Source: Halomonas sp. YLGW01 (GTDB lineage: Bacteria; Pseudomonadota; Gammaproteobacteria; Pseudomonadales; Halomonadaceae). Taken from it: a stretch of 64,000 bases of DNA. Below are positions 1-64,000 of this stretch, piece after piece (the stretch's first letter is position 1; the number at the start of each line of letters is the position of its first letter). The translations under genes were made by a program, and so were the position numbers. The notes beneath the pieces were generated by a model that did not search any database, was not told the DNA's origin, and saw only the letters and a program-made list of their open reading frames with translations. The stretch spans positions 2,418,001 to 2,482,000 of the forward strand of contig NZ_CP062005.1 in NCBI RefSeq assembly GCF_014840935.1, given 5' to 3'.

Positions 1-826
1 CCAGGGTATCGAGGAAGGGAGTGGAGCCGGTCTCGCTCCGGTACAGCGAAAAGTCCACCTGACGGTCGCGGAAGCTCTTCAGCGGCTGACCGAGCCCGCG
101 CAGCCCCGCCTCGCGTTCGCGTCGCACCCGGGTCACGTCGATCTCGATCGGCATGATCTCCTCGCCGATACCGGCCTGATGAATCACGTCACCGGACGGC
201 CCGACCACGATCGAGCGGCCGTTGCCCAGCGCACCGGCGCCGTTGATATCGAAGAAATAGCACTGGTTGACCGCGGCATTGGTGCGGGCGATCGACAGCT
301 CGATATCCCGGTCGATGGTATCGGTCATGGTCGGATGCAGGATCACCTCGGCGCCCATGGCGGCCAGGGTGCGCGTGGTTTCCGGGAACCACATGTCGTA
401 GCAGATCGAGACACCGAAGCGACCGATGTTGGGCACGTCGAAGACCACGAACTCGGTGCCGCCCTCGACGCCCGCCTCGTAGGGGCGGAACGGGAACAGC
501 TTGCGGAAACGGTTGACCACCTGCCCCTGGGGATTGATCACGCTCAGGGTGTTGTAGACGCGCTCACCTACCCGCTCGAACATCGAGCCGGGAATCAGCC
601 ACAGACGATGCTTCTCGGCCAGTTCACAGAACATGGCCTCGGTGCCACTGGGCATGGGCTGTGCGTTCAGCGGCGAGGCCCCATGGGCGATCAGCTCACT
701 GAAGACGACCATCTGCACATGGGGAAAACGCGACACCAGCATCTCGATGCGAGCGCGCATGGCATCGGTGTTATCACCGTGGTGAGGTGCCTGAAGCTGC
801 ACCCCGGCAATCGTGAAATAAGACAT
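1..826 (-). CDS. Carbon-nitrogen hydrolase (nitrilase superfamily), 3' end outside window
   Basis: Hydrolyses a nonpeptide C-N bond (amide or nitrile); the substrate is not known. The minus-strand frame opens MSYFTIAGVQLQAPHHGDN at 826 with no stop before base 1, so the C-terminus is missing. The catalytic triad is visible: Glu in VFSELIAHG (near residue 43), Lys in RFRKLFPF (near 113) and Cys in VSICYDMWFPE (near 148). The protein is cytoplasmic, with no signal peptide. It lies 155 bp downstream of doeX on the same strand, so it may be read through from the ectoine-catabolism operon and act on an amide in that pathway, but that is inference from position. An (R)-amidase or omega-amidase-like enzyme is an alternative. 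The family call is firm; the substrate is open. Confidence 0.85.
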   Translation of the reverse strand, partial: MSYFTIAGVQLQAPHHGDNTDAMRARIEMLVSRFPHVQMVVFSELIAHGASPLNAQPMPSGTEAMFCELAEKHRLWLIPGSMFERVGERVYNTLSVINPQGQVVNRFRKLFPFRPYEAGVEGGTEFVVFDVPNIGRFGVSICYDMWFPETTRTLAAMGAEVILHPTMTDTIDRDIELSIARTNAAVNQCYFFDINGAGALGNGRSIVVGPSGDVIHQAGIGEEIMPIEIDVTRVRREREAGLRGLGQPLKSFRDRQVDFSLYRSETGSTPFLDTL

Positions 827-980
827 GCGAACCTCTGTTATGCGATAGCCTAAAAAACAACCGGCGCCGTCCAGCGCCAATCACCCTCGTAGTAGGCGTT
901 ATCGCCAATCTGCTCGCTACGATCCCAGCTTATGTCAGTTTTGCGTGAAGTGGAATCCACTAGATTTACACGGGCCCCAT

Positions 981-1451
981 TTAATCGAGTCCCAGCTCGA
1001 TCGATGGGGCAGCATGTTTGACGGTCTTGGTGACGATGTAGGTGAAATAGCGCTGGATACCGATCTCCGACATCAGCCAGCCATCGATCAGGCGCTGATA
1101 GGCATCGATGGTTTCGGCCTCGACCTTGATCAGATAATCGACGCCGCCCCCCACGGCCACACACTCGGTGACTTCGGGGGTCGCCATGACCTCGGCCTCG
1201 AAGCGCTGGAAATCGGCGGCATGATGGGACTTGAGCTCGATCTGCACCCAGACCGGCGTGCGTCGCACCATCACCCGGGAATTGATGCGCGCCCCGTAGC
1301 CCTCGATGATGCCGGCCTTCTCGAGCCGCCTGACCCGCTCCCAGCAGGGGCTGACGGACAGGCTGATGGCCTCGGCCAGGCGCGACTTGGTGATGCGCCC
1401 GTCCTTGGACAGGATCTCGAGAATCTTCAGGTCATAGCGGTCGAGCTTCAT
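981..1451 (-). CDS. doeX: Lrp/AsnC-family regulator of ectoine catabolism, DoeX-like
   Basis: A 156-residue Lrp/AsnC DNA-binding regulator. The N-terminal helix-turn-helix covers about residues 1-60 (KLDRYDLKILEILSKDGRI, then the recognition helix SLSVSPCWERVRRLEKAG). The C-terminal RAM/AsnC effector domain follows (VGGGVDYLIKVEAE). The frame is open upstream to 1565, but the ATG at 1451 matches the usual AsnC start and clears the doeB stop at 1459 by 7 bp. In Halomonas elongata the doeA-doeB-doeX genes form one operon and DoeX is its regulator; the same order here supports the name. Its operators probably lie upstream of doeA around 3.7-3.95 kb (inference). Confidence 0.88.
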   Translation of the reverse strand: MKLDRYDLKILEILSKDGRITKSRLAEAISLSVSPCWERVRRLEKAGIIEGYGARINSRVMVRRTPVWVQIELKSHHAADFQRFEAEVMATPEVTECVAVGGGVDYLIKVEAETIDAYQRLIDGWLMSEIGIQRYFTYIVTKTVKHAAPSIELGLD

Positions 1452-1458
1452 CGTGGCC

Positions 1459-2490
1459 TCATCCGTCCAGGGCGTCGACGATATCGGCGATGACCGCGAT
1501 GGTATCGCCCATGCCCACCTGGGCCGGGAAGCGCCGCGCCACCAGCAGGCCGCTGCGCTCGGCACGGTATTCGATCGGCGCGGTGCCGGTGCGGCTCATG
1601 TCGTAGACCCGAGCGATCACCTGACCGGCCTCGACCGCATCGCCCAGCGCCAGCGTGAGCTCCAGCAGGCCCTGATGCTCACTCTGCACGTAGCAGGAGG
1701 CATCCGGCATGTCGACGTAGACCTGTGGCTCGGGCGGCGCCTCGAGTTCGCCATCGATCAGCCCGTAGTGAATCAGGAAGTTGTTGACCCCGCGCTCGGC
1801 GATCCTCAGACGCTCAGGGGTAGTGGTGCCACCACCGCCCAGCTCGGTGGCAACGAAGACCTTGCCCTGGCGCTCGACGGCGGTGTCGAAGAGCTTCTCG
1901 GCATCGAGTTCGAACATCATCATCGCGGTGGGCGCACCGAAGGCCTTGGCGCCTTCCAGGGCACGACGCTGCAGGTTCTTGTCCTCGAGCTGATGCGAGG
2001 CAGCGAAGGGCACGATATCCAGGGTGCGCCCACCCGAATGCAGATCCAGCACCACGTCGCAGATCGGCACCAGATAGCGGGTGAAGTAGTCGGCGATCTG
2101 CTCGGTCACGCCACCATCCGGGTTGCCCGGGAAACTGCGATTCAGATTACCGCTGTCCATCGGCGAGGTCCGCCGACCGGCCTGAGCGGCCGGGGTGTTC
2201 ATCATGGGCACGATGATCACCCGGCCGTGAACCTGCTCGGCGCGAAGGTCATTGGCCAGCTTCATTAATGCGGTCATGCCCTCGTACTCGTCGCCATGAT
2301 TGCCGCCGGTGAGTAGCGCCGTGGGGCCCTCGCCGTGCTTGATCACGGTAATCGGGATCATCACCGCCCCCCAGGCCGACTCGTCGTTGGAGATCGGCAG
2401 CTTGAGGAAGCCGTGCTGAACGCCCTCGGCGTCGAAGTCGACCGTTGAGGAAATGGGGCTCGGCCGCAGCCGACTGGCTGACATGCTCAT
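1459..2490 (-). CDS. doeB: N-alpha-acetyl-L-2,4-diaminobutyrate deacetylase DoeB
   Basis: A zinc-dependent deacetylase of the succinylglutamate desuccinylase/aspartoacylase family, 343 residues, the length known for DoeB. It removes acetate from N-alpha-acetyl-diaminobutyrate, the product of ectoine ring opening, in the cytoplasm. Zinc-ligand motifs are visible: GGNHGDEYEG near residue 62 (His and Glu) and LDLHSGG near 146 (His). A C-terminal beta-barrel-like portion starts near residue 260. The ATG at 2490 follows a GGAG-type ribosome site (ggagaccccc on the minus strand) and lies 10 bp after the doeA stop, so the genes are probably cotranscribed. The doeA neighbour makes this assignment stronger than the family alone would. 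Confidence 0.92.
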   Translation of the reverse strand: MSMSASRLRPSPISSTVDFDAEGVQHGFLKLPISNDESAWGAVMIPITVIKHGEGPTALLTGGNHGDEYEGMTALMKLANDLRAEQVHGRVIIVPMMNTPAAQAGRRTSPMDSGNLNRSFPGNPDGGVTEQIADYFTRYLVPICDVVLDLHSGGRTLDIVPFAASHQLEDKNLQRRALEGAKAFGAPTAMMMFELDAEKLFDTAVERQGKVFVATELGGGGTTTPERLRIAERGVNNFLIHYGLIDGELEAPPEPQVYVDMPDASCYVQSEHQGLLELTLALGDAVEAGQVIARVYDMSRTGTAPIEYRAERSGLLVARRFPAQVGMGDTIAVIADIVDALDG

Positions 2491-2500
2491 GGGGGTCTCC

Positions 2501-3700
2501 TTATTTGACGAACAGCTGGCGCGGGAAGTCCGCCAGCGTCTCGCAGCCTGTCTCGGTGATCAGAATGCTCTCGGTGATTTCCAGCCCCCAGTCCTCGTCC
2601 CACAGCCCCGGCATGAAATGAAAGGTCATGCCAGGCTCGAGAATGGTCTCGTCGGAGGGGCGAAGACTCATGGTGCGCTCCCCCCAGTCCGGCGGATAGC
2701 TGATGCCGATGGGATAGCCGCAGCGCGCCCCGCCGCGGTCGAAGCCGTACTTGTCCATGGCAGAGCCCAGCGCCATGGCGATGTCCGCGGTGCGGTTGCC
2801 GGGCTTGGCCACCGCCAGACCGTTCTCGATGCCCTCGAGTAGCGCCGACTCGGCACGAATGAAATCCCGTGGCGGCGTGCCCAGGTACACTGTGCGCGAC
2901 ATCGGAGCGTGATAGCGTTTGTAGACTCCGGCGATCTCGAAGAAGGTACCCTCGCCCTTGCGAAAGGGCGTGTCGTCCCAGGTGAGGTGCGGGGCCGCGG
3001 CATCGGTGCCCGTCGGCAGCATCGGCACGATGGCCGGGTAATCGCCGCCGAAGATCTTGCCCTGCTCATCGCGCCAGCCCTCGATGCCGACCCGATAGAT
3101 CTCCGAGACCAGCTTCGACTTGGGCAGCCCCGGCTCGATCATCTCGAGGATGCGGGAGTGCATGCCCTCGACGATTTTCGCCGCCACCCGCATGTACTCG
3201 ACTTCCTGGGACGACTTGATGGCCCGGCACCAGTTGACCAGGGCATTGGCATCGATGAAGCGGGCGTGAGGCAACTCGCGGACTAGGCTCTGGTAGGCCT
3301 TGGCCGAGAAATAGTAGTTGTCCATCTCCATGCCGACCACGCCGGTATGCCAGCCGTAATAGGGCAGAATGGTCTGCGCCAGGTAGTCCATGGGATGCAT
3401 GTCCGGATTCTGCACGTAGTAATCCGGGTAATAGGTGATGTTGTCCGGGTCGATCCAGCAGGTCCGCAGGGCCCCGTTGGCGTCCATCCGTCGGCCATAC
3501 CAGACCGGCTCGCCCTCGAGACCCACCAGCACACACTGGTGGACATAGAAGGACCAGCCATCGTAGCCGGTCAACCACGCCATGTTGGAGGGGTCGCTGA
3601 CGATGATCACGTCGATACCGCGGCTGGCCATTTCGGCACGCACTTTCAACAGCCGGCTGGCGTACTCCTCACGCGTGAAGGGCAGGGAAACCTGAATCAT
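2501..3700 (-). CDS. doeA: Ectoine hydrolase DoeA
   Basis: Opens the ring of ectoine to N-acetyl-diaminobutyrate, the first step in using the compatible solute as carbon and nitrogen source. 399 residues, the DoeA length. It belongs to the creatinase/M24 pita-bread family: an N-terminal creatinase-like domain (about 1-165, with SNMAWLTGYDGWSFY near 38) and a C-terminal M24 fold (170-399, with EGTFFEIAGVYKRYHAP and ITESILITETG). The classic metal set of aminopeptidases is not obvious, as expected for creatinase-like members. It is the first gene of the doeA-doeB-doeX operon; the 287 bp to the divergent ghrA gene should hold the promoter. Confidence 0.93.
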   Translation of the reverse strand: MIQVSLPFTREEYASRLLKVRAEMASRGIDVIIVSDPSNMAWLTGYDGWSFYVHQCVLVGLEGEPVWYGRRMDANGALRTCWIDPDNITYYPDYYVQNPDMHPMDYLAQTILPYYGWHTGVVGMEMDNYYFSAKAYQSLVRELPHARFIDANALVNWCRAIKSSQEVEYMRVAAKIVEGMHSRILEMIEPGLPKSKLVSEIYRVGIEGWRDEQGKIFGGDYPAIVPMLPTGTDAAAPHLTWDDTPFRKGEGTFFEIAGVYKRYHAPMSRTVYLGTPPRDFIRAESALLEGIENGLAVAKPGNRTADIAMALGSAMDKYGFDRGGARCGYPIGISYPPDWGERTMSLRPSDETILEPGMTFHFMPGLWDEDWGLEITESILITETGCETLADFPRQLFVK

Positions 3701-3842
3701 GGGCCATTCGCCATCAAAGAATCACCAAAACCGGCCTTGACATTCAAGGCCGGGACCATACGGCGTGTCATCACCCCAGGGGGGGACTCACCCCCGGCAA
3801 ATAGCGATTGCCATCAAGTGCTTGACACTCGATCATGACATT

Positions 3843-3859
3843 TCAGGTCAATGACCTGA
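3843..3859. promoter_or_regulatory. 17-bp palindrome between doeA and ghrA, putative operator
   Basis: TCAGGTCAaTGACCTGA is a perfect inverted repeat with 8-bp arms and one central base. It lies in the 287-bp divergent region, 143 bp upstream of doeA and 129 bp upstream of ghrA. A TTGACA element sits just before it at about 3822. The symmetry suggests a dimeric regulator site, for example GntR-type; the protein is unknown and could be DoeX or a regulator encoded elsewhere. Confidence 0.5.
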
Positions 3860-3987
3860 TGCTGATACTAGCACCGGCCGCGAGCCCCCCGTCAAAGGCT
3901 TTATTGCCTTTTTCACGACACCTGCCAGCCCCTGTGCATGGCCGATGCCACCCACTCATCTCAGCCGCCGCCAAGGAGCCGTTTGCC

Positions 3988-4935
3988 ATGCAGATCCTGA
4001 TCCACTCTACCGATGCCGAGCAGTGGCGCGCGGCCATCGCCGACGCCCTGCCGACGGCCAGTGTCGTCACCAGCGAGGCCTCGCTGGAGCTCCGCCAGGA
4101 CGCCGACTATTTAGTGGCCTGGCAACCGCCCGGCTGGCTCTTCGAGGAGCAGCCCCATCTCAAGGGCATCCTGAACCTCGGCGCTGGCGTGGATGCCCTG
4201 CTCGCCAACCCGTCGCTGCCGCCCGGGGTGCCGATCGTCAAACTGCGTGATGCCGGCATGGCCGATCCGATGATCGACTACGTGCGCTACGCCGTACTGC
4301 ACTTCCAGCGCGATTTCGATCGCTACGCGCGCCAGCAGGCCCACCTTCAGTGGCAGGAACAGCCGCTGGTGCCCAAGGCGGACTGGGCGATCGGCGTGCT
4401 GGGGCTCGGCGCCATCGGGGCGCGCGTGGCACAAGCGCTGGCCGCCGATGGCTTTCCGGTCCACGGCTGGAGCCTCCGCCCCAAGAACCTGGACGGCATC
4501 ACCTGTCATCACGGCGAGGCAGGCCTCAAGGCGCTGCTTGGCCAGGTGACGAGCCTGGTGACCCTGCTGCCGGACACCCCGGCGACCCGGGGCATCATCG
4601 ACGCCGAGGCCCTGGCCGCCCTGCCCCGGGGCGCCAGCCTGATCAACCCCGGCCGCGGCAGCCTGATCGAGGAGACCGCGCTACTCGAGGCCCTGGGGCC
4701 CGCCGACCGCGAGGATGAAGGCGACGCACGGCTGCGGGGGGCGGTACTGGACGCCTTCCCGGTCGAGCCACTGCCCGCGGACAGCCCCCTCTGGCAGCAC
4801 CCGCGGGTGCTGATCACGCCGCACATGGCCGCGCCCACACCCCGTGATGCGGCGCTTGCGCAGGTCATCGCGACCCTGCGCGCCTGGCAGGCCGGCGAGT
4901 CGGTGCCGAGCATCGACCCCGCGGCCGGCTACTGA
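3988..4935 (+). CDS. ghrA: Glyoxylate/hydroxypyruvate reductase A (D-2-hydroxyacid dehydrogenase)
   Basis: Reduces glyoxylate and hydroxypyruvate with NAD(P)H. 315 residues, the usual GhrA length (about 312). The Rossmann motif is GVLGLGAIGARVA near residue 137. The catalytic Arg lies in LINPGRGSLIEE (near 220), the Glu in DAFPVEPLP and the His in ITPHMAAP near the C-terminus. The frame opens further upstream at 3835, but the ATG at 3988 has AAGGAG 9 bp ahead and gives the family N-terminus MQILIHSTD. It is divergent from doeA and shares an intergenic region with the 17-bp palindrome, so shared control is possible but unproven. Confidence 0.9.
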   Translation: MQILIHSTDAEQWRAAIADALPTASVVTSEASLELRQDADYLVAWQPPGWLFEEQPHLKGILNLGAGVDALLANPSLPPGVPIVKLRDAGMADPMIDYVRYAVLHFQRDFDRYARQQAHLQWQEQPLVPKADWAIGVLGLGAIGARVAQALAADGFPVHGWSLRPKNLDGITCHHGEAGLKALLGQVTSLVTLLPDTPATRGIIDAEALAALPRGASLINPGRGSLIEETALLEALGPADREDEGDARLRGAVLDAFPVEPLPADSPLWQHPRVLITPHMAAPTPRDAALAQVIATLRAWQAGESVPSIDPAAGY

Positions 4936-4998
4936 GACGCTGTCTGACAACTGCCTACGCTGAAGGGACGCCCTGCGCCGGCTCGACGAGGACGAGAC

Positions 4999-5139
4999 AT
5001 GGGCGACAAAAGAGGTGAGAAAGAGGGCGAGAGAGAAAGAGAAGAAAGGGGCACGGAAGGCGATAGACGAGAGGCCGCAGGCTCAGGCTATCCCGTCACC
5101 CTCAGTCCCAGCCTCGCGGGGCTTGCCGCCAAGAACTGA
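4999..5139 (+). other. Purine-rich tract with a 46-codon open frame, doubtful gene
   Basis: From about 5005 to 5060 the plus strand is almost all A and G (runs such as gagagagaaagagaagaaa). An ATG at 4999 opens a 46-codon frame ending at 5139, encoding a charged Glu/Arg-rich N-terminus. The upstream ribosome site is weak (gagg-like). The frame has low complexity and no recognisable domain. It lies between the ends of the convergent genes ghrA and the TetR gene, so it could equally be non-coding DNA. Confidence 0.25.
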
Positions 5140-5142
5140 GCC

Positions 5143-5730
<588 letters not shown>

Positions 5731-5810
5731 GGCGGGGGCGATCTTGAAAGGGGGAAATGCCGGGATTATGAGAGCGCTTGGGGCTCTGAATCGCCATGAT
5801 ACGCAAGACA

Positions 5811-5834
5811 CCGGGCAGGTGCGAACCTGCCCGG
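5811..5834 (-). terminator. Stem-loop after the DJ-1/PfpI gene
   Basis: CCGGGCAGGT-gcga-ACCTGCCCGG is a perfect 10-bp stem with a 4-nt loop, 66 bp past the stop of the DJ-1/PfpI gene. No T-run follows on the minus strand, so it may be a weak terminator or mRNA 3' end stabiliser. Confidence 0.5.
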
Positions 5835-5899
5835 CGATCCGTGGCGCCGGAAGGGCGGAGACGTGCATCGCCTCCGGCCCTTGTCGCCCGCTGGTGGCC

Positions 5900-6457
5900 T
5901 TACAGGAGGGCGTTGAACTGCTTGAGCCATTCCGGATGCGCAGGCCAGGCCGGCGCGGTGACCAGTTTGCCGCAGGTGATGGCATCGGTTACGGCGATAT
6001 CGGCGAAGTCGCCACCAGCCAGGTACACCTCCGGCGCGCAGGCCGGATAGGCCGACACCCGACGCTTGTCGAGGGACACCGCCGCCGCCAGCAGCTGCGC
6101 CCCATGGCAGATGGCCGCTACCGGCTTGTCGGTATCGAAGAAGTGACGCACCAGCTCCAGCACCCGCTCGTCGAGGCGCAGGTACTCCGGCGCCCGCCCC
6201 CCCGGCACGACCAGACCGTCATAGTCGGCGGGATCGATCTCGGCGAAGGTGGCGTTGAGGGCGAAGTTGTGCCCTGGCTTCTCGGTATAGGTCTGATCGC
6301 CCTCGAAATCGTGGATGGCGGTCTTGACGCTGTCGCCCTCGCGCTTGTCCGGGCAGACGGCATCGACCCGGTGTCCCATGGCCTGCAGGGCCTGGAAAGG
6401 CACCATGATCTCGTAGTCCTCGACGAAGTCGCCGGCAATCAACAGAAGCTTGGCCAT
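5900..6457 (-). CDS. DJ-1/PfpI-family protein (class I glutamine amidotransferase-like)
   Basis: 185 residues. PfpI/DJ-1 members act as glyoxalase III, deglycase-like or protease-like stress proteins. The nucleophilic elbow [12 protein letters not shown] holds the Cys near residue 104, with Glu in GDFVEDYE near residue 12 and the loop [13 protein letters not shown] near 77. The ATG at 6457 ([11 protein letters not shown]) is preferred to the upstream ATG at 6496: it has a GAGGA ribosome site 8 bp ahead and is the family start. It is cytoplasmic. It precedes a NemR-like TetR gene on the same strand, suggesting a reactive-carbonyl response pair. Confidence 0.87.
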
Positions 6458-6636
6458 CGAAAAATCCTCTTGTCCATGAGTGACAGGGCAATGCACTGGG
6501 CCACGATCGATCCCGGGCCCTTGCGATATCGCCCTGGCAGGTTAGCGCGCAATTCACGACAACGATAGCCGTGGAACCTTTCACCGCCCGGCCTATCTCA
6601 ACCTTGTTGATTACCAGACACCGGCCCGGGGAAAAG

Positions 6637-7356
6637 ATGCAGATGAACCACAAGCCATTGCGCCAGCGGCGCCTGGCGGGACTGCTGCTCGGCCTCGCCC
6701 TGGCCTTCATTGCCCCATTAAGCGCCCTTGCCGACGGCGCTGTCGCCCCGCCGCGCGCCTTCGAAGCCACCTACCGGCTCGAGATCGAGGGCTGGCCGGA
6801 CACCGACGTCACGCACCGCCTCAGGCGTGAAGGCGATGCCTGGATCAGCGAGATGCGTGCTCGCATTGCGGTGGCCAGCGGCTGGGAGCGCAGCCGCTTC
6901 ACCCTCGAAAGCGACCGCGTGACCAGCCGCGACTATGCCAGCGGCTACTCGCTGCTCGGTATCAGCAAGGACTACCGCATGGGCCGCGACGAGCTTGGGG
7001 CCTGGCCCGATCGTCAGGCGGCCCTGTTCGCGCTGTCGCGACAGGCCGAAGCCGCCACCTGCTGGCACCCCCAGGTAGCCCCCTGCACCCTGACCTACAC
7101 CGATTACGAGGGCGAGGAAAAGCGCTTCCACTACCGGCGCCTCGAGACCACCACCCTGGAGCTGCCCGCCGGCACCTTTTCGGCCGTGACCGTCGCCCTG
7201 TGGCGAAGCGAACGTCCCGGCCGCGACCTTCGGCTGACCTTTAGCCCTCGGCTGCCCGGCCTGTTGTTGGCGGCGGACTACTTCAAGGACGGGGAACGCA
7301 AGAGTCGCATGCGCCTGCACCGGCTGCGTTCCCAGACCCTGGCCCGAGCCAACTGA
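6637..7356 (+). CDS. DUF3108-domain periplasmic protein
   Basis: 239 residues with an N-terminal signal peptide (LAGLLLGLALAFIAPLSALA, cleavage after SALA near residue 36). The mature part has the DUF3108 pattern: FEATYRLEIEGWPDTDVTHRL, then SRFTLESDRVTSRDYASGY, LTYTDYEGEEKRFHYR and RDLRLTFSPRLPGLLLA. The family has unknown function and is thought to be envelope-associated. The ATG at 6637 has GGGGAAAAG just upstream; a second ATG two codons later is possible. The frame is open back to 6571, but that would bury the signal peptide. Neighbours are not functionally related. Confidence 0.75.
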   Translation: MQMNHKPLRQRRLAGLLLGLALAFIAPLSALADGAVAPPRAFEATYRLEIEGWPDTDVTHRLRREGDAWISEMRARIAVASGWERSRFTLESDRVTSRDYASGYSLLGISKDYRMGRDELGAWPDRQAALFALSRQAEAATCWHPQVAPCTLTYTDYEGEEKRFHYRRLETTTLELPAGTFSAVTVALWRSERPGRDLRLTFSPRLPGLLLAADYFKDGERKSRMRLHRLRSQTLARAN

Positions 7357-7366
7357 GCAGCGCCGA

Positions 7367-7410
7367 CTGGGCTGCCCCGTCTGAGCAATAGCGACTCAAC
7401 GGCAGCCCAG
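7367..7410 (+). terminator. Long stem-loop after the DUF3108 gene
   Basis: CTGGGCTGCC (7367-7376) pairs perfectly with GGCAGCCCAG (7401-7410). The 24-nt loop can form a smaller TGAG/CTCA stem. It lies 10 bp past the stop codon and no T-run follows. Confidence 0.5.
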
Positions 7411-7531
7411 CGGCCAGCTGTCCAAAACAGCGGGGCGAATGAGGCTCCATCGCACTTATTACTCCTGCTGATTTCCCATCAGCGAAAATCATTTCTCCTC
7501 ATATAAGAGTCTCGTTACAGTGGCGCCTTAC

Positions 7532-7560
7532 GGTCGCCGCGTCGGCGACCCCTGGCTTTT
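7532..7560 (+). promoter_or_regulatory. Leader hairpin with T-run just before lysO
   Basis: GGTCGCCG-cgt-CGGCGACC (7532-7550) is an 8-bp perfect stem followed by cctggcTTTT, ending directly before the GGAG ribosome site of lysO (7561-7564). The layout resembles a terminator or attenuator inside the 5' leader. A run of only four T makes it weak. It could also simply be the 3' end of an upstream transcript. Confidence 0.45.
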
Positions 7561-7569
7561 GGAGATCCG

Positions 7570-8496
7570 ATGCTGTCCGGCCTGCTGATCGTGTTGCTGC
7601 CCCTGATCCTCGGCTACCTGGTGCCGCTTAACCATGAAGGTCTGCTCATGGCGGTCAACCGCGCCGTGAATGGTGCCATCTACGTCATCCTGCTGCTGAT
7701 GGGCGTGGGCCTGGCCGGCCTCGACGACCTGGGCGGACAGCTATCGCGACTGGGCGGCCAGACCCTGTTGCTGTTCCTGATCACCGCCGCCTGCAACCTG
7801 CCGGCCCTGTGGTGGCTCTCCCGGCGCAGCGCCCTGCACGCCAGCGGTACCCCGGTCGTCAGGGGTGCCCCCACCAGCAAGCTGGCGGCCATGGGCGGCT
7901 CGCTGCTGCTGGTCGGGGTGGTGATCGCAGGCGTCCTGCTGGGGCTCGCCGGCAAGGCGCTGGCCATCGCCGGGCTGCATGGCGGCGCCGAGACCCTCGC
8001 CGAATGGGTTCTCTATCTGCTGCTGGCACTGATCGGCTGTCAGCTGCGCAACTCCGGCATGTCGCTGCGCCAGATCCTGCTCAACCGCCATGGCCTGGCG
8101 ATCGCCGCCACGGTGGCGGTGAGCTCGCTGGCCGCCGGCCTGATCGCCGCGCCACTGATGTCGCTTGAATGGAACGAGGGACTGGCCATGGCCGCCGGTT
8201 TCGGCTGGTACTCGCTGTCCGGCATCCTGATCGGCGATCAGCTGGGGCCGCTGATGGGCGGCGTGGCCTTCTTCAACGACCTGGCACGAGAACTCGTGGC
8301 CTTCATCCTGATTCCGCTGCTGATTCGCCGCGCCACCCCACTGGCCATCGGCTATGGCGGCGCCACCTCGATGGACTTCACCCTGCCGGTGATCCAGCAG
8401 CACGGGGGCGTCACCTGCGTGCCCATCGCCGTGGTCAGCGGCTTCATCCTCTCCCTGCTCTCCCCGCCGCTGATTCTCTTCCTGCTCTCGCTCTGA
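7570..8496 (+). CDS. lysO: Lysine exporter LysO family (DUF340) membrane protein
   Basis: 308 residues, almost wholly hydrophobic with about 8-10 predicted membrane segments in two repeats, as in E. coli LysO (YbjE, about 299 residues), which exports L-lysine. Typical features are the N-terminal MLSGLLIVLLPLILGYL, the loop LNRHGLAIAATVAVSSLAAG and the conserved C-terminal run GGATSMDFTLPVIQQHGG (near 265), which carries the Asp thought important in this family. GGAG lies 6 bp before the ATG. It is a single gene, with a possible attenuator hairpin ahead and a small stem-loop behind. In E. coli lysO is controlled by ArgP; no ArgP site was recognised here. Confidence 0.88.
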   Translation: MLSGLLIVLLPLILGYLVPLNHEGLLMAVNRAVNGAIYVILLLMGVGLAGLDDLGGQLSRLGGQTLLLFLITAACNLPALWWLSRRSALHASGTPVVRGAPTSKLAAMGGSLLLVGVVIAGVLLGLAGKALAIAGLHGGAETLAEWVLYLLLALIGCQLRNSGMSLRQILLNRHGLAIAATVAVSSLAAGLIAAPLMSLEWNEGLAMAAGFGWYSLSGILIGDQLGPLMGGVAFFNDLARELVAFILIPLLIRRATPLAIGYGGATSMDFTLPVIQQHGGVTCVPIAVVSGFILSLLSPPLILFLLSL

Positions 8497-8499
8497 GCC

Positions 8500-8516
8500 G
8501 TCCTTCAACGAAGGAC
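8500..8516 (+). terminator. Short stem-loop after lysO
   Basis: GTCCTTC-aac-GAAGGAC forms a 7-bp perfect stem 4 bp after the lysO stop. It is followed by cttcatcc without a T-run, so termination efficiency is uncertain. Confidence 0.45.
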
Positions 8517-8560
8517 CTTCATCCTGCGCCGGGCCTCATGACGACCGGCGCCTCCCTACG

Positions 8561-8586
8561 CCCAAAGTCTAAGCACCCAAAGTCTA
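8561..8586. repeat. Direct repeat of an 11-mer upstream of aglE
   Basis: cccaaagtcta occurs at 8561-8571 and 8576-8586, a 15-bp period, about 150 bp before aglE and 45 bp before the palindromic operator. It could be a helical-phase activator site or a simple duplication. Confidence 0.4.
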
Positions 8587-8630
8587 GGTTGATGGCACCG
8601 GAGGCCGGGGCTAGTGTTCCCTTACCGCTT

Positions 8631-8648
8631 AACTTAAACGATTAAGTT
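8631..8648. promoter_or_regulatory. LacI-type operator upstream of the agl operon
   Basis: AACTTAAACGATTAAGTT is palindromic at 16 of 18 positions, with the central CG typical of LacI-family operators. It lies 80 bp before the aglE start. The likely binder is the LacI-family regulator at 14808-15872 at the other end of the operon. Confidence 0.65.
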
Positions 8649-8727
8649 CATTCGTGATCGCCTTAAGCTGCCTTGCGCCGCCGAGGTCTGCCCATCCACA
8701 CAACAAGAACACGACGAGGAATGCCTG

Positions 8728-10026
<1,299 letters not shown>

Positions 10027-10038
10027 CCGGAGGCCGAC

Positions 10039-11852
<1,814 letters not shown>

Positions 11853-11857
11853 GCCTC

Positions 11858-13528
11858 ATGTCATCAATGGAATCCAAGATGCAAGATACAACCTTCTGGT
11901 GGCGCGGTGGCGTCATCTACCAGATCTACCCGCGCAGCTTTCTAGACAGCAACGGCGACGGCATCGGCGATCTGCCGGGCATCACCGACAAGCTCGACTA
12001 TGTGGCGTCGCTGGGCGTCGACGGCATCTGGCTGTCGCCCTTCTTTACTTCGCCGATGCTCGACTTCGGCTACGACATCAGCGACTACCGCGATGTCGAC
12101 CCGATGTTCGGCACCCTCGAGGACTTCAAGACGCTGCTCGAGCGCGCCCATGCACTGGGCCTCAAGGTGATGATCGACCAGGTGATCAGTCACACCTCCG
12201 ATCAGCATCCCTGGTTCCAGGAGAGCCGTCAGGATCGCACCAATGACAAGGCGGACTGGTTCGTGTGGGCCGACCCCAAGCCCGATGGCACGCCACCGAA
12301 CAACTGGCTGTCGATCTTCGGCGGCTCGGCCTGGACCTTCGATTCACGCCGCCAGCAGTACTACCTGCACAACTTCCTGGAAAGCCAGCCGGACGTGAAC
12401 TTCCACAACCCGCAGGCGCGTCAGGCCCAGCTCGACAACATGCGCTTCTGGCTCGAGCTCGGCGTCGACGGCTTTCGTCTCGACACGGTCAACTTCTACT
12501 TCCACGACCTCGAGCTGCGTGACAACCCGCCGGTACCGGCGGGCGAGGCCAAGACCCTGGGAGCGCCGGCCACCAACCCCTACACCTGGCAGCGCCACGT
12601 CTATGACCTGAGCCGCCCGGAGAATCTGGATTTCCTCAAGGACCTGCGCGCCCTGATGGACGAGTTCCCCGGCACCACCACGGTTGGCGAGATCGGCGAC
12701 GACAACCCGCTCGCGCGCATGGCCGAGTACACCGCCGGCGGCGACAAGCTGCACATGGCCTACGGCTTCGACCTGCTCAATGCCCCGCATTCGGCCGGCT
12801 ATATCCGCGAGGTGATCGAACGCTTCCAGCGCCTGGCCGGCGATGCCTGGCCCTGCTGGGCGCTGTCCAACCACGACGTGGTGCGCAGTGCGACCCGCTG
12901 GGGCGAAGGCGAAGATCCGGTCGCCTACCCCAAGGTGGCGCTTTCCATGGTGCTGTCGCTGCGCGGCAGCGTCTGTCTCTACCAGGGCGAGGAGCTCGGC
13001 CTGCCCGAGGCCGAGGTGCCCTTCGAGCGCATCCAGGACCCCTACGGCAAGGTGCTGTGGCCGGAGTTCAAGGGCCGAGACGGCTGCCGCACGCCGATGC
13101 CCTGGACCCAGGGCGAGCAGGGCGGCTTCTCCTCCGTCGAGCCCTGGCTACCGGTGGACGAGCGCCATCTCCCGCTGGCCGTCGCCAACCAGCAGGACGA
13201 CGCGGACTCGGTGCTGGGCGCCACCCGCGCCATGCTGGCCTTCCGCCGCCGCCACCCGGCACTGATCGACGGCGGCCTGAGCCTGGTCGAGGTCGGCGAG
13301 GACCTGCTCGGCTTCATCCGCGAGGCGGGCGGCGAGGGTGACACGGAGAGGGGCGGCGAGCGGCTGCTGTGCGTCTTCAACCTGACCGGCGAGCCTCGCG
13401 AAACGCCGCTGCCGGCCACGCTCGGCGAGGGTGCCCGGCTACTCGACGGCCCCGGCTTCCAGGCAAGCCTCGAGTCCTCGCAGCTGGTCCTGCCGGCCTA
13501 TCAGGCCGCCTTTATATCGCTCGATTAA
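11858..13528 (+). CDS. aglA: Alpha-glucosidase, GH13 family
   Basis: Hydrolyses alpha-glucosides in the cytoplasm after uptake; 556 residues, no signal peptide. GH13 regions are all present: DQVISHTSDQHPWF, GVDGFRLDTVNF (nucleophile Asp 209), TVGEIGDDN (acid/base Glu 278) and ALSNHDVVRS (transition-state Asp). Counted from the internal ATG at 11879 the catalytic pair falls at 202 and 271, the positions reported for the Halomonas sp. H11 alpha-glucosidase, and the sequence is recognisably that enzyme. The ATG at 11858 is preferred on ribosome-site quality (AAGGGA 8 bp ahead), but 11879 is a real alternative. A short Gly/Glu-rich insert near residue 490 is unusual. Confidence 0.93.
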   Translation: MSSMESKMQDTTFWWRGGVIYQIYPRSFLDSNGDGIGDLPGITDKLDYVASLGVDGIWLSPFFTSPMLDFGYDISDYRDVDPMFGTLEDFKTLLERAHALGLKVMIDQVISHTSDQHPWFQESRQDRTNDKADWFVWADPKPDGTPPNNWLSIFGGSAWTFDSRRQQYYLHNFLESQPDVNFHNPQARQAQLDNMRFWLELGVDGFRLDTVNFYFHDLELRDNPPVPAGEAKTLGAPATNPYTWQRHVYDLSRPENLDFLKDLRALMDEFPGTTTVGEIGDDNPLARMAEYTAGGDKLHMAYGFDLLNAPHSAGYIREVIERFQRLAGDAWPCWALSNHDVVRSATRWGEGEDPVAYPKVALSMVLSLRGSVCLYQGEELGLPEAEVPFERIQDPYGKVLWPEFKGRDGCRTPMPWTQGEQGGFSSVEPWLPVDERHLPLAVANQQDDADSVLGATRAMLAFRRRHPALIDGGLSLVEVGEDLLGFIREAGGEGDTERGGERLLCVFNLTGEPRETPLPATLGEGARLLDGPGFQASLESSQLVLPAYQAAFISLD

Positions 13529-13574
13529 CCCTTTCCAGATGCCGGCGCTCCAGGCGCCGGCAGGGAGTCGCAAG

Positions 13575-14681
<1,107 letters not shown>

Positions 14682-14719
14682 GGGTTCCCAGAAACCTCGA
14701 CAAATACCTCGACAGAAGC

Positions 14720-14755
14720 CCGCCCGTCGCTGGCCTCCAGGCCGGCGACGGGCGG
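14720..14755 (+). terminator. Stem-loop terminator of the agl operon
   Basis: CCGCCCGTCGC (14720-14730) pairs with GCGACGGGCGG (14745-14755), and inner GGCC/GGCC pairs extend the stem. It is followed by tcctgtt. It lies 38 bp after aglK and separates the structural genes from the regulator gene. Confidence 0.65.
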
Positions 14756-14807
14756 TCCTGTTAACCGCTGGCCTGCAACGGTATGATCACGCCGAGATAT
14801 CATCATC

Positions 14808-15872
14808 ATGGAATCGCCTGTGCCACCTGCCCCTCCCCGCATCACCCTCAAGGACCTGGCCCGGGAGCTCGGCGTGTCCACGGCCAGCGTCTCCAATGCC
14901 TTCAATCGCCCCGACCAGCTCTCGCCCAAGCTTCGCGAGCGCATCCTCGGCGAGGCGAGGCGACTCGGCTACTCGGGCCCCGATGCCAAGGCACGCAGCC
15001 TGCGCACCGGCCGCTCACGGATCATCGCCGTGGTGCTCGCCGAGACCCTGACCTACAGCCTCAATGATGCCGTGGCCAGCGAGCTGCTGGCCGGCATCGC
15101 CGAGGTGCTCGATGCCCATGGCCACACCCTGCTGTTGCTCTCCGGCCGCCAGCATGTCTCCCAGGTCCCCGGCGCCGCCAACATGGCCGACGGCTACATC
15201 ATCTACGGCCTCATGCCGAGCCCGACGATGCTTGAGGGGCTGCCCGCCCAGCGTCCGATGATCTCGGTCGACTTCGATATCGACGGGCGTCCCAAGGTGC
15301 ATGTCGACAACGCCCCGGCCTGCCATGCCATCGCGACTCATGCCCTGGCCAAGCCCCCCAGGCGCCCCGGCATCATCAACCTGCGCCTCACCGAAACCGC
15401 CTGCAACGGGCCTGTCACCGCCGAGCACACCCTGCTGGCCGCCGATCAGACCATCACCCGGTCCCGGCTGTCCGGCTTCCGCCGTGCCCTCGAGGAGCAC
15501 GGCTTCGACCCGGCGACGGTGCCGATGTGGAACATCGAGGAGAACACCTTCGAGGTCTGCGCCCCGGTGATCGAGGCGATCCTCGATGCGCCCGACGACG
15601 AACGACCCGACCTGCTGCTGTGCATGTCCGACCGCATCGCCCTGACCGTCGTGACGCTCGCCGAGCAACGCGGCCTGCGGGTGCCCGAGGACCTTCGCAT
15701 CACCGGTTTCGACGGCATCGCCGAGGGCCAGTACCGGGCGCCCCGCCTGACCACCGTGCGTCAGGATAGCGCCGAGAAGGGCCGCATTGCCGCGCGCATG
15801 ATCCTCGGTCTCAGCCCCCGCGAGGATCGCTTGCTCACCACCGAACTGATCGTGGGCGACACCTGTCCCTGA
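14808..15872 (+). CDS. aglR: LacI-family transcriptional regulator of the agl operon
   Basis: 354 residues. The N-terminal LacI HTH is ITLKDLARELGVSTASVSNA followed by the hinge helix region KARSLRTGRSRIIAVV (residues about 10-72). The rest is a periplasmic-binding-protein-like sugar-sensing domain, with the typical ending TVRQDSAEKGRIAARMILGL. The start is MESPVPPAPP; the ribosome site is poor, and a GTG at 14820 is an alternative. By position it should repress aglEFGAK through the CG-centred palindrome at 8631-8648 and release it on sugar binding. The inducer is not known. It has its own transcription unit after a stem-loop. Confidence 0.85.
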   Translation: MESPVPPAPPRITLKDLARELGVSTASVSNAFNRPDQLSPKLRERILGEARRLGYSGPDAKARSLRTGRSRIIAVVLAETLTYSLNDAVASELLAGIAEVLDAHGHTLLLLSGRQHVSQVPGAANMADGYIIYGLMPSPTMLEGLPAQRPMISVDFDIDGRPKVHVDNAPACHAIATHALAKPPRRPGIINLRLTETACNGPVTAEHTLLAADQTITRSRLSGFRRALEEHGFDPATVPMWNIEENTFEVCAPVIEAILDAPDDERPDLLLCMSDRIALTVVTLAEQRGLRVPEDLRITGFDGIAEGQYRAPRLTTVRQDSAEKGRIAARMILGLSPREDRLLTTELIVGDTCP

Positions 15873-16007
15873 GCCCCGGCAGTCGCTGAGCCTCGACGAT
15901 TCCGAGCACCGGCGGCCTGATCGCGACATTGCACGATCTTTCCCCGCTTGCGCCGCGGCGGCATGCCATCATGGCCGTTCGCCACGCCCCGCTCGATCGG
16001 AGATTAC

Positions 16008-17339
16008 ATGTCCCCCAACGCCTCATCGTCCCCGCGCCATGCCTGGCGGGCCCGCCTGGCCGCCCTTGCCGTCATCGCCGTGGCCCTGGCACTCGCCGGC
16101 TACTGGCTGAGCCACCGCCCCCAGGCTCCCAAGCGCATGCCGGCCGCGCGCCCGGTACCCAGCGTCGAGGTCATGACCGTCAGCCGCCAGTCCGAGGCGC
16201 CGATGCTGAGCGCCCATGGTCGGGTGCTGGCCGCCCGGGAGACGACCCTGTCGACCTCGATCGGCGGCCGCCTCGAGGCCTTCGCTCCCGAGGTCGAACC
16301 CGGACGCCGGGTCGCCAAGGGCCAGTGGCTCGCCCGGCTCGAGGCCACCGACTACGAGCTGGCGCTGCGCGAAGCCCAGGCCAGCCTCGCCAGCGCCGAG
16401 GCGGATCTCGCCACCGAGCAGGGCGAGCAGCTTCGCGCCGCCGCGGAGTACAGGAGCTTCGGTCGCGACCTGCCCCCGGCCCGCCGTTCCCTGGTGCTGC
16501 GCGAGCCTCAGCTCAAGGCGGCTAACGCCGCCGTGGAAACCGCTCGCGCCCAACGTGACCGGGCCCAGGCCGACCTGGACCGCACCACCGTGACCGCGCC
16601 CTTCGATGCCGTGGTGCAGGAGAAGCTGGTCGGCGAGGGCGCGGGGCTCGGCACCTACGCCGACATCCTCAGCCTGGTCGGCATCGACCGCTTCTGGGTG
16701 CGCCTCAACCTGCCCCAGGAGACGCTGAGCTGGATCGACACCCATGACGCCGACGGCCAAGGCAGCCGTGTCACCCTCGAGAGCCCTGCCTGGCCGGCCG
16801 ACCAGACGCGGGAAGGCGAGGTCTGGAGCGTGCTGCCAAGCCTCGAGAACGGCGGCCTGATGACGCAGGTGATGGTCGCGGTAGACGACCCCCTGGCGTT
16901 TGAGCGGCCAGACGCCCCGGCGCTGCGCCTGGGTGACCTGCTCGAGGCACGCCTCCATCCCGATCGGGCGCGACCGCTGATCCGCCTGCCGGTCTCGGCC
17001 CTGCGCGGCAACCGCCAGGTCTGGGTGCTCGACGAACAGGATCGCCTGCGCATCCGCGACGTCGAGCTGGCCTATCGCGGCGACACCTTCGCCCTCATCG
17101 AGGCGGGCCTTGCCGACGGGGCGCGGGTGGTGCTTGGCACCCTCGCCACCCCGGAGGCGGGCATGAGCCTTACGGCCCGGGTCACGGACTCGGGAGACGA
17201 GGCCGTCACCGCAGAGCGCTCGGCCGACAATGCCGTGGATGACAGCGTGGCGCGTCAGGGTAGCGAGGAAGGGCGCTCAAGCCCGGCTACCCCGCCCGAG
17301 GGCACGGGCACGCCCTCCCGCCAGGAGGACAAGGCATGA
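16008..17339 (+). CDS. RND efflux periplasmic adaptor (membrane fusion protein)
   Basis: 443 residues. An N-terminal membrane anchor/signal (RLAALAVIAVALALAGYWL, about 15-33) precedes the lipoyl half-motifs (GRLEAFAPEVEPGRRVAKGQ near 88), a coiled-coil hairpin (ALREAQASLASAEADLATEQ) and the second lipoyl part (TTVTAPFDAVVQEKLVGEGA near 200). A Glu/Ser-rich tail of about 50 residues after residue 390 is longer than usual. It links the RND pump to an outer-membrane channel; no tolC-like gene is present here. The ATG at 16008 has GGAGA 5 bp ahead. The stop overlaps the pump start by 4 bp. Confidence 0.87.
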   Translation: MSPNASSSPRHAWRARLAALAVIAVALALAGYWLSHRPQAPKRMPAARPVPSVEVMTVSRQSEAPMLSAHGRVLAARETTLSTSIGGRLEAFAPEVEPGRRVAKGQWLARLEATDYELALREAQASLASAEADLATEQGEQLRAAAEYRSFGRDLPPARRSLVLREPQLKAANAAVETARAQRDRAQADLDRTTVTAPFDAVVQEKLVGEGAGLGTYADILSLVGIDRFWVRLNLPQETLSWIDTHDADGQGSRVTLESPAWPADQTREGEVWSVLPSLENGGLMTQVMVAVDDPLAFERPDAPALRLGDLLEARLHPDRARPLIRLPVSALRGNRQVWVLDEQDRLRIRDVELAYRGDTFALIEAGLADGARVVLGTLATPEAGMSLTARVTDSGDEAVTAERSADNAVDDSVARQGSEEGRSSPATPPEGTGTPSRQEDKA

Positions 17340-20300
17340 GTCAGGCGCCCGACTCCCGCTCCCTGCGTGGCCCCATCGCCTGGATGCGCGACCACGGCGT
17401 GGCCGCCAACCTGCTGATGCTGTGCCTGATCCTTGGCGGCCTGTGGACCTCGACCCTGATCAACAAGGAGGTCTTCCCGAGCTTCGAGCTGGAGACGGTC
17501 AACGTCTCGGTCAGCTACCCGGGCGCGACGCCCGAAGAGGTCGAACAGAGCCTGCTGCTGGCCATGGAATCGGCGGTGCAGGAGGTCGACGGCATCGACG
17601 AGATCACCGCCACCGCCCGGGAGGGCAGTGGCTCGCTGTCCATCGAGCTCCAGGACGGCATCGAGACGATGCGCGCCTACCAGGACATCCAGCAGGCCAT
17701 CGATGGCCTGACGACCCTGCCCGACGACGCCGAGACGCCGAGCTACTCGTTGAGCGGCCGCTCCCGGGCGGTCGTCGAGCTGATGCTGCACGGCGATAGC
17801 GACGACCTGACCCTGCGCAACACAAGCGAGCGGCTGCGCAGCGCCCTGCTGGCGAGCGAGCGCATCACCAAGGTCGAGCTCTCCGGCATCCGGGACCGGC
17901 AGGTGCAGGTGACCCTGGACCCGACGGCCCTGCGCCGCTTTGGCCTCAGCCATGACGCCCTGGCGTCCCGGATCGGCAACGAGGCCCTGAACCTCGCCGG
18001 CGGCAGCCTCGACACTCGGGACGGCGGGTACATGGTGCGCTACGCGGCGCGCCGCGAGGGCGCCGCCCACTTCGCGCAACTGCCGGTCATGGCGACCCAA
18101 GATGGCGGCGTGATCCGCCTCGGTGACATCGCCCGGGTCCGGGACGGCTTCGCGGACAGCGACAGCGAGGTGCTCTACAACGGCCAGCCCGCCATCGGCC
18201 TGGACATCTATCAGGTCGGCACCCAGCCGCCCACCGAGCTCTCGGCCGCGACTCGCGAGCTGCTGCCGGCGCTGCGCTCAAGCCTGCCCGAGGGGTTGAC
18301 CCTGAGCGTCGCCGACGACGACTCGGAGATCTACCAGGACCGCCTGGAGCTGCTGCTCAAGAACGCCTGGCTGGGGCTCGGCCTGGTGCTGGTGCTGCTC
18401 GGGCTCTTCCTCGAGGCGCGGCTGGCATTCTGGGTGACCCTCGGCATTCCCACCGCCTTCCTGGGCGCGCTGCTGTTCCTGCCGCTGGTGGATGTCTCGA
18501 TCAACATGATCTCGATGTTCGCCTTCATCATCGCCCTGGGCATCGTGGTCGACGATGCCATCATCGTCGGCGAGAACATCCATGCCCACCGGGAGCGAGG
18601 CGCCAGTGCCCGGGAGGCGGCGATTCTCGGCGCCCGGGAGATCGCCGTGCCGCTGGCCTTCGCGATCCTCTCCAACATCGTCGCCTTCCTGCCGCTGCTG
18701 TTCCTGCCCGGCTTCCTAGGCCTGGTGTTCGGCATCATCCCGCTGGTGGTGATCAGCATCTTCATCCTGAGCTGGGTCGAGGCGGTGTTCATCCTGCCCG
18801 CCCACCTGAGCCACGAAGGCCGCGCGCCGAACCGCCTGCTGGCCCCGCTGGACCGGCTGCGCCACCGGGTGCAGGGTGGCCTGGATCGCTTCACCCAGGG
18901 CCCCTTCCGGGGCCTGCTCGAGCGTAGCCTCGACTACCGTGGCCTGACGGTGGCGCTTTCCCTGGCGCTGTTGATCCTGGCGCTCGGCTGGCTGGCCAGC
19001 GGTCGGCTCGGCTTCACCCTGATGCCGCGGGTGGAATCCAACCGCGCCGGGGTCACCGCCAACCTGCCGGCCGGCAGCCCGATCGCCGACGATCGCGCGC
19101 TGCGCAGCCAGCTGCTGGCCGCCCTCGAACGGGTGGAGGCCCGCGAGGATGGCCCGACATTGATCGCCAGCAGCGCCACCCTGGAGGCCGACAGCCTCAG
19201 CGTGGTGGCCTTCCTCGATACCGAGGTCAAGGACAACTGGTCCACCGGCGAGCTCAGTCGCGCCTGGCGCGAGGAGGTCGGCCCCCTAGCCGGCGCCGCG
19301 ACCCTGCTGTTCGAGTCCGACGTCGGCGGCCCCGGTCGCGGGGCCGGCCTCACGGTGCGCCTGTCGGCCACCGACAGCGCCTCGCTGGAAAGCGCCGCCG
19401 AGCGTCTCGCCGAACGCCTCGCCGATTACCAGCCGCTCTCCGACATCGACAACGGCCTCGATAGTGGCAAGCAGGAGCTGCGCCTGTCGCTGTCCGCCAC
19501 CGGCCGCGCCCTGGGGCTTGATGGCAGCGATCTGGCCGCCCAGCTGCGCGGTCCCCTGCAGGGCGCCACCGCCCTCAGGCAGCAGCAGGGACGCAGCGAG
19601 GTCGAGGTCCGCGTGCTGCTGCCCGAGAGCGACCGCTCGAGCCTCGCCCAACTGGAGAACCTCAGCGTGCTGACCCCGGATGGCGTCACGGTGCCGCTCT
19701 CCCGGGTCGCCGAGATCACCACCGACACCGCCGCCTCGACCATCACCCGCATCGACGGACACCGGGTCATCGACGTCACCGCCAATGCCACGCCGCCGAC
19801 CGCGGTCAGCCAGGTGGTCACCAGCCTGGAGGCCGAGGTCTTCCCGGACCTGCGCGCCGAATGGCCCGGTCTGTCGATCGGCTACGGCGGCCGCCAACAG
19901 GAGACCAGCGACAACCTGCAGAGTCTTCAAACCTCGCTGCTGTTCACCCTGGTCGCCCTCTACCTGCTACTAGCGATTCCCTTCCGCAGCTACCTGCAAC
20001 CGCTTTTGGTGATGGCGGCGATTCCCTTCGGCCTGATCGGCGCGGTCATCGGCCATCAGCTGATGGGCTATGGCCTATCGGTGATCAGCCTGCTCGGCAT
20101 GCTGGCGCTGTCGGGGATCGTCATCAACGACGCCCTGGTGCTGGTCGACTATGCCAACCGCTGCCGGCGTGCCGGCGCCAGTGCCCGGGAGGCGGTGAGC
20201 GCGGCAGCACAGCGTCGCCTGCGGCCGATCCTGCTGACCACCTTGACCACCTTCTTCGGCCTGGCCCCGATGATCTTCGAGACCTCGCGCCAGGCCCGCT

Positions 20301-20476
20301 TCATGATCCCGATGGCGGTCTCGATCGGCTTCGGGATCCTGTTCGCCACCCTGATCCTGCTGCTGCTGGTGCCCTCGCTCTATCTGCTGATCGAGGATGC
20401 CCGCCGGGCTCTGGGCCTGCCCGGACGAGAATCAGGCACGCAGCCCCCGGACAGCCAACGCCTGGAGGCACCATGA
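17336..20476 (+). CDS. RND multidrug efflux permease (AcrB/MdtB class)
   Basis: 1046 residues, the standard length of a proton-driven RND pump. The first membrane helix follows RDHGVAANLLMLCLI, and a large periplasmic loop starts with VSVSYPGATPEEVEQS. The TM4 proton-relay pair is in FIIALGIVVDDAIIVGEN near residue 403. The second half repeats the layout (LGMLALSGIVINDALVLVDYAN near 925). It is coupled by ATGA overlaps to the adaptor upstream and to baeS downstream, so pump and sensor are made together. The substrate class cannot be read from sequence. Confidence 0.92.
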   Translation: MSQAPDSRSLRGPIAWMRDHGVAANLLMLCLILGGLWTSTLINKEVFPSFELETVNVSVSYPGATPEEVEQSLLLAMESAVQEVDGIDEITATAREGSGSLSIELQDGIETMRAYQDIQQAIDGLTTLPDDAETPSYSLSGRSRAVVELMLHGDSDDLTLRNTSERLRSALLASERITKVELSGIRDRQVQVTLDPTALRRFGLSHDALASRIGNEALNLAGGSLDTRDGGYMVRYAARREGAAHFAQLPVMATQDGGVIRLGDIARVRDGFADSDSEVLYNGQPAIGLDIYQVGTQPPTELSAATRELLPALRSSLPEGLTLSVADDDSEIYQDRLELLLKNAWLGLGLVLVLLGLFLEARLAFWVTLGIPTAFLGALLFLPLVDVSINMISMFAFIIALGIVVDDAIIVGENIHAHRERGASAREAAILGAREIAVPLAFAILSNIVAFLPLLFLPGFLGLVFGIIPLVVISIFILSWVEAVFILPAHLSHEGRAPNRLLAPLDRLRHRVQGGLDRFTQGPFRGLLERSLDYRGLTVALSLALLILALGWLASGRLGFTLMPRVESNRAGVTANLPAGSPIADDRALRSQLLAALERVEAREDGPTLIASSATLEADSLSVVAFLDTEVKDNWSTGELSRAWREEVGPLAGAATLLFESDVGGPGRGAGLTVRLSATDSASLESAAERLAERLADYQPLSDIDNGLDSGKQELRLSLSATGRALGLDGSDLAAQLRGPLQGATALRQQQGRSEVEVRVLLPESDRSSLAQLENLSVLTPDGVTVPLSRVAEITTDTAASTITRIDGHRVIDVTANATPPTAVSQVVTSLEAEVFPDLRAEWPGLSIGYGGRQQETSDNLQSLQTSLLFTLVALYLLLAIPFRSYLQPLLVMAAIPFGLIGAVIGHQLMGYGLSVISLLGMLALSGIVINDALVLVDYANRCRRAGASAREAVSAAAQRRLRPILLTTLTTFFGLAPMIFETSRQARFMIPMAVSIGFGILFATLILLLLVPSLYLLIEDARRALGLPGRESGTQPPDSQRLEAP

Positions 20477-21912
20477 GCGACGAAACCCTGCCGACAAAAC
20501 GCCGCCGCCTGGCCCGCCCGGCCCTCTCGGTGCTGGGCCTCAAGCTGTTTGCGATCATCCTGATCGTCAACGTGGCGATTTCCGGCCTGGTCTTCGTCAG
20601 CGTCTCGCGCAGCATCAATGACGGCTTCATCGACTACCTGAAGACCACCCAGGCCGAACTGGTGCACAACCTGGCCGACGCCCTAGGCAACGAATGGGGG
20701 CGACAAGGCAACTGGCAGAAGCTGCGCACCGACCCGCGGGCCTGGCGCGCGCTGGTACGTCGCCAGCTGTGGCCGGAGGGCCATCCGCCCCCGGTCGGCA
20801 TCCAGCGCGACCTGGCCAAGACCCGTGACTTCGTGTTGCATGACGCGGATGGCTTGCCGGTGATCGGCCTGCCACCGCGCCACGATCGCCAACCGGCCCG
20901 TCTGGAGTGGATCCCGATCCGCCATGAGGGCCGCCAGGTCGGCACCCTGGGCTATGTGCCCCCGGACCAGCTGCTGGCACAGATGGACAGGCTCTTCCTC
21001 GATCAGCAGCAGCGCAACCTGGCCATCATCGTCGCCTCGCTGGTACTGGCCTCGCTGCTGCTGGCCGGCGGCCTGTCCTGGTGGCTCGGGCGGCGCACCC
21101 GCGGCATGGCCCTGGCGACGCGGCGCCTCACCGAGGGCGACTATGGCGCCCGCCTCACCGAGCGGGGCCGTGACGAACTCTCGCGCCTGTCCCAGGACTT
21201 CAACGTGCTGGCCGAGACGCTGGAGGCCAACCGCGAGTCTCGCCAGCGCTGGGTGTCGGATATCGCCCACGAGCTGCGCACGCCGCTGGCCGTACTGCGC
21301 GGCGAGATCGAGGCCATGCAGGATGGCATCCGTCCCCTCGATCAGGACAACCTGACCTCTCTGTCCCAGGAGGTCGGTCAGTTGGAACGCCTGGTCGGCG
21401 ACCTGCGCTTATTAGCTCAGAGCGATGCCGGCGCCCTGGAAGTGTCGCTGGCCCCGCTGGACCTGGCCGACAGCCTCAAGGGCCGTCTCGAGGATGCCCA
21501 GGGCTGGATCGCCGAGCACGGCATCACGCTTGAAAGCGACATCCAGGGTCCCCTGATGATCCGCGGCGATGCCCAGCGACTTCGCCAGCTGTGGAACAAC
21601 CTGATCGACAACACCCTGGCCTACACCTCGGCGCCAGGACAGCTTCGCATCAGGCTTGGGCAAAAAGACCGGATGGCCCGCCTCACCTGGGAGGACAGCG
21701 CGCCCGGCGTGCCCGAGTCGGAGCTGCACCGCCTCACCCAGCGGCTGTATCGGGTCGAAGGCTCGCGCAGCCGCAGGAGCGGCGGCTCGGGCCTCGGGCT
21801 CTCCATCGCCGCGGCGCTGATCAGCGCCCATGGCGGCGAGCTCACCGCCTCGCCTTCCCCGCTTGGCGGGTTATGCTGGACCCTCGACTTTCCCCTGATG
21901 CCTAATTCTTGA
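20473..21912 (+). CDS. baeS: Envelope-stress sensor histidine kinase BaeS
   Basis: 479 residues in the inner membrane. TM1 covers about 20-42 and a periplasmic sensor about 43-175. TM2 (LAIIVASLVLASLLLAGGLSW) leads to a HAMP domain (LATRRLTEGDYGARL). The HisKA H-box DIAHELRTPLAVLRGEIEAM near residue 273 is the BaeS form. The ATPase domain carries the N-box LWNNLIDNTLAYT and G-box SGGSGLGLSIAAALI. It senses envelope damage or toxic compounds and phosphorylates BaeR. The start overlaps the RND gene by 4 bp, as expected for an mdt-bae type operon. Confidence 0.9.
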   Translation: MSDETLPTKRRRLARPALSVLGLKLFAIILIVNVAISGLVFVSVSRSINDGFIDYLKTTQAELVHNLADALGNEWGRQGNWQKLRTDPRAWRALVRRQLWPEGHPPPVGIQRDLAKTRDFVLHDADGLPVIGLPPRHDRQPARLEWIPIRHEGRQVGTLGYVPPDQLLAQMDRLFLDQQQRNLAIIVASLVLASLLLAGGLSWWLGRRTRGMALATRRLTEGDYGARLTERGRDELSRLSQDFNVLAETLEANRESRQRWVSDIAHELRTPLAVLRGEIEAMQDGIRPLDQDNLTSLSQEVGQLERLVGDLRLLAQSDAGALEVSLAPLDLADSLKGRLEDAQGWIAEHGITLESDIQGPLMIRGDAQRLRQLWNNLIDNTLAYTSAPGQLRIRLGQKDRMARLTWEDSAPGVPESELHRLTQRLYRVEGSRSRRSGGSGLGLSIAAALISAHGGELTASPSPLGGLCWTLDFPLMPNS

Positions 21913-21946
21913 TACCTGATTCTTGATATCTACTTCTTGCTACCTA
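21905..21946. repeat. Three 14-bp tandem repeats at the baeS stop
   Basis: ATTCTTGATACCTG, ATTCTTGATATCTA and CTTCTTGCTACCTA follow each other without a gap. The baeS stop codon lies in the first unit. They sit in the 74-bp baeS-baeR gap and are AT-rich against the GC-rich surroundings. Confidence 0.7.
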
Positions 21947-21986
21947 GGCCCCCTAGATACCCCATGGAACCCGCGGAGACATCGGC

Positions 21987-22700
21987 ATGACTGAGGCTTC
22001 CCCCGATCGCATCCTGATCGTTGAGGACGAACCCAAGATCGCCCGGCTGATCGGTGACTATCTCGCCGGCAGCGGCTATACGCCCCATCACCTGGATCAC
22101 GGCGACGAGGTGATGCCCTGGCTCAACAAGCAACAGCCCGACCTGGTGCTGCTCGACCTGATGCTGCCCGGTACCGACGGCCTGGTGCTGTGTCGCCAGA
22201 TCCGCGATTGCTGGCCGCGGCTGCCGGTGATCATGCTCACCGCCCGGGTCGAGGAGGTCGACCGCCTGCTGGGCCTCGAGCTCGGCGCCGACGACTACAT
22301 CTGCAAGCCCTTCAGCCCCCGAGAGGTCGTGGCCCGCATCAAGGCGGTGCTGCGACGCAGCCAGGCCCTGCCACAGGACCGGCCCGGAGCCCCCGGAACC
22401 CCCGGCGAGCTGGTGCTCAACGAGGACGGCTGGCAGGCGCTGGCCGACGGCCAGGACCTGGCGCTGACCGCCGTCGAGTTCCAGCTACTCAAGGTGATGA
22501 TGGAGGCGCCCGGGCGCATCTTTTCCCGCGACCAGCTGATGGATCACATGTACCGCGACCACCGCATCGTCTCCGAGCGCACCGTGGATTCCCACATCAA
22601 GAAGCTCAGGAAGAAGATCGCCGGCGTCTGGCCCGAGCGGGAGGTGATTCGCTCGATCTACGGCGTCGGCTACAAGTTCGAGCCGGAGCCGATGGGCTGA
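21987..22700 (+). CDS. baeR: Response regulator BaeR (OmpR family)
   Basis: 237 residues. The receiver domain (about 8-125) has the acidic pair in VEDEPKIARLIGDYLAGSGY, the phospho-acceptor Asp in LVLLDLMLPGTDGL near 57, Thr in VIMLTARVEEVDRLLGLELG and Lys in DDYICKPFSPREV. The C-terminal winged helix (about 140-235) ends VRSIYGVGYKFEP-like (here IRSIYGVGYKFEPEP). Partner of BaeS. Targets probably include the upstream efflux genes and the Spy-like gene 143 bp downstream, as in enterobacteria (inference). Confidence 0.92.
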   Translation: MTEASPDRILIVEDEPKIARLIGDYLAGSGYTPHHLDHGDEVMPWLNKQQPDLVLLDLMLPGTDGLVLCRQIRDCWPRLPVIMLTARVEEVDRLLGLELGADDYICKPFSPREVVARIKAVLRRSQALPQDRPGAPGTPGELVLNEDGWQALADGQDLALTAVEFQLLKVMMEAPGRIFSRDQLMDHMYRDHRIVSERTVDSHIKKLRKKIAGVWPEREVIRSIYGVGYKFEPEPMG

Positions 22701-22843
22701 GGCAAGAGCGGATAAGGTGTACGCCAAGTGCTGCTTTTCGCCTTGATCGCTGCACATTGAGACCACAATCACTAACGATACTGTCATTACCCCGAGCCGA
22801 TAGCGGTTCGCGGAATGCCAAGAATTCGGACAGGAGTGCTTCC

Positions 22844-23503
22844 ATGCAACGATTCAAACGTCACCTGATCGCCCTTAGCCTGATCTCCGCCATCGCCCTG
22901 CCGCTGACCGCCACGGCACAAGAGCCGAACCATCCGCCCAAGGGGGGACATCACGGGGCCATGGAATCCCTCGAGCTGAGCGCCGAGCAACGCGAGGCCC
23001 TGCACGAGCTGCGCCAGGCGTTCCGCGAGGAGCGCCAGGCCCTACGCGACGAACAGCGTGCCGCCATCGCCGACATCCTCACCGACGAGCAGCTCGCGAC
23101 CCTCGACGCCGCCCGCGAGGCACATAAGGATCATCCGCGCGGCGAACACCACCGTGACGGCAAGCGAGGCGAGCATCAGAGAGAGCGCATGGAGGCACTG
23201 CTCGGCAGCTGGGACCTGAGCGACGCGGACCTGGCCACCCTTCGCGAGGCGCACCAGGCTCTGAGAGACGGGATGCGCGCCCTGCACGAGCAGGACTTAG
23301 ACAGCCGCGACGACCGGCGTGCCGCCGTCGAGGTCATCCGCGAGGAACACCGGGCAGCGCTGGCCGAGGTGCTCAACGAGGATCAGCTCCACGCCCTCTC
23401 CGTGCTGATGGCACCGCCCCATGACCAGCAGCCCCGTCGCCATCACGGCCATAAGCATCACGAACGTGGCGACCATCACGGCGAGGAGCGCCAGGAAGGC
23501 TGA
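22844..23503 (+). CDS. Spy/CpxP-like periplasmic protein with LTXXQ repeats
   Basis: 219 residues. The signal peptide is IALSLISAIALPLTATAQ (cleavage near residue 25). The mature protein is charged and helical with the LTXXQ-type motifs of the Spy/CpxP chaperones: ESLELSAEQREALHELRQA, ILTDEQLATLDAAR and, in a second copy, LSDADLATLREAHQAL plus VLNEDQLHALSVL. This is two repeat units where E. coli Spy (about 160 residues) is shorter. The His-rich tail (RRHHGHKHHERGDHHGEE) may bind metal. In E. coli spy is a BaeR/CpxR target, and its position directly after baeSR fits that. The ATG at 22844 has CAGGAG 9 bp ahead. Confidence 0.78.
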   Translation: MQRFKRHLIALSLISAIALPLTATAQEPNHPPKGGHHGAMESLELSAEQREALHELRQAFREERQALRDEQRAAIADILTDEQLATLDAAREAHKDHPRGEHHRDGKRGEHQRERMEALLGSWDLSDADLATLREAHQALRDGMRALHEQDLDSRDDRRAAVEVIREEHRAALAEVLNEDQLHALSVLMAPPHDQQPRRHHGHKHHERGDHHGEERQEG

Positions 23504-23543
23504 TCGCCCGAGCGGGACCCCGCTTCACCCATGACCCCGATTA

Positions 23544-23573
23544 CCCGACGCCCGGCTCCTGCCGGGCGTCGGG
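23544..23573. terminator. Strong stem-loop after the Spy-like gene
   Basis: CCCGACGCCCGGC-tcct-GCCGGGCGTCGGG is a perfect 13-bp stem 40 bp after the stop. Only a short T stretch (catttcg) follows. Confidence 0.7.
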
Positions 23574-23763
23574 CATTTCGCTCCCCGCCTCTCGCCTCCT
23601 CGCTCTTCACCAGACTGCCTGCCCCCTCCCCTGGGATGCCTTTACGCTTGCCCGAAGTTCATCGGGTCCACTCGAGACTCGCGTCCTCTCTGACCATGCC
23701 CCCAGCAAAACGAGCAGAGAACCAGGAACAGTGAGCAGAGCAGGCTCAGGGCAAGCACAACGG

Positions 23764-23792
23764 TTGAAGGTCGTTTCAGAAGCCTGTATTTT
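23764..23792 (+). promoter_or_regulatory. Candidate sigma-70 promoter of betT
   Basis: TTGAAG (23764-23769), a 17-bp spacer and TATTTT (23787-23792). The -10 touches the first BetI-like box, so repressor binding there would block the polymerase. Position and match are suggestive only. Confidence 0.4.
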
Positions 23793-23810
23793 ATTTGCAC
23801 GATCAATCAA
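23791..23810. promoter_or_regulatory. BetI-like operator 1
   Basis: TTATTTG-cacgat-CAATCAA has the same 7-6-7 layout as box 2 and shares the CAATCAA half-site. It overlaps the candidate -10 element of betT. Confidence 0.5.
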
Positions 23811-23913
23811 TAAAAAACCGTCATGGCAGCCGCCCGTGGCCCATGACGTCGACGTCTCGGCAAGCACCCGGATCCGTTCCCGGTGCGTGATTTCTTCGTT
23901 TCTTGTTATTTTA

Positions 23914-23933
23914 TTGATTGGTCGTTCAATCAA
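23914..23933. promoter_or_regulatory. BetI-like operator 2
   Basis: TTGATTG-gtcgtt-CAATCAA is a perfect 7-bp inverted repeat, close to the BetI operator of E. coli bet genes (ATTGAACG/CAATCAA type). It lies 46 bp before betT. Choline would release BetI. No betI gene is in the window. Confidence 0.7.
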
Positions 23934-23979
23934 AATAAATGCATCACCTTCTTCATCGACATAAGGGAGTCTGCCCACC

Positions 23980-26028
23980 ATGGCGCAAGACATGAAAGCC
24001 ACCCCACGACGGGATCGTCTCAATCCCGTCGTCTTCCTCGGATCGGCGGCCGGCATCCTGCTGTTCCTGATCTTCACCATGACCTTCACCGAGAAGGCCG
24101 GCGCCTTCTTCGATGCGGGTCTGGCATGGATCAACGACACCTTCGGCTGGTACTACATGCTGGCCGCCGTGGCCTACCTGGTCTTCGTGGTGGTGATCGG
24201 CTTCTCCCGGGCCGGCTCGATCCGCCTGGGGCCCGACCACTCGCGGCCGGAATTCTCGCTGCTGTCCTGGGCCTCCATGCTGTTCGCCGCCGGCATCGGC
24301 ATCGACCTGCTGTTCTTCTGCGTGGCCGAGCCGCTGTCGCACTACCTCACGCCGCCCGACATGGCGCCGGAGAGTGCCGCGGCCCTGCGCCAGGCCGTTC
24401 CCCAGACCTTCTTCCACTGGGGCCTGACCGGCTGGGGCATGTACGTGCTGATGGGCATGGCACTGGCCTACTTCAGCTATCGTCATCGCCTGCCGCTGGC
24501 CATCCGCAGCGCCCTCTACCCGCTGCTCGGTAACCGTATCAACGGCCCGATCGGTAACGCGGTCGATATCACCGCCGTGATCTCCACCGTGTTCGGTATC
24601 GCCACCAGCCTCGGCATCGGCGTGATCCAGCTCAACTACGGCCTGACCTTCCTGTTCGATGTACCGGAGAGCCTGACGACTCAGGTCGTGCTGATCGTGC
24701 TGGTCGTGATCCTCGCCACCATCTCCGTGGTGACCGGGGTCGAGAAAGGCATCCGCCGCCTCTCCGAGTTCAACATGCTGCTGGCCACCGCGCTGCTGCT
24801 GTTCGTGCTCTTCCAGGGCCAGACCCTGCACCTGCTCGACGCCCTGGTAATGAATGCCGGCGACTACCTGAGCGGCTTCCTCGCCAAGAGCTTCGACACC
24901 TATGCCTTCGCCGGCGACGATGCCCAGCAGTGGATGGGTTGGTGGACGATCTTCTTCTGGGGCTGGTGGATCGCCTGGACGCCGTTCGTCGGCCTGTTCC
25001 TGGCGCGCATTTCCCGTGGCCGCACCATCCGTGAGTTCGTCACCGGTGCCCTGCTGATCCCGCTCGGCTTCATGATGGCCTGGATGTCGATCTTCGGTAA
25101 CAGCGGCATCGAGATGGTCGCCAACCAGGGCCTGGTCGAACTGGGCAAGGAGGCACTGGCCACCCCGCAGACCACCATCTACACCTTCCTCGAGCAGTAC
25201 CCGTACATCGGCATCACCGCCTCGGTGGTCACCGTGCTGGGGATCGTGTTCTTCATCACCTCCGCCGATTCCGGCGCCCTAGTACTGGCGAACTTCACCA
25301 CCATCCTGTCGGACGTGAACCATGATGCGCCGATCCGCCTGCGTATCTTCTGGTCCGCGGTAATCGGCCTGATCACCATCGCCCTGCTGATGGCCGGCGG
25401 CCTCAACGCCCTGCAGAGTGCCGTGGTGATCACCGCCCTGCCCTTCTCGCTGGTGATCTTCGCCATCATGGCCGGCCTGACCCGCGCCCTGCGCCTGGAG
25501 ACGCACAAGGCCGATGCCCGCCAGCAGGTTGCCGGTGGCACCCACCAGGGCGACTGGCGCGAGCGCCTCGACCGGGCACTGGATACCGCCAACCGGGCCG
25601 GCACCGCGGCAACCATCGAGCACGCCATCCGCCCGGCACTGACCCAGCTCGCCGAGGAGCTAAAGGGCCGTGGCCAGGCCGCCCACGTCAGCGAGACCCA
25701 GGTCGAGGGTGAACCGCTGCCGCGCCTGACCCTGCAGGTCGACCTCGAGGAGGCGCCAAGCTTCGTCTACGAGGTGCGCTCCCAGCGTCTGCCCACCCCG
25801 AGCTTCCTCCAGGTGGATGACGACTACTACCTGCGCCTGGACGTCTACCTGGCCGAAGGGGCCCTGGGCCAGGATCTCAACGGCTGCACCCGCAACCAGG
25901 TGATGCATGACGTGCTCGCCGAGTACGAGCGCCACCTGCAGTTCCTGAGCACGGCCGGGGAAGCCGGTGCCGTGCCGGCGATGCCGGGCTCGGTCGGCGA
26001 CATGGAGACCATGCCCAGCGCCAACTAA
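23980..26028 (+). CDS. betT: High-affinity choline transporter BetT (BCCT family)
   Basis: 682 residues, a BCCT transporter with 12 membrane helices (about 20-500) and a long cytoplasmic C-terminal domain (about 500-682), the BetT layout. Choline taken up is oxidised to glycine betaine for osmoprotection. Signature segments include ASMLFAAGIGIDLLFFCVAE near 98, WGLTGWGMYVLMGMALAYF near 148 and the Trp-rich WWTIFFWGWWIAWTPFVGLF near 325 that forms the substrate box. The GIGIDLLFF form is that of the proton-driven choline carriers. AAGGGAG precedes the ATG. Control by BetI is suggested by two upstream boxes. Confidence 0.92.
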   Translation: MAQDMKATPRRDRLNPVVFLGSAAGILLFLIFTMTFTEKAGAFFDAGLAWINDTFGWYYMLAAVAYLVFVVVIGFSRAGSIRLGPDHSRPEFSLLSWASMLFAAGIGIDLLFFCVAEPLSHYLTPPDMAPESAAALRQAVPQTFFHWGLTGWGMYVLMGMALAYFSYRHRLPLAIRSALYPLLGNRINGPIGNAVDITAVISTVFGIATSLGIGVIQLNYGLTFLFDVPESLTTQVVLIVLVVILATISVVTGVEKGIRRLSEFNMLLATALLLFVLFQGQTLHLLDALVMNAGDYLSGFLAKSFDTYAFAGDDAQQWMGWWTIFFWGWWIAWTPFVGLFLARISRGRTIREFVTGALLIPLGFMMAWMSIFGNSGIEMVANQGLVELGKEALATPQTTIYTFLEQYPYIGITASVVTVLGIVFFITSADSGALVLANFTTILSDVNHDAPIRLRIFWSAVIGLITIALLMAGGLNALQSAVVITALPFSLVIFAIMAGLTRALRLETHKADARQQVAGGTHQGDWRERLDRALDTANRAGTAATIEHAIRPALTQLAEELKGRGQAAHVSETQVEGEPLPRLTLQVDLEEAPSFVYEVRSQRLPTPSFLQVDDDYYLRLDVYLAEGALGQDLNGCTRNQVMHDVLAEYERHLQFLSTAGEAGAVPAMPGSVGDMETMPSAN

Positions 26029-26059
26029 GGCATCAGGAAAAGTAAGGCGCCAAGAAAAG
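26026..26059. repeat. 17-bp tandem duplication at the betT stop
   Basis: taaggcatcaggaaaag (26026-26042) is followed by taaggcgccaagaaaag (26043-26059) and a partial third unit taaggcatg. The first unit begins with the betT stop codon. Confidence 0.65.
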
Positions 26060-26112
26060 TAAGGCATGATCCGCCGGGGCCTTGAGTCATGAACCTCGAG
26101 CCCCGGCACGCC

Positions 26113-26144
26113 AAACGGCGACTCCACGGAGTCGCCGTTTTTTT
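26113..26144 (+). terminator. Rho-independent terminator of betT
   Basis: AAACGGCGACT-ccacgg-AGTCGCCGTTT followed by TTTT; 85 bp after the stop. It is the clearest intrinsic terminator in the window. Confidence 0.9.
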
Positions 26145-26146
26145 GT

Positions 26147-26255
26147 GACTTCCCGCCCGGTAGACCAGGTAGTAGTCGACCCCGGCCGACAGCCAGGGCT
26201 CGAAGGGAGCGACCAGACGCCCCGCCCCGAGCGGGGTACGACGCACTCGGTGGGA
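26147..26255 (-). pseudogene. 3' remnant of a LysR-family regulator gene
   Basis: A minus-strand frame reads RTPLGAGRLVAPFEPWLS then GVDYYLVYRAG, which is the C-terminal signature of GcvA-like LysR regulators (GRLVAPF...YYLVYP). Nothing upstream (26260-26390) continues the domain and no HTH is present, so only about 35 codons of an old gene remain. The frame then runs into the betT terminator. The 361-bp gap between betT and the HD-GYP gene otherwise holds only the repeat and terminator listed separately. Confidence 0.5.
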
Positions 26256-26389
26256 GATCACCATACAAAAAGATGATCATCGAGACGCAAATTCCCGCCA
26301 AGCGCTATGTTACTCCCCAGATAAAATGGTCCATACTCTTCATAACACGCGAACATGGGGCTGATACTCGGCCCAGAGGATGAAGGATC

Positions 26390-27613
26390 ATGCAGCAGGA
26401 CTTTGCGACTAGCGTGTCGGCCGAGGCACTGACCGAAGTACCGGTATCTGCGCTGCGCATCGGGATGTACGTGGCCGATCTGGATCGCCCCTGGCTCGAG
26501 ACGCCCTTCCTGCTCGAGGGGCTGCTGATCACCACGGAGGCAGAGCTCGAGACGCTCAGGCGTCACTGTCGACGGGTCTACGTTTCGGTGGAACGCTCCG
26601 CCCAGGACGTCAAGGGCGCAGCCTCGCCCGTGCCTGGCGCATTCCGCGCGCCGGCTGGCTTTCGCCACCCCATGGAACGGGAACTGCCTCGCGCCCGCCG
26701 GGACTACGTCGAGGCCAAGCAACTGGTCACCCGGCTGCTGTCGGACCAGCAGAACTGGCATCGCAACATGCCCCAGGTCAAGGAGACGATCCAGCACTTC
26801 GCAAAATCCATCATCGCCAACCCCAATGCCCTGATGTGGCTGACCCGCATCAAGCACAAGAACGAGTACACCGCCGAGCATTGCCTGAACGTCGGCGTAC
26901 TGGCGATGATCTTCGCCCAACACCTCGGCTACCCTCAGGCCAGGATCGAGGAGCTCGGTCTCGCCGGCATGCTGCATGACGTCGGCAAGATGCGGGTCGA
27001 TCCCGCCATCCTCGAGAAGCCGGGCAAGCTGACGGCACAGGAGTATCAGCAGGTCAAGGCGCATGTGCTGGAAGGCTATGCCATGCTGGCCGAGGACCCC
27101 ACTCTTTCGGACGAAGTGAAGACCGCCAGCCGGGACCATCACGAGCGCATCAACGGCGAAGGCTACCCTTACGGCAAGACCGGGAACGAGCTCGGCCAGG
27201 CCGCCAAGATCATCGCCATCATCGATGCCTACGATGCCATCACCAGCGAGCGGGTCTACAGCGAGGCCCGCCCCCCCGACGAGGCCCTGCGCATCCTCTA
27301 TCAGGCGCGCAACCAGCACTTCGACGAAGCCCTGGTCGTAAGCTTCATCGAATGCATCGGCATCTACCCCCCCGGCGCCATCGTCGAACTCAACAATGGC
27401 ATGATCGGCATCGTGATCTCCAAGGAGCCAGGGCAGCGCCTGCGGCCTCGTATCCGGATCCTGCTCGACGAGCACAAAACGCCGATTGCCGAGATGACGG
27501 TCGACCTGTCTCGGGAGGAGCTGCCGGACGACTCGCCCCTCAAGATCCGTCGCGTGCTACCGCCCGGCAGTCATGGCATCTCGATGGAAACCGTGATGCG
27601 GCTATTGCTCTGA
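26390..27613 (+). CDS. HD-GYP domain c-di-GMP phosphodiesterase with DUF3391
   Basis: 407 residues. The N-terminal DUF3391 (about 10-130, with LRIGMYVADLDRPWLETPFL) is the usual partner of HD-GYP domains. The HD-GYP domain (about 145-345) has YTAEHCLNVGVLAMIF, the HD pair in GMLHDVGKMRVDPAI near 203 and the GYP element DHHERINGEGYPYG near 250, so it should hydrolyse c-di-GMP in the cytoplasm. GGATGAAGGATC lies before the ATG at 26390. It is a single gene. It stands about 2.3 kb from the island, which itself carries two GGDEF proteins. Confidence 0.9.
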   Translation: MQQDFATSVSAEALTEVPVSALRIGMYVADLDRPWLETPFLLEGLLITTEAELETLRRHCRRVYVSVERSAQDVKGAASPVPGAFRAPAGFRHPMERELPRARRDYVEAKQLVTRLLSDQQNWHRNMPQVKETIQHFAKSIIANPNALMWLTRIKHKNEYTAEHCLNVGVLAMIFAQHLGYPQARIEELGLAGMLHDVGKMRVDPAILEKPGKLTAQEYQQVKAHVLEGYAMLAEDPTLSDEVKTASRDHHERINGEGYPYGKTGNELGQAAKIIAIIDAYDAITSERVYSEARPPDEALRILYQARNQHFDEALVVSFIECIGIYPPGAIVELNNGMIGIVISKEPGQRLRPRIRILLDEHKTPIAEMTVDLSREELPDDSPLKIRRVLPPGSHGISMETVMRLLL

Positions 27614-27650
27614 TGCCGAGCAGGGACGTCGGCAACGGAAGCGATGAAGA

Positions 27651-27680
27651 CCGGAGGCGCGACATCGGTCGCGCCTCCGG
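27651..27680. terminator. Bidirectional stem-loop between convergent genes
   Basis: CCGGAGGCGCGAC-atcg-GTCGCGCCTCCGG, a perfect 13-bp stem between the stops of the HD-GYP gene and the aldehyde dehydrogenase gene. No long T-run. Confidence 0.7.
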
Positions 27681-27746
27681 CCCTGAGCCTCTTGCCCACA
27701 TTCCTGCCGGTCTCTTCGCCGTGGCCGGCATCGCGATACCGCTGCG

Positions 27747-29267
27747 CTAGAAGAAGCCCAGCGGGTTAATGTCATAGCTGACTAGCAGGTTCTTGGTCTG
27801 CTGGTAGTGCTCGAGGGCCAGCTTGTGGGTCTCGCGGCCCACACCGGACTTCTTGTAACCGCCGAAGGCGGCATGCGCCGGGTACTGATGGTAGCAGTTG
27901 GTCCACACCCGCCCGGCCTGGATGCCGCGGCCCATGCGAAAGGCCACGTTCATGTCGCGGCTCCAGACCCCAGCACCGAGGCCAAATTCGGTGTCGTTGG
28001 CGATGGCGAGTGCCTCCGCCTCATCCTTGAAGGTGGTCACCGCCACCACCGGGCCGAAGATCTCCTCCTGGAAGACCCTCATCTTGTTGTGGCCCTTGAG
28101 CAGGGTCGGCTGGATATAGAAGCCCTTGTCGAAGGCCGCCTCGACACGCTCCACATGGCCGCCGGTCAGGAACTCGGCGCCCTCCTCGCGGGCGACTTCC
28201 ATGTAGGAGAGGATCTTGTCGAATTGCTCCTGGGAAGCCTGAGCCCCCACCTGCACCTCGGTATCCAGCGGATTGCCGCGTTTGATCGACTGCGTGCGCT
28301 CCATCACCCGCGCCATGAAGTCGTCGTACATGCTCTCCTGGATCAGCGCCCGGGACGGACAGGTACAGACCTCGCCCTGATTGAAGAAGGCCAGCACCAG
28401 GCCTTCCACCGCCTTGTCGATGAAGGCGGGCTCGGCATTCATGATGTCGGCGAAGTAGATGTTCGGTGACTTGCCGCCGAGCTCCACGGTAGAGGGAATG
28501 ATGTTCTCGGCGGCGCACTTGAGGATATGCGAGCCGACCGGCGTGGAACCGGTGAAGGCGATCTTGGCGATGCGCGGGCTGCTGGCCAGCGCCTGGCCGG
28601 CCTCGGCGCCGTAGCCGTTGACGATATTGACCACCCCGGGTGGCAGCAGGTTGTGGATCAGCTCCATCACCTTGAGGATCGAGGCCGGGGTCTGTTCGGC
28701 AGGCTTCAGGACGACGCAATTGCCGGCGGCGAGTGCCGGAGCCAGTTTCCAGGTGGCCATCAGGATCGGGAAGTTCCAGGGAATGATCTGCCCCACCACC
28801 CCGAGCGGCTCATGAAAGTGGTAGGAGACGGTATTGTGGTCCAGGTCGGTGGCGGTGCCTTCCTGAGACCGGATGCAGCCGGCAAAGTAGCGGAAGTGAT
28901 CCACCGCCAGCGGCAGGTCGGCGTTGAGGGTCTCGCGCACCGCCTTGCCGTTGTCCCAGGTCTCGGCCACGGCCAGCATCTCGAGGTTCTGCTCGAGGCG
29001 ATCGGCGATCTTCAACAGGATATTGCCGCGCTCGGCCGCCGAGGTGCGCCCCCAGGCCGGGGCGGCACGGTGGGCGGCATCCAGCGCCAGGTCGATGTCC
29101 TCGGCCGTGGAACGCGGGATCTGGCAGAACACCTCGCCATTCACCGGGCTGACGTTATCGAAGTACTGCCCCTTGAGGGGCGCCTTGAACTCACCGTCGA
29201 TGAAGTTGCCATAGCGCTCGGCAAAAGATACCAGTGCGTCGGCGCTGCCAGGGGAGGCGTAGATCAT
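27747..29267 (-). CDS. NAD-dependent (acet)aldehyde dehydrogenase, ExaC/AldB type
   Basis: 506 residues, the length of ExaC from Pseudomonas. It oxidises acetaldehyde or similar aldehydes to acids in the cytoplasm. The NAD fold motif is [13 protein letters not shown] near 237, the general base Glu lies in [12 protein letters not shown] near 262 and the catalytic Cys in [13 protein letters not shown] near 302 (the CTC form is typical of this group). The end [20 protein letters not shown] is also typical. The ATG at 29267 has AGGAG upstream. It is a single gene. A betaine or 4-aminobutyraldehyde substrate cannot be excluded. Confidence 0.87.
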
Positions 29268-29496
29268 GGCGTGGCTCCTGATTTTGGCTCATGTATGGGC
29301 GGCGGGGCATCTCCCCCGTCACCATTGAGCCTAGTGGAATCCCGCCGCTCCTTACCGCCAACAACCGATCATAGTGGTCATTCTTTAGTCTGAGCCTCTT
29401 CTCACTCCCCCCTTCCATTCTCTCTTCTGCCCTGCGTTTTCTCCTCAGGTCTGCCAGCCAGAAGGCCGGCAGACATGCTCATGGTGGCATCGCGCC

Positions 29497-29928
29497 TCAT
29501 GCTCGGCGCTGGTGCAAAAGGCGCTCCAGGCGCCCCAACATGGTCACCTCGCCGTGCAGCCAGGGGGCCAGCAGACGGGTGGACAGCGGGATGAACAGGA
29601 ACACCATCACCGGGGTCAGCGCGAGGGTGCTGACCAGCACACGCGGCACCAGCGGCAGGCCGGCCAGCAACTCACCGAACAGCAGCTGAAACAGCAGCGA
29701 GACCGGGAAGAAGGCCAGCCAGATCGCCACCGCCTGCTTCCAGCGCGGCGGGGTGTTGCCCTGGGCATCCTGGAACCAGCGGTCGATCCCCGTGGCCCGA
29801 TATTCCTGGGGGGCCACGTAGAGGCCCTCGCCGCGGCCGAGCCAGGCACGGCGCGACGCCGAGTGTTCCCAGGCACGCATGGTCGCGGCATCCGCGAAGC
29901 GGAAAATGATCTGATTCCCACTTGCCAA
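29497..29928 (-). pseudogene. C-terminal part of an island-split ABM/membrane protein gene
   Basis: The minus-strand frame reads IIFRFADAATMRAWEHSA, the second half of an antibiotic-biosynthesis-monooxygenase (ABM) domain, then two membrane segments (QAVAIWLAFFPVSLLFQLLF, VLVSTLALTPVMVFLFIPLS). The missing first half lies 23.8 kb away at 53690-53854 on the same strand and ends DDEYQ at the island edge. The gene is therefore cut between Gln and Ile. The host part ends at about 29910. The island end adds a TTG start (29926-29928) with AGGAGG seven bases ahead, in frame, so the membrane half may still be translated as a 143-residue protein. Confidence 0.85.
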
Positions 29929-29932
29929 AGTG
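29911..29932. other. Left junction of the island with inverted-repeat core
   Basis: Host codons end at about 29910. CTG (29911-29913) is shared with the right junction (53690-53692). CACTT-gcca-AAGTG at 29919-29932 is an inverted repeat of the size tyrosine recombinases bind. The exact crossover bases cannot be fixed from one sequence. Confidence 0.55.
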
Positions 29933-29955
29933 ATACCTCCTGCTAGCATCTCATA

Positions 29956-31113
29956 ATGGACCTCTTCTTCAGCACGAACAAATTCAAACTCAACGGCCTA
30001 AGCTACCCAGGCTTTCCAATTCTTGTTTCCGCAGAGGGAAAGGTTGTTGAGGAAGCGCTGGACTTTTGCATCGCGCACCTGATCAAGCGCGGAAGGGTCC
30101 AATCCAAAAAATCGTGGATCACCTATGGGAAAGCGCTGTATCAATTCTTCGGTTGGTGTGAGGTGAATGGCATTGACTGGCGTGATGTGGGCAATGATCG
30201 AGAAGCAACGATTCTGGCAGAGTTCCGCGACTGGAACCTAAGTCCCGAGGGGGGAAGTCTTGCCGCGGCAACAGTTAATGCACGACTACGACTCCTCTGC
30301 GCCTTCTATCGGTATGCCGCCAACACTGGTTGGGTGACGACTGTTCCGTATGCCATGGAAACAGTCACGGTGAGACAACCGAAAGGGTTCCTGGCTCACG
30401 TCGATGCGAGTGGTGGTAAGCACACAAGCCCAGACATCATGCTGAAGACGCCCCGAACCGTCATTCGGGTGTTGAGCAAGCACCAGTCGGTTGATCTCCT
30501 GAACGCCATCACCAATCCCACGCACAAGTTGATCGTTAGATTAGCGCTCACGACAGGGCTGCGCCGAGAGGAACTTGCAACGTTTCCGCTGAAATACGTT
30601 ATAAATCCGGCGACTTACACCAAGCACCGCTCTTTCATCCGGGTCAATCTTGATCCACGCGACATGACCATCAAAGGCAATCAGCCCAGAGGGATCGACG
30701 TGCCCCGCACCGTAATGGAAGCCCTCTGGCAATACGTCCTGGACCGTCGCTACCAGCATGAGAGCATTTCGGGGCAGCGCCAGTCCGTTTTGTTCCTGAC
30801 GGAATCCGGCCAACCTTACGCGAACGACGGGGCAGCCTTCCTGGGTATTGTGAAGAAGGCTGGAGAGGTTGCCGGTATTCCTTACCTCAACGTCCATATC
30901 CTGCGCCATACCTACGCCACGCACACGCTGTACGCAATGATGCAATCCAAGGCCCAGACGCATGCCTTGCTGTATGTTCGCGACCGACTGGGCCATGCCT
31001 CGGTCACAACCACCGAGAAATATCTGCACTGCCTCTCAGAACTTGAGGATGCGCTGATGAACGACTACCAGAGTGAAATCGACCTCATCAGCAGGGAGAT
31101 TGGCGATGCCTAG
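29956..31113 (+). CDS. ginA: Tyrosine recombinase GinA
   Basis: 385-residue site-specific recombinase at the island edge. The catalytic set is visible: Arg in TTGLRREELATF near 203, HxxR in VHILRHTYATHTL near 314-317, His in RDRLGHASVTTTEKYLH and the nucleophile Tyr near 356. An N-terminal SAM-like core-binding domain covers about 20-130 (KSWITYGKALYQFFGWCE). It starts 43 bp from the island edge; the ribosome site is not obvious. Its last codons contain the ribosome site and ATG of ginB. With GinB and GinC it should catalyse excision and integration. Confidence 0.88.
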   Translation: MDLFFSTNKFKLNGLSYPGFPILVSAEGKVVEEALDFCIAHLIKRGRVQSKKSWITYGKALYQFFGWCEVNGIDWRDVGNDREATILAEFRDWNLSPEGGSLAAATVNARLRLLCAFYRYAANTGWVTTVPYAMETVTVRQPKGFLAHVDASGGKHTSPDIMLKTPRTVIRVLSKHQSVDLLNAITNPTHKLIVRLALTTGLRREELATFPLKYVINPATYTKHRSFIRVNLDPRDMTIKGNQPRGIDVPRTVMEALWQYVLDRRYQHESISGQRQSVLFLTESGQPYANDGAAFLGIVKKAGEVAGIPYLNVHILRHTYATHTLYAMMQSKAQTHALLYVRDRLGHASVTTTEKYLHCLSELEDALMNDYQSEIDLISREIGDA

Positions 31114-32722
31114 AAAAAAGCTACAATCCACACCCCCCCGCCCTGGCAAAGTCGCCAATGACGAAACGCTAGATCTCACGAGTCTGCCTCCTGCCAATAA
31201 GGTTGTGTCTTTGCCCGAAGGGGCCACGGACCAGCGTAACCTCAATTTCGCCAAGCACTACGGAAACGACTGCGATGTAGTGGTCTATGCCACTCAACGT
31301 GCAATGGATCGCATGGCCAAAGCTTCCATTGAAAGCGGTGGAAAAACGCATAGCGCGGCTAGTCTCGTCACATATTTCAGTAACGGAGTGTCATACTTAA
31401 TTTCATTCTGCGCCACGATGGCTTCCGCGCTGGGACGCGAGCTGCGACTGGATGATATCGACCGTGAGTTCATCTATCACTTCATTTCCCATTTGCGGCA
31501 ATCGGGGGGGAGCCTGGGTACCCAGAGAAGCCGATACCAAGCCGCCAAATCGTTACTGGTGGCGATGGGGCAATCAGGCTGGATTGCCAGAAATATTTTC
31601 CCGACCAATCCCTTCCCGAACTCGAATAGATCACACAACGGTCAGACCGCCCTGAGTGAACCAGAACGCCTTAGCGTTTTGCGGGCGATGAAAGCCGATA
31701 TGCTGGAGATCATCAAAGGAAGTGGACCGCTAACATCTTATGAGCTGGTCACATGCCTGCTGGCAATTGCAGCGAGAACGGGTATTAATCCGACCCCTGC
31801 CTCGGAACTCCTAACCGACTGCCTCCACCCCCACCCCATCAAGAAAGACCGATACGTGCTGGTAAGTTTCAAGCGTCGTGGCAGCACCACGCACGTCCAG
31901 AGCCTGCGCCGCACCACCGATGTTGAATCGATGGTGTCTGCGCTGCCTGACGTGGCACGCATTATTGATCTTGTGCGTATTCGCAACGCTTCGCCACGAC
32001 AGGCGAGCGATTACCCACAGCGGCTATTTGTCTACGTGAATCAGGACAATAGAAACGCCGGAAAAATAAGTCGCATGACGATGAACACACTCAACCGAGG
32101 CATAAAAGCATTTCTCGACCGCCACCAGATAAAAGATGCCGATGGCCAGCCGCTGAAGCTCAATGTCATGCGACTGCGCAAGACATTTGAGAACCGGTTG
32201 TTCACTCTGTCTGGCCAGGACCCGTTCCTGACCGCCAGACTCGGAGGTCATACCCCTAAGGTGTCCGACAACCACTATCTGGAGGCTCCGGAACGCGCCG
32301 AGAAAGACTGGCGTCTCATGGGCGAGGTTCGCATCGAGGAACTGCTTAACCATGAAAAAGTAGAGTTAGGGCCAACCCAGAAAACGCCGGTAGCCCGTTG
32401 TCGGGACACCTTGAACGGAGAGCGTGCACCCAAAAATGGCGAGCACTGCCAGAAGTTCCTGGCTTGCTTTCGTTGCCGGTCCTTCGTTGTGACGGGAGAT
32501 GATCTATACCGTATCTTCAGCCTCTATTGGGGGCTGGTTAAGATGCGCCAAAGCATGGGAGCAAGTGCTTGGAAACAGGTTTACGGCCACATAATCCGGA
32601 TCATCGACCGGGAGGTCACCCCACAATTTGATGCCGAGCTTGTAAGTATTCAAAGGCAACGGGCTAAAGTCGACCCGCACCCCTTCTGGCGTGATCCGGA
32701 ACGGTTAGAGGACATCGCATGA
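31106..32722 (+). CDS. ginB: Tyrosine recombinase GinB
   Basis: 538-residue second recombinase of the trio. The catalytic region is recognisable but divergent: RTGINPTPASELL near 228, MRLRKTFENRL near 355 and ARLGGHTPKVSDNHYLEAPE near 378 with the Tyr. A Cys/His cluster follows (VARCRDTL, GEHCQKFLACFRCRSF near 450), possibly a zinc-binding part. The ATG at 31106 overlaps the ginA stop by 8 bp and has AGGGAGA in the ginA end; the frame opens earlier at 31073, but that start has no ribosome site. Such overlaps show tight coupling of the operon. Confidence 0.87.
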   Translation: MPRKKLQSTPPRPGKVANDETLDLTSLPPANKVVSLPEGATDQRNLNFAKHYGNDCDVVVYATQRAMDRMAKASIESGGKTHSAASLVTYFSNGVSYLISFCATMASALGRELRLDDIDREFIYHFISHLRQSGGSLGTQRSRYQAAKSLLVAMGQSGWIARNIFPTNPFPNSNRSHNGQTALSEPERLSVLRAMKADMLEIIKGSGPLTSYELVTCLLAIAARTGINPTPASELLTDCLHPHPIKKDRYVLVSFKRRGSTTHVQSLRRTTDVESMVSALPDVARIIDLVRIRNASPRQASDYPQRLFVYVNQDNRNAGKISRMTMNTLNRGIKAFLDRHQIKDADGQPLKLNVMRLRKTFENRLFTLSGQDPFLTARLGGHTPKVSDNHYLEAPERAEKDWRLMGEVRIEELLNHEKVELGPTQKTPVARCRDTLNGERAPKNGEHCQKFLACFRCRSFVVTGDDLYRIFSLYWGLVKMRQSMGASAWKQVYGHIIRIIDREVTPQFDAELVSIQRQRAKVDPHPFWRDPERLEDIA

Positions 32723-34566
32723 ACGAAGTCAGGTTCCGCGCCGAGCAGATGAAATCCCTCCAAGCCATCGAGGCAGGGGCCTTCAACCCGCACGCTGTTC
32801 TTACCGGGATGCGGCTGGAAGATGGCAGCTACCAGGTTCTGAGCTATTGTGGCGATGATGTCGTGACTCTCCCTGATAGTCTTTTCACTGCTGGGACAAG
32901 TAACAGCCAAAAACTATTAAACTTCTTGCGGGTGCCGCTGGCGTTTCGAGAAACATTCAAGACCTGCGTGACGTCTTACATACTGAAAGGAATTGAAGGA
33001 AGTTCCCCGCCCAAAGGAAATACGATTCGTCAATTTTTCTATCAGGCGATAGCTTTTCTTATCTGGCTTAATGATCGGGGAGTATCCCGGCTGAGCAATG
33101 TGACACCACTGATCTGCCAACAGTATGTGGAGTTCTGCAAAGAGCTAAAGGGTCATAAGGGAGAACCGCTTTCAGGTTCATACTTGAACCGGCGTTTTGT
33201 GGCTGTAAAAAACCTCCACATCCTCAGCCAACAGTCCAGTGACTCCATGCCTTACCCTTGGCAGGAATCGTCAGCATATAAACTTGCGGGGCAGAGTAAA
33301 CTTTTTCACCAAGAAGCTAAGACTGAAATCATCCCGGATGACATCTTGGGATCGCTGCTCCAGTCGACAGTGGACTGGCTGGACCAGGCCGATGACATCA
33401 TCAGTGTCCGCGAGCGAGTTGAAGCGTGGCTATTAGAGGGTATGAGCCGGAAGCCCATCCAAGCACGCTTGAATAAGCTGGGTTGGACAAAAAGTGAGTT
33501 GAGCGAAGCGGAGAGACACCTGCAAACTGCGTGTATGAGCATCGTCCTGATTACCAGCGGTATCCGCGTATCTGAACTGTGCTCACTGGAAAATCAATGC
33601 GCCTTCAAAACTCTGGATGAAGAGGGTGACTCCTTTCACTGGATGCGTGGAACCTCCTACAAGACGGGCGTAAGAGACTGCGAGTGGCTGGTGGCCGAGA
33701 TTACTCACCGCGCCCTTGTCGTGGCTGAGCGCCTTGCGCAACCGCTACAAGCGAATCTGGAGCAGCGTATTTCAGCCCTGCGAACCGACAATCCGAAAGA
33801 CGTCGACATACCCCAGCTGCGGGAGCATAGCCATCGCTTGTTCCTGGCTGTGGGAAAGAAACATAAATACGGGATTGAAACGCTTTCAATCAGTTCTGTC
33901 ATTAAGCGCCTCAATACATTTGCTTCCCAGTGCGGGCTGGAATGGCGCTTTACGCCGCATCAGTTTCGTCGCACCTTCGCGGTCTACGCCGCTCACAGTG
34001 CCTTTGGAGACCTTCGCTACCTACGGGATCATTTCAAGCACTGGTCGCTAGACATGACCACGCTGTACGCCATGTCCCGGCAACAGGATGCCGATCTTTA
34101 CGATAGCATCGGCCTAGCCGCACAGAGCATCAAAATGGATCTCCTGGAGCACTGGCTAGAACCTGATTCGATCCTGGTGGGTGGTGGTGCCGACCCGATC
34201 CAGGCCTTCCGCACGAAAAACGAGGCGCTTGCCACCAAGGAAGGGCGCGCTGAGATGGCCAAAACAATCAGCCCCTTGGTTCACCTGCGGGCCACCGGCG
34301 TCGCGTGGTGTACCGCCGACACTGGAGGCTGTAACGGCGGCCAGGGTATCGAGAAGACACGTTGTGCAGACTGTGGCAATGCCGTCATCGATGAATCACG
34401 CAAGTTCGTGTGGCAAGAGATCTATTCCCAGCAGCTCGAATTGCGTGATCTCACAGATATTGGGCCCGGAGGCACCGAGCGGGTCGAACGTGACATAGAA
34501 CGCTGCGAGGTGGTCCTGAAGGGGCTTGGAGCAACCGGAGAGGACTTGGCTGATGTCGCAACCTGA
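32719..34566 (+). CDS. ginC: Tyrosine recombinase GinC
   Basis: 615-residue third recombinase. The catalytic residues lie in ITSGIRVSELCSLENQ (Arg near 278), PHQFRRTFAVYAAHS (HxxR near 413) and HFKHWSLDMTTLYAMS (His and Tyr near 440-450). The C-terminus has a four-Cys zinc-ribbon-like segment (WCTADTGGCNGG and RCADCGNAVID, about 535-560). The start overlaps the ginB stop by 4 bp (ATGA). The end overlaps ginD. It is larger than standard phage integrases, as known for this recombinase-trio family. Confidence 0.87.
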   Translation: MNEVRFRAEQMKSLQAIEAGAFNPHAVLTGMRLEDGSYQVLSYCGDDVVTLPDSLFTAGTSNSQKLLNFLRVPLAFRETFKTCVTSYILKGIEGSSPPKGNTIRQFFYQAIAFLIWLNDRGVSRLSNVTPLICQQYVEFCKELKGHKGEPLSGSYLNRRFVAVKNLHILSQQSSDSMPYPWQESSAYKLAGQSKLFHQEAKTEIIPDDILGSLLQSTVDWLDQADDIISVRERVEAWLLEGMSRKPIQARLNKLGWTKSELSEAERHLQTACMSIVLITSGIRVSELCSLENQCAFKTLDEEGDSFHWMRGTSYKTGVRDCEWLVAEITHRALVVAERLAQPLQANLEQRISALRTDNPKDVDIPQLREHSHRLFLAVGKKHKYGIETLSISSVIKRLNTFASQCGLEWRFTPHQFRRTFAVYAAHSAFGDLRYLRDHFKHWSLDMTTLYAMSRQQDADLYDSIGLAAQSIKMDLLEHWLEPDSILVGGGADPIQAFRTKNEALATKEGRAEMAKTISPLVHLRATGVAWCTADTGGCNGGQGIEKTRCADCGNAVIDESRKFVWQEIYSQQLELRDLTDIGPGGTERVERDIERCEVVLKGLGATGEDLADVAT

Positions 34567-34984
34567 TGATACTTCCCAGCCGCTTACGCGGGGCGAATTG
34601 ACTGCAAAGGCAATACGCCAGGCCATAGTGCGAATAGAGAAAGGCCGCCCCAAAGTGGTCGAACCAGGGCGCAAGCTCAGCATCCAGTCGGTGGCTGAGG
34701 AAGCCGGGGTCAGTCGAGCGACCATTCACAACAATCACCCTGGTCTTGCCGAGCGTATTCGGGAGGCGGGTAATAAGGCGGTTCGTGCACAGCGGGATGA
34801 AAAGAATACCGAGCTGAAGGAGCTAAGAGCCAAGTATACAGCACTTAGACAAGAGTATCTTGATATACGAAAACTCAGCCAAGATATGGCTTCTGAAATG
34901 GCCTCGTTAGTAGCTGATAATGAGCGTCTGCGATCCATCGTGGAGAATGAGAAAGTGGTCGGATTCCCCTCAAAAACTAGGTAA
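34553..34984 (+). CDS. ginD: Small HTH and coiled-coil protein GinD
   Basis: 143 residues, the fourth gene of the operon. It has an HTH (SIQSVAEEAGVSRATIHNNH, about 44-63) followed by a long charged coiled coil (KNTELKELRAKYTALRQEYL, about 85-130). It resembles the TnpC/GinD accessory proteins that assist the recombinase trio. The ATG at 34553 is preferred because GGAGAGG lies 9 bp upstream; an in-frame upstream start at 34526 is possible. It overlaps the ginC end by 14 bp. Confidence 0.82.
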   Translation: MSQPDDTSQPLTRGELTAKAIRQAIVRIEKGRPKVVEPGRKLSIQSVAEEAGVSRATIHNNHPGLAERIREAGNKAVRAQRDEKNTELKELRAKYTALRQEYLDIRKLSQDMASEMASLVADNERLRSIVENEKVVGFPSKTR

Positions 34985-35219
34985 ACCGGGTTATGTGGTT
35001 GGTGTGGACTTGTAGGTCTTCGCCTATGGGACACTGCGCTTCTCTCTGCCCCCTCCCTTTCGGTAATCAAAAAACTTTGGGCTTCACTTAAAGTATCTAG
35101 CTCTCCAGTTTAACTTTGCCGTTTTTAGCAGGCGCTTTCATACCTGATCGGGAAGGGGCAGGCATCCAAACTAACATCTGGATGTTATTTTCCGAGTAAA
35201 AAGTCATGGAGCTAATTTT

Positions 35220-36611
35220 TCAAAAACAAGTCAGCAGCAACTGCCTGTAATGCTGCGAAAAACTGACCTGATAGCTCGGCTCGTCAGCAAAGTCGCCTAG
35301 CGAGTAAGCGCTCGGGGAGGCCTTCTCCAGGTCTTGTTCAAAATTAAAGTCATTGCTGCAATCCGCAGCGTTTCCCTCCTCCTTGCCGCCCGACGCTGGG
35401 CTAGCTGCGGCCGCAGGCATCGGTACCTGGCTCAGCACGGCAAGATCCTCCGGTAGATCGTCGGCAATGCGTTCCGCGAATCGCTGTAGCGTCGTTTCCG
35501 CCAGCATGAACAGCCAGGCTTGATCATCGGCTTCGCCCATGCGCCGCAGGATTCTACCCAATACCTGCCGGTAGTGTAGCTCGGTACGGATGCGGCTGAG
35601 AAAGCAGCATACCTGCAAGCGGGGGATATCGGTCCCCTCGCTGATCATCCCGACTGCGACGATCCAGCGGCAATCGCTGTGTCGGAATGCATTGATGACC
35701 CGCTGAGCATTCGGGGTTTTGCTAGTCACGACGCACCAACTTTCCCCTCTGGCGTCAAGCGCCTGCGCTATCTGCTGGGCATGTTCGATATCGGTGGCGA
35801 CTACCAGGCCCGCTGCCTCTGGCTGGCTTCGGCGAAGCGCGTCCAGCTTGTCGCTCCCTCGCGCGAGCAGTTGTTCAATCACCTCGTCATGGCGCAGCAA
35901 GTCTTCGTAAGTGACAGGCGACTCCCCCAGCAGCTCGGCGATATTGGGGAACAACCTAACGGTGTTCTCGGTTTCGACTGCTTCCGTGAGCGCAACTTGT
36001 TGGTTGTCCAGAAGCAGAATGCGGGGCGAACGGCACACTCCGTCCGCGATGGCTTCCTGCAGACCATACCGATAGTCGCAGATCAGCTGCCCCTTCGGAG
36101 ATAGGTAACGCGCCAGGGCAATGGCGCGGTCATCAGAGCGCCACGGCGTGCCGGATAGCGCCAAGGTGAAGACGGCCCGATCCTGGATCCTCTGCAAGAT
36201 CTGTTGCCCCCAGGCGTTGCTCAGCAGGGGATCATGGCCGGCGCAGTGATGGATTTCGTCGAAAACGACGAACACGCGATAGTCGTCGAGCAGTCGCCAG
36301 AAGATCTCATCGCGGTACTCCATGGCTTGATAGGTGTAAGCCCCCCCCACCGCGCCGAGCAAGCCGTCCAGACGCTTGCCGAGCACCGCCGAAAAGGTCG
36401 AGCGGAAGCCGTCGACGACCTGGCACGACGGTGCGAAACAGAGCACCAGATCGATCTTGCCTTGGTCAAGCAGGCATCGGGTCAGCTCCGCCGCCATGCG
36501 TGTCTTGCCGGCACCGGGGGTCGCCTGGCAGAAGAAATGCGATGTGGAAAGGAAGTGCTCCAGTGCCGTGTCGATACACCGGCGCTGCCAGACTCTCAGC
36601 GATGCCGTCAT
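35220..36611 (-). CDS. SF2 DEAD/DEAH-type helicase, island cargo
   Basis: 463 residues, a compact SF2 helicase or translocase. The Walker A motif is CQATPGAGKTRMAAEL near 28-43, motif II is VVFDEIHHCAGHD near 115, motif III ALSGTPWRSDD near 152, and motifs V-VI are GMISEGTDIPRLQ and YRQVLGRILRRMGE near 325-355. No nuclease domain is seen. An Ala/Ser-rich linker leads to a short C-terminal tail. The start overlaps the stop of the upstream wHTH gene (ATGA), so the two form a coupled pair. The length and order do not match a named defence system that I recognise; RadD-like repair helicases are the nearest class. Confidence 0.78.
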   Translation of the reverse strand: MTASLRVWQRRCIDTALEHFLSTSHFFCQATPGAGKTRMAAELTRCLLDQGKIDLVLCFAPSCQVVDGFRSTFSAVLGKRLDGLLGAVGGAYTYQAMEYRDEIFWRLLDDYRVFVVFDEIHHCAGHDPLLSNAWGQQILQRIQDRAVFTLALSGTPWRSDDRAIALARYLSPKGQLICDYRYGLQEAIADGVCRSPRILLLDNQQVALTEAVETENTVRLFPNIAELLGESPVTYEDLLRHDEVIEQLLARGSDKLDALRRSQPEAAGLVVATDIEHAQQIAQALDARGESWCVVTSKTPNAQRVINAFRHSDCRWIVAVGMISEGTDIPRLQVCCFLSRIRTELHYRQVLGRILRRMGEADDQAWLFMLAETTLQRFAERIADDLPEDLAVLSQVPMPAAAASPASGGKEEGNAADCSNDFNFEQDLEKASPSAYSLGDFADEPSYQVSFSQHYRQLLLTCF

Positions 36612-37198
36612 CGCTGAGAGGCCACCGCCTTGAGTGTGTTCTCGACGGCACGAAGATGTCCCAACAGGCGTGAGCTGCGGTCCTTGGCCCCCCGATACTC
36701 GCTCTCGACCTGGTCCTTTAGATGGGGCATGTCATCGAGGAGCTGCTTGTAACGCTCCGTTTCGCCCATCGACGACAGGAAGTCGAGCTGGATCTCTTTG
36801 AGGAGGCCTTCCAGATACGTCTGCTCATCGGACGACGTTGGGGGTGTCGAAGTACTCGACTCGGGCGTTGACGAGTTCAGCTTCTCTTTACGCGCGGGCT
36901 TGAGGCTATTCTCGAAGCCGTTGTCGATCAGCTCTAAATGCAGGTGCGGCGGGATGGTTTGTAGGTGGTAGACCTGTCCTCGCTTGCGGCGCTCTTTGTC
37001 AGGTACAAGCCAGCCCGCCCTGAGCATGCGCCGAATCTGCTCATACACATACCGGCGCACATCGCCGAGACGAAAGTCGGTGCCTTCAAGGTGCTTGGCG
37101 TAGGCATCCCGCAATTCGCGGGTGGTGAATTGCGTGCGCCCCTCCTCCTGGAGAAGGTCATACAGTCGCCTGTCGAAGATGAACGAGACGGTTTTCAT
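36608..37198 (-). CDS. Winged-helix/coiled-coil protein coupled to the helicase
   Basis: 196 residues with no named family recognised. Residues about 1-90 look like a winged helix (LYDLLQEEGRTQFTTRELRD, then VYEQIRRMLRAGWLV and GQVYHLQTIPPHL). A Ser/Thr/Pro-rich linker (STPESSTSTPPTSSDE, near 115) joins a helical C-terminus (YLEGLLKEIQLDFLSSM to the end) that may form a coiled coil. The ATG at 37198 is chosen because the extension upstream to 37282 would cover the promoter. A -10 TATAAT and -35 TTGCGG lie just upstream. It may guide or regulate the helicase. Confidence 0.65.
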   Translation of the reverse strand: MKTVSFIFDRRLYDLLQEEGRTQFTTRELRDAYAKHLEGTDFRLGDVRRYVYEQIRRMLRAGWLVPDKERRKRGQVYHLQTIPPHLHLELIDNGFENSLKPARKEKLNSSTPESSTSTPPTSSDEQTYLEGLLKEIQLDFLSSMGETERYKQLLDDMPHLKDQVESEYRGAKDRSSRLLGHLRAVENTLKAVASQR

Positions 37199-37231
37199 GC
37201 AGGCACCTGAGCGGTTGTCACAAAAATGCGG

Positions 37232-37260
37232 ATTATAGTCCGTGGCCTGTGAGTCCGCAA
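37232..37260 (-). promoter_or_regulatory. Sigma-70 promoter of the wHTH-helicase pair
   Basis: On the minus strand TTGCGG (37260-37255), a 17-bp spacer and a perfect TATAAT (37237-37232), 34 bp before the ATG at 37198. The same stretch is upstream of the divergent XRE gene. Confidence 0.6.
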
Positions 37261-37273
37261 ACACACGATAGTG

Positions 37274-37297
37274 CTGCCTCAAATGAAATTGAGGCAG
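37274..37297. promoter_or_regulatory. Inverted repeat over the XRE ribosome site, putative operator
   Basis: CTGCCTCAA-atgaaa-TTGAGGCAG, perfect 9-bp arms with a 6-nt spacer, ends 2 bp before the XRE start codon and includes its GAGG ribosome site. It could be the operator for autoregulation or an RNA hairpin that hides the ribosome site. Confidence 0.6.
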
Positions 37298-37299
37298 TC

Positions 37300-37530
37300 A
37301 TGGATCCATTGGCAAAAGCGTTGGGGGCACGCATCCGGAAACAGAGAAAGGCCTGTCGGCTGTCTCAGGATGCACTGGCGCTGGCCTGCAGCATTGACCG
37401 CAGCTACGTAGGCCGCATCGAACGTGGCGAGGTGAACATCACGGTCGAGAAGCTGTACCTCATCGCCGGGGAGCTGGCGTGCGATCCGGCATCGCTTCTT
37501 CCTCGCATGACGGAGTTTCAGGTCAGCTAG
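37300..37530 (+). CDS. Small XRE-family regulator (restriction-controller-like)
   Basis: 76 residues, nearly all of it a Cro/CI HTH: LGARIRKQRKACRLSQDALA, then CSIDRSYVGRIERGEVNITV and LIAGELACDPASLL. Size and the RSYVGRIERGEVNITVEKL form resemble controller proteins of restriction-modification systems. The ATG at 37300 (GAGG ahead) is preferred over an upstream GTG at 37249. It is divergent from the wHTH-helicase pair and 175 bp ahead of hsdM, so it may control either or both. Controller proteins are usual for type II systems; at a type I locus it is less common. Confidence 0.82.
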   Translation: MDPLAKALGARIRKQRKACRLSQDALALACSIDRSYVGRIERGEVNITVEKLYLIAGELACDPASLLPRMTEFQVS

Positions 37531-37654
37531 CCCCTCACGCTTTAGAGAGGCATTCAGCGTCACGTCGTAGGACGTCGCCGACAGACGCTGTAAGGCAGCG
37601 CATGTCGCCGCCAGCGCTATGCCCTCTCTTGCCCCTCGCTCCGCGCCCCTGTGT

Positions 37655-37675
37655 ATGATGGTGGTCATCCATCAT
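37655..37675. promoter_or_regulatory. Inverted repeat upstream of hsdM
   Basis: ATGATGG-tggtcat-CCATCAT, perfect 7-bp arms, 31 bp before the hsdM start. It is a candidate operator; it does not share the core of the XRE-proximal repeat. Confidence 0.4.
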
Positions 37676-37705
37676 CACTAGAATCAGTACACCCGGAGAC
37701 GCATC

Positions 37706-39685
37706 GTGAACACGGACAGTCACTCTCAGACGGCGGCCTTCATCTGGTCGGTCGCGGACCTGCTGCGCGGCGATTTCAAGCAGTCCCAGTATGGGCGGGT
37801 GATCCTTCCGTTCACCCTGCTACGGCGCCTGGAGTGCGTGCTGGCGCCGACCAAGGCGGCGGTGCTAGCCGGGGCCCAGGAGCACCAGAACAAGCCCGAG
37901 GCGGTGCGAGAGAAGCTCCTGCTGCGGGCGGCCGAGCAGCAGTTCTTCAACGCCTCGCCGCTGACGCTGGGCACCCTGTCGGACACCCAGACCGCCGACG
38001 ACCTGATGAGCTACGTGCAGGCCTTCAGCCAAGATGCGCGCGAGATCTTCGATCACTTCCACTTTGAGGACTTCGTCCAGCAGCTGGCCGCCAACGACCT
38101 GCTCTACCAGGTGGTGCAGCGGGTCGCCAGCATCGACCTGAGCCCGGCCACGATCAGCAACTACGGCATGGGGGTGATCTTCGAGGAGCTGATCCGCAAG
38201 TTCGCCGAGAGCTCTAACGAGACCGCCGGGGAGCACTTCACGCCCCGCGACATCGTGCACTTGACCACCTCGCTGGTGCTGACCGGCCAGGACGAGACCC
38301 TGCGCCCGCACCGCATCGCCACCGTCTATGACCCCACGGCGGGCACCGGCGGCTTCCTCTCCGAGAGCGACGAGTACATCCAGCAGGTCAGCGATCGGGT
38401 CACGGTGTCGCTGCACGGCCAGGAGCTGAACCCCGAGTCCTACGCCATCTGCAAGGCCGACATGCTGATCAAGGGCCAGGACGTGGCCCAGATAAAGCTC
38501 GGCAACACCCTCTCCGACGACCAGCTGCCCGCCGAGCGCTTCGACTTCATGCTCGCTAACCCGCCGTTCGGGGTCGAGTGGAAGAAGGTCCAGAAGCAGG
38601 TCACCGACGAGCACAAGCAGAAGGGCTACGACGGTCGCTTCGGCCCGGGCCTGCCGCGCGTCTCTGACGGCTCGCTGCTGTTTCTGATGCACCTGGTCAG
38701 CAAAATGCGCAGCCCCAAGGACGGCGGCTCGCGGATCGGCATCATCCTCAACGGCTCGCCGCTGTTCACCGGCGGGGCCGGCAGCGGGGAGTCCGAGATC
38801 CGCCGCTACCTGCTGCAGCACGACCTGGTCGAGGCGATCGTCGCCCTGCCCACCGACATGTTCTACAACACCGGCATCGCCACCTACGTATGGGTGCTCT
38901 CTAACCACAAACCGGCCGAGCGCCGGGGCAAGGTCCAGCTGATCAACGCCACCGAGCGATTCACCAAGATGCGCAAGTCGCTGGGCAGCAAGCGCCAGTA
39001 CGTGACTGACCGCGACATCGACGAGATCGTGCGGTGCTATGGGGCCTTCCAGGAGACCGAGGAGAGCAAGATCTTCCCGGTGGAGGCTTTCGGCTACCGG
39101 CGCATCACCGTGGAGCGACCGCTGCGCCTCAATTTCCAGGCGAGCCCAGAGCGCCTGGCCAGGCTCGATGACGAGAAGGCCCTCCAGAAACTCCCGGAGG
39201 CCGAGAGAGAGGCTCTCAGGGCCGCCTGCGCCACCCTGGACGCCGAGCGCTGCTACACCAATCGGGACGCCTTCACGAAGGACCTGAAAGCCGCGTTGAA
39301 GCCCACCGGCCTCAAGGTCGGCGCCCCGATCCTCAAGGCCCTCCTCAACGCCCTGTCCGAGCGCGATCCCGAGGCCGAGATCTGCACCGACAAGAAGGGC
39401 AATCCCGAACCCGACAGCGGTCTGCGCGACAACGAGAACGTGCCATTGGACGAGTCGGTATTCGACTACTTTGAGCGCGAGGTGAAGCCTCACGTCCCCG
39501 ACGCCTGGATCGACGAAGACAAGCGCGATGAGTTGGACAACCGTATCGGCATCGTCGGCTTCGAGATCCCCTTCAATCGGCACTTCTACACCTTCGAGCC
39601 GCCACGCCCGCTGGAGGCGATCGACGCCGACCTGAAGGCCTGCACTGACCGGATCAAGGCGATGATTGAGGTGCTGTCGGCATGA
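37706..39685 (+). CDS. hsdM: Type I restriction-modification methyltransferase subunit HsdM
   Basis: 659 residues; adds N6-methyladenine with HsdS and is part of the HsdRMS nuclease. The N-terminal HsdM bundle covers about 8-150. The methyltransferase domain has the SAM motif [14 protein letters not shown] near 208 and the catalytic NPPF in [11 protein letters not shown] at 285. A C-terminal extension of about 180 residues after 480 is typical of the longer HsdM group. The start is GTG (37706) with CGGAGA ahead. The stop overlaps hsdS by 4 bp. GC is high, unlike gin genes, so the locus has a different origin from the recombinases. Confidence 0.94.
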
Positions 39686-41163
39686 CAAATTTGACGGGAT
39701 CAAATTTGAACAGGCGCGAAGCGGCTGGCCCGAAGGGCGACGGCAGGGATAGCCCGAGTAATTTTCCGAAGTATCCCGACTGCAAGGACTCCGGTGTCGA
39801 GTGGCTGGGCAAAATACCTAAGCACTGGGGTTTTTCGCGCTTAGGTTTTGAATCATGGGTTAGGGCTCGTCTGGGCTGGAAAGGATTAAAAGCAGATGAG
39901 TATGTCGATGACGGGTATGTTTTCCTCTCGACACCTAACATAAAGGGAACGTCAATTGACTTCGAAAAAGTAAACTACATAACCAAGGAGAGATTTGAAG
40001 AGTCACCAGAAATTTCGTTGAAAGTAGGCGATGTCCTTCTTGCAAAAGACGGCTCAACACTTGGCACTGTAAATGTGGTGCGCCACCTCCCTCGCCCCAC
40101 AACTGTAAACAGCTCTATAGCAGTAATTACTGCTGGGAAAAACCTGTACGGGCTCTACTTAAGCTATGTTTTCCAGAGCAGCTTCATGAAAGCGACTATT
40201 CAGGCAATCAAAGGGGGTATGGGTGTACCACATTTGTTCCAAGCAGATTTGACCAAGTTCTACCTGCCTTTGCCGCCAGGGGTTGAGCAGTCCACCATCG
40301 CAGCCTTCCTCGACCACGAGACCGCCCGCATCGACGCCCTGGTAGAGGAGCAGCAGCGCCTGATCGCGCTGCTCAAGGAGAAGCGCCAGGCGGTGATCTC
40401 CCATGCCGTGACCAAGGGGCTCGACCCCGACGTGCCGATGAAGGACTCCGGGGTCGAGTGGCTAGGCGAGGTGCCAGCGCACTGGGATGCAATAGCGCTG
40501 AGACGTATTCTCAAACGCATTGAACAGGGCTGGAGTCCAGAATGCTTCAACTTCCCAGCGGAGCCTGATAACTGGGGGGTCCTCAAAGCGGGCGCCGTTA
40601 ATAATGGGGTTTATCGGGAGTCTGAAAACAAGGCCCTTCCTGATGACTTAGAGCCTAGAGGTGGGATTGAAGTCAAGGTGGGCGACCTTATTATGTGCCG
40701 AGCAAGTGGTTCGCCAGACCTGATTGGGTCAGCGGCTCACGTCACTTCTACTCGATCACGGCTAATGCTTTCAGATAAGCTGTTTAGGCTTGTTTTAAAC
40801 GACAATTCAGAACCATCTTATGTCTCATTGATGCTCGGCAGCGCCCCAGTTCGCCGTCAAATTGAGCAATCAATCAATGGCGCTGAAGGTCTTGCCAACA
40901 ACCTTTCTCAAGGCTCGATAAAAGGGCTACTTATTACGCTCCCCCCCGTAACTGAGCAACAAGAGATTGTTGCCCGAGTACATCAAGAAATCATCAAGCT
41001 GAGGCAGCTCTTGGATCAGGCTAGGCGCACAGTTGAGCTCCTGAATGAACGCCGCTCCGCCCTGATCTCTGCCGCCGTCACCGGCAAGATCGATGTGCGC
41101 GGCTGGACGCCGCCGGCCGACGCGGCGCCAGCGCATCAGGAAGCCCGTATGGAGGCGGTATGA
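39682..41163 (+). CDS. hsdS: Type I restriction specificity subunit HsdS
   Basis: 493 residues, two target-recognition domains (TRDs) with conserved helical spacers. Each half begins with the same element: [16 protein letters not shown] at residue 35 and [16 protein letters not shown] at residue 254, 657 bp apart. The first spacer is [20 protein letters not shown] near 210; the second is near 430 ([20 protein letters not shown]). The TRDs (39830-40270 and 40490-40930) are markedly AT-richer than the repeats, the expected sign of TRD exchange. Coupled to hsdM and to the GIY-YIG fragment by ATGA overlaps. The target sequence cannot be predicted by eye. Confidence 0.94.
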
Positions 41164-41453
41164 CCCAGGGACGCAGCATCCGACTCTTCCTAGTGGACGG
41201 CACGCCCAACGGCCTGCTGACCGCCGAGATCATGAACTGGACCGGGCATGTGCTCACCGGGCCGCGCAGTAAGCTCAGCGAGCTGGTGCAGCGCCCGGAG
41301 TGCGGCCGCACCGGCATCTACTTCCTGGTCGGGCCGGACCCCGAGAACAGCCTGCGCCCGCTGGTCTACATCGGCGAGAGCGACGACGTGGCGACGCGCC
41401 TGAAGCAGCACAACCGCCCCGAGGAGAAGGGCGGCAAGGACTTTTGGGGGTAG
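41160..41453 (+). pseudogene. GIY-YIG domain gene, truncated after the N-terminal half
   Basis: 97 codons with the GIY-YIG core GRTGIYFLVGPD and PLVYIGESDDVATRLKQHN (about 50-83), then KDFW, Gly and a stop. Full-length members of this family in type I loci are about 280-300 residues (GIY-YIG plus DUF4357) and continue beyond KDFW. Composition falls sharply right after the stop, where the lipoprotein gene begins. It starts inside the hsdS end (ATGA). It is probably a decapitated nuclease-like accessory gene; the metal-binding Glu normally supplied by the missing part is absent, so activity is unlikely. Confidence 0.78.
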
Positions 41454-41458
41454 TTTCA

Positions 41459-42184
41459 ATGCGACCACTTGCGACTTTTATCCTATCTTTATCGTCCATT
41501 GCCTTAATTAGCTGCTCCTCTGTTAAGTATGAGAGCAGAATAACGGAGATGGAAAGGGGGTGGAAAAATTTGGCTTTATACGCAAATCCAGCGTTTTCTC
41601 TTCTTGAGGCTGAAAGAGAAATAGGCCAAGAGAAAAGGCACAGGGCTGAATTAAGGATAAAAAATGTATGCTTTCGTGAATTTAGGAACCAAGCCAACGC
41701 CCTTTACAGAGAGATCCTCACCCCTGGATTTAGCTTTGTTTATGATGAAAAAATGAATTATCGCGGGGCGGGAGCCGTGTCAAAAAAAGCAGAGTCAATA
41801 CAGGATTCTGCTGAAGACTGCGCAAAGGAAACTGGCTTTGAAGCCGAATTTTTCCTGACACACCTTCAAGACGGTAGTGAGATGTCTTTCTATGAGTGGG
41901 TTAGAAAAGCCCACTACTTTACATCAGAAAAAGATTTCGCAGAAAGGGAGCTAAAAGAAGCAGTAAGAAATGACAAAGATGCCATGCGCAAATTCATAAC
42001 CATTGGGTCAGTTACAGTAGGGGTTGCTGCAGCCGCACTGTCAGGCGCCCTTGATGGCTCTAGCTTTATAAGCCAAGATTCCTACTGGGTGAACGGATAC
42101 ACAAAAAGTGATGGAAGCTATGTCCGAGGCCACTGGAGAACCCTCCCCAACAGCACATGTATAGATAATATTACAGGCTGCTAG
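41459..42184 (+). CDS. Putative lipoprotein in an AT-rich insert
   Basis: 241 residues, no family recognised. The N-terminus is a lipoprotein signal (LATFILSLSSIALISCSS) with lipobox LISC and Cys near residue 21. The mature part is charged and probably helical (EAEREIGQEKRHRAELRIKN; FAERELKEAVRNDKDAMRKF), followed by a Gly/Ala-rich hydrophobic stretch (ITIGSVTVGVAAAALSGAL, near 182-200) and a Tyr/Ser-rich end. GC is near 44 percent against more than 60 in the flanking hsd genes. It starts 6 bp after the stop of the truncated GIY-YIG gene, in the same direction. It could be an envelope-linked accessory of the restriction locus or unrelated cargo. Confidence 0.65.
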   Translation: MRPLATFILSLSSIALISCSSVKYESRITEMERGWKNLALYANPAFSLLEAEREIGQEKRHRAELRIKNVCFREFRNQANALYREILTPGFSFVYDEKMNYRGAGAVSKKAESIQDSAEDCAKETGFEAEFFLTHLQDGSEMSFYEWVRKAHYFTSEKDFAERELKEAVRNDKDAMRKFITIGSVTVGVAAAALSGALDGSSFISQDSYWVNGYTKSDGSYVRGHWRTLPNSTCIDNITGC

Positions 42185-42357
42185 TGAACAATCAATTAGT
42201 TAAACCCGCCACTAAAAACACCTTCGGACTGCGAAAGAAAATACTCGATATAAGCCACCAAGTTCTAGGGCGGATCTGTGGCAACGACAACATCAACGAC
42301 CGAATCGACAAGTTCCTCGGTCTGGGGAAATTGCCCGACTGCTGCAGGCAGGAGTAG
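42184..42357 (+). CDS. Small hypothetical protein, 57 residues
   Basis: A GTG at 42184 overlaps the last base of the lipoprotein stop and opens 57 codons (VNNQLVKPATKNTFGLRKKI to KLPDCCRQE). The overlap suggests coupling; no strong ribosome site is seen. No domain is recognised. It fills the space up to 50 bp before hsdR, and its GC is intermediate. It may be a real small gene or leftover of the insert. Confidence 0.35.
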   Translation: MNNQLVKPATKNTFGLRKKILDISHQVLGRICGNDNINDRIDKFLGLGKLPDCCRQE

Positions 42358-42406
42358 GCTAAAGAAAACTATAACTTAAGACCCGCAGGACACGCAGGGA
42401 GCCGGT

Positions 42407-45400
42407 ATGGCGAACAGCAGGGAAGCACAGTTTCAGCAGGACATCATCGACGCCATGGCCGCCGGTGGCTGGCGCGTGGGCAAGGCCAGCGGCTATGACC
42501 GGGTCAATGCCGTTTACCCCGAGGACCTGGTCGGCTTCTTCCAGGAGGCTTACCCGGAGCGCTGGGACAAGTTCGCCAAGGCCCACCCCAAGGCCCCCGA
42601 GACGGCGCTGATCAAGGCGGTGGTAAGGGAGCTTGAACGTGAACGCGGCGGCACCCTCGAGGTGCTGCGCCACGGCTTCAAGGTGCCGGGCAACAAGGTC
42701 GAGCTGTGCAGCTTCAAGCCCGACCACGGCATGAACCCGGACGCCCAGGCCCGCTACCGGGCAAACCGGCTGCGGGTGGTGCCAGAGGTCTCCTACTCCC
42801 CCCACGCCCGCGAGAGCGACTCAGGGGCGGCGAAGAGCTATAACCCGCGCCTGGACCTGGTGCTGTTCGTCAACGGCCTGCCGGTGGCCACTCTGGAGCT
42901 CAAGAGCGCCTTCAAGCAGTCGCTAGAGAACGCCAAGCGCCAGTATCGCTACGACCGGCCGGTGAAGGACCCGGTGACCCGCAAAGCTGAGCCGCTGCTG
43001 ACTTTCAAGCGCGGAGCTTTGGTTCACTTCGCGTTGAGCCAGGACGAGGTGGCGATGACCACCAAGCTGGCCGGCGACAAGACCTTCTTCCTGCCCTTCA
43101 ACCAAGGCAGCGAGGAGGGCGGCGCCGGCAACCCGCCGGCACCGAATGACGCCACCTACGCCACGTCCTACTTGTGGGATCGGGTCTTCCAACCCGATGC
43201 CTGGCTGAAGATCCTGGGCCGCTTCCTGCACCTGGAGCAGGTCACCAAGGAGGACTTCGATGGCCGCCGCCAGACCAAGGAGACGCTGATCTTCCCCCGC
43301 TTCCACCAGTGGGACGTGGTCAATCGACTGGTCGAGACCACACGCCAAGAAGGGCCGGGACGACGCTACCTTGTGCAGCACAGCGCCGGTTCGGGCAAGT
43401 CGAACTCGATCGCCTGGGCGGCCCATCAGCTGGCCAACTTGTACGACGAGGACGGTCAGAAGCAGTTCAATTCGGTGATCGTGGTCACCGATCGCACGGT
43501 GCTCGACAGTCAGCTGCAAGACACCATCTACCAGTTCGAGCATGCCCATGGCGTGGTGTGCCCGATCACGCGTGACGTCGGCAACCAGAGCAAGTCCGAG
43601 CAGCTGGCGGCGGCGCTGGCCAGCAATACCCGCATCATCATCGTCACCATCCAGACCTTTCCGGCACTGTTCGATGCTCTCGACAAGCGCCCCCAGTTGG
43701 CCGAGGGCAGCTATGCGGTGATCGCCGACGAGGCGCACTCCTCGCAGACCGGTTCCTCGGCCAGCAAGCTCAAGGCGTTGCTGGCGGCCGCCGGGGAGGC
43801 CACTGGGGACGATGAGGAAGTGAGCGCCGAGGCGCTGATGGATGCCGCCGTCAGCGCCCGCAAGCCAAGCGAACGGATCAGCTACTACGCCTTCACCGCC
43901 ACCCCCAAGGCCAAGACCCTGGAGCTGTTCGGCCGGGCACCCGACCCCGAGCTGCCTGCCAACAGCGACAACAAGCCCGAGCCCTTTCACCTGTACTCGA
44001 TGCGCCAGGCCATCGAGGAGGGCTTCATCCTCGACGTGCTGGAGCGCTATACCACCTACAGCACCGCCTGGAAGCTGGCCCACCCGAACGGCGACGACCA
44101 GGAGGTGGACTCCAAGAAGGCTTCACGGACCCTGGCCAAGTGGGTGCGGTTGCACCCCCACAACATCGGCCAGAAGGTCGAGGTGATCGTCGAGCACTAC
44201 CGGGCCAACGTGAAGCACCTGCTGGACGGCCAGGCCAAGGCCATGGTGGTCACCGCCAGCCGCCAGGAAGCGGTGCGCTATGCCCTCGCCATGCGCCAGT
44301 ACGTGAAGGACAAAGGCTACCAGGACGTGCACCCGCTGGTCGCCTTCTCGGGCAGCGTGCTGCCGGATGGCGTGATCGAGGAGGAGTTCACCGAGACCAG
44401 CAGCAAGCTCAACCCGGGGCTCAAAGGACGCGACCTGGCCGACGCCTTCGATACCGATGACTACAACGTGATGATCGCGGCCAACAAGTACCAGACCGGC
44501 TTCGACCAGCCCAAGCTGTGCGCCATGTACGTGGACAAGAAGCTGCAGGGCGTGGACTGCGTGCAGACCCTCTCACGGCTCAACCGCATCTTTCCGGGCA
44601 AAGAGACCTTCATCCTCGATTTCTTCAACGACCCCGAGGAGATCCTCGGCGCCTTCGCGCCCTACTACCGCAAGGCCGAGCTGGCCGACGTCTCCGACGC
44701 CAACGTGGTCTATGACCTGCAGCAGACCCTGGATGCCAGCGGGATCTATCACTGGGAGGAGGCCGAGGCCTTCGCCACCGCATTCTTCGACCCCAAGGCC
44801 CCTGCCAGCAAGCTGAGTTACTACTGCCAGCCGGCCAAGGAGCGCTTCACGACCCGCTACAAGGCCATCGTCGATCAGATCGAAACCTGGCAGGCGGCGA
44901 GGAAGCAGGCCGAGCAACAGGGCGACCAGGCCGGCGTGCACCGCGCCGATCAGGAGCTCAAGGACGCCGGCACCACCCGTGATGAGCTCGACCTGTTCCG
45001 CAAGAACCTGACGAGCTTCGTGCGCACCTATGAGTTCCTGTCGCAAATCGTGCACTTCGACGACCGCGAGCTGGAGCAGCTATGCGTGTATGCCCGCCAC
45101 CTCGCCCCGCTCCTGAGGATGGAGCGGCTCGAGGAGGACGCCATCGACGTCAGCGAGCTCGAGCTGACCCACTACCGGCTGACCAAGCGCGCCGAGCACC
45201 AGCTTCGCCTGGAAGAAGAGCAGGGCGACTATGGCCTGCAGCCGATCAGCGAGGTCGGCTCCGGCAAGCCCCATGATCCCGAGAAGAAACGCCTCGACGA
45301 GATCATCGACAAGCTGAACGACCTCTACGGGGCCGAGGTCAGCGACGACGACAAACTGCACTTCGCCAATGGCATCGCCGACCGCATCGAGCGTGACGAG

Positions 45401-45619
45401 AACGTGATGGCTCAGATCCGGCACCATGATTCGGACCAGGTGATGCATGGGCTCTTTCCCAAGAAGGTCGAGCAAGCGGTCATGGATGCCATTACCGACC
45501 ACGAGAAGCTCTCGATGCCGCTGCTAGAGGACGAGGGGACCGGGCGGGAGTTCGCCCTGCTGATTCTCAAGCTGTTGGCAGACAGATCCCGTCAAACCAC
45601 ACGAAGGCCTGAACAATGA
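42407..45619 (+). CDS. hsdR: Type I restriction endonuclease subunit HsdR
   Basis: 1070 residues; ATP-driven translocase and nuclease of the HsdRMS complex. The N-terminal PD-(D/E)XK nuclease has Asp in NPRLDLVLFVNGLPV near 148 and ELK in ATLELKSAFKQS. Motor motifs: Walker A QHSAGSGKSNSIAW at 325, motif II AVIADEAHSSQTG near 441, TAT box in YAFTATPKAKTL and motif VI LQTLSRLNRIFPGK near 725. A helical C-terminus binds HsdM. A CAGGGA ribosome site precedes the ATG. It is separated from hsdS by the AT-rich insert, yet intact. It is the third subunit needed for a functional system. Confidence 0.94.
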   Translation: MANSREAQFQQDIIDAMAAGGWRVGKASGYDRVNAVYPEDLVGFFQEAYPERWDKFAKAHPKAPETALIKAVVRELERERGGTLEVLRHGFKVPGNKVELCSFKPDHGMNPDAQARYRANRLRVVPEVSYSPHARESDSGAAKSYNPRLDLVLFVNGLPVATLELKSAFKQSLENAKRQYRYDRPVKDPVTRKAEPLLTFKRGALVHFALSQDEVAMTTKLAGDKTFFLPFNQGSEEGGAGNPPAPNDATYATSYLWDRVFQPDAWLKILGRFLHLEQVTKEDFDGRRQTKETLIFPRFHQWDVVNRLVETTRQEGPGRRYLVQHSAGSGKSNSIAWAAHQLANLYDEDGQKQFNSVIVVTDRTVLDSQLQDTIYQFEHAHGVVCPITRDVGNQSKSEQLAAALASNTRIIIVTIQTFPALFDALDKRPQLAEGSYAVIADEAHSSQTGSSASKLKALLAAAGEATGDDEEVSAEALMDAAVSARKPSERISYYAFTATPKAKTLELFGRAPDPELPANSDNKPEPFHLYSMRQAIEEGFILDVLERYTTYSTAWKLAHPNGDDQEVDSKKASRTLAKWVRLHPHNIGQKVEVIVEHYRANVKHLLDGQAKAMVVTASRQEAVRYALAMRQYVKDKGYQDVHPLVAFSGSVLPDGVIEEEFTETSSKLNPGLKGRDLADAFDTDDYNVMIAANKYQTGFDQPKLCAMYVDKKLQGVDCVQTLSRLNRIFPGKETFILDFFNDPEEILGAFAPYYRKAELADVSDANVVYDLQQTLDASGIYHWEEAEAFATAFFDPKAPASKLSYYCQPAKERFTTRYKAIVDQIETWQAARKQAEQQGDQAGVHRADQELKDAGTTRDELDLFRKNLTSFVRTYEFLSQIVHFDDRELEQLCVYARHLAPLLRMERLEEDAIDVSELELTHYRLTKRAEHQLRLEEEQGDYGLQPISEVGSGKPHDPEKKRLDEIIDKLNDLYGAEVSDDDKLHFANGIADRIERDENVMAQIRHHDSDQVMHGLFPKKVEQAVMDAITDHEKLSMPLLEDEGTGREFALLILKLLADRSRQTTRRPEQ

Positions 45620-45651
45620 CCAGTTTCGACCCAAAGCGGCCGTGGCGATAG
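45616..45651 (+). pseudogene. 11-codon start stub of a lost gene after hsdR
   Basis: The hsdR stop overlaps an ATG (ATGA at 45616-45619). The frame reads MTSFDPKRPWR and stops at 45651, where AT-rich DNA begins. ATGA coupling implies a former downstream gene in the hsd operon that was replaced by the SIR2 insert. In many type I loci that position holds a YgjP-like metallopeptidase; here identity cannot be shown. Confidence 0.35.
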
Positions 45652-45733
45652 AGGCATCAGGCGCGTTCAAGTGAATATCGGGCACACAGTCTAATACCTA
45701 AATCCATAAGAGATTCGAGAATTTGGAGGTTGA

Positions 45734-47263
45734 ATGAAGGTAGGGTTTTTCTTCGGGGCAGGGGCTGAGATAGGTTATGGACTTCCAAGTGGCGGGAAGT
45801 TTGCCATAGACCTCTTTCGACAGGATGTGAGTGAGCATAAGAAAAAGTTACGTGAGCAGCTGGGGAAGATTGATCCACGAACCAATTACGCAACTAGTTG
45901 GCTTCCAGAGAACTATGCCACACAGCGGATTCATGCATTTGGTAAAAATGAATTTACGGCGTTAATTGAATCGTCAATTGAATACAGAAAAAATGAAATC
46001 ATTCGCAGGCTTAATGCCTTTGATGAAGAGGTCGAGTACGCTCTTTCTCAACTAGGTATAGAAAAGGATGCTCTAATTGATAAATTTAATGAGCAGATGG
46101 GTACCGATTTCGGTGAACACTTGTATTCAACCGCAATAAGAATGAATCCAATTCTGGCTAATGAAGTCAGGCTTTTTGGAAGTGAATCATATTCCGCGAT
46201 TTTAAGTGTTATTAGTGGTGGGCAGAATTCTGCCGATCTTCAGCGATACGCAGGATCCTTTCTTCAGCTACTTGTTGGGGCTCACGGTCAGCACTTAGTG
46301 CAACGACTAAACCAAGAGCTTTTTGAGGCTGCTCCAGATGATATTCCGATTTTCGATGACGTCACAGGAATGTTTAGGCTTGAGTTCAGTCGAGCTGGTC
46401 TTACCGCTTTAGAGCTGCTTCTTGAAAAGCGTCGTGATTATGATCTTGAAAATGGAGATGTTTCTGAAATCTTATGTGCTGTTTCTCAGCAGGTGCTAGA
46501 GAATATATTTACCACAGTCCTCGACTACCAGTCGTTAATAGATAGTCATTTTAGGTACCTTTTTTCACCCAGAACAGAATGGGCAAAGTTTTCTAAGATG
46601 GTGATTTTTCTGCGAGCTACTCGAGATTATATCGTTCAGCAATTAGAGGGAATTGGTGAACTCCCAAGAAGTGGTTATTATCACGATCTTGAGAACTGTG
46701 GAAAGTTAGGGCTTGAGATATCGGCGATTGGCACCTCGAATTATAACAATTTAGTTGAAAAAATATCGCAGGATCTTAATTTCGACATACCTGCCGTCCA
46801 GCACTTAAATGGCGGCGTGACTGATTACTATAACCCATACAAAAATTCAGTGATCTCAGAAAGCGATCCTGATCAGGTTCCTGAGGATCAGATACACGTC
46901 CCTTTTGTTCTTACTCAAAGCGGGTTGAAACCATTAACGTCTGTAGATATGTCTCGTAGGTATGTAGGGCTATACGATGAATATGTTGCGTGTGATCGTT
47001 TAGTTGTTGTGGGGTATGGGTTTAACATAGACGATAGTCACATTAACGGCCTTTTTAGGAAGCTAATCGAGGAAGCCGGGAAGCCAATGGTATGGGTCTG
47101 TTTGGATAAAGATGGTTCAGCAGAATCTCAGAAAAGAGCCTTGGTAAAGCGTTTACGTATTGCCCCTGAATACCGCGAGCTAATATCAGTAATTCCTGTA
47201 AACCCAGCGACTAGGTCCATTGGTGATGAAGGGTGGTTGGAGATTGTAACGCATGGCAATTAG
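45734..47263 (+). CDS. SIR2-like domain protein, putative NAD-consuming defence protein
   Basis: 509 residues. The N-terminus VGFFFGAGAEIGYGLPSGG is the SIR2-like NAD-binding GAG motif. Further SIR2 elements are ISAIGTSNYNNLVEK near 330 (the TNYD-like motif), the His in VQHLNGGVTDY near 355 and LVVVGYGFNIDDSHING near 425. The middle (about 60-320) is helical and unlike sirtuins. SIR2-like proteins in islands commonly deplete NAD after phage infection (family knowledge); this role is inferred here. GC is near 42 percent, the lowest in the island. GGAGG lies 6 bp before the ATG. An attC-like hairpin starts right after the stop. Confidence 0.72.
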   Translation: MKVGFFFGAGAEIGYGLPSGGKFAIDLFRQDVSEHKKKLREQLGKIDPRTNYATSWLPENYATQRIHAFGKNEFTALIESSIEYRKNEIIRRLNAFDEEVEYALSQLGIEKDALIDKFNEQMGTDFGEHLYSTAIRMNPILANEVRLFGSESYSAILSVISGGQNSADLQRYAGSFLQLLVGAHGQHLVQRLNQELFEAAPDDIPIFDDVTGMFRLEFSRAGLTALELLLEKRRDYDLENGDVSEILCAVSQQVLENIFTTVLDYQSLIDSHFRYLFSPRTEWAKFSKMVIFLRATRDYIVQQLEGIGELPRSGYYHDLENCGKLGLEISAIGTSNYNNLVEKISQDLNFDIPAVQHLNGGVTDYYNPYKNSVISESDPDQVPEDQIHVPFVLTQSGLKPLTSVDMSRRYVGLYDEYVACDRLVVVGYGFNIDDSHINGLFRKLIEEAGKPMVWVCLDKDGSAESQKRALVKRLRIAPEYRELISVIPVNPATRSIGDEGWLEIVTHGN

Positions 47264-47265
47264 GA

Positions 47266-47318
47266 GATGTAACTAAGCATTGCACCGGACAAGCCGGTGC
47301 AATGCGGCGTTATACATC
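47266..47318 (+). other. attC-like or terminator-like inverted repeat after the SIR2 gene
   Basis: GATGTAAC (47266-47273) and GTTATACATC (47309-47318) are the outer arms, the latter with the GTTA-type R box seen in integron attC sites. Inside, CATTGCACCGG-acaag-CCGGTGCAATG is a perfect 11-bp stem (47278-47304). The whole is about 53 bp and begins 3 bp after the stop. It fits a short attC or, with no T-run, a poor terminator. No integron integrase is in the window. Confidence 0.4.
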
Positions 47319-47399
47319 AGGAAAATCTCAATGGCCGCTTCTGGCCGTATGAGGAACGTTAGCCCATCCTGATCAACGGCTTTTAATCCAAAGCAGGCA

Positions 47400-47853
47400 T
47401 GAAGCATAACAGTTGTAAATGCCGTATCCGAGATGAGGTGTGCAGAAACCAGTTATCGCAAAATGTGTCCGGGGTGCCACATAGCCCAGAGCCTGATGTG
47501 ATCGCTCTTCGTTGTAGTACTGGATTCAGCAGTGGATCACGATCTTGGCCTGGCCCAGCGATTCAAAGCTGTGTTGCCATATGAACTCTTCCTTCAAGCA
47601 TCGGAAAAAGCGCTCCACAAGTCCACTTTGTTCCGGTGTATATGGCGTAGTGAACTCTTGACTCAGCCCATAGGCCTCCACCGTGGCCGTGTAATGACGA
47701 CTGCTGAAGACGAGGGCGTTGTCGGACCTCAGAGATGGTGAGGTCTTGCTGGCGAGCCACCTCAGCGACCGTAGTCTTGCCCTTGAAGATGTCCATGACC
47801 ACGGCGACCTTGCGCTTGACAGTCTAGAGTTTGACGTAAGGCTCGTTTCTCAT
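47400..47853 (-). pseudogene. Decayed IS3-family transposase remnant
   Basis: The minus strand begins with an OrfA start (MRNEPYVKL, stop, then KRKVAVVMDIFKGKTTVAEV) and passes by an internal deletion directly into the OrfB end: SDNALVFSSRHYTATVEAYG, then QSGLVERFFRCLKEE with the last catalytic Glu, a TGA in place of Trp after IVIHC, and YYNEERSHQALGYVAPRTHF. At least two nonsense codons and the deletion make it inactive. Inverted ends were not located. The 687-bp gap from 47264 to 47950 holds only this and the attC-like repeat. Confidence 0.85.
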
Positions 47854-47950
47854 CTTATCCTCTTGATCGCCGAACTATAGCCTGTGCAGCTATGAAGGGG
47901 GGGGCACTTCAACGCAGCACATCTCCAGCCGCCCGTGCCCCGACATGCAG

Positions 47951-50563
47951 TTACCCGCGTATTGGTTCAGGTCTATGTCGATCTATGGTTGAGGAGCGGT
48001 GTGGAAGGGTGTCAGGCAGTGCTTGCAGGGCATCCAGCGGCATGGGCTTGGCAAAGTAGAACCCTTGCAGCAGGTCACACTCGCGACGTATCAGGTCCTG
48101 TTGCTGTTCATGAGTCTCGATGCCTTCGGCGACCACGGTGAGGCCTATGTGATGAGCCATGGTAATGACTCCTTGGACAATGGCGGCATTGCGGGGACTG
48201 TTCAGAATATCCTGGATGAAAGCGCGATCCAGCTTGACCTTGTCAATCGGCAAGTCGCGAAGGTAGCTGAGACTCGAGAAGCCGGTCCCGAAGTCATCGA
48301 GCGCGATGGTGATGCCGAGCGCACGTAGCTCACCGATGAGGTCGACGGCCTGCGTGCCTCCTTTCATCAGGACGCTTTCCGTAATTTCCAGTTCGAGCAG
48401 CTCTGCGGGGAGGCTGGTTTCTTCGAGGATGGAGCTCACATCGCTCAGGAAGCCATCGCGATGGAACTGAAGCGATGAAATATTGACCGCAACTGGGGCA
48501 ACCCGCTCCCCTCTGCTCAATCGATCGACCAGGCTTTGGCAGGCTTGCCGGAGTACCCAGCTGCCCAAGGCAATAATTTGGCCTGTTTCTTCGGCAAGCG
48601 GAATGAACACCCCTGGAGAAATCATCCCGTGTTGGGGGTGGTGCCAGCGCAACAAGGCTTCATTACAACGCACTTTTCCGCTGCCGGCATCGACCACTGG
48701 CTGGTAGTGAATCTCGAGCTGGTTATGGTGCAAGGCTAGCTGCAGTTGATGCCGTAGTAGCATCCTCGCACGGGAGTTCTTCTCAGCGCGTGGTGTATAC
48801 CACTGCCAGGTATGACGTCCTTGGCTTTTGGCCTCGACCATGGCCAGGTCGGCTCGCTGTAGCAGCTGGTGGGCAGAGTGGATGCTATCACTGGTGTAGG
48901 ACACGCCAAGGCTCGCGCTCATGTAGAGGATGTGCTCGTCGATCTCGAAAGGCACATCAAATTGGCGGAGAATTTTTTCCATGATGGCGGAGATCGCAGG
49001 GTAATCCTCAATATCGGGGATCAGTACCGTGAACTCATCGCCCGTGATACGGGCTAGGATGTCGTTTGGACCGAGCAGCTTGCGGAGCCGGTTGGCCACC
49101 GCCACCAATAGCCGGTTGCCGATGAAGTGGCCCAGGGCGTCGTTGATACCTCTCAGGCCGTCCAGGTCGAGGTAGATCAGGGCCAATAACCCTTGGCGCT
49201 GCTCCTGATGGTCGTGGAACGCTTCGGTGAGGTGGCTTTCCAGGGCACTCCGGTTGGGTAAGCCGGTGAGTTGATCGTGGGTGGCCTGATAGGCAATTTG
49301 GGCTTCTTGCCTGCGTTGTTGGGTGATGTCCTCCTGGGTGCCGATGAAATGAGAACACTGCCCATCCGTATCCAGCACGGGACTGATACGCAGGCGATTC
49401 CAGAAGGGCGTCCCATCGCTCCGGTAGTTTCGCAGCGTGACTTCTACGTCGTGGTGGTTAGCGAGCGCGGTGCGAACCTGCTCGAGGCTAGAGGGGTCGG
49501 TGTCCTTTCCCTGAAGGAAGCGACAGTTCTTGCCGAGTACCTGATCGTGTGTGTAGCCGGTGATCTGACAGAAGGCCTCATTCGCGTAGACGATCGGTGT
49601 GTCCGGCTGGCGGGCGTCGGCCATGATCATACCGACGGGGCTGGCTTCGATGCCTCGCTCCAATAGCTCCAGACTGGCGGCCTGACGCTTGCGTAGCGTG
49701 ATGTCATGACAGATGGCATACATACCGACGATGTTGTCATCGGAGGTCACGGGGAAGGTGGTCACGCTAAGTTGGCGTGTTTGGCCTGTGGCGCTGCGGC
49801 CGAGCATTTCTTGCTGTTGTGAAGCACCGGTGAGGGTCGACTCGAAGGCCGCCTCGGCCACTTCATGGCTGCTGACATCGAGCAACTCCGTGTAGTGGCG
49901 GCCCATCAGGTCGTCTTCGGCATAGCCAGTGAGGCGTTCCAATGCCGCATTGGTCTGCTGTAAACGGCCATCCAGCCCTAACTTATAGACCCCATCCGGA
50001 TGATTGGTGAACAGCGACGTATGCCAGGCCTTCAGGTGATTCAACTCCTGGGCATCCTGGTCGCGGACGATCGCGAGTGCTACGAGTGATGCGGCTTTTC
50101 TCAGAGTGTCTTGGCAGGCTGGAGACGGCGCTGATGGATGACGGTAATAGGTGGCGAAAGTGCCTAGCAGCTGCCCTTCCTTGGTCAGGATGGGCATCGA
50201 CCAGCAGGCACGCAGGCCCTCCAGCCGGGCAGCCGCGCGAAAGACCTCCCAGCGACTGTCCGTCATAATATCTTCGGTGATGACCATCTGCCGCAAGAAG
50301 GCCGCGGTACCACAAGTGCCGACTCCATCACCGATACCTACGTCTTGCAGGGTCCTCTGGTAGCGCGCGGAGAACTGGGCGTTGGCGACCATGTTTAATG
50401 TATTGCGCTCAGGCGTGTAGCGCATGATGGACACCAGTGCCCCGTGGATCCGGCGATTGACCCAGGAGGTGATTGCCTCGAGGACTTCCTCGAGAGGCGC
50501 TTGGTACGCGATCATTTCATGAATATCCTGCTGCTCGTCCAGCATGGAAACTTCATGACTCAT
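47951..50563 (-). CDS. GAF-PAS-LOV-GGDEF-EAL protein, putative blue-light-controlled c-di-GMP enzyme
   Basis: 870 residues, cytoplasmic. GAF covers about 10-170, PAS about 185-290. A true LOV domain follows (about 305-410): LGKNCRFLQGKDTDPSS with the photo-adduct Cys near 347, and FIGTQEDIT at its end. The GGDEF domain reads ITGDEF, so the first Gly is Thr and cyclase activity is doubtful. The EAL domain (about 600-850) is complete: NEALLRW, VNISSLQF, LELEITESVL, LDDFGTGFSSLSYLR, DKVKLDRAFI, VAEGIETHEQ. It should be a phosphodiesterase under blue-light and GAF control. The ATG at 50563 has GGAG 7 bp ahead and is preferred over a TTG at 50581. Confidence 0.9.
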   Translation of the reverse strand: MSHEVSMLDEQQDIHEMIAYQAPLEEVLEAITSWVNRRIHGALVSIMRYTPERNTLNMVANAQFSARYQRTLQDVGIGDGVGTCGTAAFLRQMVITEDIMTDSRWEVFRAAARLEGLRACWSMPILTKEGQLLGTFATYYRHPSAPSPACQDTLRKAASLVALAIVRDQDAQELNHLKAWHTSLFTNHPDGVYKLGLDGRLQQTNAALERLTGYAEDDLMGRHYTELLDVSSHEVAEAAFESTLTGASQQQEMLGRSATGQTRQLSVTTFPVTSDDNIVGMYAICHDITLRKRQAASLELLERGIEASPVGMIMADARQPDTPIVYANEAFCQITGYTHDQVLGKNCRFLQGKDTDPSSLEQVRTALANHHDVEVTLRNYRSDGTPFWNRLRISPVLDTDGQCSHFIGTQEDITQQRRQEAQIAYQATHDQLTGLPNRSALESHLTEAFHDHQEQRQGLLALIYLDLDGLRGINDALGHFIGNRLLVAVANRLRKLLGPNDILARITGDEFTVLIPDIEDYPAISAIMEKILRQFDVPFEIDEHILYMSASLGVSYTSDSIHSAHQLLQRADLAMVEAKSQGRHTWQWYTPRAEKNSRARMLLRHQLQLALHHNQLEIHYQPVVDAGSGKVRCNEALLRWHHPQHGMISPGVFIPLAEETGQIIALGSWVLRQACQSLVDRLSRGERVAPVAVNISSLQFHRDGFLSDVSSILEETSLPAELLELEITESVLMKGGTQAVDLIGELRALGITIALDDFGTGFSSLSYLRDLPIDKVKLDRAFIQDILNSPRNAAIVQGVITMAHHIGLTVVAEGIETHEQQQDLIRRECDLLQGFYFAKPMPLDALQALPDTLPHRSSTIDRHRPEPIRG

Positions 50564-50737
50564 AGAGTGACTCCGGGCCAACCCAAGTACAGGCAGGCTC
50601 TCCTGGTGAATGTTCCTCGGGAAGCGTGGGCAGATTCCACGTGGTGGCCCCCTGTCTTAGTGCAAGCATGAAGGCGAATAGAAAGGGATCGTGGCGAGAA
50701 CGGGCATGGGGTGATAAATAAATGCTAACTATTCCCT

Positions 50738-52432
50738 CTATGACACGTCGCTATCGAACTCTGCTTGTTCGGTACAGACCTGATCACGACCTGAACCTTT
50801 GGCGGCGTAGAGCGCCGTGTCAGCCCGCTTGAACACATTCGCCAGGGGTTCTCCCTTGGCATGCTCGCTGAGGCCGCTACTGATGGTGATGCTTAGCTCG
50901 TTGCCATCCTGAAGCGTGACGACGCCTGTGTTGATGTGCTGACGCACTCGCTCCATGACCTGTGTCGCTTTCGATGCCGAGGCACGCGGCATTACGATCA
51001 CGAATTCCTCGCCGCCGATTCTGGACACGGTGTCGCCCTCGCGCAGGCACTCTGAAACCCGTGCGCTCAGCCACTGCAGCACGGTATCGCCGCTATCGTG
51101 ACCATGTGCATCATTGACCTGCTTGAAGTGGTCGATATCGATGACGGCTAGTGAGAAAGGCTCGTCGCGTGCGATCAAGGTTGCTACATGTTCCTCGAGA
51201 AAGGCGCGGTTGGGCAGCCCCGTCAGGTAATCACGCGAAGCCTTGTCCGCCATCAGGTCGAGTTCCTGGCGGACCTGCTCGATCTCGGCCTCATGACTGA
51301 TGACGCGCTCCACGGCATCGGCGACCAGCCTGATCAGTTCGATGTCCATCTCGGAGAACGGGGTGGAGCGGGAATGGGGGCTGGAGAAGTTGAGGGTTCC
51401 CCATACCTCGCCGTTGAGACGCAGCGGGGTGCCGATATAGCACTCGAGGCGAAAGTGCTGATAGCAGGGGTGACCGCTGATGCGGCCATCCTTGCCCGCT
51501 TCGGTGGTGTGGAATACCTCCGGGGTGTCGAGCATCAAGCGACAGTAGGTGTTCCCCAGGTCGAAGGTATCGTCCGGCGCGATGTCGACGATGTCGGAGG
51601 CCGCCCATTTGACTATGTACTGCTCGCCGATGATGCGACTGACCAAGCCGATATCCATCGAGAGCGTGGTCATGGTGTCGTGGAGCAGCCTGTCGATGAT
51701 CTCGCTTGTGCTGATATCGGTGCGGTTCACGCCGCTATGGATATCGCGCAGCAGCTGGATCATCGCGCGGTATTCGGAGATGTCCTGAATGATGGCGTAG
51801 AATCCCACCACTTCCCCCTCTAGGAAGTCAGGGATGTACTTCTCTTTGAAGTAGAAGGTGCGGCCATCGACGAGCGAGAGGCGATCCTCATAGGTGCCTT
51901 CCTGGCCGGAGAAGGTCTTCTGACAGCGTGACCAGACCTTGTCATAGGACTGTGCATCGAGAACGGCGGAAATCGGCTGGCCATAGAGCGCCTCTCGGTC
52001 GATGCCGACGAAATCCACGAAGGCCTGGTTGTTGAGACGAAAACGGCCATCTCGATCGATGTAGGCCACCATGACCGGTAATCGGTCCGCGAGGCGCTCG
52101 ACGATGCCCCGGTCGACTTGGAGAGAAGACGTGAGTTTGACGACGACGCTGCCATCGGCGAGGCCGTAGTAGCAGCCGGCACCATCCTCGACCGCCCAGG
52201 TTTCGCCAGCCTCCACCTCACGCCTGGCGAGGCTCTCCGAGACAGCTACCCCCAGATGGGTACGAATGTCCTTCAATTCTTCCGGTGCCAGACCGATCAG
52301 GTCGTCAGGCTTGCAGCCTAGCAGTGCCTGCGTATCACCCACGGCATCGCTGATCCGCTGGTCGCGTGAGATGTGTAGGTAGGCTGAGTGTGAGAGGTCC
52401 ACCACCTCCTTCCACCAGTCAGGTTGGCTCAC
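50738..52432 (-). CDS. PAS-PAS-GAF-GGDEF diguanylate cyclase
   Basis: 564 residues, cytoplasmic. Two PAS domains (about 10-100 and 110-225, with VMVAYIDRDGRFRLNNQAFV) and a GAF domain (about 240-395, CYIGTPLRLNGEVWGTLNF) precede GGDEF (about 405-555). The active-site motif is RIGGEEFVIVMP, and the inhibitory I-site RxxD is present as REGD five residues before it, so it should make c-di-GMP with product inhibition. It lies 174 bp upstream of the LOV-EAL gene on the same strand; the pair has opposing activities. A GAGAACATGAC-like site precedes the ATG weakly. Confidence 0.9.
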   Translation of the reverse strand: MSQPDWWKEVVDLSHSAYLHISRDQRISDAVGDTQALLGCKPDDLIGLAPEELKDIRTHLGVAVSESLARREVEAGETWAVEDGAGCYYGLADGSVVVKLTSSLQVDRGIVERLADRLPVMVAYIDRDGRFRLNNQAFVDFVGIDREALYGQPISAVLDAQSYDKVWSRCQKTFSGQEGTYEDRLSLVDGRTFYFKEKYIPDFLEGEVVGFYAIIQDISEYRAMIQLLRDIHSGVNRTDISTSEIIDRLLHDTMTTLSMDIGLVSRIIGEQYIVKWAASDIVDIAPDDTFDLGNTYCRLMLDTPEVFHTTEAGKDGRISGHPCYQHFRLECYIGTPLRLNGEVWGTLNFSSPHSRSTPFSEMDIELIRLVADAVERVISHEAEIEQVRQELDLMADKASRDYLTGLPNRAFLEEHVATLIARDEPFSLAVIDIDHFKQVNDAHGHDSGDTVLQWLSARVSECLREGDTVSRIGGEEFVIVMPRASASKATQVMERVRQHINTGVVTLQDGNELSITISSGLSEHAKGEPLANVFKRADTALYAAKGSGRDQVCTEQAEFDSDVS

Positions 52433-52692
52433 GACGTCATGTTCCCCTTATTGGTGCATCCGTATCGAGACGCCTACTTTGCGGTCTATCGGGGTCTAAC
52501 GTCCATGTGCAATTGATGAACGCTGGGGCTCGCGCGATCTCTAGCTGGTGGTGATGGTGTTGTCCCGACCGATAGCATCAGGCCCAAGACGGGGGGTGGG
52601 ACACGGTTTTGGTTTTACCTAGACCCCGGACAGTTTTAGGGAGCTGGCGGAGTGTCGAGATGATATTGCTTGGCTTCTGATCGATATGCTGC

Positions 52693-53259
52693 TCAATCCC
52701 TGCAGGCGGCAACATCTGCTGCCAAGTCTTGCAGGAATGACTTGAAGGGATCGGTGTGATTCATGCCCTTGTATGTTCTCGTTTGAGCATGTGGGAATAG
52801 TTGTTGATACTCCGCGAGATGGCTGAATGGCACGATATCATCGAGAGTCCCGTGGTAAAACGTCAGGGCATACGACTGCAACGACTCAATGTCGCGACTC
52901 GTCAGCTTGAACGGCGGGTGTTGCCAGTCGCTATCGGCGCCACACCAGAAGGGGGCTGCTGCAATAAAAACATGTCGCTGTTTCGGCAGCTTTCTCGCAA
53001 CATGTTGCAAGGCCACGGATCCTCCTAGCGAATGACCAACAAGGCATACCTTACTGTCGATATCATCCACTGCGTGTGCAAGTGCTCGTAGCCAGGCGTC
53101 GGCTGAGGGCGATTCCGGATTCGGCATGTCAGGCAACATGACCCTCCAGGTGCTGCCTAACGATGCCTTAAGTACTGGTACCCACTTTGCCAACAAGTTT
53201 TTTCGCGAATAGCGGCTTGCGCCGTGCACGAGTACGAGAGTGGCCTTCTCTGGGATCAT
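52693..53259 (-). CDS. RBBP9/YdeN-family alpha/beta hydrolase
   Basis: 188 residues, the normal size of this serine hydrolase family. The oxyanion region is TLVLVHGASRYSRKN near 8-22, the nucleophile Ser is in VCLVGHSLGGSVALQH near 75, the Asp in FYHGTLDDIVPFSHL near 140 and the His in YKGMNHTDPF near 168. Substrates of the family are mostly unknown. It is the last cargo gene before the right edge of the island. The 260 bp upstream of the GGDEF gene side (52433-52692) show nothing recognisable. An AGAGAAGG-like ribosome site is weak. Confidence 0.82.
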   Translation of the reverse strand: MIPEKATLVLVHGASRYSRKNLLAKWVPVLKASLGSTWRVMLPDMPNPESPSADAWLRALAHAVDDIDSKVCLVGHSLGGSVALQHVARKLPKQRHVFIAAAPFWCGADSDWQHPPFKLTSRDIESLQSYALTFYHGTLDDIVPFSHLAEYQQLFPHAQTRTYKGMNHTDPFKSFLQDLAADVAACRD

Positions 53260-53689
53260 GAGGTTGATTGCTAGCCCTCCCTGCGGCTACCACAGAGTCA
53301 CGGGGTATCAGCTTCAAGATGGTACGTAGAAGATCAAAAAGTAAGTAGAGAGGTTTGCTCTGATTGCTTAGATGCCTTTCTTTGCTATTGTAGCCGGAAG
53401 AGGAGCGTGCGCCTTTCCGGATGCCTATTTACGTTTATGGCAGCATTTGGCCGAAAGCGGTCCTGCCTACCATCTCTGGCTGGCGGTGGTCGGATGAAGT
53501 ACTTCAGGCTGTGCTAATGGGAGCTGCATTCGACGTGGACTACCCGAACCTACATCTCTGAAGATATATCGGGAAAGCTTAACAACCTCGAAATCTTGGC
53601 GCAAAAAATCTAAAACTGTTACCTGGGGTTTTTACCATTTTAATCAGCAACTTACGTAATTATAACATGATATAAGCTACGGTAACCCC
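53260..53689. other. Right terminal region of the island without a recognised gene
   Basis: 430 bp, AT-rich towards the end. A 46-codon plus-strand frame (53421-53561) lacks a ribosome site and has no family likeness. Near the edge there are short palindromic stretches (TTACGTAA at 53652-53659, GGTAACC at 53681-53687) that could be recombinase sites. No promoter or terminator was supported. Confidence 0.4.
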
Positions 53690-53854
53690 CTGGTACTCGT
53701 CGTCGCCATGGGGGGGCGCCAGCACCCCGGAGCCCAGGTAGCCGGGGTAATCGCAGGCCAGGTCGCGGCCCTCGTCGAGCCAGGCGGTGAAATCACGGTA
53801 ACGGCCGCGAGCCACGCGGCGCGCCACCATCAGGGTGACGGGTTCGGTAGACAT
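53690..53854 (-). pseudogene. N-terminal part of the island-split ABM gene
   Basis: The minus-strand ATG at 53854 follows AGGAGATA and opens MSTEPVTLMVARRVARGRYR, the start of an ABM domain, ending APPHGDDEYQ at the island edge. Beyond it the frame runs nine codons into island DNA (GVTVAYIML) and stops at 53660. The rest of the gene is at 29497-29910. The joined protein would be about 190 residues: an ABM half-domain pair plus two membrane helices. Function of the intact protein is unknown; ABM domains can be heme or quinone monooxygenases. Confidence 0.85.
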
Positions 53855-54071
53855 GGGTTATCTCCTGATACGCGGCTGCCCGGGTAGGGTATGCCGACAT
53901 GAGCACGGGCCCGGTAAGGCCCTTCGCCCTTTGAGATGCAAAAGGTATACCCATCTCTTCGCCGCTGCCATTGCCCGATGGTCGGCAGTCCCACGCTGCC
54001 ATCACCCGACGTTCTCTACACAGGACGCCCCTTACCAGCCGTTGCGCGCCTGTCGCTTTCCCACGCAAACC

Positions 54072-54105
54072 AAACCCCCGGTGCCCTTGCGGACACCGGG
54101 GGTTT
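54072..54105 (-). terminator. Terminator of the fru operon
   Basis: AAACCCCCGGTG and CACCGGGGGTTT pair perfectly over 12 bp around a 10-nt loop. On the minus strand the stem is followed by ggtttgcg. It lies 26 bp after the fruA stop. Confidence 0.75.
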
Positions 54106-54131
54106 GCGTGCGGGAGGAAAACCGTGGCCGA

Positions 54132-55874
54132 TCAGGCGTTGGCGGCCACCGCCACTTCCTGGCTGCCGCGCTTGATCAGCGCGTAGCCCAGGCCAGTGAC
54201 CAGCGAGCCGATGATGATGGCCGCGAGGTACAGGAACACCGGCGTGATGGCGTTGGGGATCAACAGCACGAAGACGCCACCATGCGGGGCCATCAGCTTG
54301 GCACCCACCAGCATCGAGATGGCACCGGTGATCGCCCCGCCGACCATGCAGGCGGGTATCACGCGCAGCGGGTCCTTGGCGGCAAAGGGAATCGCCCCTT
54401 CACTGATGAAGCACAGGCCGAGCACGAAGGAGGCCTTGCCGGCTTCCCGCTCGGGCTCGGAGAACTTCGACTTGGCGACGAAGCTTGAGATACCCATGCC
54501 GATCGCCGGCACCATGCCCGCAGCCATGACGGCGGCCATCGGTGCATAGGTCTCGGAGGCCAGCAGGCCGACACCGAAGGTGTAGGCCGCCTTGTTGATC
54601 GGCCCGCCCATGTCGAAACACATCATGGCCCCGAGCAGGATGCCGAGCAGCACGGCGTTGGCCGAGCCCATGTTCTCCAGGAAGTTGGTCATCGCGGACA
54701 AAAGGGCAGCGACCGGCTCGCCGACCACGTAGATCATGGTCAGGCCGGTGATCAGGCTCGCCACCAGCGGAATGATCAGGATCGGCTTGAGCGACTCGAT
54801 GCTCGAGGGCAGCTTGACGTACTGTGCGACCGCCTTGGCGACGTAACCGGCCAGGAAGCCGGCGAGGATGCCGCCGATGAAGCCGGCCCCGATGCTGGAG
54901 GCCAGCATGCCACCGATCATCCCCGGCGCGATGCCCGGTCGGTCGGCGATCGAATAGGCAATGTAGCCAGCAAGCACCGGTACCATCAGGGCAAAGGCGG
55001 TACCGCCGCCGATCTCCATCAGTGCCGCGGCAAGCGTGCCCTCCTCCTTGAAGGCCTCGATGCCGAACACGAAGGACAGCGCGATCAGAAGGCCCCCCGC
55101 CACCACCATCGGCAGCATGAAGGACACCCCAGTCAGCAGGTGCTTGTAGACGCCCTTATCCTTGACGCTCTTGGTGGCCTCGCCGCCACCGGCGACACTG
55201 CCGGCAGATTCCACCTGGGCGTCCGCGAGAGCCGCCTCGATCGCCTGGCGGGGCTTCTTCAGCGCGTTGCCGGTGGAGGTGCGATAGATGCGCTTGCCGG
55301 CGAAGCGGGTCGGGTCGACCTCGATGTCGCAGGCCAGCACCACCACGTCGGCGGCGGCGATCTCTTGCTCGGTCAGCTTGTCCTGCGCCCCCACCGAACC
55401 CTGGGTCTCGACGCGAATCTCGTGGCCCAGCCCGCGCCCGGCTTCGCCCAGTGCCTCGGCGGCCATGAAGGTGTGCGCCACCCCGGTCGGGCAGGCGGTC
55501 ACGGCGACGATGCGCTTGCCGTTAGTCCCTGCCACAGCCGTCTGGGCGTCTTCAGCCGACGGCGTATAGGTCGCCGCCTCGGCCTGCGCCCGCTCGAGGA
55601 AGGCGGCGGGGTCGGGTAGCGCCTGGGCGATCGGGGCCTGGTAGAGCGACTTGCCCTTGAGCCGTTGCGGATCCGGCACCGTATCGGCGGCCACGACCAC
55701 CAGATCAGCGGCGGCGATGGCCTCGGCGGAGGCCGGTTCGACCGGTGCCAGTTCACCGTGCATCTCGACCGTGGTGGTCCAGCCCAGCCGGCTGGCCGCC
55801 TGCTCGAGCCGCCGTGCGGCGAGGAAGGTAGTGGCCATGCCGCTGGGGCAGGCAGTAATCAGGATGACATTCAT
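54132..55874 (-). CDS. fruA: PTS fructose transporter EIIB'BC component FruA
   Basis: 580 residues; imports fructose and phosphorylates it at C1. Two EIIB-type domains are visible: ILITACPSGMATTFLAARRL with Cys9 (B', about 1-100) and VAVTACPTGVAHTFMAAEAL with Cys128 (B, about 118-215); the first is the non-essential duplicate known from FruA. The EIIC domain (about 240-575) has some 8-10 membrane segments (FMLPMVVAGGLLIALSFVFG; GGPINKAAYTFGVGLLAS; FISEGAIPFAAKDPLRVIPA). The start overlaps the fruK stop by 4 bp. It is the third gene of fruBKA. Confidence 0.94.
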   Translation of the reverse strand: MNVILITACPSGMATTFLAARRLEQAASRLGWTTTVEMHGELAPVEPASAEAIAAADLVVVAADTVPDPQRLKGKSLYQAPIAQALPDPAAFLERAQAEAATYTPSAEDAQTAVAGTNGKRIVAVTACPTGVAHTFMAAEALGEAGRGLGHEIRVETQGSVGAQDKLTEQEIAAADVVVLACDIEVDPTRFAGKRIYRTSTGNALKKPRQAIEAALADAQVESAGSVAGGGEATKSVKDKGVYKHLLTGVSFMLPMVVAGGLLIALSFVFGIEAFKEEGTLAAALMEIGGGTAFALMVPVLAGYIAYSIADRPGIAPGMIGGMLASSIGAGFIGGILAGFLAGYVAKAVAQYVKLPSSIESLKPILIIPLVASLITGLTMIYVVGEPVAALLSAMTNFLENMGSANAVLLGILLGAMMCFDMGGPINKAAYTFGVGLLASETYAPMAAVMAAGMVPAIGMGISSFVAKSKFSEPEREAGKASFVLGLCFISEGAIPFAAKDPLRVIPACMVGGAITGAISMLVGAKLMAPHGGVFVLLIPNAITPVFLYLAAIIIGSLVTGLGYALIKRGSQEVAVAANA

Positions 55875-56845
55875 GCGAGCGCTCCCCCTGCGTCTACGTC
55901 GTTCAGGCGACGCACGCGGGTCTGTTGTTGGAGGTAAGGGAAGTCATCGGCGTGAGGGTTACCCACGCCGACATGGCGAACGGCTTCGGCGGACAAGGCC
56001 GTCGCGAAACGCAGCGCCGCATCGGGGGCATGGCCCTCGAGGACGCCGTGCAGCATACCGGCGAGCAGGGTGTCGCCAGCACCCACGGTACTGGCGACCG
56101 TCATCTTCGGCGGCTTGGCATGCCAGGCCCCACGGTGGCTGACCCACAGCACGCCGTCGGCCCCGGCGGAGATCAGTGCTTCCTGGATCCCGGCCTGATG
56201 CAGGCGCAGCCCAGCCGCCAGCCGGCGAGCGTCGTTATCCAGCGCCTCACCGGCCCACTCGGCCAGCTCCAGCTCATTGGGCTTGACCGCACTGGGCGCG
56301 GAGGCGATGGCGCTTGCCAGCGCCGGCCCGCTGGTATCGACCCATACCGGCAGACCGCGCGCCTTGAGACGCGCGATCAGCGCGGCCTGGTCGTCGGCGC
56401 TGATGCCGGGCGGCAGACTGCCGGCGATCACCACCGCATCGGGGCGACGGCGAGCGTCAGCGGCCAGCGCCTCGAGCCCGTCGAGGAAGCCAGTGAAGGC
56501 CGTGGCATCGATGGCCACGCCGGGGCCGTTGACGTCGGTGACGCGGCCATTGTGCTCGGCAAGCTTGGCATTGATGCGAGTCTCCCCGGGCACGCGCAGG
56601 AAGGCGTCCTCGACGCCCAGGTCCTCGAAGGCGCGCCGGAAGGGGGCGTCGTTGTCGGCCCCCAGAAATCCGGAGACCACGACCTCATGACCCAGTGACA
56701 CCAGCACGCGGGCGACGTTGACGCCCTTGCCGGCGGCACTCAGGAGCGTCGACTCGGTACGGTTGACCTCGCCAAGGCTCAGCGCCGGCAGTCCAATCGC
56801 CAGATCCAGCGCCGGGTTGAGGCTGATCGTCAGGACCCTGGCCAT
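55871..56845 (-). CDS. fruK: 1-phosphofructokinase FruK
   Basis: 324 residues, a PfkB-family kinase making fructose 1,6-bisphosphate from fructose 1-phosphate. The substrate motif AAGKGVNVARVLVSLGHEV lies near 37, VIAGSLPPGIS near 138, and the ATP/anion-hole signature STVGAGDTLLAGMLHGVLEG near 250 carries the catalytic Asp. The ATG overlaps the fruB stop by one base and the stop overlaps fruA, so the three proteins are co-translated. Confidence 0.94.
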   Translation of the reverse strand: MARVLTISLNPALDLAIGLPALSLGEVNRTESTLLSAAGKGVNVARVLVSLGHEVVVSGFLGADNDAPFRRAFEDLGVEDAFLRVPGETRINAKLAEHNGRVTDVNGPGVAIDATAFTGFLDGLEALAADARRRPDAVVIAGSLPPGISADDQAALIARLKARGLPVWVDTSGPALASAIASAPSAVKPNELELAEWAGEALDNDARRLAAGLRLHQAGIQEALISAGADGVLWVSHRGAWHAKPPKMTVASTVGAGDTLLAGMLHGVLEGHAPDAALRFATALSAEAVRHVGVGNPHADDFPYLQQQTRVRRLNDVDAGGALA

Positions 56846-59715
56846 CAGCGCACCTCCAGGGCGTTTCTCACGTCATCGCTGGTCGCCTGGGCCAGGGCCA
56901 GTTCGGCCTGAGCCTTGGCATCGGCAAGATCGAATTCACGCAGCCGCGCCTTGACCATTGGCACCTGGCGAGCGCTGACCGAGAGCTCGTCGACACCGAG
57001 CCCCACCAGCACCGGAACCGCCTGGGCATCCGAGGCCAGCTCGCCGCACACCCCGACCCACTTGCCGTGAGCATGGGCCGCCTCGACGGTCATCTGAATC
57101 AGGCGCAGCACCGCCGGATGCAGGCCATCGGACTGAGCAGACAGCTCCGGGTGGCCGCGGTCGATGGCCAGGGTGTACTGGGTCAGGTCGTTGGTCCCCA
57201 CCGAGAAGAAGTCGACTTCGGCGGCCAGAGTCGGCGCCAACAGCGCGCAGGACGGCACCTCGATCATCACGCCGAGCTGGACGTCGGTAGCACGCTGCTC
57301 GGCGGGGATCTCCTCGAGCAGCCGATCGAAGATCGCCTTGGCGGCCCGGAACTCGGCGATGTCCTTGACCATCGGCAGCATGATGCGCAGCGGGCGGCCA
57401 ACGCCCGCCAGCAGCAGGGCACGCAGCTGAGTCTCGAGCACCTCGGGCTGAGTCAGCGCCAGACGGATGCCGCGCAGGCCGAGGAAGGGATTGTCCTCCT
57501 GAGGCACCGGCCAGTAGGGCAGCGGCTTGTCGCCGCCCACATCCAGGGTGCGGGCCACCAGCGGGCGACCGTCGAGAGCCTCCAGGGCCTCCTGGTATTC
57601 ACCGATCTGGGTCTTGAGATCCGGCGCCTCGGAATGCGCCATAAAGATGAATTCGGTGCGCAGCAGGCCCACGCCCTCGGCGCCACGCTCCACGGCATCC
57701 GCGGTGTGAGCGGTGTTGCCCAGGTTGGCGGCGACCTCGACGCGATGACCGTCGCGGGTGCGTCCTTCATCGAAGCGCGCGGCCCAGGCCTCACGTTCCA
57801 GGCGCTGATGTTCCTTGAGGCTCAGCTCGGCCCGCTGGCGACGCTCGGTGGACGGGGCCGGCGTGATGCGTCCGCGCTCGCCATCGAGGATCATCTCGAC
57901 GCCGTCTTCCAGTGTCAGTACCCGCTCGCCTGCCCCCACCACGGCGGGGATACCCAGGGCGCGGGCCAGGATCGCGCTGTGAGCCGTGGCGCCACCACGT
58001 GCCGTCAGCAGCCCTCGTACCCGGCTGGTGTCGAGGCGAGCGACGTCGGAGGGTCCGACGTCGTCCATCACCAGGATGTAGGGATGATCCGGCGGCGTCG
58101 GCAGGGTGATGTCGCACAGGATTCCCAGCACGCGACGGCCTACGTCACGCAGGTCGGCGGCGCGTTCGGCGAGCAGGCGGTCGGCGAGCATTTCCTGAGC
58201 CCGGGCGGCGGTCTCGATGGCGGTCCACCAGGCGGCCTCGGCGGAATAGCCTTCCTGAATGCCTTCGCGGGCGGCCTGAAGCAGCTCCGGGTCGTCGAGC
58301 ATTTCCTCGTGCATCGACAGGATCTCGGCGACCTCGCCGCCCTGGGCGCTGTGCACCAGCGCTTCGAGCTGCTCGGTGCCTTCACGAATGGCCGCGTCCA
58401 GGCGGCGCTTCTGCTCGCTGGCATCCGCGGCACGCTCGGGGTACTCGAAGCGCGGGGTGCGCATCACGAACAGCGGCGCAATGGCCATGCCCGGCGAGGC
58501 GGCAACCGCCTGGTAGGGCGTATCCGCGGGCAGAGGCTCCGGCGGCTTGGCGCCCTCGGGAGGCGTGCTGGCCACGTGCTCGCGGCCTTCTTCGAAGGGC
58601 TGCACCACTTCCCCCAGGCCGCCCAGCATGGCCTCGCACATGGCCTCCAGGGCCTGAACGGCGCCCTCGCCTTCCGCCGAGAACACCAGCTGCTGGCCGC
58701 GCCGAGCGCCGAGGCCGATGACCTTGGTCAGGCTGGCCGCGGACACGGCTTCGCCGCCGCCATCGGCCAAGCGCACCCGTACCGCGGCGCTCTGACGCCG
58801 TGCCACTTGAATCAGTTGCTTGGCCGGACGCGCGTGCAGGCCGTGGGCGTTGAGCACCCGGGCCCGGGCGGTCTGGGCGCTGGCCGACTCGCCGGACAGT
58901 CGCGCCAGCACGTTATCGGCGGAGAGCTGATGCAGATCATGGCCTTCGCCACGCTCGAGCAGCGCCGACAGACGTTCCAGCAGCCCCCGGTGGCTATCGC
59001 CCTGAGCGGCCAGGCAGAAGACACCACTCACGGCGCTGTCACCCTGCCCGATCACGGCCTCGGGCGTCGCCAGCGACATCGACGGGGTCGCCACGCCGCT
59101 GGCACTGGTCGCGAGCCACAGGCCCTGGCCAAGCGACAGCGGCGATTGGGCGGCGATGTCGGAAACGAAGTCGTGACCGACACAGCCCGCCTGGCGCAGC
59201 CGGGCGGCACCGGCCAGGGCCAGCTCGAGCCGGTCCCGAGCGGGAAAGTTGAGACACAGGGTCTCATCGTCGAGGCGCGCCTCGACGACCGCCTTGGACA
59301 AGAGCCCGGCTACCTCGGCGCGGGAGCCGGCCGCGGCCAGCCGCTCGGCCACACCCTCGCGGTCCAGCACATGCGTCAGCTGGCGCAGGATATCCAGGTG
59401 CTCATCGTTCTGAGCGGCGATGGTCACCAGCACATGCACCCGGTTGCCGTCATGCCAGTCGATGCCATCGGGGAACTGCAGCACGCGCACGCCGGTGCGC
59501 TTGACGTGGGTGCGGCTATCCGGCGTGCCATGGGGAATGGCGATGGCATTGCCAAGGAAGGTGGATGATTGCGCCTCGCGGGCATGCAGGCCATCGCGAT
59601 AGGCAGCCGCCACCAGGCCGGCCTCGGCCAGCGCCGAAGCCGCTTGATCGAGAGCCGCGCGCCAGTCGTCGGCCTGGCGGTCGAGCAGGATATCGTCCTG
59701 TCCGAGTGTCAACAT
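56845..59715 (-). CDS. fruB: PTS fructose EIIA-HPr-EI fusion protein FruB
   Basis: 956 residues; carries the whole soluble phosphorelay for fructose. EIIA (about 1-145) has the active His62 in NAIAIPHGTPDS. A linker/M-domain (about 150-280) precedes HPr, whose His lies in LNAHGLHARPAKQLIQ near 294. EI follows (about 405-956), with the active His in TARGGATAHSAILARALG near 579 and the PEP-binding end CGELASDAQAVPVLVGLGV. The ATG at 59715 with AGGAGG ahead is preferred to an upstream ATG at 59805. The EIIA-HPr-EI order is that of Pseudomonas-type FruB. It should be regulated by the divergent Cra/FruR. Confidence 0.94.
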   Translation of the reverse strand: MLTLGQDDILLDRQADDWRAALDQAASALAEAGLVAAAYRDGLHAREAQSSTFLGNAIAIPHGTPDSRTHVKRTGVRVLQFPDGIDWHDGNRVHVLVTIAAQNDEHLDILRQLTHVLDREGVAERLAAAGSRAEVAGLLSKAVVEARLDDETLCLNFPARDRLELALAGAARLRQAGCVGHDFVSDIAAQSPLSLGQGLWLATSASGVATPSMSLATPEAVIGQGDSAVSGVFCLAAQGDSHRGLLERLSALLERGEGHDLHQLSADNVLARLSGESASAQTARARVLNAHGLHARPAKQLIQVARRQSAAVRVRLADGGGEAVSAASLTKVIGLGARRGQQLVFSAEGEGAVQALEAMCEAMLGGLGEVVQPFEEGREHVASTPPEGAKPPEPLPADTPYQAVAASPGMAIAPLFVMRTPRFEYPERAADASEQKRRLDAAIREGTEQLEALVHSAQGGEVAEILSMHEEMLDDPELLQAAREGIQEGYSAEAAWWTAIETAARAQEMLADRLLAERAADLRDVGRRVLGILCDITLPTPPDHPYILVMDDVGPSDVARLDTSRVRGLLTARGGATAHSAILARALGIPAVVGAGERVLTLEDGVEMILDGERGRITPAPSTERRQRAELSLKEHQRLEREAWAARFDEGRTRDGHRVEVAANLGNTAHTADAVERGAEGVGLLRTEFIFMAHSEAPDLKTQIGEYQEALEALDGRPLVARTLDVGGDKPLPYWPVPQEDNPFLGLRGIRLALTQPEVLETQLRALLLAGVGRPLRIMLPMVKDIAEFRAAKAIFDRLLEEIPAEQRATDVQLGVMIEVPSCALLAPTLAAEVDFFSVGTNDLTQYTLAIDRGHPELSAQSDGLHPAVLRLIQMTVEAAHAHGKWVGVCGELASDAQAVPVLVGLGVDELSVSARQVPMVKARLREFDLADAKAQAELALAQATSDDVRNALEVR

Positions 59716-59804
59716 GTAGCCTCCTGTGCCTGGGGCGGGGCAACGGGGGTGCCAACCGCTGGCTGGCGGCCGTTGCGTCCGGCCTTGCCAACCTTCTCTT
59801 CCCA

Positions 59805-59818
59805 TGGCTGAATCGTGT
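59805..59818. promoter_or_regulatory. Cra/FruR-like operator 1
   Basis: GCTGAATCGTGTCA fits the Cra consensus GCTGAAWCG half with one mismatch in the second half. It is located in the fruB-cra divergent region, 90 bp from fruB. Confidence 0.6.
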
Positions 59819-59836
59819 CACCTAAGGTTTGATACA

Positions 59837-59850
59837 ATGCTGGATCGAGT
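59837..59850. promoter_or_regulatory. Cra/FruR-like operator 2
   Basis: GCTGGATCGAGTCA repeats operator 1 with two changes, 32 bp further on (three helical turns). A weaker third copy (GCCGGATCGACT) begins near 59864. Repetition in the divergent region supports a real regulator site. Confidence 0.55.
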
Positions 59851-59948
59851 CAGGTCATTTATCAAGCCGGATCGACTACGACCTTGGGCGTAGCCGGTAA
59901 CGCCGCGGACTCCAGTAGAATAGGCCGCACCGAACACAAGGGATCACC

Positions 59949-60941
59949 ATGACACTCGCAGAAATCGCCCGCCTGGCCGGCGTCTCGCGGACCACGGCGA
60001 GCTACGTCATCAACGGCAAGGCCAAGGAGCGGCGCATCAGCCAGGAGACCGTCGATCGGGTCATGGCGGTGGTCGAACAGCACCATTACCGGATCGATGC
60101 TCAGGCCGCAGCGCTGCGCCGGGGCGCCAGCCGCACCCTGGGCCTGATCATTCCCGACCTGGAGAATGCGAGCTACGCCCGGCTCGCCAAGCGCCTCGAA
60201 CAAGGCGCGCGACAGCGAGGCTATCAGCTGTTGATCGCCGGCTCCGAGGATGATCCGGCGCGCGAACGCGAGCTGGCGAGGGCCCTGCGCGCGCAGCGTT
60301 GCGAGGTGCTGATCGTGGCCAGCTGCCTGCCAATGGACGACCCCTTCTACACCGACCTGATGGCCGGCGGACTGCCGGTGATCGCCGTCGACCGGACCCT
60401 GGCCCCGGACCGCTTCGTGAGCGTGGTCAGCAACAACCAGTCGGCGGCCAAGGCGCTGACGCGCTCGGTCCTCGCCCCCGGCCTCAAGCGTATCGTCTGG
60501 CTGGATGCCGTACCGCAGCTGTCGATCAGCACCGAGCGACTGGCGGGCTTCCACGAGGCGCTCAAGGGCCACGACTGCCAGGCGGTGGCCCACAGCGGGG
60601 CCCGCTATGACCGTCAGGAAGGGGCGCGGCTGATGCGCGAGGTGCTTAAGGAACAGGGCATGCCCGATGCGCTGGTCACGGCGTCCTACACCCTGCTCGA
60701 CGGGGTGCTCGACGAATTGCTGGAGAGCGGTGGCCTGCCGGCGTCGCTGCGCCTGGCCACCTTCGGCGATGATCGGCTGCTGGACTTCCTGCCGCTGCCG
60801 GTCAACTCATTGCCCCAGCAGCATGACCGGATCGCCGAACTGACCCTGAATCGCGCTCTTGCCGCCGCCCATGGCGATTACCGCCCCGGTCGCGTGGTGG
60901 TGGAGCGATCCCTGCGCCGGCGCCTGCCAGCCAACGCTTGA
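59949..60941 (+). CDS. cra: LacI-family fructose regulator Cra/FruR
   Basis: 330 residues. The HTH starts at the first residue, MTLAEIARLAGVSRTTASYV, and the linker helix is QAAALRRGASRTLGLIIPDL; the form with the INGKAKERRIS wing is that of Cra/FruR. The C-terminal sugar-phosphate domain (about 60-330) should bind fructose 1-phosphate. It is divergent from fruBKA with 233 bp between and two Cra-like boxes there, so it represses the operon and perhaps itself. GGGATCACC precedes the ATG. Whether it also controls global carbon flow as in E. coli is not known. Confidence 0.9.
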   Translation: MTLAEIARLAGVSRTTASYVINGKAKERRISQETVDRVMAVVEQHHYRIDAQAAALRRGASRTLGLIIPDLENASYARLAKRLEQGARQRGYQLLIAGSEDDPARERELARALRAQRCEVLIVASCLPMDDPFYTDLMAGGLPVIAVDRTLAPDRFVSVVSNNQSAAKALTRSVLAPGLKRIVWLDAVPQLSISTERLAGFHEALKGHDCQAVAHSGARYDRQEGARLMREVLKEQGMPDALVTASYTLLDGVLDELLESGGLPASLRLATFGDDRLLDFLPLPVNSLPQQHDRIAELTLNRALAAAHGDYRPGRVVVERSLRRRLPANA

Positions 60942-61003
60942 AGGCATCGACAGCGGGGACACTCCCAGGCCTCGAGGCATGACAGGCGGCATCGGGCGTA
61001 GGG

Positions 61004-63223
61004 TCAGTCGCGCACGCCTGACGGGGCGGCCACCGGCTCAGGATCAGCCTCGAGCCAGGCGTCCAGTGCCGCCAGAGACGGGGCCAGACTGGCCTCCAGC
61101 GCCTCAAGCAGGCTCGCCAGCACCTCCTCCCGGGCTTCCCGCGCCGCCGTTTCGAGCGCCTTGGCGCCCTCCCCCACCCGCAGCAGGCCAAGGCTCAACG
61201 CCTCCCCCTTCATCAAGTGCGCCTCTTGCATCACCGCCTCGAGCCGCCCCGCCTCGATCCCGGTCGACAGCGCCTGTCGACGCTTGGGCACCTGCCGGCG
61301 ATAGACGTCCATCAGCTGGTGGAGGCCCTCTGCTCCGAGGTGCTCATGCAGCTCCCCCAACACCTCCGGCGCCAGCCAGTGATCCTGAGACGGATCGCCC
61401 TGGCCGGGCTTGGCGACATCGCAGGCGGCCGCGCTGCGATCCGGAGCCGCGCGATCGAGATGATGTTGCAACATCTCCCTGAGCTGCGTGCCGGAGAGGG
61501 GCTTGACCAGATAATCGTTCATGCCGGCGGCCAGGCAACGTGCGCGCTCGTCACCGAAGGTGCCAGCGGTCATGGCCACGATCGGCACCCGGGCACACCA
61601 GTCGTCGCGCCGTCGCAGCTGGCGCGTCACTTCCAACCCATCCATCCCCGGCATCTGCAGATCCATGAAGATCAGGGCAAAGGGCTCGCCCTGGATCAAC
61701 CCGAGCGCCTCTTCACCCGACGAGGCGATCTCGACCCGGCAGCCCAGACGATCAAGCATGGTGCGCGCCACCTGCTGATTGATCACGTTGTCTTCCACAA
61801 TCAGCAGCCGGTGGCCGGAGGGCAAGGCGGGAGGAGGAGGTAGCACAACGTCTTCGATGGCGCCCTCCGTGGTCTTGGCGGCTGGCAGGGGAACCTCGAA
61901 CCAGAAGCGGCTGCCCTGCCCCGGACGACTGCTGAAATCGATCTCTCCCGACATGGCCGCCACCAGGCGCCGACAGATCACCAGCCCCAGGCCACTGCCA
62001 CCGAAGCGCCGCGCCGTGGAGGCATCCCCCTGCCGGAAGGGCTCGAACAGGCGCGGACGCTGGCCATCGGGAATGCCGGGCCCCGTATCGCTGATTGAGA
62101 CATGCAGGCACTCCTGCGAGGAATAACGCACCCTCACCGAGACCTCGCCCCGCTGGGTGAACTTGATGGCATTGGAAAGCAGGTTGAGGATCACCTGGCG
62201 CAGTCGGCCCGGGTCGCCATGCAACCGATGGGGGACGCCCTCGTCCAGCCGGGACGTCAGGGTGATGCCCTTGTCGGCCGCTCGGGGCTCAAACAGGCGC
62301 ACCGCCGACTCGATGAGCTCGGGCACGGCAAAGTCGACCTGCTCGAGCTCGAGCCGCCCCGACTCGATGCGCGAGAAATCGAGAATGTCGTTGATCAGCT
62401 CCAGTAGCTTGTCGGCGCTGTCATGAATGATGTCCGCATAGCGCCGCGAGGAGGCATCCAGGGGACGCTCCCGCAGCATCTCGCTCATGCCGATCACGCC
62501 ATTGAGGGGAGTTCGGATCTCGTGACTGACGGTGGCCAGAAACTCCGACTTGGCCCGGCTGGCGGCCTGCGCCTTCTGCACCGCCTCCTCGAGTCGACGC
62601 CTCAGCTCCCCCTGCGCATGGCGCGAGGCGTCATTCTCGCGGGCCTCCCGAAACAGGAAGCGCGTGACCATCAGCATCGACAGGCTCATCAACCCCAGCA
62701 AGGCCAGCAGCAGCCCGTGCAGCATCTGCAGCGCTTCGCGCTCCCGCTGCTCCTCGTTGGCCAGGTAGGCATTGGTCGCAATGACCAGCCGCTCGCTTAG
62801 CAGGATCAGAGGCGCCAGCGCCGAGTGCAGCGCGTGGCGCGAGTCGGCATCCAGGCGCTCGAGACTACCGAACTGCAGGTCGAGGATATCCATCTGGGTG
62901 GCAATGGCGGGTATCAGTCGGTTGCGATCGTCGATGCGCTCGAACAACAGGCTGGCCTCGCCACGCTTCAACAGGTTGAGCCGGCTGTAGAGCAACTCGA
63001 ACGGCATGCGCAGCGACGCCAGATCCTCGGCCTCGTCTAGCCGGCTGCGCAACTGGATGGCCTCGCGATCCAGCTTGTAGGCCGCCCAGGAGGCATCCCC
63101 GCCGACGCTTTCGGCAAGGCTCTCCTGACGCCAGACGATCATGCTGGCGACCACCACCGCGGCAACGAAGAACCCCAGCACCGAAGCGGCGCCGAGCTTC
63201 AATCTCAGCGGGTAACGCAGCAT
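61004..63223 (-). CDS. Hybrid sensor histidine kinase with receiver and HPt domains
   Basis: 739 residues in the inner membrane. TM1 is SVLGFFVAAVVVASMIVW (about 14-31), a periplasmic helical sensor extends to about 170, and TM2 is LLLALLGLMSLSMLMVT (about 170-190). Then HisKA (LATVSHEIRTPLNGVIGMSE, His near 233), HATPase (ILNLLSNAIKFT; GGSGLGLVICRRLV), a receiver (LLIVEDNVINQQ; phospho-Asp in LIFMDLQMPGMDGLE near 525) and an HPt domain (EAHLMKGEALSLG, near 676). It has no DNA-binding partner nearby. It lies 36 bp after the molybdopterin-oxidoreductase-like gene, which may supply its periplasmic partner (inference). Confidence 0.9.
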   Translation of the reverse strand: MLRYPLRLKLGAASVLGFFVAAVVVASMIVWRQESLAESVGGDASWAAYKLDREAIQLRSRLDEAEDLASLRMPFELLYSRLNLLKRGEASLLFERIDDRNRLIPAIATQMDILDLQFGSLERLDADSRHALHSALAPLILLSERLVIATNAYLANEEQREREALQMLHGLLLALLGLMSLSMLMVTRFLFREARENDASRHAQGELRRRLEEAVQKAQAASRAKSEFLATVSHEIRTPLNGVIGMSEMLRERPLDASSRRYADIIHDSADKLLELINDILDFSRIESGRLELEQVDFAVPELIESAVRLFEPRAADKGITLTSRLDEGVPHRLHGDPGRLRQVILNLLSNAIKFTQRGEVSVRVRYSSQECLHVSISDTGPGIPDGQRPRLFEPFRQGDASTARRFGGSGLGLVICRRLVAAMSGEIDFSSRPGQGSRFWFEVPLPAAKTTEGAIEDVVLPPPPALPSGHRLLIVEDNVINQQVARTMLDRLGCRVEIASSGEEALGLIQGEPFALIFMDLQMPGMDGLEVTRQLRRRDDWCARVPIVAMTAGTFGDERARCLAAGMNDYLVKPLSGTQLREMLQHHLDRAAPDRSAAACDVAKPGQGDPSQDHWLAPEVLGELHEHLGAEGLHQLMDVYRRQVPKRRQALSTGIEAGRLEAVMQEAHLMKGEALSLGLLRVGEGAKALETAAREAREEVLASLLEALEASLAPSLAALDAWLEADPEPVAAPSGVRD

Positions 63224-63259
63224 GGCAAAGGCCGGGGGTGGAAACGGTGACAGCAGGTG

Positions 63260-63775
63260 TCAATAGACATGTATCTCGGCGACCTGCCAGACACTGCGGA
63301 AGCGGATGGTCTCGGTATTGAGTTCGGAATGCTCATCGAAAGGGTATAACACGAACAGTGGGCCGAAGTCGCGAACCGCCAGGGGCTCACCGTCCCGGGA
63401 CATGGCCAGGATGACCCCGTATTCCTCGACATCGCTGATCGGTATCTCCCCCGAATAGTTGTTCAGCGCCTCGACCTTCAGCCAGTCGCCCCGGGCCCCG
63501 ACCCGAGCCAGCAGATCGCGCATCAGAGGTCCACTGAAACGTCGTGACCGATCCGTCCAGGGGGTGTCGGTTTCCACGACTTGCTCAGGCAGCGCACGCA
63601 ACATCTCGCGATCGAAGCGGGCCTCGTCGCCGGCGTTGGTGTAGCGGATATCGCCGCTGATCTCGAGCAGCACCGGCCCCTCGGGGGCCGGTAGGGTCGA
63701 TGGCTCCGCATGAACGGGCGAAACACACAGGCTTGCCAGCAGCCACCAGATGAGAGATTGGGCGATCGGATTCAT
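63260..63775 (-). CDS. Periplasmic molybdopterin-oxidoreductase-fold protein
   Basis: 171 residues with signal peptide (AQSLIWWLLASLCVSPVHA, cleavage near 23). The rest resembles a compact oxidoreductase molybdopterin-binding (SUOX-type) domain: MLRALPEQVVETDTPWTD, RFSGPLMRDLLARVGARGD, ISDVEEYGVILAMSRDGEPL and GPLFVLYPFD near 143. The conserved Cys that binds molybdenum is missing, so it is probably not an enzyme. Such proteins are often encoded beside sensor kinases, as here, and may present a ligand. It is the first gene of a pair with the hybrid kinase. Confidence 0.72.
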   Translation of the reverse strand: MNPIAQSLIWWLLASLCVSPVHAEPSTLPAPEGPVLLEISGDIRYTNAGDEARFDREMLRALPEQVVETDTPWTDRSRRFSGPLMRDLLARVGARGDWLKVEALNNYSGEIPISDVEEYGVILAMSRDGEPLAVRDFGPLFVLYPFDEHSELNTETIRFRSVWQVAEIHVY

Positions 63776-63819
63776 AGCAGCCTCCGATGTTCCAGATTTC
63801 AGTGATCAGTCTGGGCGCT

Positions 63820-63839
63820 CGCCTGACTCGGATCAGGCG
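63820..63839 (-). terminator. Stem-loop after the MOSC gene
   Basis: CGCCTGA-ctcgga-TCAGGCG, perfect 7-bp stem 35 bp past the stop of the MOSC-domain gene. No T-run. Confidence 0.45.
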
Positions 63840-63873
63840 CCGACGCCCCACTCCCGGGCCTCGCCTCGAGGCC

Positions 63874-64000
63874 TCACGCCAGGATCTCGACCTCGTCACC
63901 CAGCGCCAGACGCCCCTCCTTCAGCACCACCAGGTTCTGGCCAAACAGCACCTTGCCCTCGTCGCCGCGCCGATAGGTGGCCAGCGTCTTGAGCGGCTCC
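63874..64000 (-). CDS. MOSC-domain protein, C-terminal end only
   Basis: The last 41 codons of a minus-strand gene that begins beyond the window. They read PLKTLATYRRGDEGKVLFGQ, then NLVVLKEGRLALGDEVEILA and stop. This is the typical ending of YcbX-like MOSC proteins, which transfer sulfur or use a molybdenum cofactor to reduce N-hydroxylated compounds. The domain is only partly visible, so the subfamily is uncertain. Confidence 0.75.
   Translation of the reverse strand, partial: EPLKTLATYRRGDEGKVLFGQNLVVLKEGRLALGDEVEILA

Follow-up and report, generated by a model that had tools for sequence, protein, structure and literature searches.

A GInt-type island that interrupts an ABM-domain gene in Halomonas sp. 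YLGW01: a probable off-target insertion by a clade otherwise found at start codons

A 23.8-kb island in Halomonas sp. YLGW01 cuts an ABM-domain membrane-protein gene in two, while in seven delimited relatives of this island the insertion coincides exactly with a protein gene's start codon. We consider it probable that this is a GInt-type island whose clade normally inserts at start codons, and that the copy described here went off target and broke the ABM gene. The window, i.e. the whole stretch of DNA analysed, comprises 64,000 nucleotides (assembly GCF_014840935.1, contig NZ_CP062005.1, positions 2,418,001–2,482,000 of the forward strand), of which the island occupies 23,779 bp (29911–53689). 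Its edges, its recombinase operon and the host gene are as follows, in window coordinates:

29497..29916, minus strand: C-terminal part of the host gene (...QIIFRFADAAT...), attL core to stop, from its translation; whole gene in G003, G004 and G006
29911..29916, plus strand: attL core CTGATT, from the alignment with whole genes; ATGATT in 7/7 delimited relatives
29917..29955, plus strand: left end, an inverted-repeat-like arm with a promoter-like TTGCCA-16-TAGCAT (29922–29949), just 5' of ginA
29956..31113, plus strand: ginA (position 1), tyrosine recombinase of 385 aa (Pfam Phage_integrase 6.7e-14) with box-I Arg, HxxR and Tyr
31106..32722, plus strand: position 2, recombinase-like protein of 538 aa from the ATG at 31106 (Pfam Phage_int_SAM_5 3.8e-4, under its cut-off)
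32719..34566, plus strand: position 3, large tyrosine recombinase of 615 aa (Pfam Phage_integrase 3.9e-7) with HxxR and Tyr
34553..34984, plus strand: ginD (position 4), small protein of 143 aa, recognized by its likeness to the products of the fourth gene in three plasmid-borne islands (40.8–56.8% identity in local alignments); no Pfam match at 1e-3
53570..53689, plus strand: right end, AT-rich (37.5% G+C), with TAACATG...GGTAA four bases before the core; same motif spacing in relatives
53690..53695, plus strand: attR core CTGGTA, from the alignment; CTGATA in the whole genes of G003, G004 and G006
53690..53854, minus strand: N-terminal part of the host gene (ABM-domain membrane protein), attR core included, from its translation (MSTEPV...GDDEYQ)

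The preliminary description had proposed that the island splits one host gene, and this is borne out. Joined, the two fragments form a single 192-aa open reading frame with 0 internal stops, in which Pfam detects an ABM domain (E 3.4e-5, residues 5–78). In a search of seven genomes of the genus, the window's own among them, the whole gene was found in three of the six others (G003, G004, G006), at 90–94% identity and with no stop; G005 gave a match of 38 residues only, and G001 and G002 (88% complete) gave none. Fragments lying apart in relatives were sought and not found, as all three full-length matches are uninterrupted reading frames. When 20 kb around each whole gene was compared by BLAST, in all three cases the two window pieces overlapped by 5 bases at a point within the gene, which fixes the island's edges to within the 6-bp core; the edges proposed earlier, 29911 and 53692, are right to within 3 bases by alignment to the whole genes. 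Likewise, the target is indeed not a tRNA gene: an ARAGORN scan of the window detects neither tRNA nor tmRNA genes.

It is highly improbable that the ABM gene was dead beforehand or that its split is an assembly artefact. We found no point in favour of either; the genome is assembled as a single contig, the fragments are 84–96% identical in DNA to the whole genes and both open in frame, and the conserved ends of the element fall exactly at both joints. The C-terminal fragment and ginA each occur once in this genome. Since the cut lies at codons 54–55 of 192, inside the ABM domain, the gene has presumably lost its function. On the minus strand, an AGGAGG (29936–29941) stands seven bases before a TTG (29926–29928) in frame with the C-terminal part, and this pair (29926..29941) is a possible secondary ribosome-binding site of the truncated host gene.

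As the preliminary description held, a ginABCD-type operon lies at one end, its ginA starting 39 bp past the attL core. With three tyrosine-recombinase-like genes and a small ginD at one end, followed by cargo and a short AT-rich other end, the island resembles the GInts. The AT-rich end recurs in 8/8 islands, where the last 120 bp have 25–37.5% G+C against 45–61% for the whole islands (37.5% against 56.5% in the window). In GInts, it is the third protein, GinC, that is without the first catalytic Arg, whereas here the usual box-I Arg and HxxR are missing from the second protein. GInts have imperfect direct repeats of 10–17 nt; the window's two att cores share 4/6 bases and the surrounding 18 bases 8/18. 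GInts also excise as a circle, a process for which all four genes are needed. Among NCBIfam models, positions 1 and 3 had only Xer- or integron-type matches, under cut-off, and the other five proteins searched had none.

The gene order, intA-tfp-intB-srap with a degenerate recombinase second, and the 6-bp spacer are also those of strand-biased circularizing elements (SEs), and in a comparison with 16 proteins the sole SE match of each window gin protein is its counterpart in the pAQU1 SE (E 1.8e-7, 5.8e-4, 9.1e-6 and 4.0e-5). Nevertheless, we regard it as unlikely that the element is an SE and not a GInt, as this similarity is marginal and that to the three plasmid-borne islands far higher (34.5–57% identity). 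Furthermore, the SE rule in the available text of PMC10214605 places the host 6 bp at the intA-proximal border, but in the window's clade they lie at the ginA-distal border. Because the degenerate second protein and the gene order are common to SEs, 'GInt/SE superfamily' is the safer label for the element that we otherwise call GInt-type.

The island carries the following cargo:

35220–36611, minus strand: ResIII/helicase-like protein (Pfam ResIII 7.8e-11; PADLOC PbeA-like 2.3e-15)
36608–37282 and 37279–37668, minus strand: two small genes with no match in the Pfam, PADLOC and NCBIfam scans
37706..45619, plus strand: type I restriction-modification system (PADLOC 5.5e-285, 4.4e-137, 1.4e-47, 4.7e-33; Pfam N6_Mtase 2e-60, HSDR_N 4.1e-11), with hsdM 37706–39685, hsdS 39682–41163, a PDC-S14-like short piece 41160–41453 and hsdR 42407–45619
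45734..47263, plus strand: weak SIR2-like protein (Pfam SIR2_2 0.0023, under its cut-off; PADLOC none)
47951–50581, minus strand: GAF-PAS-GGDEF-EAL protein (Pfam EAL 6.2e-76, GGDEF 1.1e-40)
50738–52432, minus strand: PAS-GAF-GGDEF protein (Pfam GGDEF 1.4e-41)
52693–53259, minus strand: alpha/beta hydrolase (Pfam Abhydrolase_6 1.1e-11)

The scanned island proteins include no phage or conjugation genes, in agreement with the preliminary description. Restriction-modification cargo is often reported for GInts in the available text of PMC5385486, together with staggered cuts of 6–7 nt, and the available part of PMC10214605 counts GInts in 10.3% of Halomonas replicons.

The seven delimited relatives have GinA proteins 76–98% identical to that of the window, and each sits exactly at the start codon of a protein gene (ATGAnn; once GTGAAC). 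Their attR cores, all of them the start of an open reading frame, read ATGACG (G219), ATGAAA (G232 and G271), GTGAAC (G247), ATGAAC (G222 and G275:C34, the latter from Marinobacter goseongensis) and ATGAAT (G1006). At the left end, all seven carry GTGATACAT, which in the window reads GTGATACCT. The six target genes are unrelated: a comM-like gene (G219), dctP, pepD (twice, in G247 and G222), an asmA-like gene, purD and a DUF4398 lipoprotein gene. Their products match Mg-chelatase ChlI, DctP, peptidase M20, AsmA, DUF4398 and GARS_N from residue 1; for those that we take to be comM (or yifB) and pepD, Pfam itself says ChlI/Mg_chelatase and Peptidase_M20. A target in the interior of coding sequence thus holds for the window copy and is not the habit of the clade. 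With all seven relatives at start codons, a translation start seems to be what the clade normally targets, and the window copy, antisense and inside a gene, would be an off-target insertion.

Empty sites in other species back five of the six target genes. Of thirty loci collected, four are the island loci, and from the remaining 26, 15 were aligned; the empty site was present at 1/1 comM, 6/6 dctP, 4/4 pepD and 3/4 asmA loci, the fourth asmA locus having an apparent scar, and exactly as predicted in 1/29 purH-purD junctions. For the DUF4398 target none was found, its flank being absent from the matches in 120 genomes of G1006's family, the family also used for the purD site. The host 6 bp on the distal side are identical to the empty site for comM, dctP, asmA and the pepD of G222, and one base off for the pepD of G247 and purD. 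Two targets have aberrant reading frames: the comM-like one of G219 stops at 305 aa, and pepD in G222 is frameshifted past ~71 codons. The G222 genome is of lower quality (86% complete, 6% contaminated), and its ginA, ginD and comM are likewise broken.

On a generous count, 185 of the 2,917 ATGA[ACT] sites across 482 kb of flanking DNA are possible start codons, so that six target genes all hit at their starts have a chance probability of 6.5e-8, for a sample of six genes from one clade and a rule (ATGA) that was noticed before it was counted. Alternatively, a loose NTGA core may suffice, with insertions occurring everywhere and those at start codons surviving since the coding sequences stay whole. 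The window copy does show that insertion within a gene is possible, and the target start regions have, by eye, little in common past ATGA. However, were gene-interior insertions merely lost by selection, ~32% of the tolerated sites would be start codons, and six out of six distinct genes would have a chance of ~1e-3; non-coding ATGA[ACT] sites (396 against 185 possible starts) should also be hit more often, yet none of the seven relatives lies at one. We therefore regard survival alone as rather doubtful and infer that the recombinases prefer start regions.

Under such a preference, the island would integrate through its own three recombinase-like proteins and GinD at a 6-bp core, NTGANN, normally made up of a protein gene's first two codons. 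The half-site next to ginA would land behind the promoter and ribosome-binding site that belong to the host, and the other half-site, often with GAGGTAA, directly 5' of the captured start codon, so that the captured coding sequence would keep its start and gain a new upstream region. The window island would have recombined at a look-alike (CTGATA/CTGGTA), antisense inside the ABM-domain gene, and thereby broken it.

The captured start codon adjoins the island's distal end, which in 4/7 relatives has the Shine-Dalgarno-like GAGGTAA four bases upstream, and the distal end may drive translation of the captured gene. Its predicted anti-Shine-Dalgarno pairing is stronger than that of the native sequence in 5/7 and weaker in the two cargo-less islands, while it is near random in the window and in G247; the sole distal end scanned for a sigma-70-like promoter, that of G219, has none. 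Tentatively, the translation-initiation region as a whole (Shine-Dalgarno, spacer, NTGA) might be the attachment site, with joined ends that mimic a gene start and provide a portable ribosome-binding site for many genes; the window copy would then have missed and landed antisense, its left arm having since become an AGGAGG site from which translation of the truncated host protein restarts.

A weight matrix of the right end, trained on six islands including the window's, found its best match beside a start codon in two islands outside the training set, although in G1006 the right end scored 15.8 against 14.4 for the best reverse-strand match. A right-end pattern, GGTAANCCCNTGN, matched the window's end and one place inside the G247 gin operon, and the empty-site comparison was used instead.

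GinA relatives occur in 12/275 genomes of the window's family, 9/390 of the order and 2/369 of the class, and in 1/140 and 1/163 of the families of G1006 and G275, respectively, counts that include the own genome where listed and come from searches with differing E limits. The hosts in which the clade was found are Halomonas/Vreelandella, Marinobacter and one more family of the same order, and outside the window's family it was found only in G1006 and G275. Viral contigs yielded neither stretches with the left-end pattern nor GinA relatives. Within the genus, the third recombinase is found in its own genome and otherwise gives weak, partial matches (G002 1.3e-9, G004 4.2e-4), so that we see no second clade member there. 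Left out of the count were broken ginA copies in G206, G212, G216, G218 and G266 (loci without GTGATACAT), a partial 37% match in G037 and a further Marinobacter copy whose 5,160-bp contig leaves it without flanks (G275:C50/L034). The more distant GinA relatives (~43–54%), namely G290, the seven below G1006 in the order search and plasmid hits H1–H3, do not have ATGATT...GTGATACAT in the bases 5' of ginA; they were left undelimited and carry no weight for or against start-codon use.

As a rule, each site-specific island element is tied to a single conserved gene. The usual target of Tn554 is one gene, radC. The Tn554 family also shares with our element a normal and a large tyrosine recombinase, a small helper and a 6-bp footprint, going by the available text of PMC10214605, but is not known to have the degenerate second recombinase. 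Gene 5' ends are hit, and upstream signals in several cases replaced, by dusA and prfC islands, which re-supply promoter and N-terminus (PMC8409611, available text), and by streptococcal integrative elements (ICEs) upstream of rbgA, ftsK and ebfC (PMC4701971, available text); however, each of these element types has its own gene, and the dusA and prfC coding sequences are partly replaced. GInt insertion is site-specific as well, with some intergenic sites, whereas the clade described here uses the start codons of six unrelated genes, with the window copy elsewhere again. The open PMC literature that we found, as far as its text was available, does not describe start-codon targeting by GInts or SEs, and the term 'start codon' has 0 occurrences in PMC5385486 and PMC10214605, supplementary tables aside, which may show the pattern.

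If the clade uses start codons in general, it would have very many safe sites per genome and would alter the upstream signals of any gene it lands on, and the scattered relatives would be explained. Landings of this kind can be mapped with single-base precision, which opens the choice of target by three-recombinase elements to direct testing. The clade also varies in build: while the available text of PMC5385486 reports 2.5–70 kb of cargo for GInts, cargo-less islands of ~5.15 kb exist in this clade, as do islands whose ginD lies at the far end.

Comparison with related genomes confirmed the preliminary description in taking the two halves of one host gene as the borders of the island, the proposed edges being correct within three bases. 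The host gene lies in the window as two minus-strand pieces with 23.8 kb between them, which when joined encode a 192-aa protein whose ABM domain spans residues 5-78. Aligning flanks with relatives, as had been suggested, yielded the uninterrupted gene in three of the six other genomes of the genus (seven including its own), at 90-94% identity and without stops; in the genus search, G005 has only a 38-residue match, and two of the six have none. Over the 20 kb compared, the two window pieces abut with a 5-base overlap in each of the three whole-gene stretches, and the uncut core is CTGATA in all three. The island thus delimited measures 23,779 bp and occurs once in a search of its own genome. 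ARAGORN found no tRNA in the window. In the whole-gene loci (L012, L013, L014), the gene is flanked by a stretch of about 4.8 kb, with an alcohol dehydrogenase-like gene, a response regulator and neighbours, and by one of about 6.1 kb that includes BCCT-like and GMC-oxidoreductase-like genes (names by eye); both are absent from the corresponding place in the window (29281-29497, 53952-54061).

Features of the window island
29911-29916, attL core CTGATT, from alignment to the three whole genes
Left end, 39 bp, promoter-like TTGCCA-16-TAGCAT, ending six bases before the ginA ATG
ginA, first of four consecutive genes, 385-aa tyrosine recombinase
Second gene, recombinase-like, 538 aa, usual box-I Arg and HxxR missing
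Third gene, 615-aa recombinase, HxxR and Tyr present
Fourth gene, ginD, GinD, 143 aa
Cargo, ResIII-like helicase and two unknown small genes
Cargo, type I restriction-modification system
Cargo, weak SIR2-like protein
Cargo, GGDEF-EAL protein, GGDEF protein and alpha/beta hydrolase
Right end, last 120 bp, AT-rich, 37.5% G+C
53690-53695, attR core CTGGTA, from alignment to the three whole genes

The ginABCD operon previously noted at one end is thus recovered as three recombinase or recombinase-like genes and GinD in a row at the left. With only six bases left between the promoter-like -10 and the ginA ATG, translation of ginA may proceed from a leaderless mRNA. The -35 overlaps the arm TTGCC (window 29922-29956). 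A PDC-S14-like gene in the restriction cluster (41160-41453) encodes just 97 aa, compared with 280-320 in the matching profiles. The island, its operon and its restriction cargo are all features of GInts (PMC5385486), which are already on record from Halomonas (PMC10214605).

Within the family, 12 of 275 genomes, the island's own among them, have a GinA match at E 1e-30 or below, and five related loci come from Vreelandella (two), Marinobacter goseongensis (two) and Halomonas olivaria (one). The delimited relatives share a left end composed of a core ATGATT, a few bases and GTGATACAT, followed by ginA. Their left neighbours mostly differ, the same one recurring in G247 and G222, and empty sites were therefore sought by searching 71 genomes of genus g23, Vreelandella records included, with the combined left flanks of G219, G232, G247 and G271 as a single DNA query. 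The bases next at the empty sites are ATGACG (G219), ATGAAA (G232), ATGAAC (G247) and ATGAAA (G271), in each case codons one and two of an ORF; the sequence 3' of each core is found at the far end of the corresponding island. Across 15 aligned loci, the site is empty for comM in 1/1, dctP in 6/6, pepD in 4/4 and asmA in 3/4. In the fourth asmA locus (L065, G204), GAGGTAATGCG separates the neighbouring gene from ATGAAA, a gap that is just one A in the other loci; as it resembles an island right end, it looks like a scar in which a lost island left its ribosome-binding site behind. GGGT occurs in both the host flank and the G271 island end.

The pepD start codon is occupied a second time, by the island of G222, whose GinA is 76-83% identical to that of the window. 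There, pepD loses its frame after about 71 codons, both ginA and ginD carry frameshifts, and comM is broken too; the comM-like ORF of G219 stops at 305 aa, shorter than is usual for ComM. In G271 (L040, L052) and G222 (L041, L055), ginD adjoins attR at the far end (island coordinates 14725-15144 of 15,233 and 7999-8417 of 8,505), and the cargo separates it from ginC.

From six islands, that of the window among them, a weight matrix was built for the 31 bases that precede the distal core; it was then used to scan 80 kb each from two islands outside the training set. The best score was 22.0 in G275 (next 9.3, best reverse 10.1) and 15.8 in G1006 (next 11.2, best reverse 14.4), and the matches are followed by ATGAAC and ATGAAT, respectively. 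The resulting islands, of 5,158 bp (G275) and 5,146 bp (G1006), are without cargo. In G1006, the right-end match coincides with the purD start (GARS_N beginning at residue 1) and the left flank reads as the end of purH (by eye); the predicted empty site is exact in one of 29 family loci with a purH-purD junction (L121), the spacing in the remaining ones being -2 to 420 bp. For the DUF4398 lipoprotein gene targeted in G275, the search for an empty site found none. A further contig, L034, of 5,160 bp, starts at ATGATTCCC and finishes with ATGGGAA after a right end, as though a circular or multicopy form of a cargo-less island had been assembled separately.

The seven delimited relatives thus all occupy start codons, those of six unrelated genes (Pfam), and the window copy is the only exception. 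Counting any in-frame ATG up to codon 40 of a chosen ORF as a possible start codon, 185 of 2,917 ATGA[ACT] sites in 482 kb of flanks qualify; the six-gene chance is 6.5e-8, or about 1e-3 if insertions are tolerated only outside genes. These figures are guides only, because the counting came after the rule had been noticed. We found no clade using the start codons of many genes in the open-access titles, abstracts and text passages searched.

The attL core is ATGATT in 7/7 relatives, and the six attR bases equal the empty site in comM, dctP, asmA and the G222 pepD, and differ from it by one base in the G247 pepD and purD. Because attL is constant and attR host-like, it is simplest to suppose that the element's own core remains at the ginA side. 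The strand-biased circularizing elements (SEs), which gene order and weak similarity link to the present clade, are reported with the opposite placement (PMC10214605).

GAGGTAA plus four bases precedes the captured start codon in four of seven islands (G219, G232, G271, G222); G247 has GCGGTAA, and the two cargo-less islands have weaker matches. Predicted pairing with the 3' end of 16S rRNA is stronger at the distal end than in the native upstream 20 bases in five of seven cases and weaker in two, the four GAGGTAA ends reaching -6.9 to -9.5 (random 20-mers: mean -2.8, 5% point -7.2). From these energies and matches, it is therefore plausible that most captured genes receive a new ribosome-binding site from the island end. 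A consensus scan for a distal promoter in G219, the single island scanned, found none. Islands providing a gene with new 5' signals are already known at dusA and prfC and as streptococcal ICEs (PMC8409611, PMC4701971).

The window island itself lies antisense within its gene, at CTGATA/CTGGTA, and its right end is without GAGG, with a pairing energy about random (-3.0). At its left end, the GTGATACAT of the relatives (7/7) is replaced by GTGATACCT, part of a minus-strand AGGAGG seven bases before a TTG in frame with the C-terminal part of the split host gene. This AGGAGG, which may reflect either repair of translation or luck, has a pairing energy of -11.6, reached by 0.4% of random 20-mers, the true chance being higher because 28 overlapping windows were scanned; the same region pairs no better than -4.5 in any of the seven relatives.
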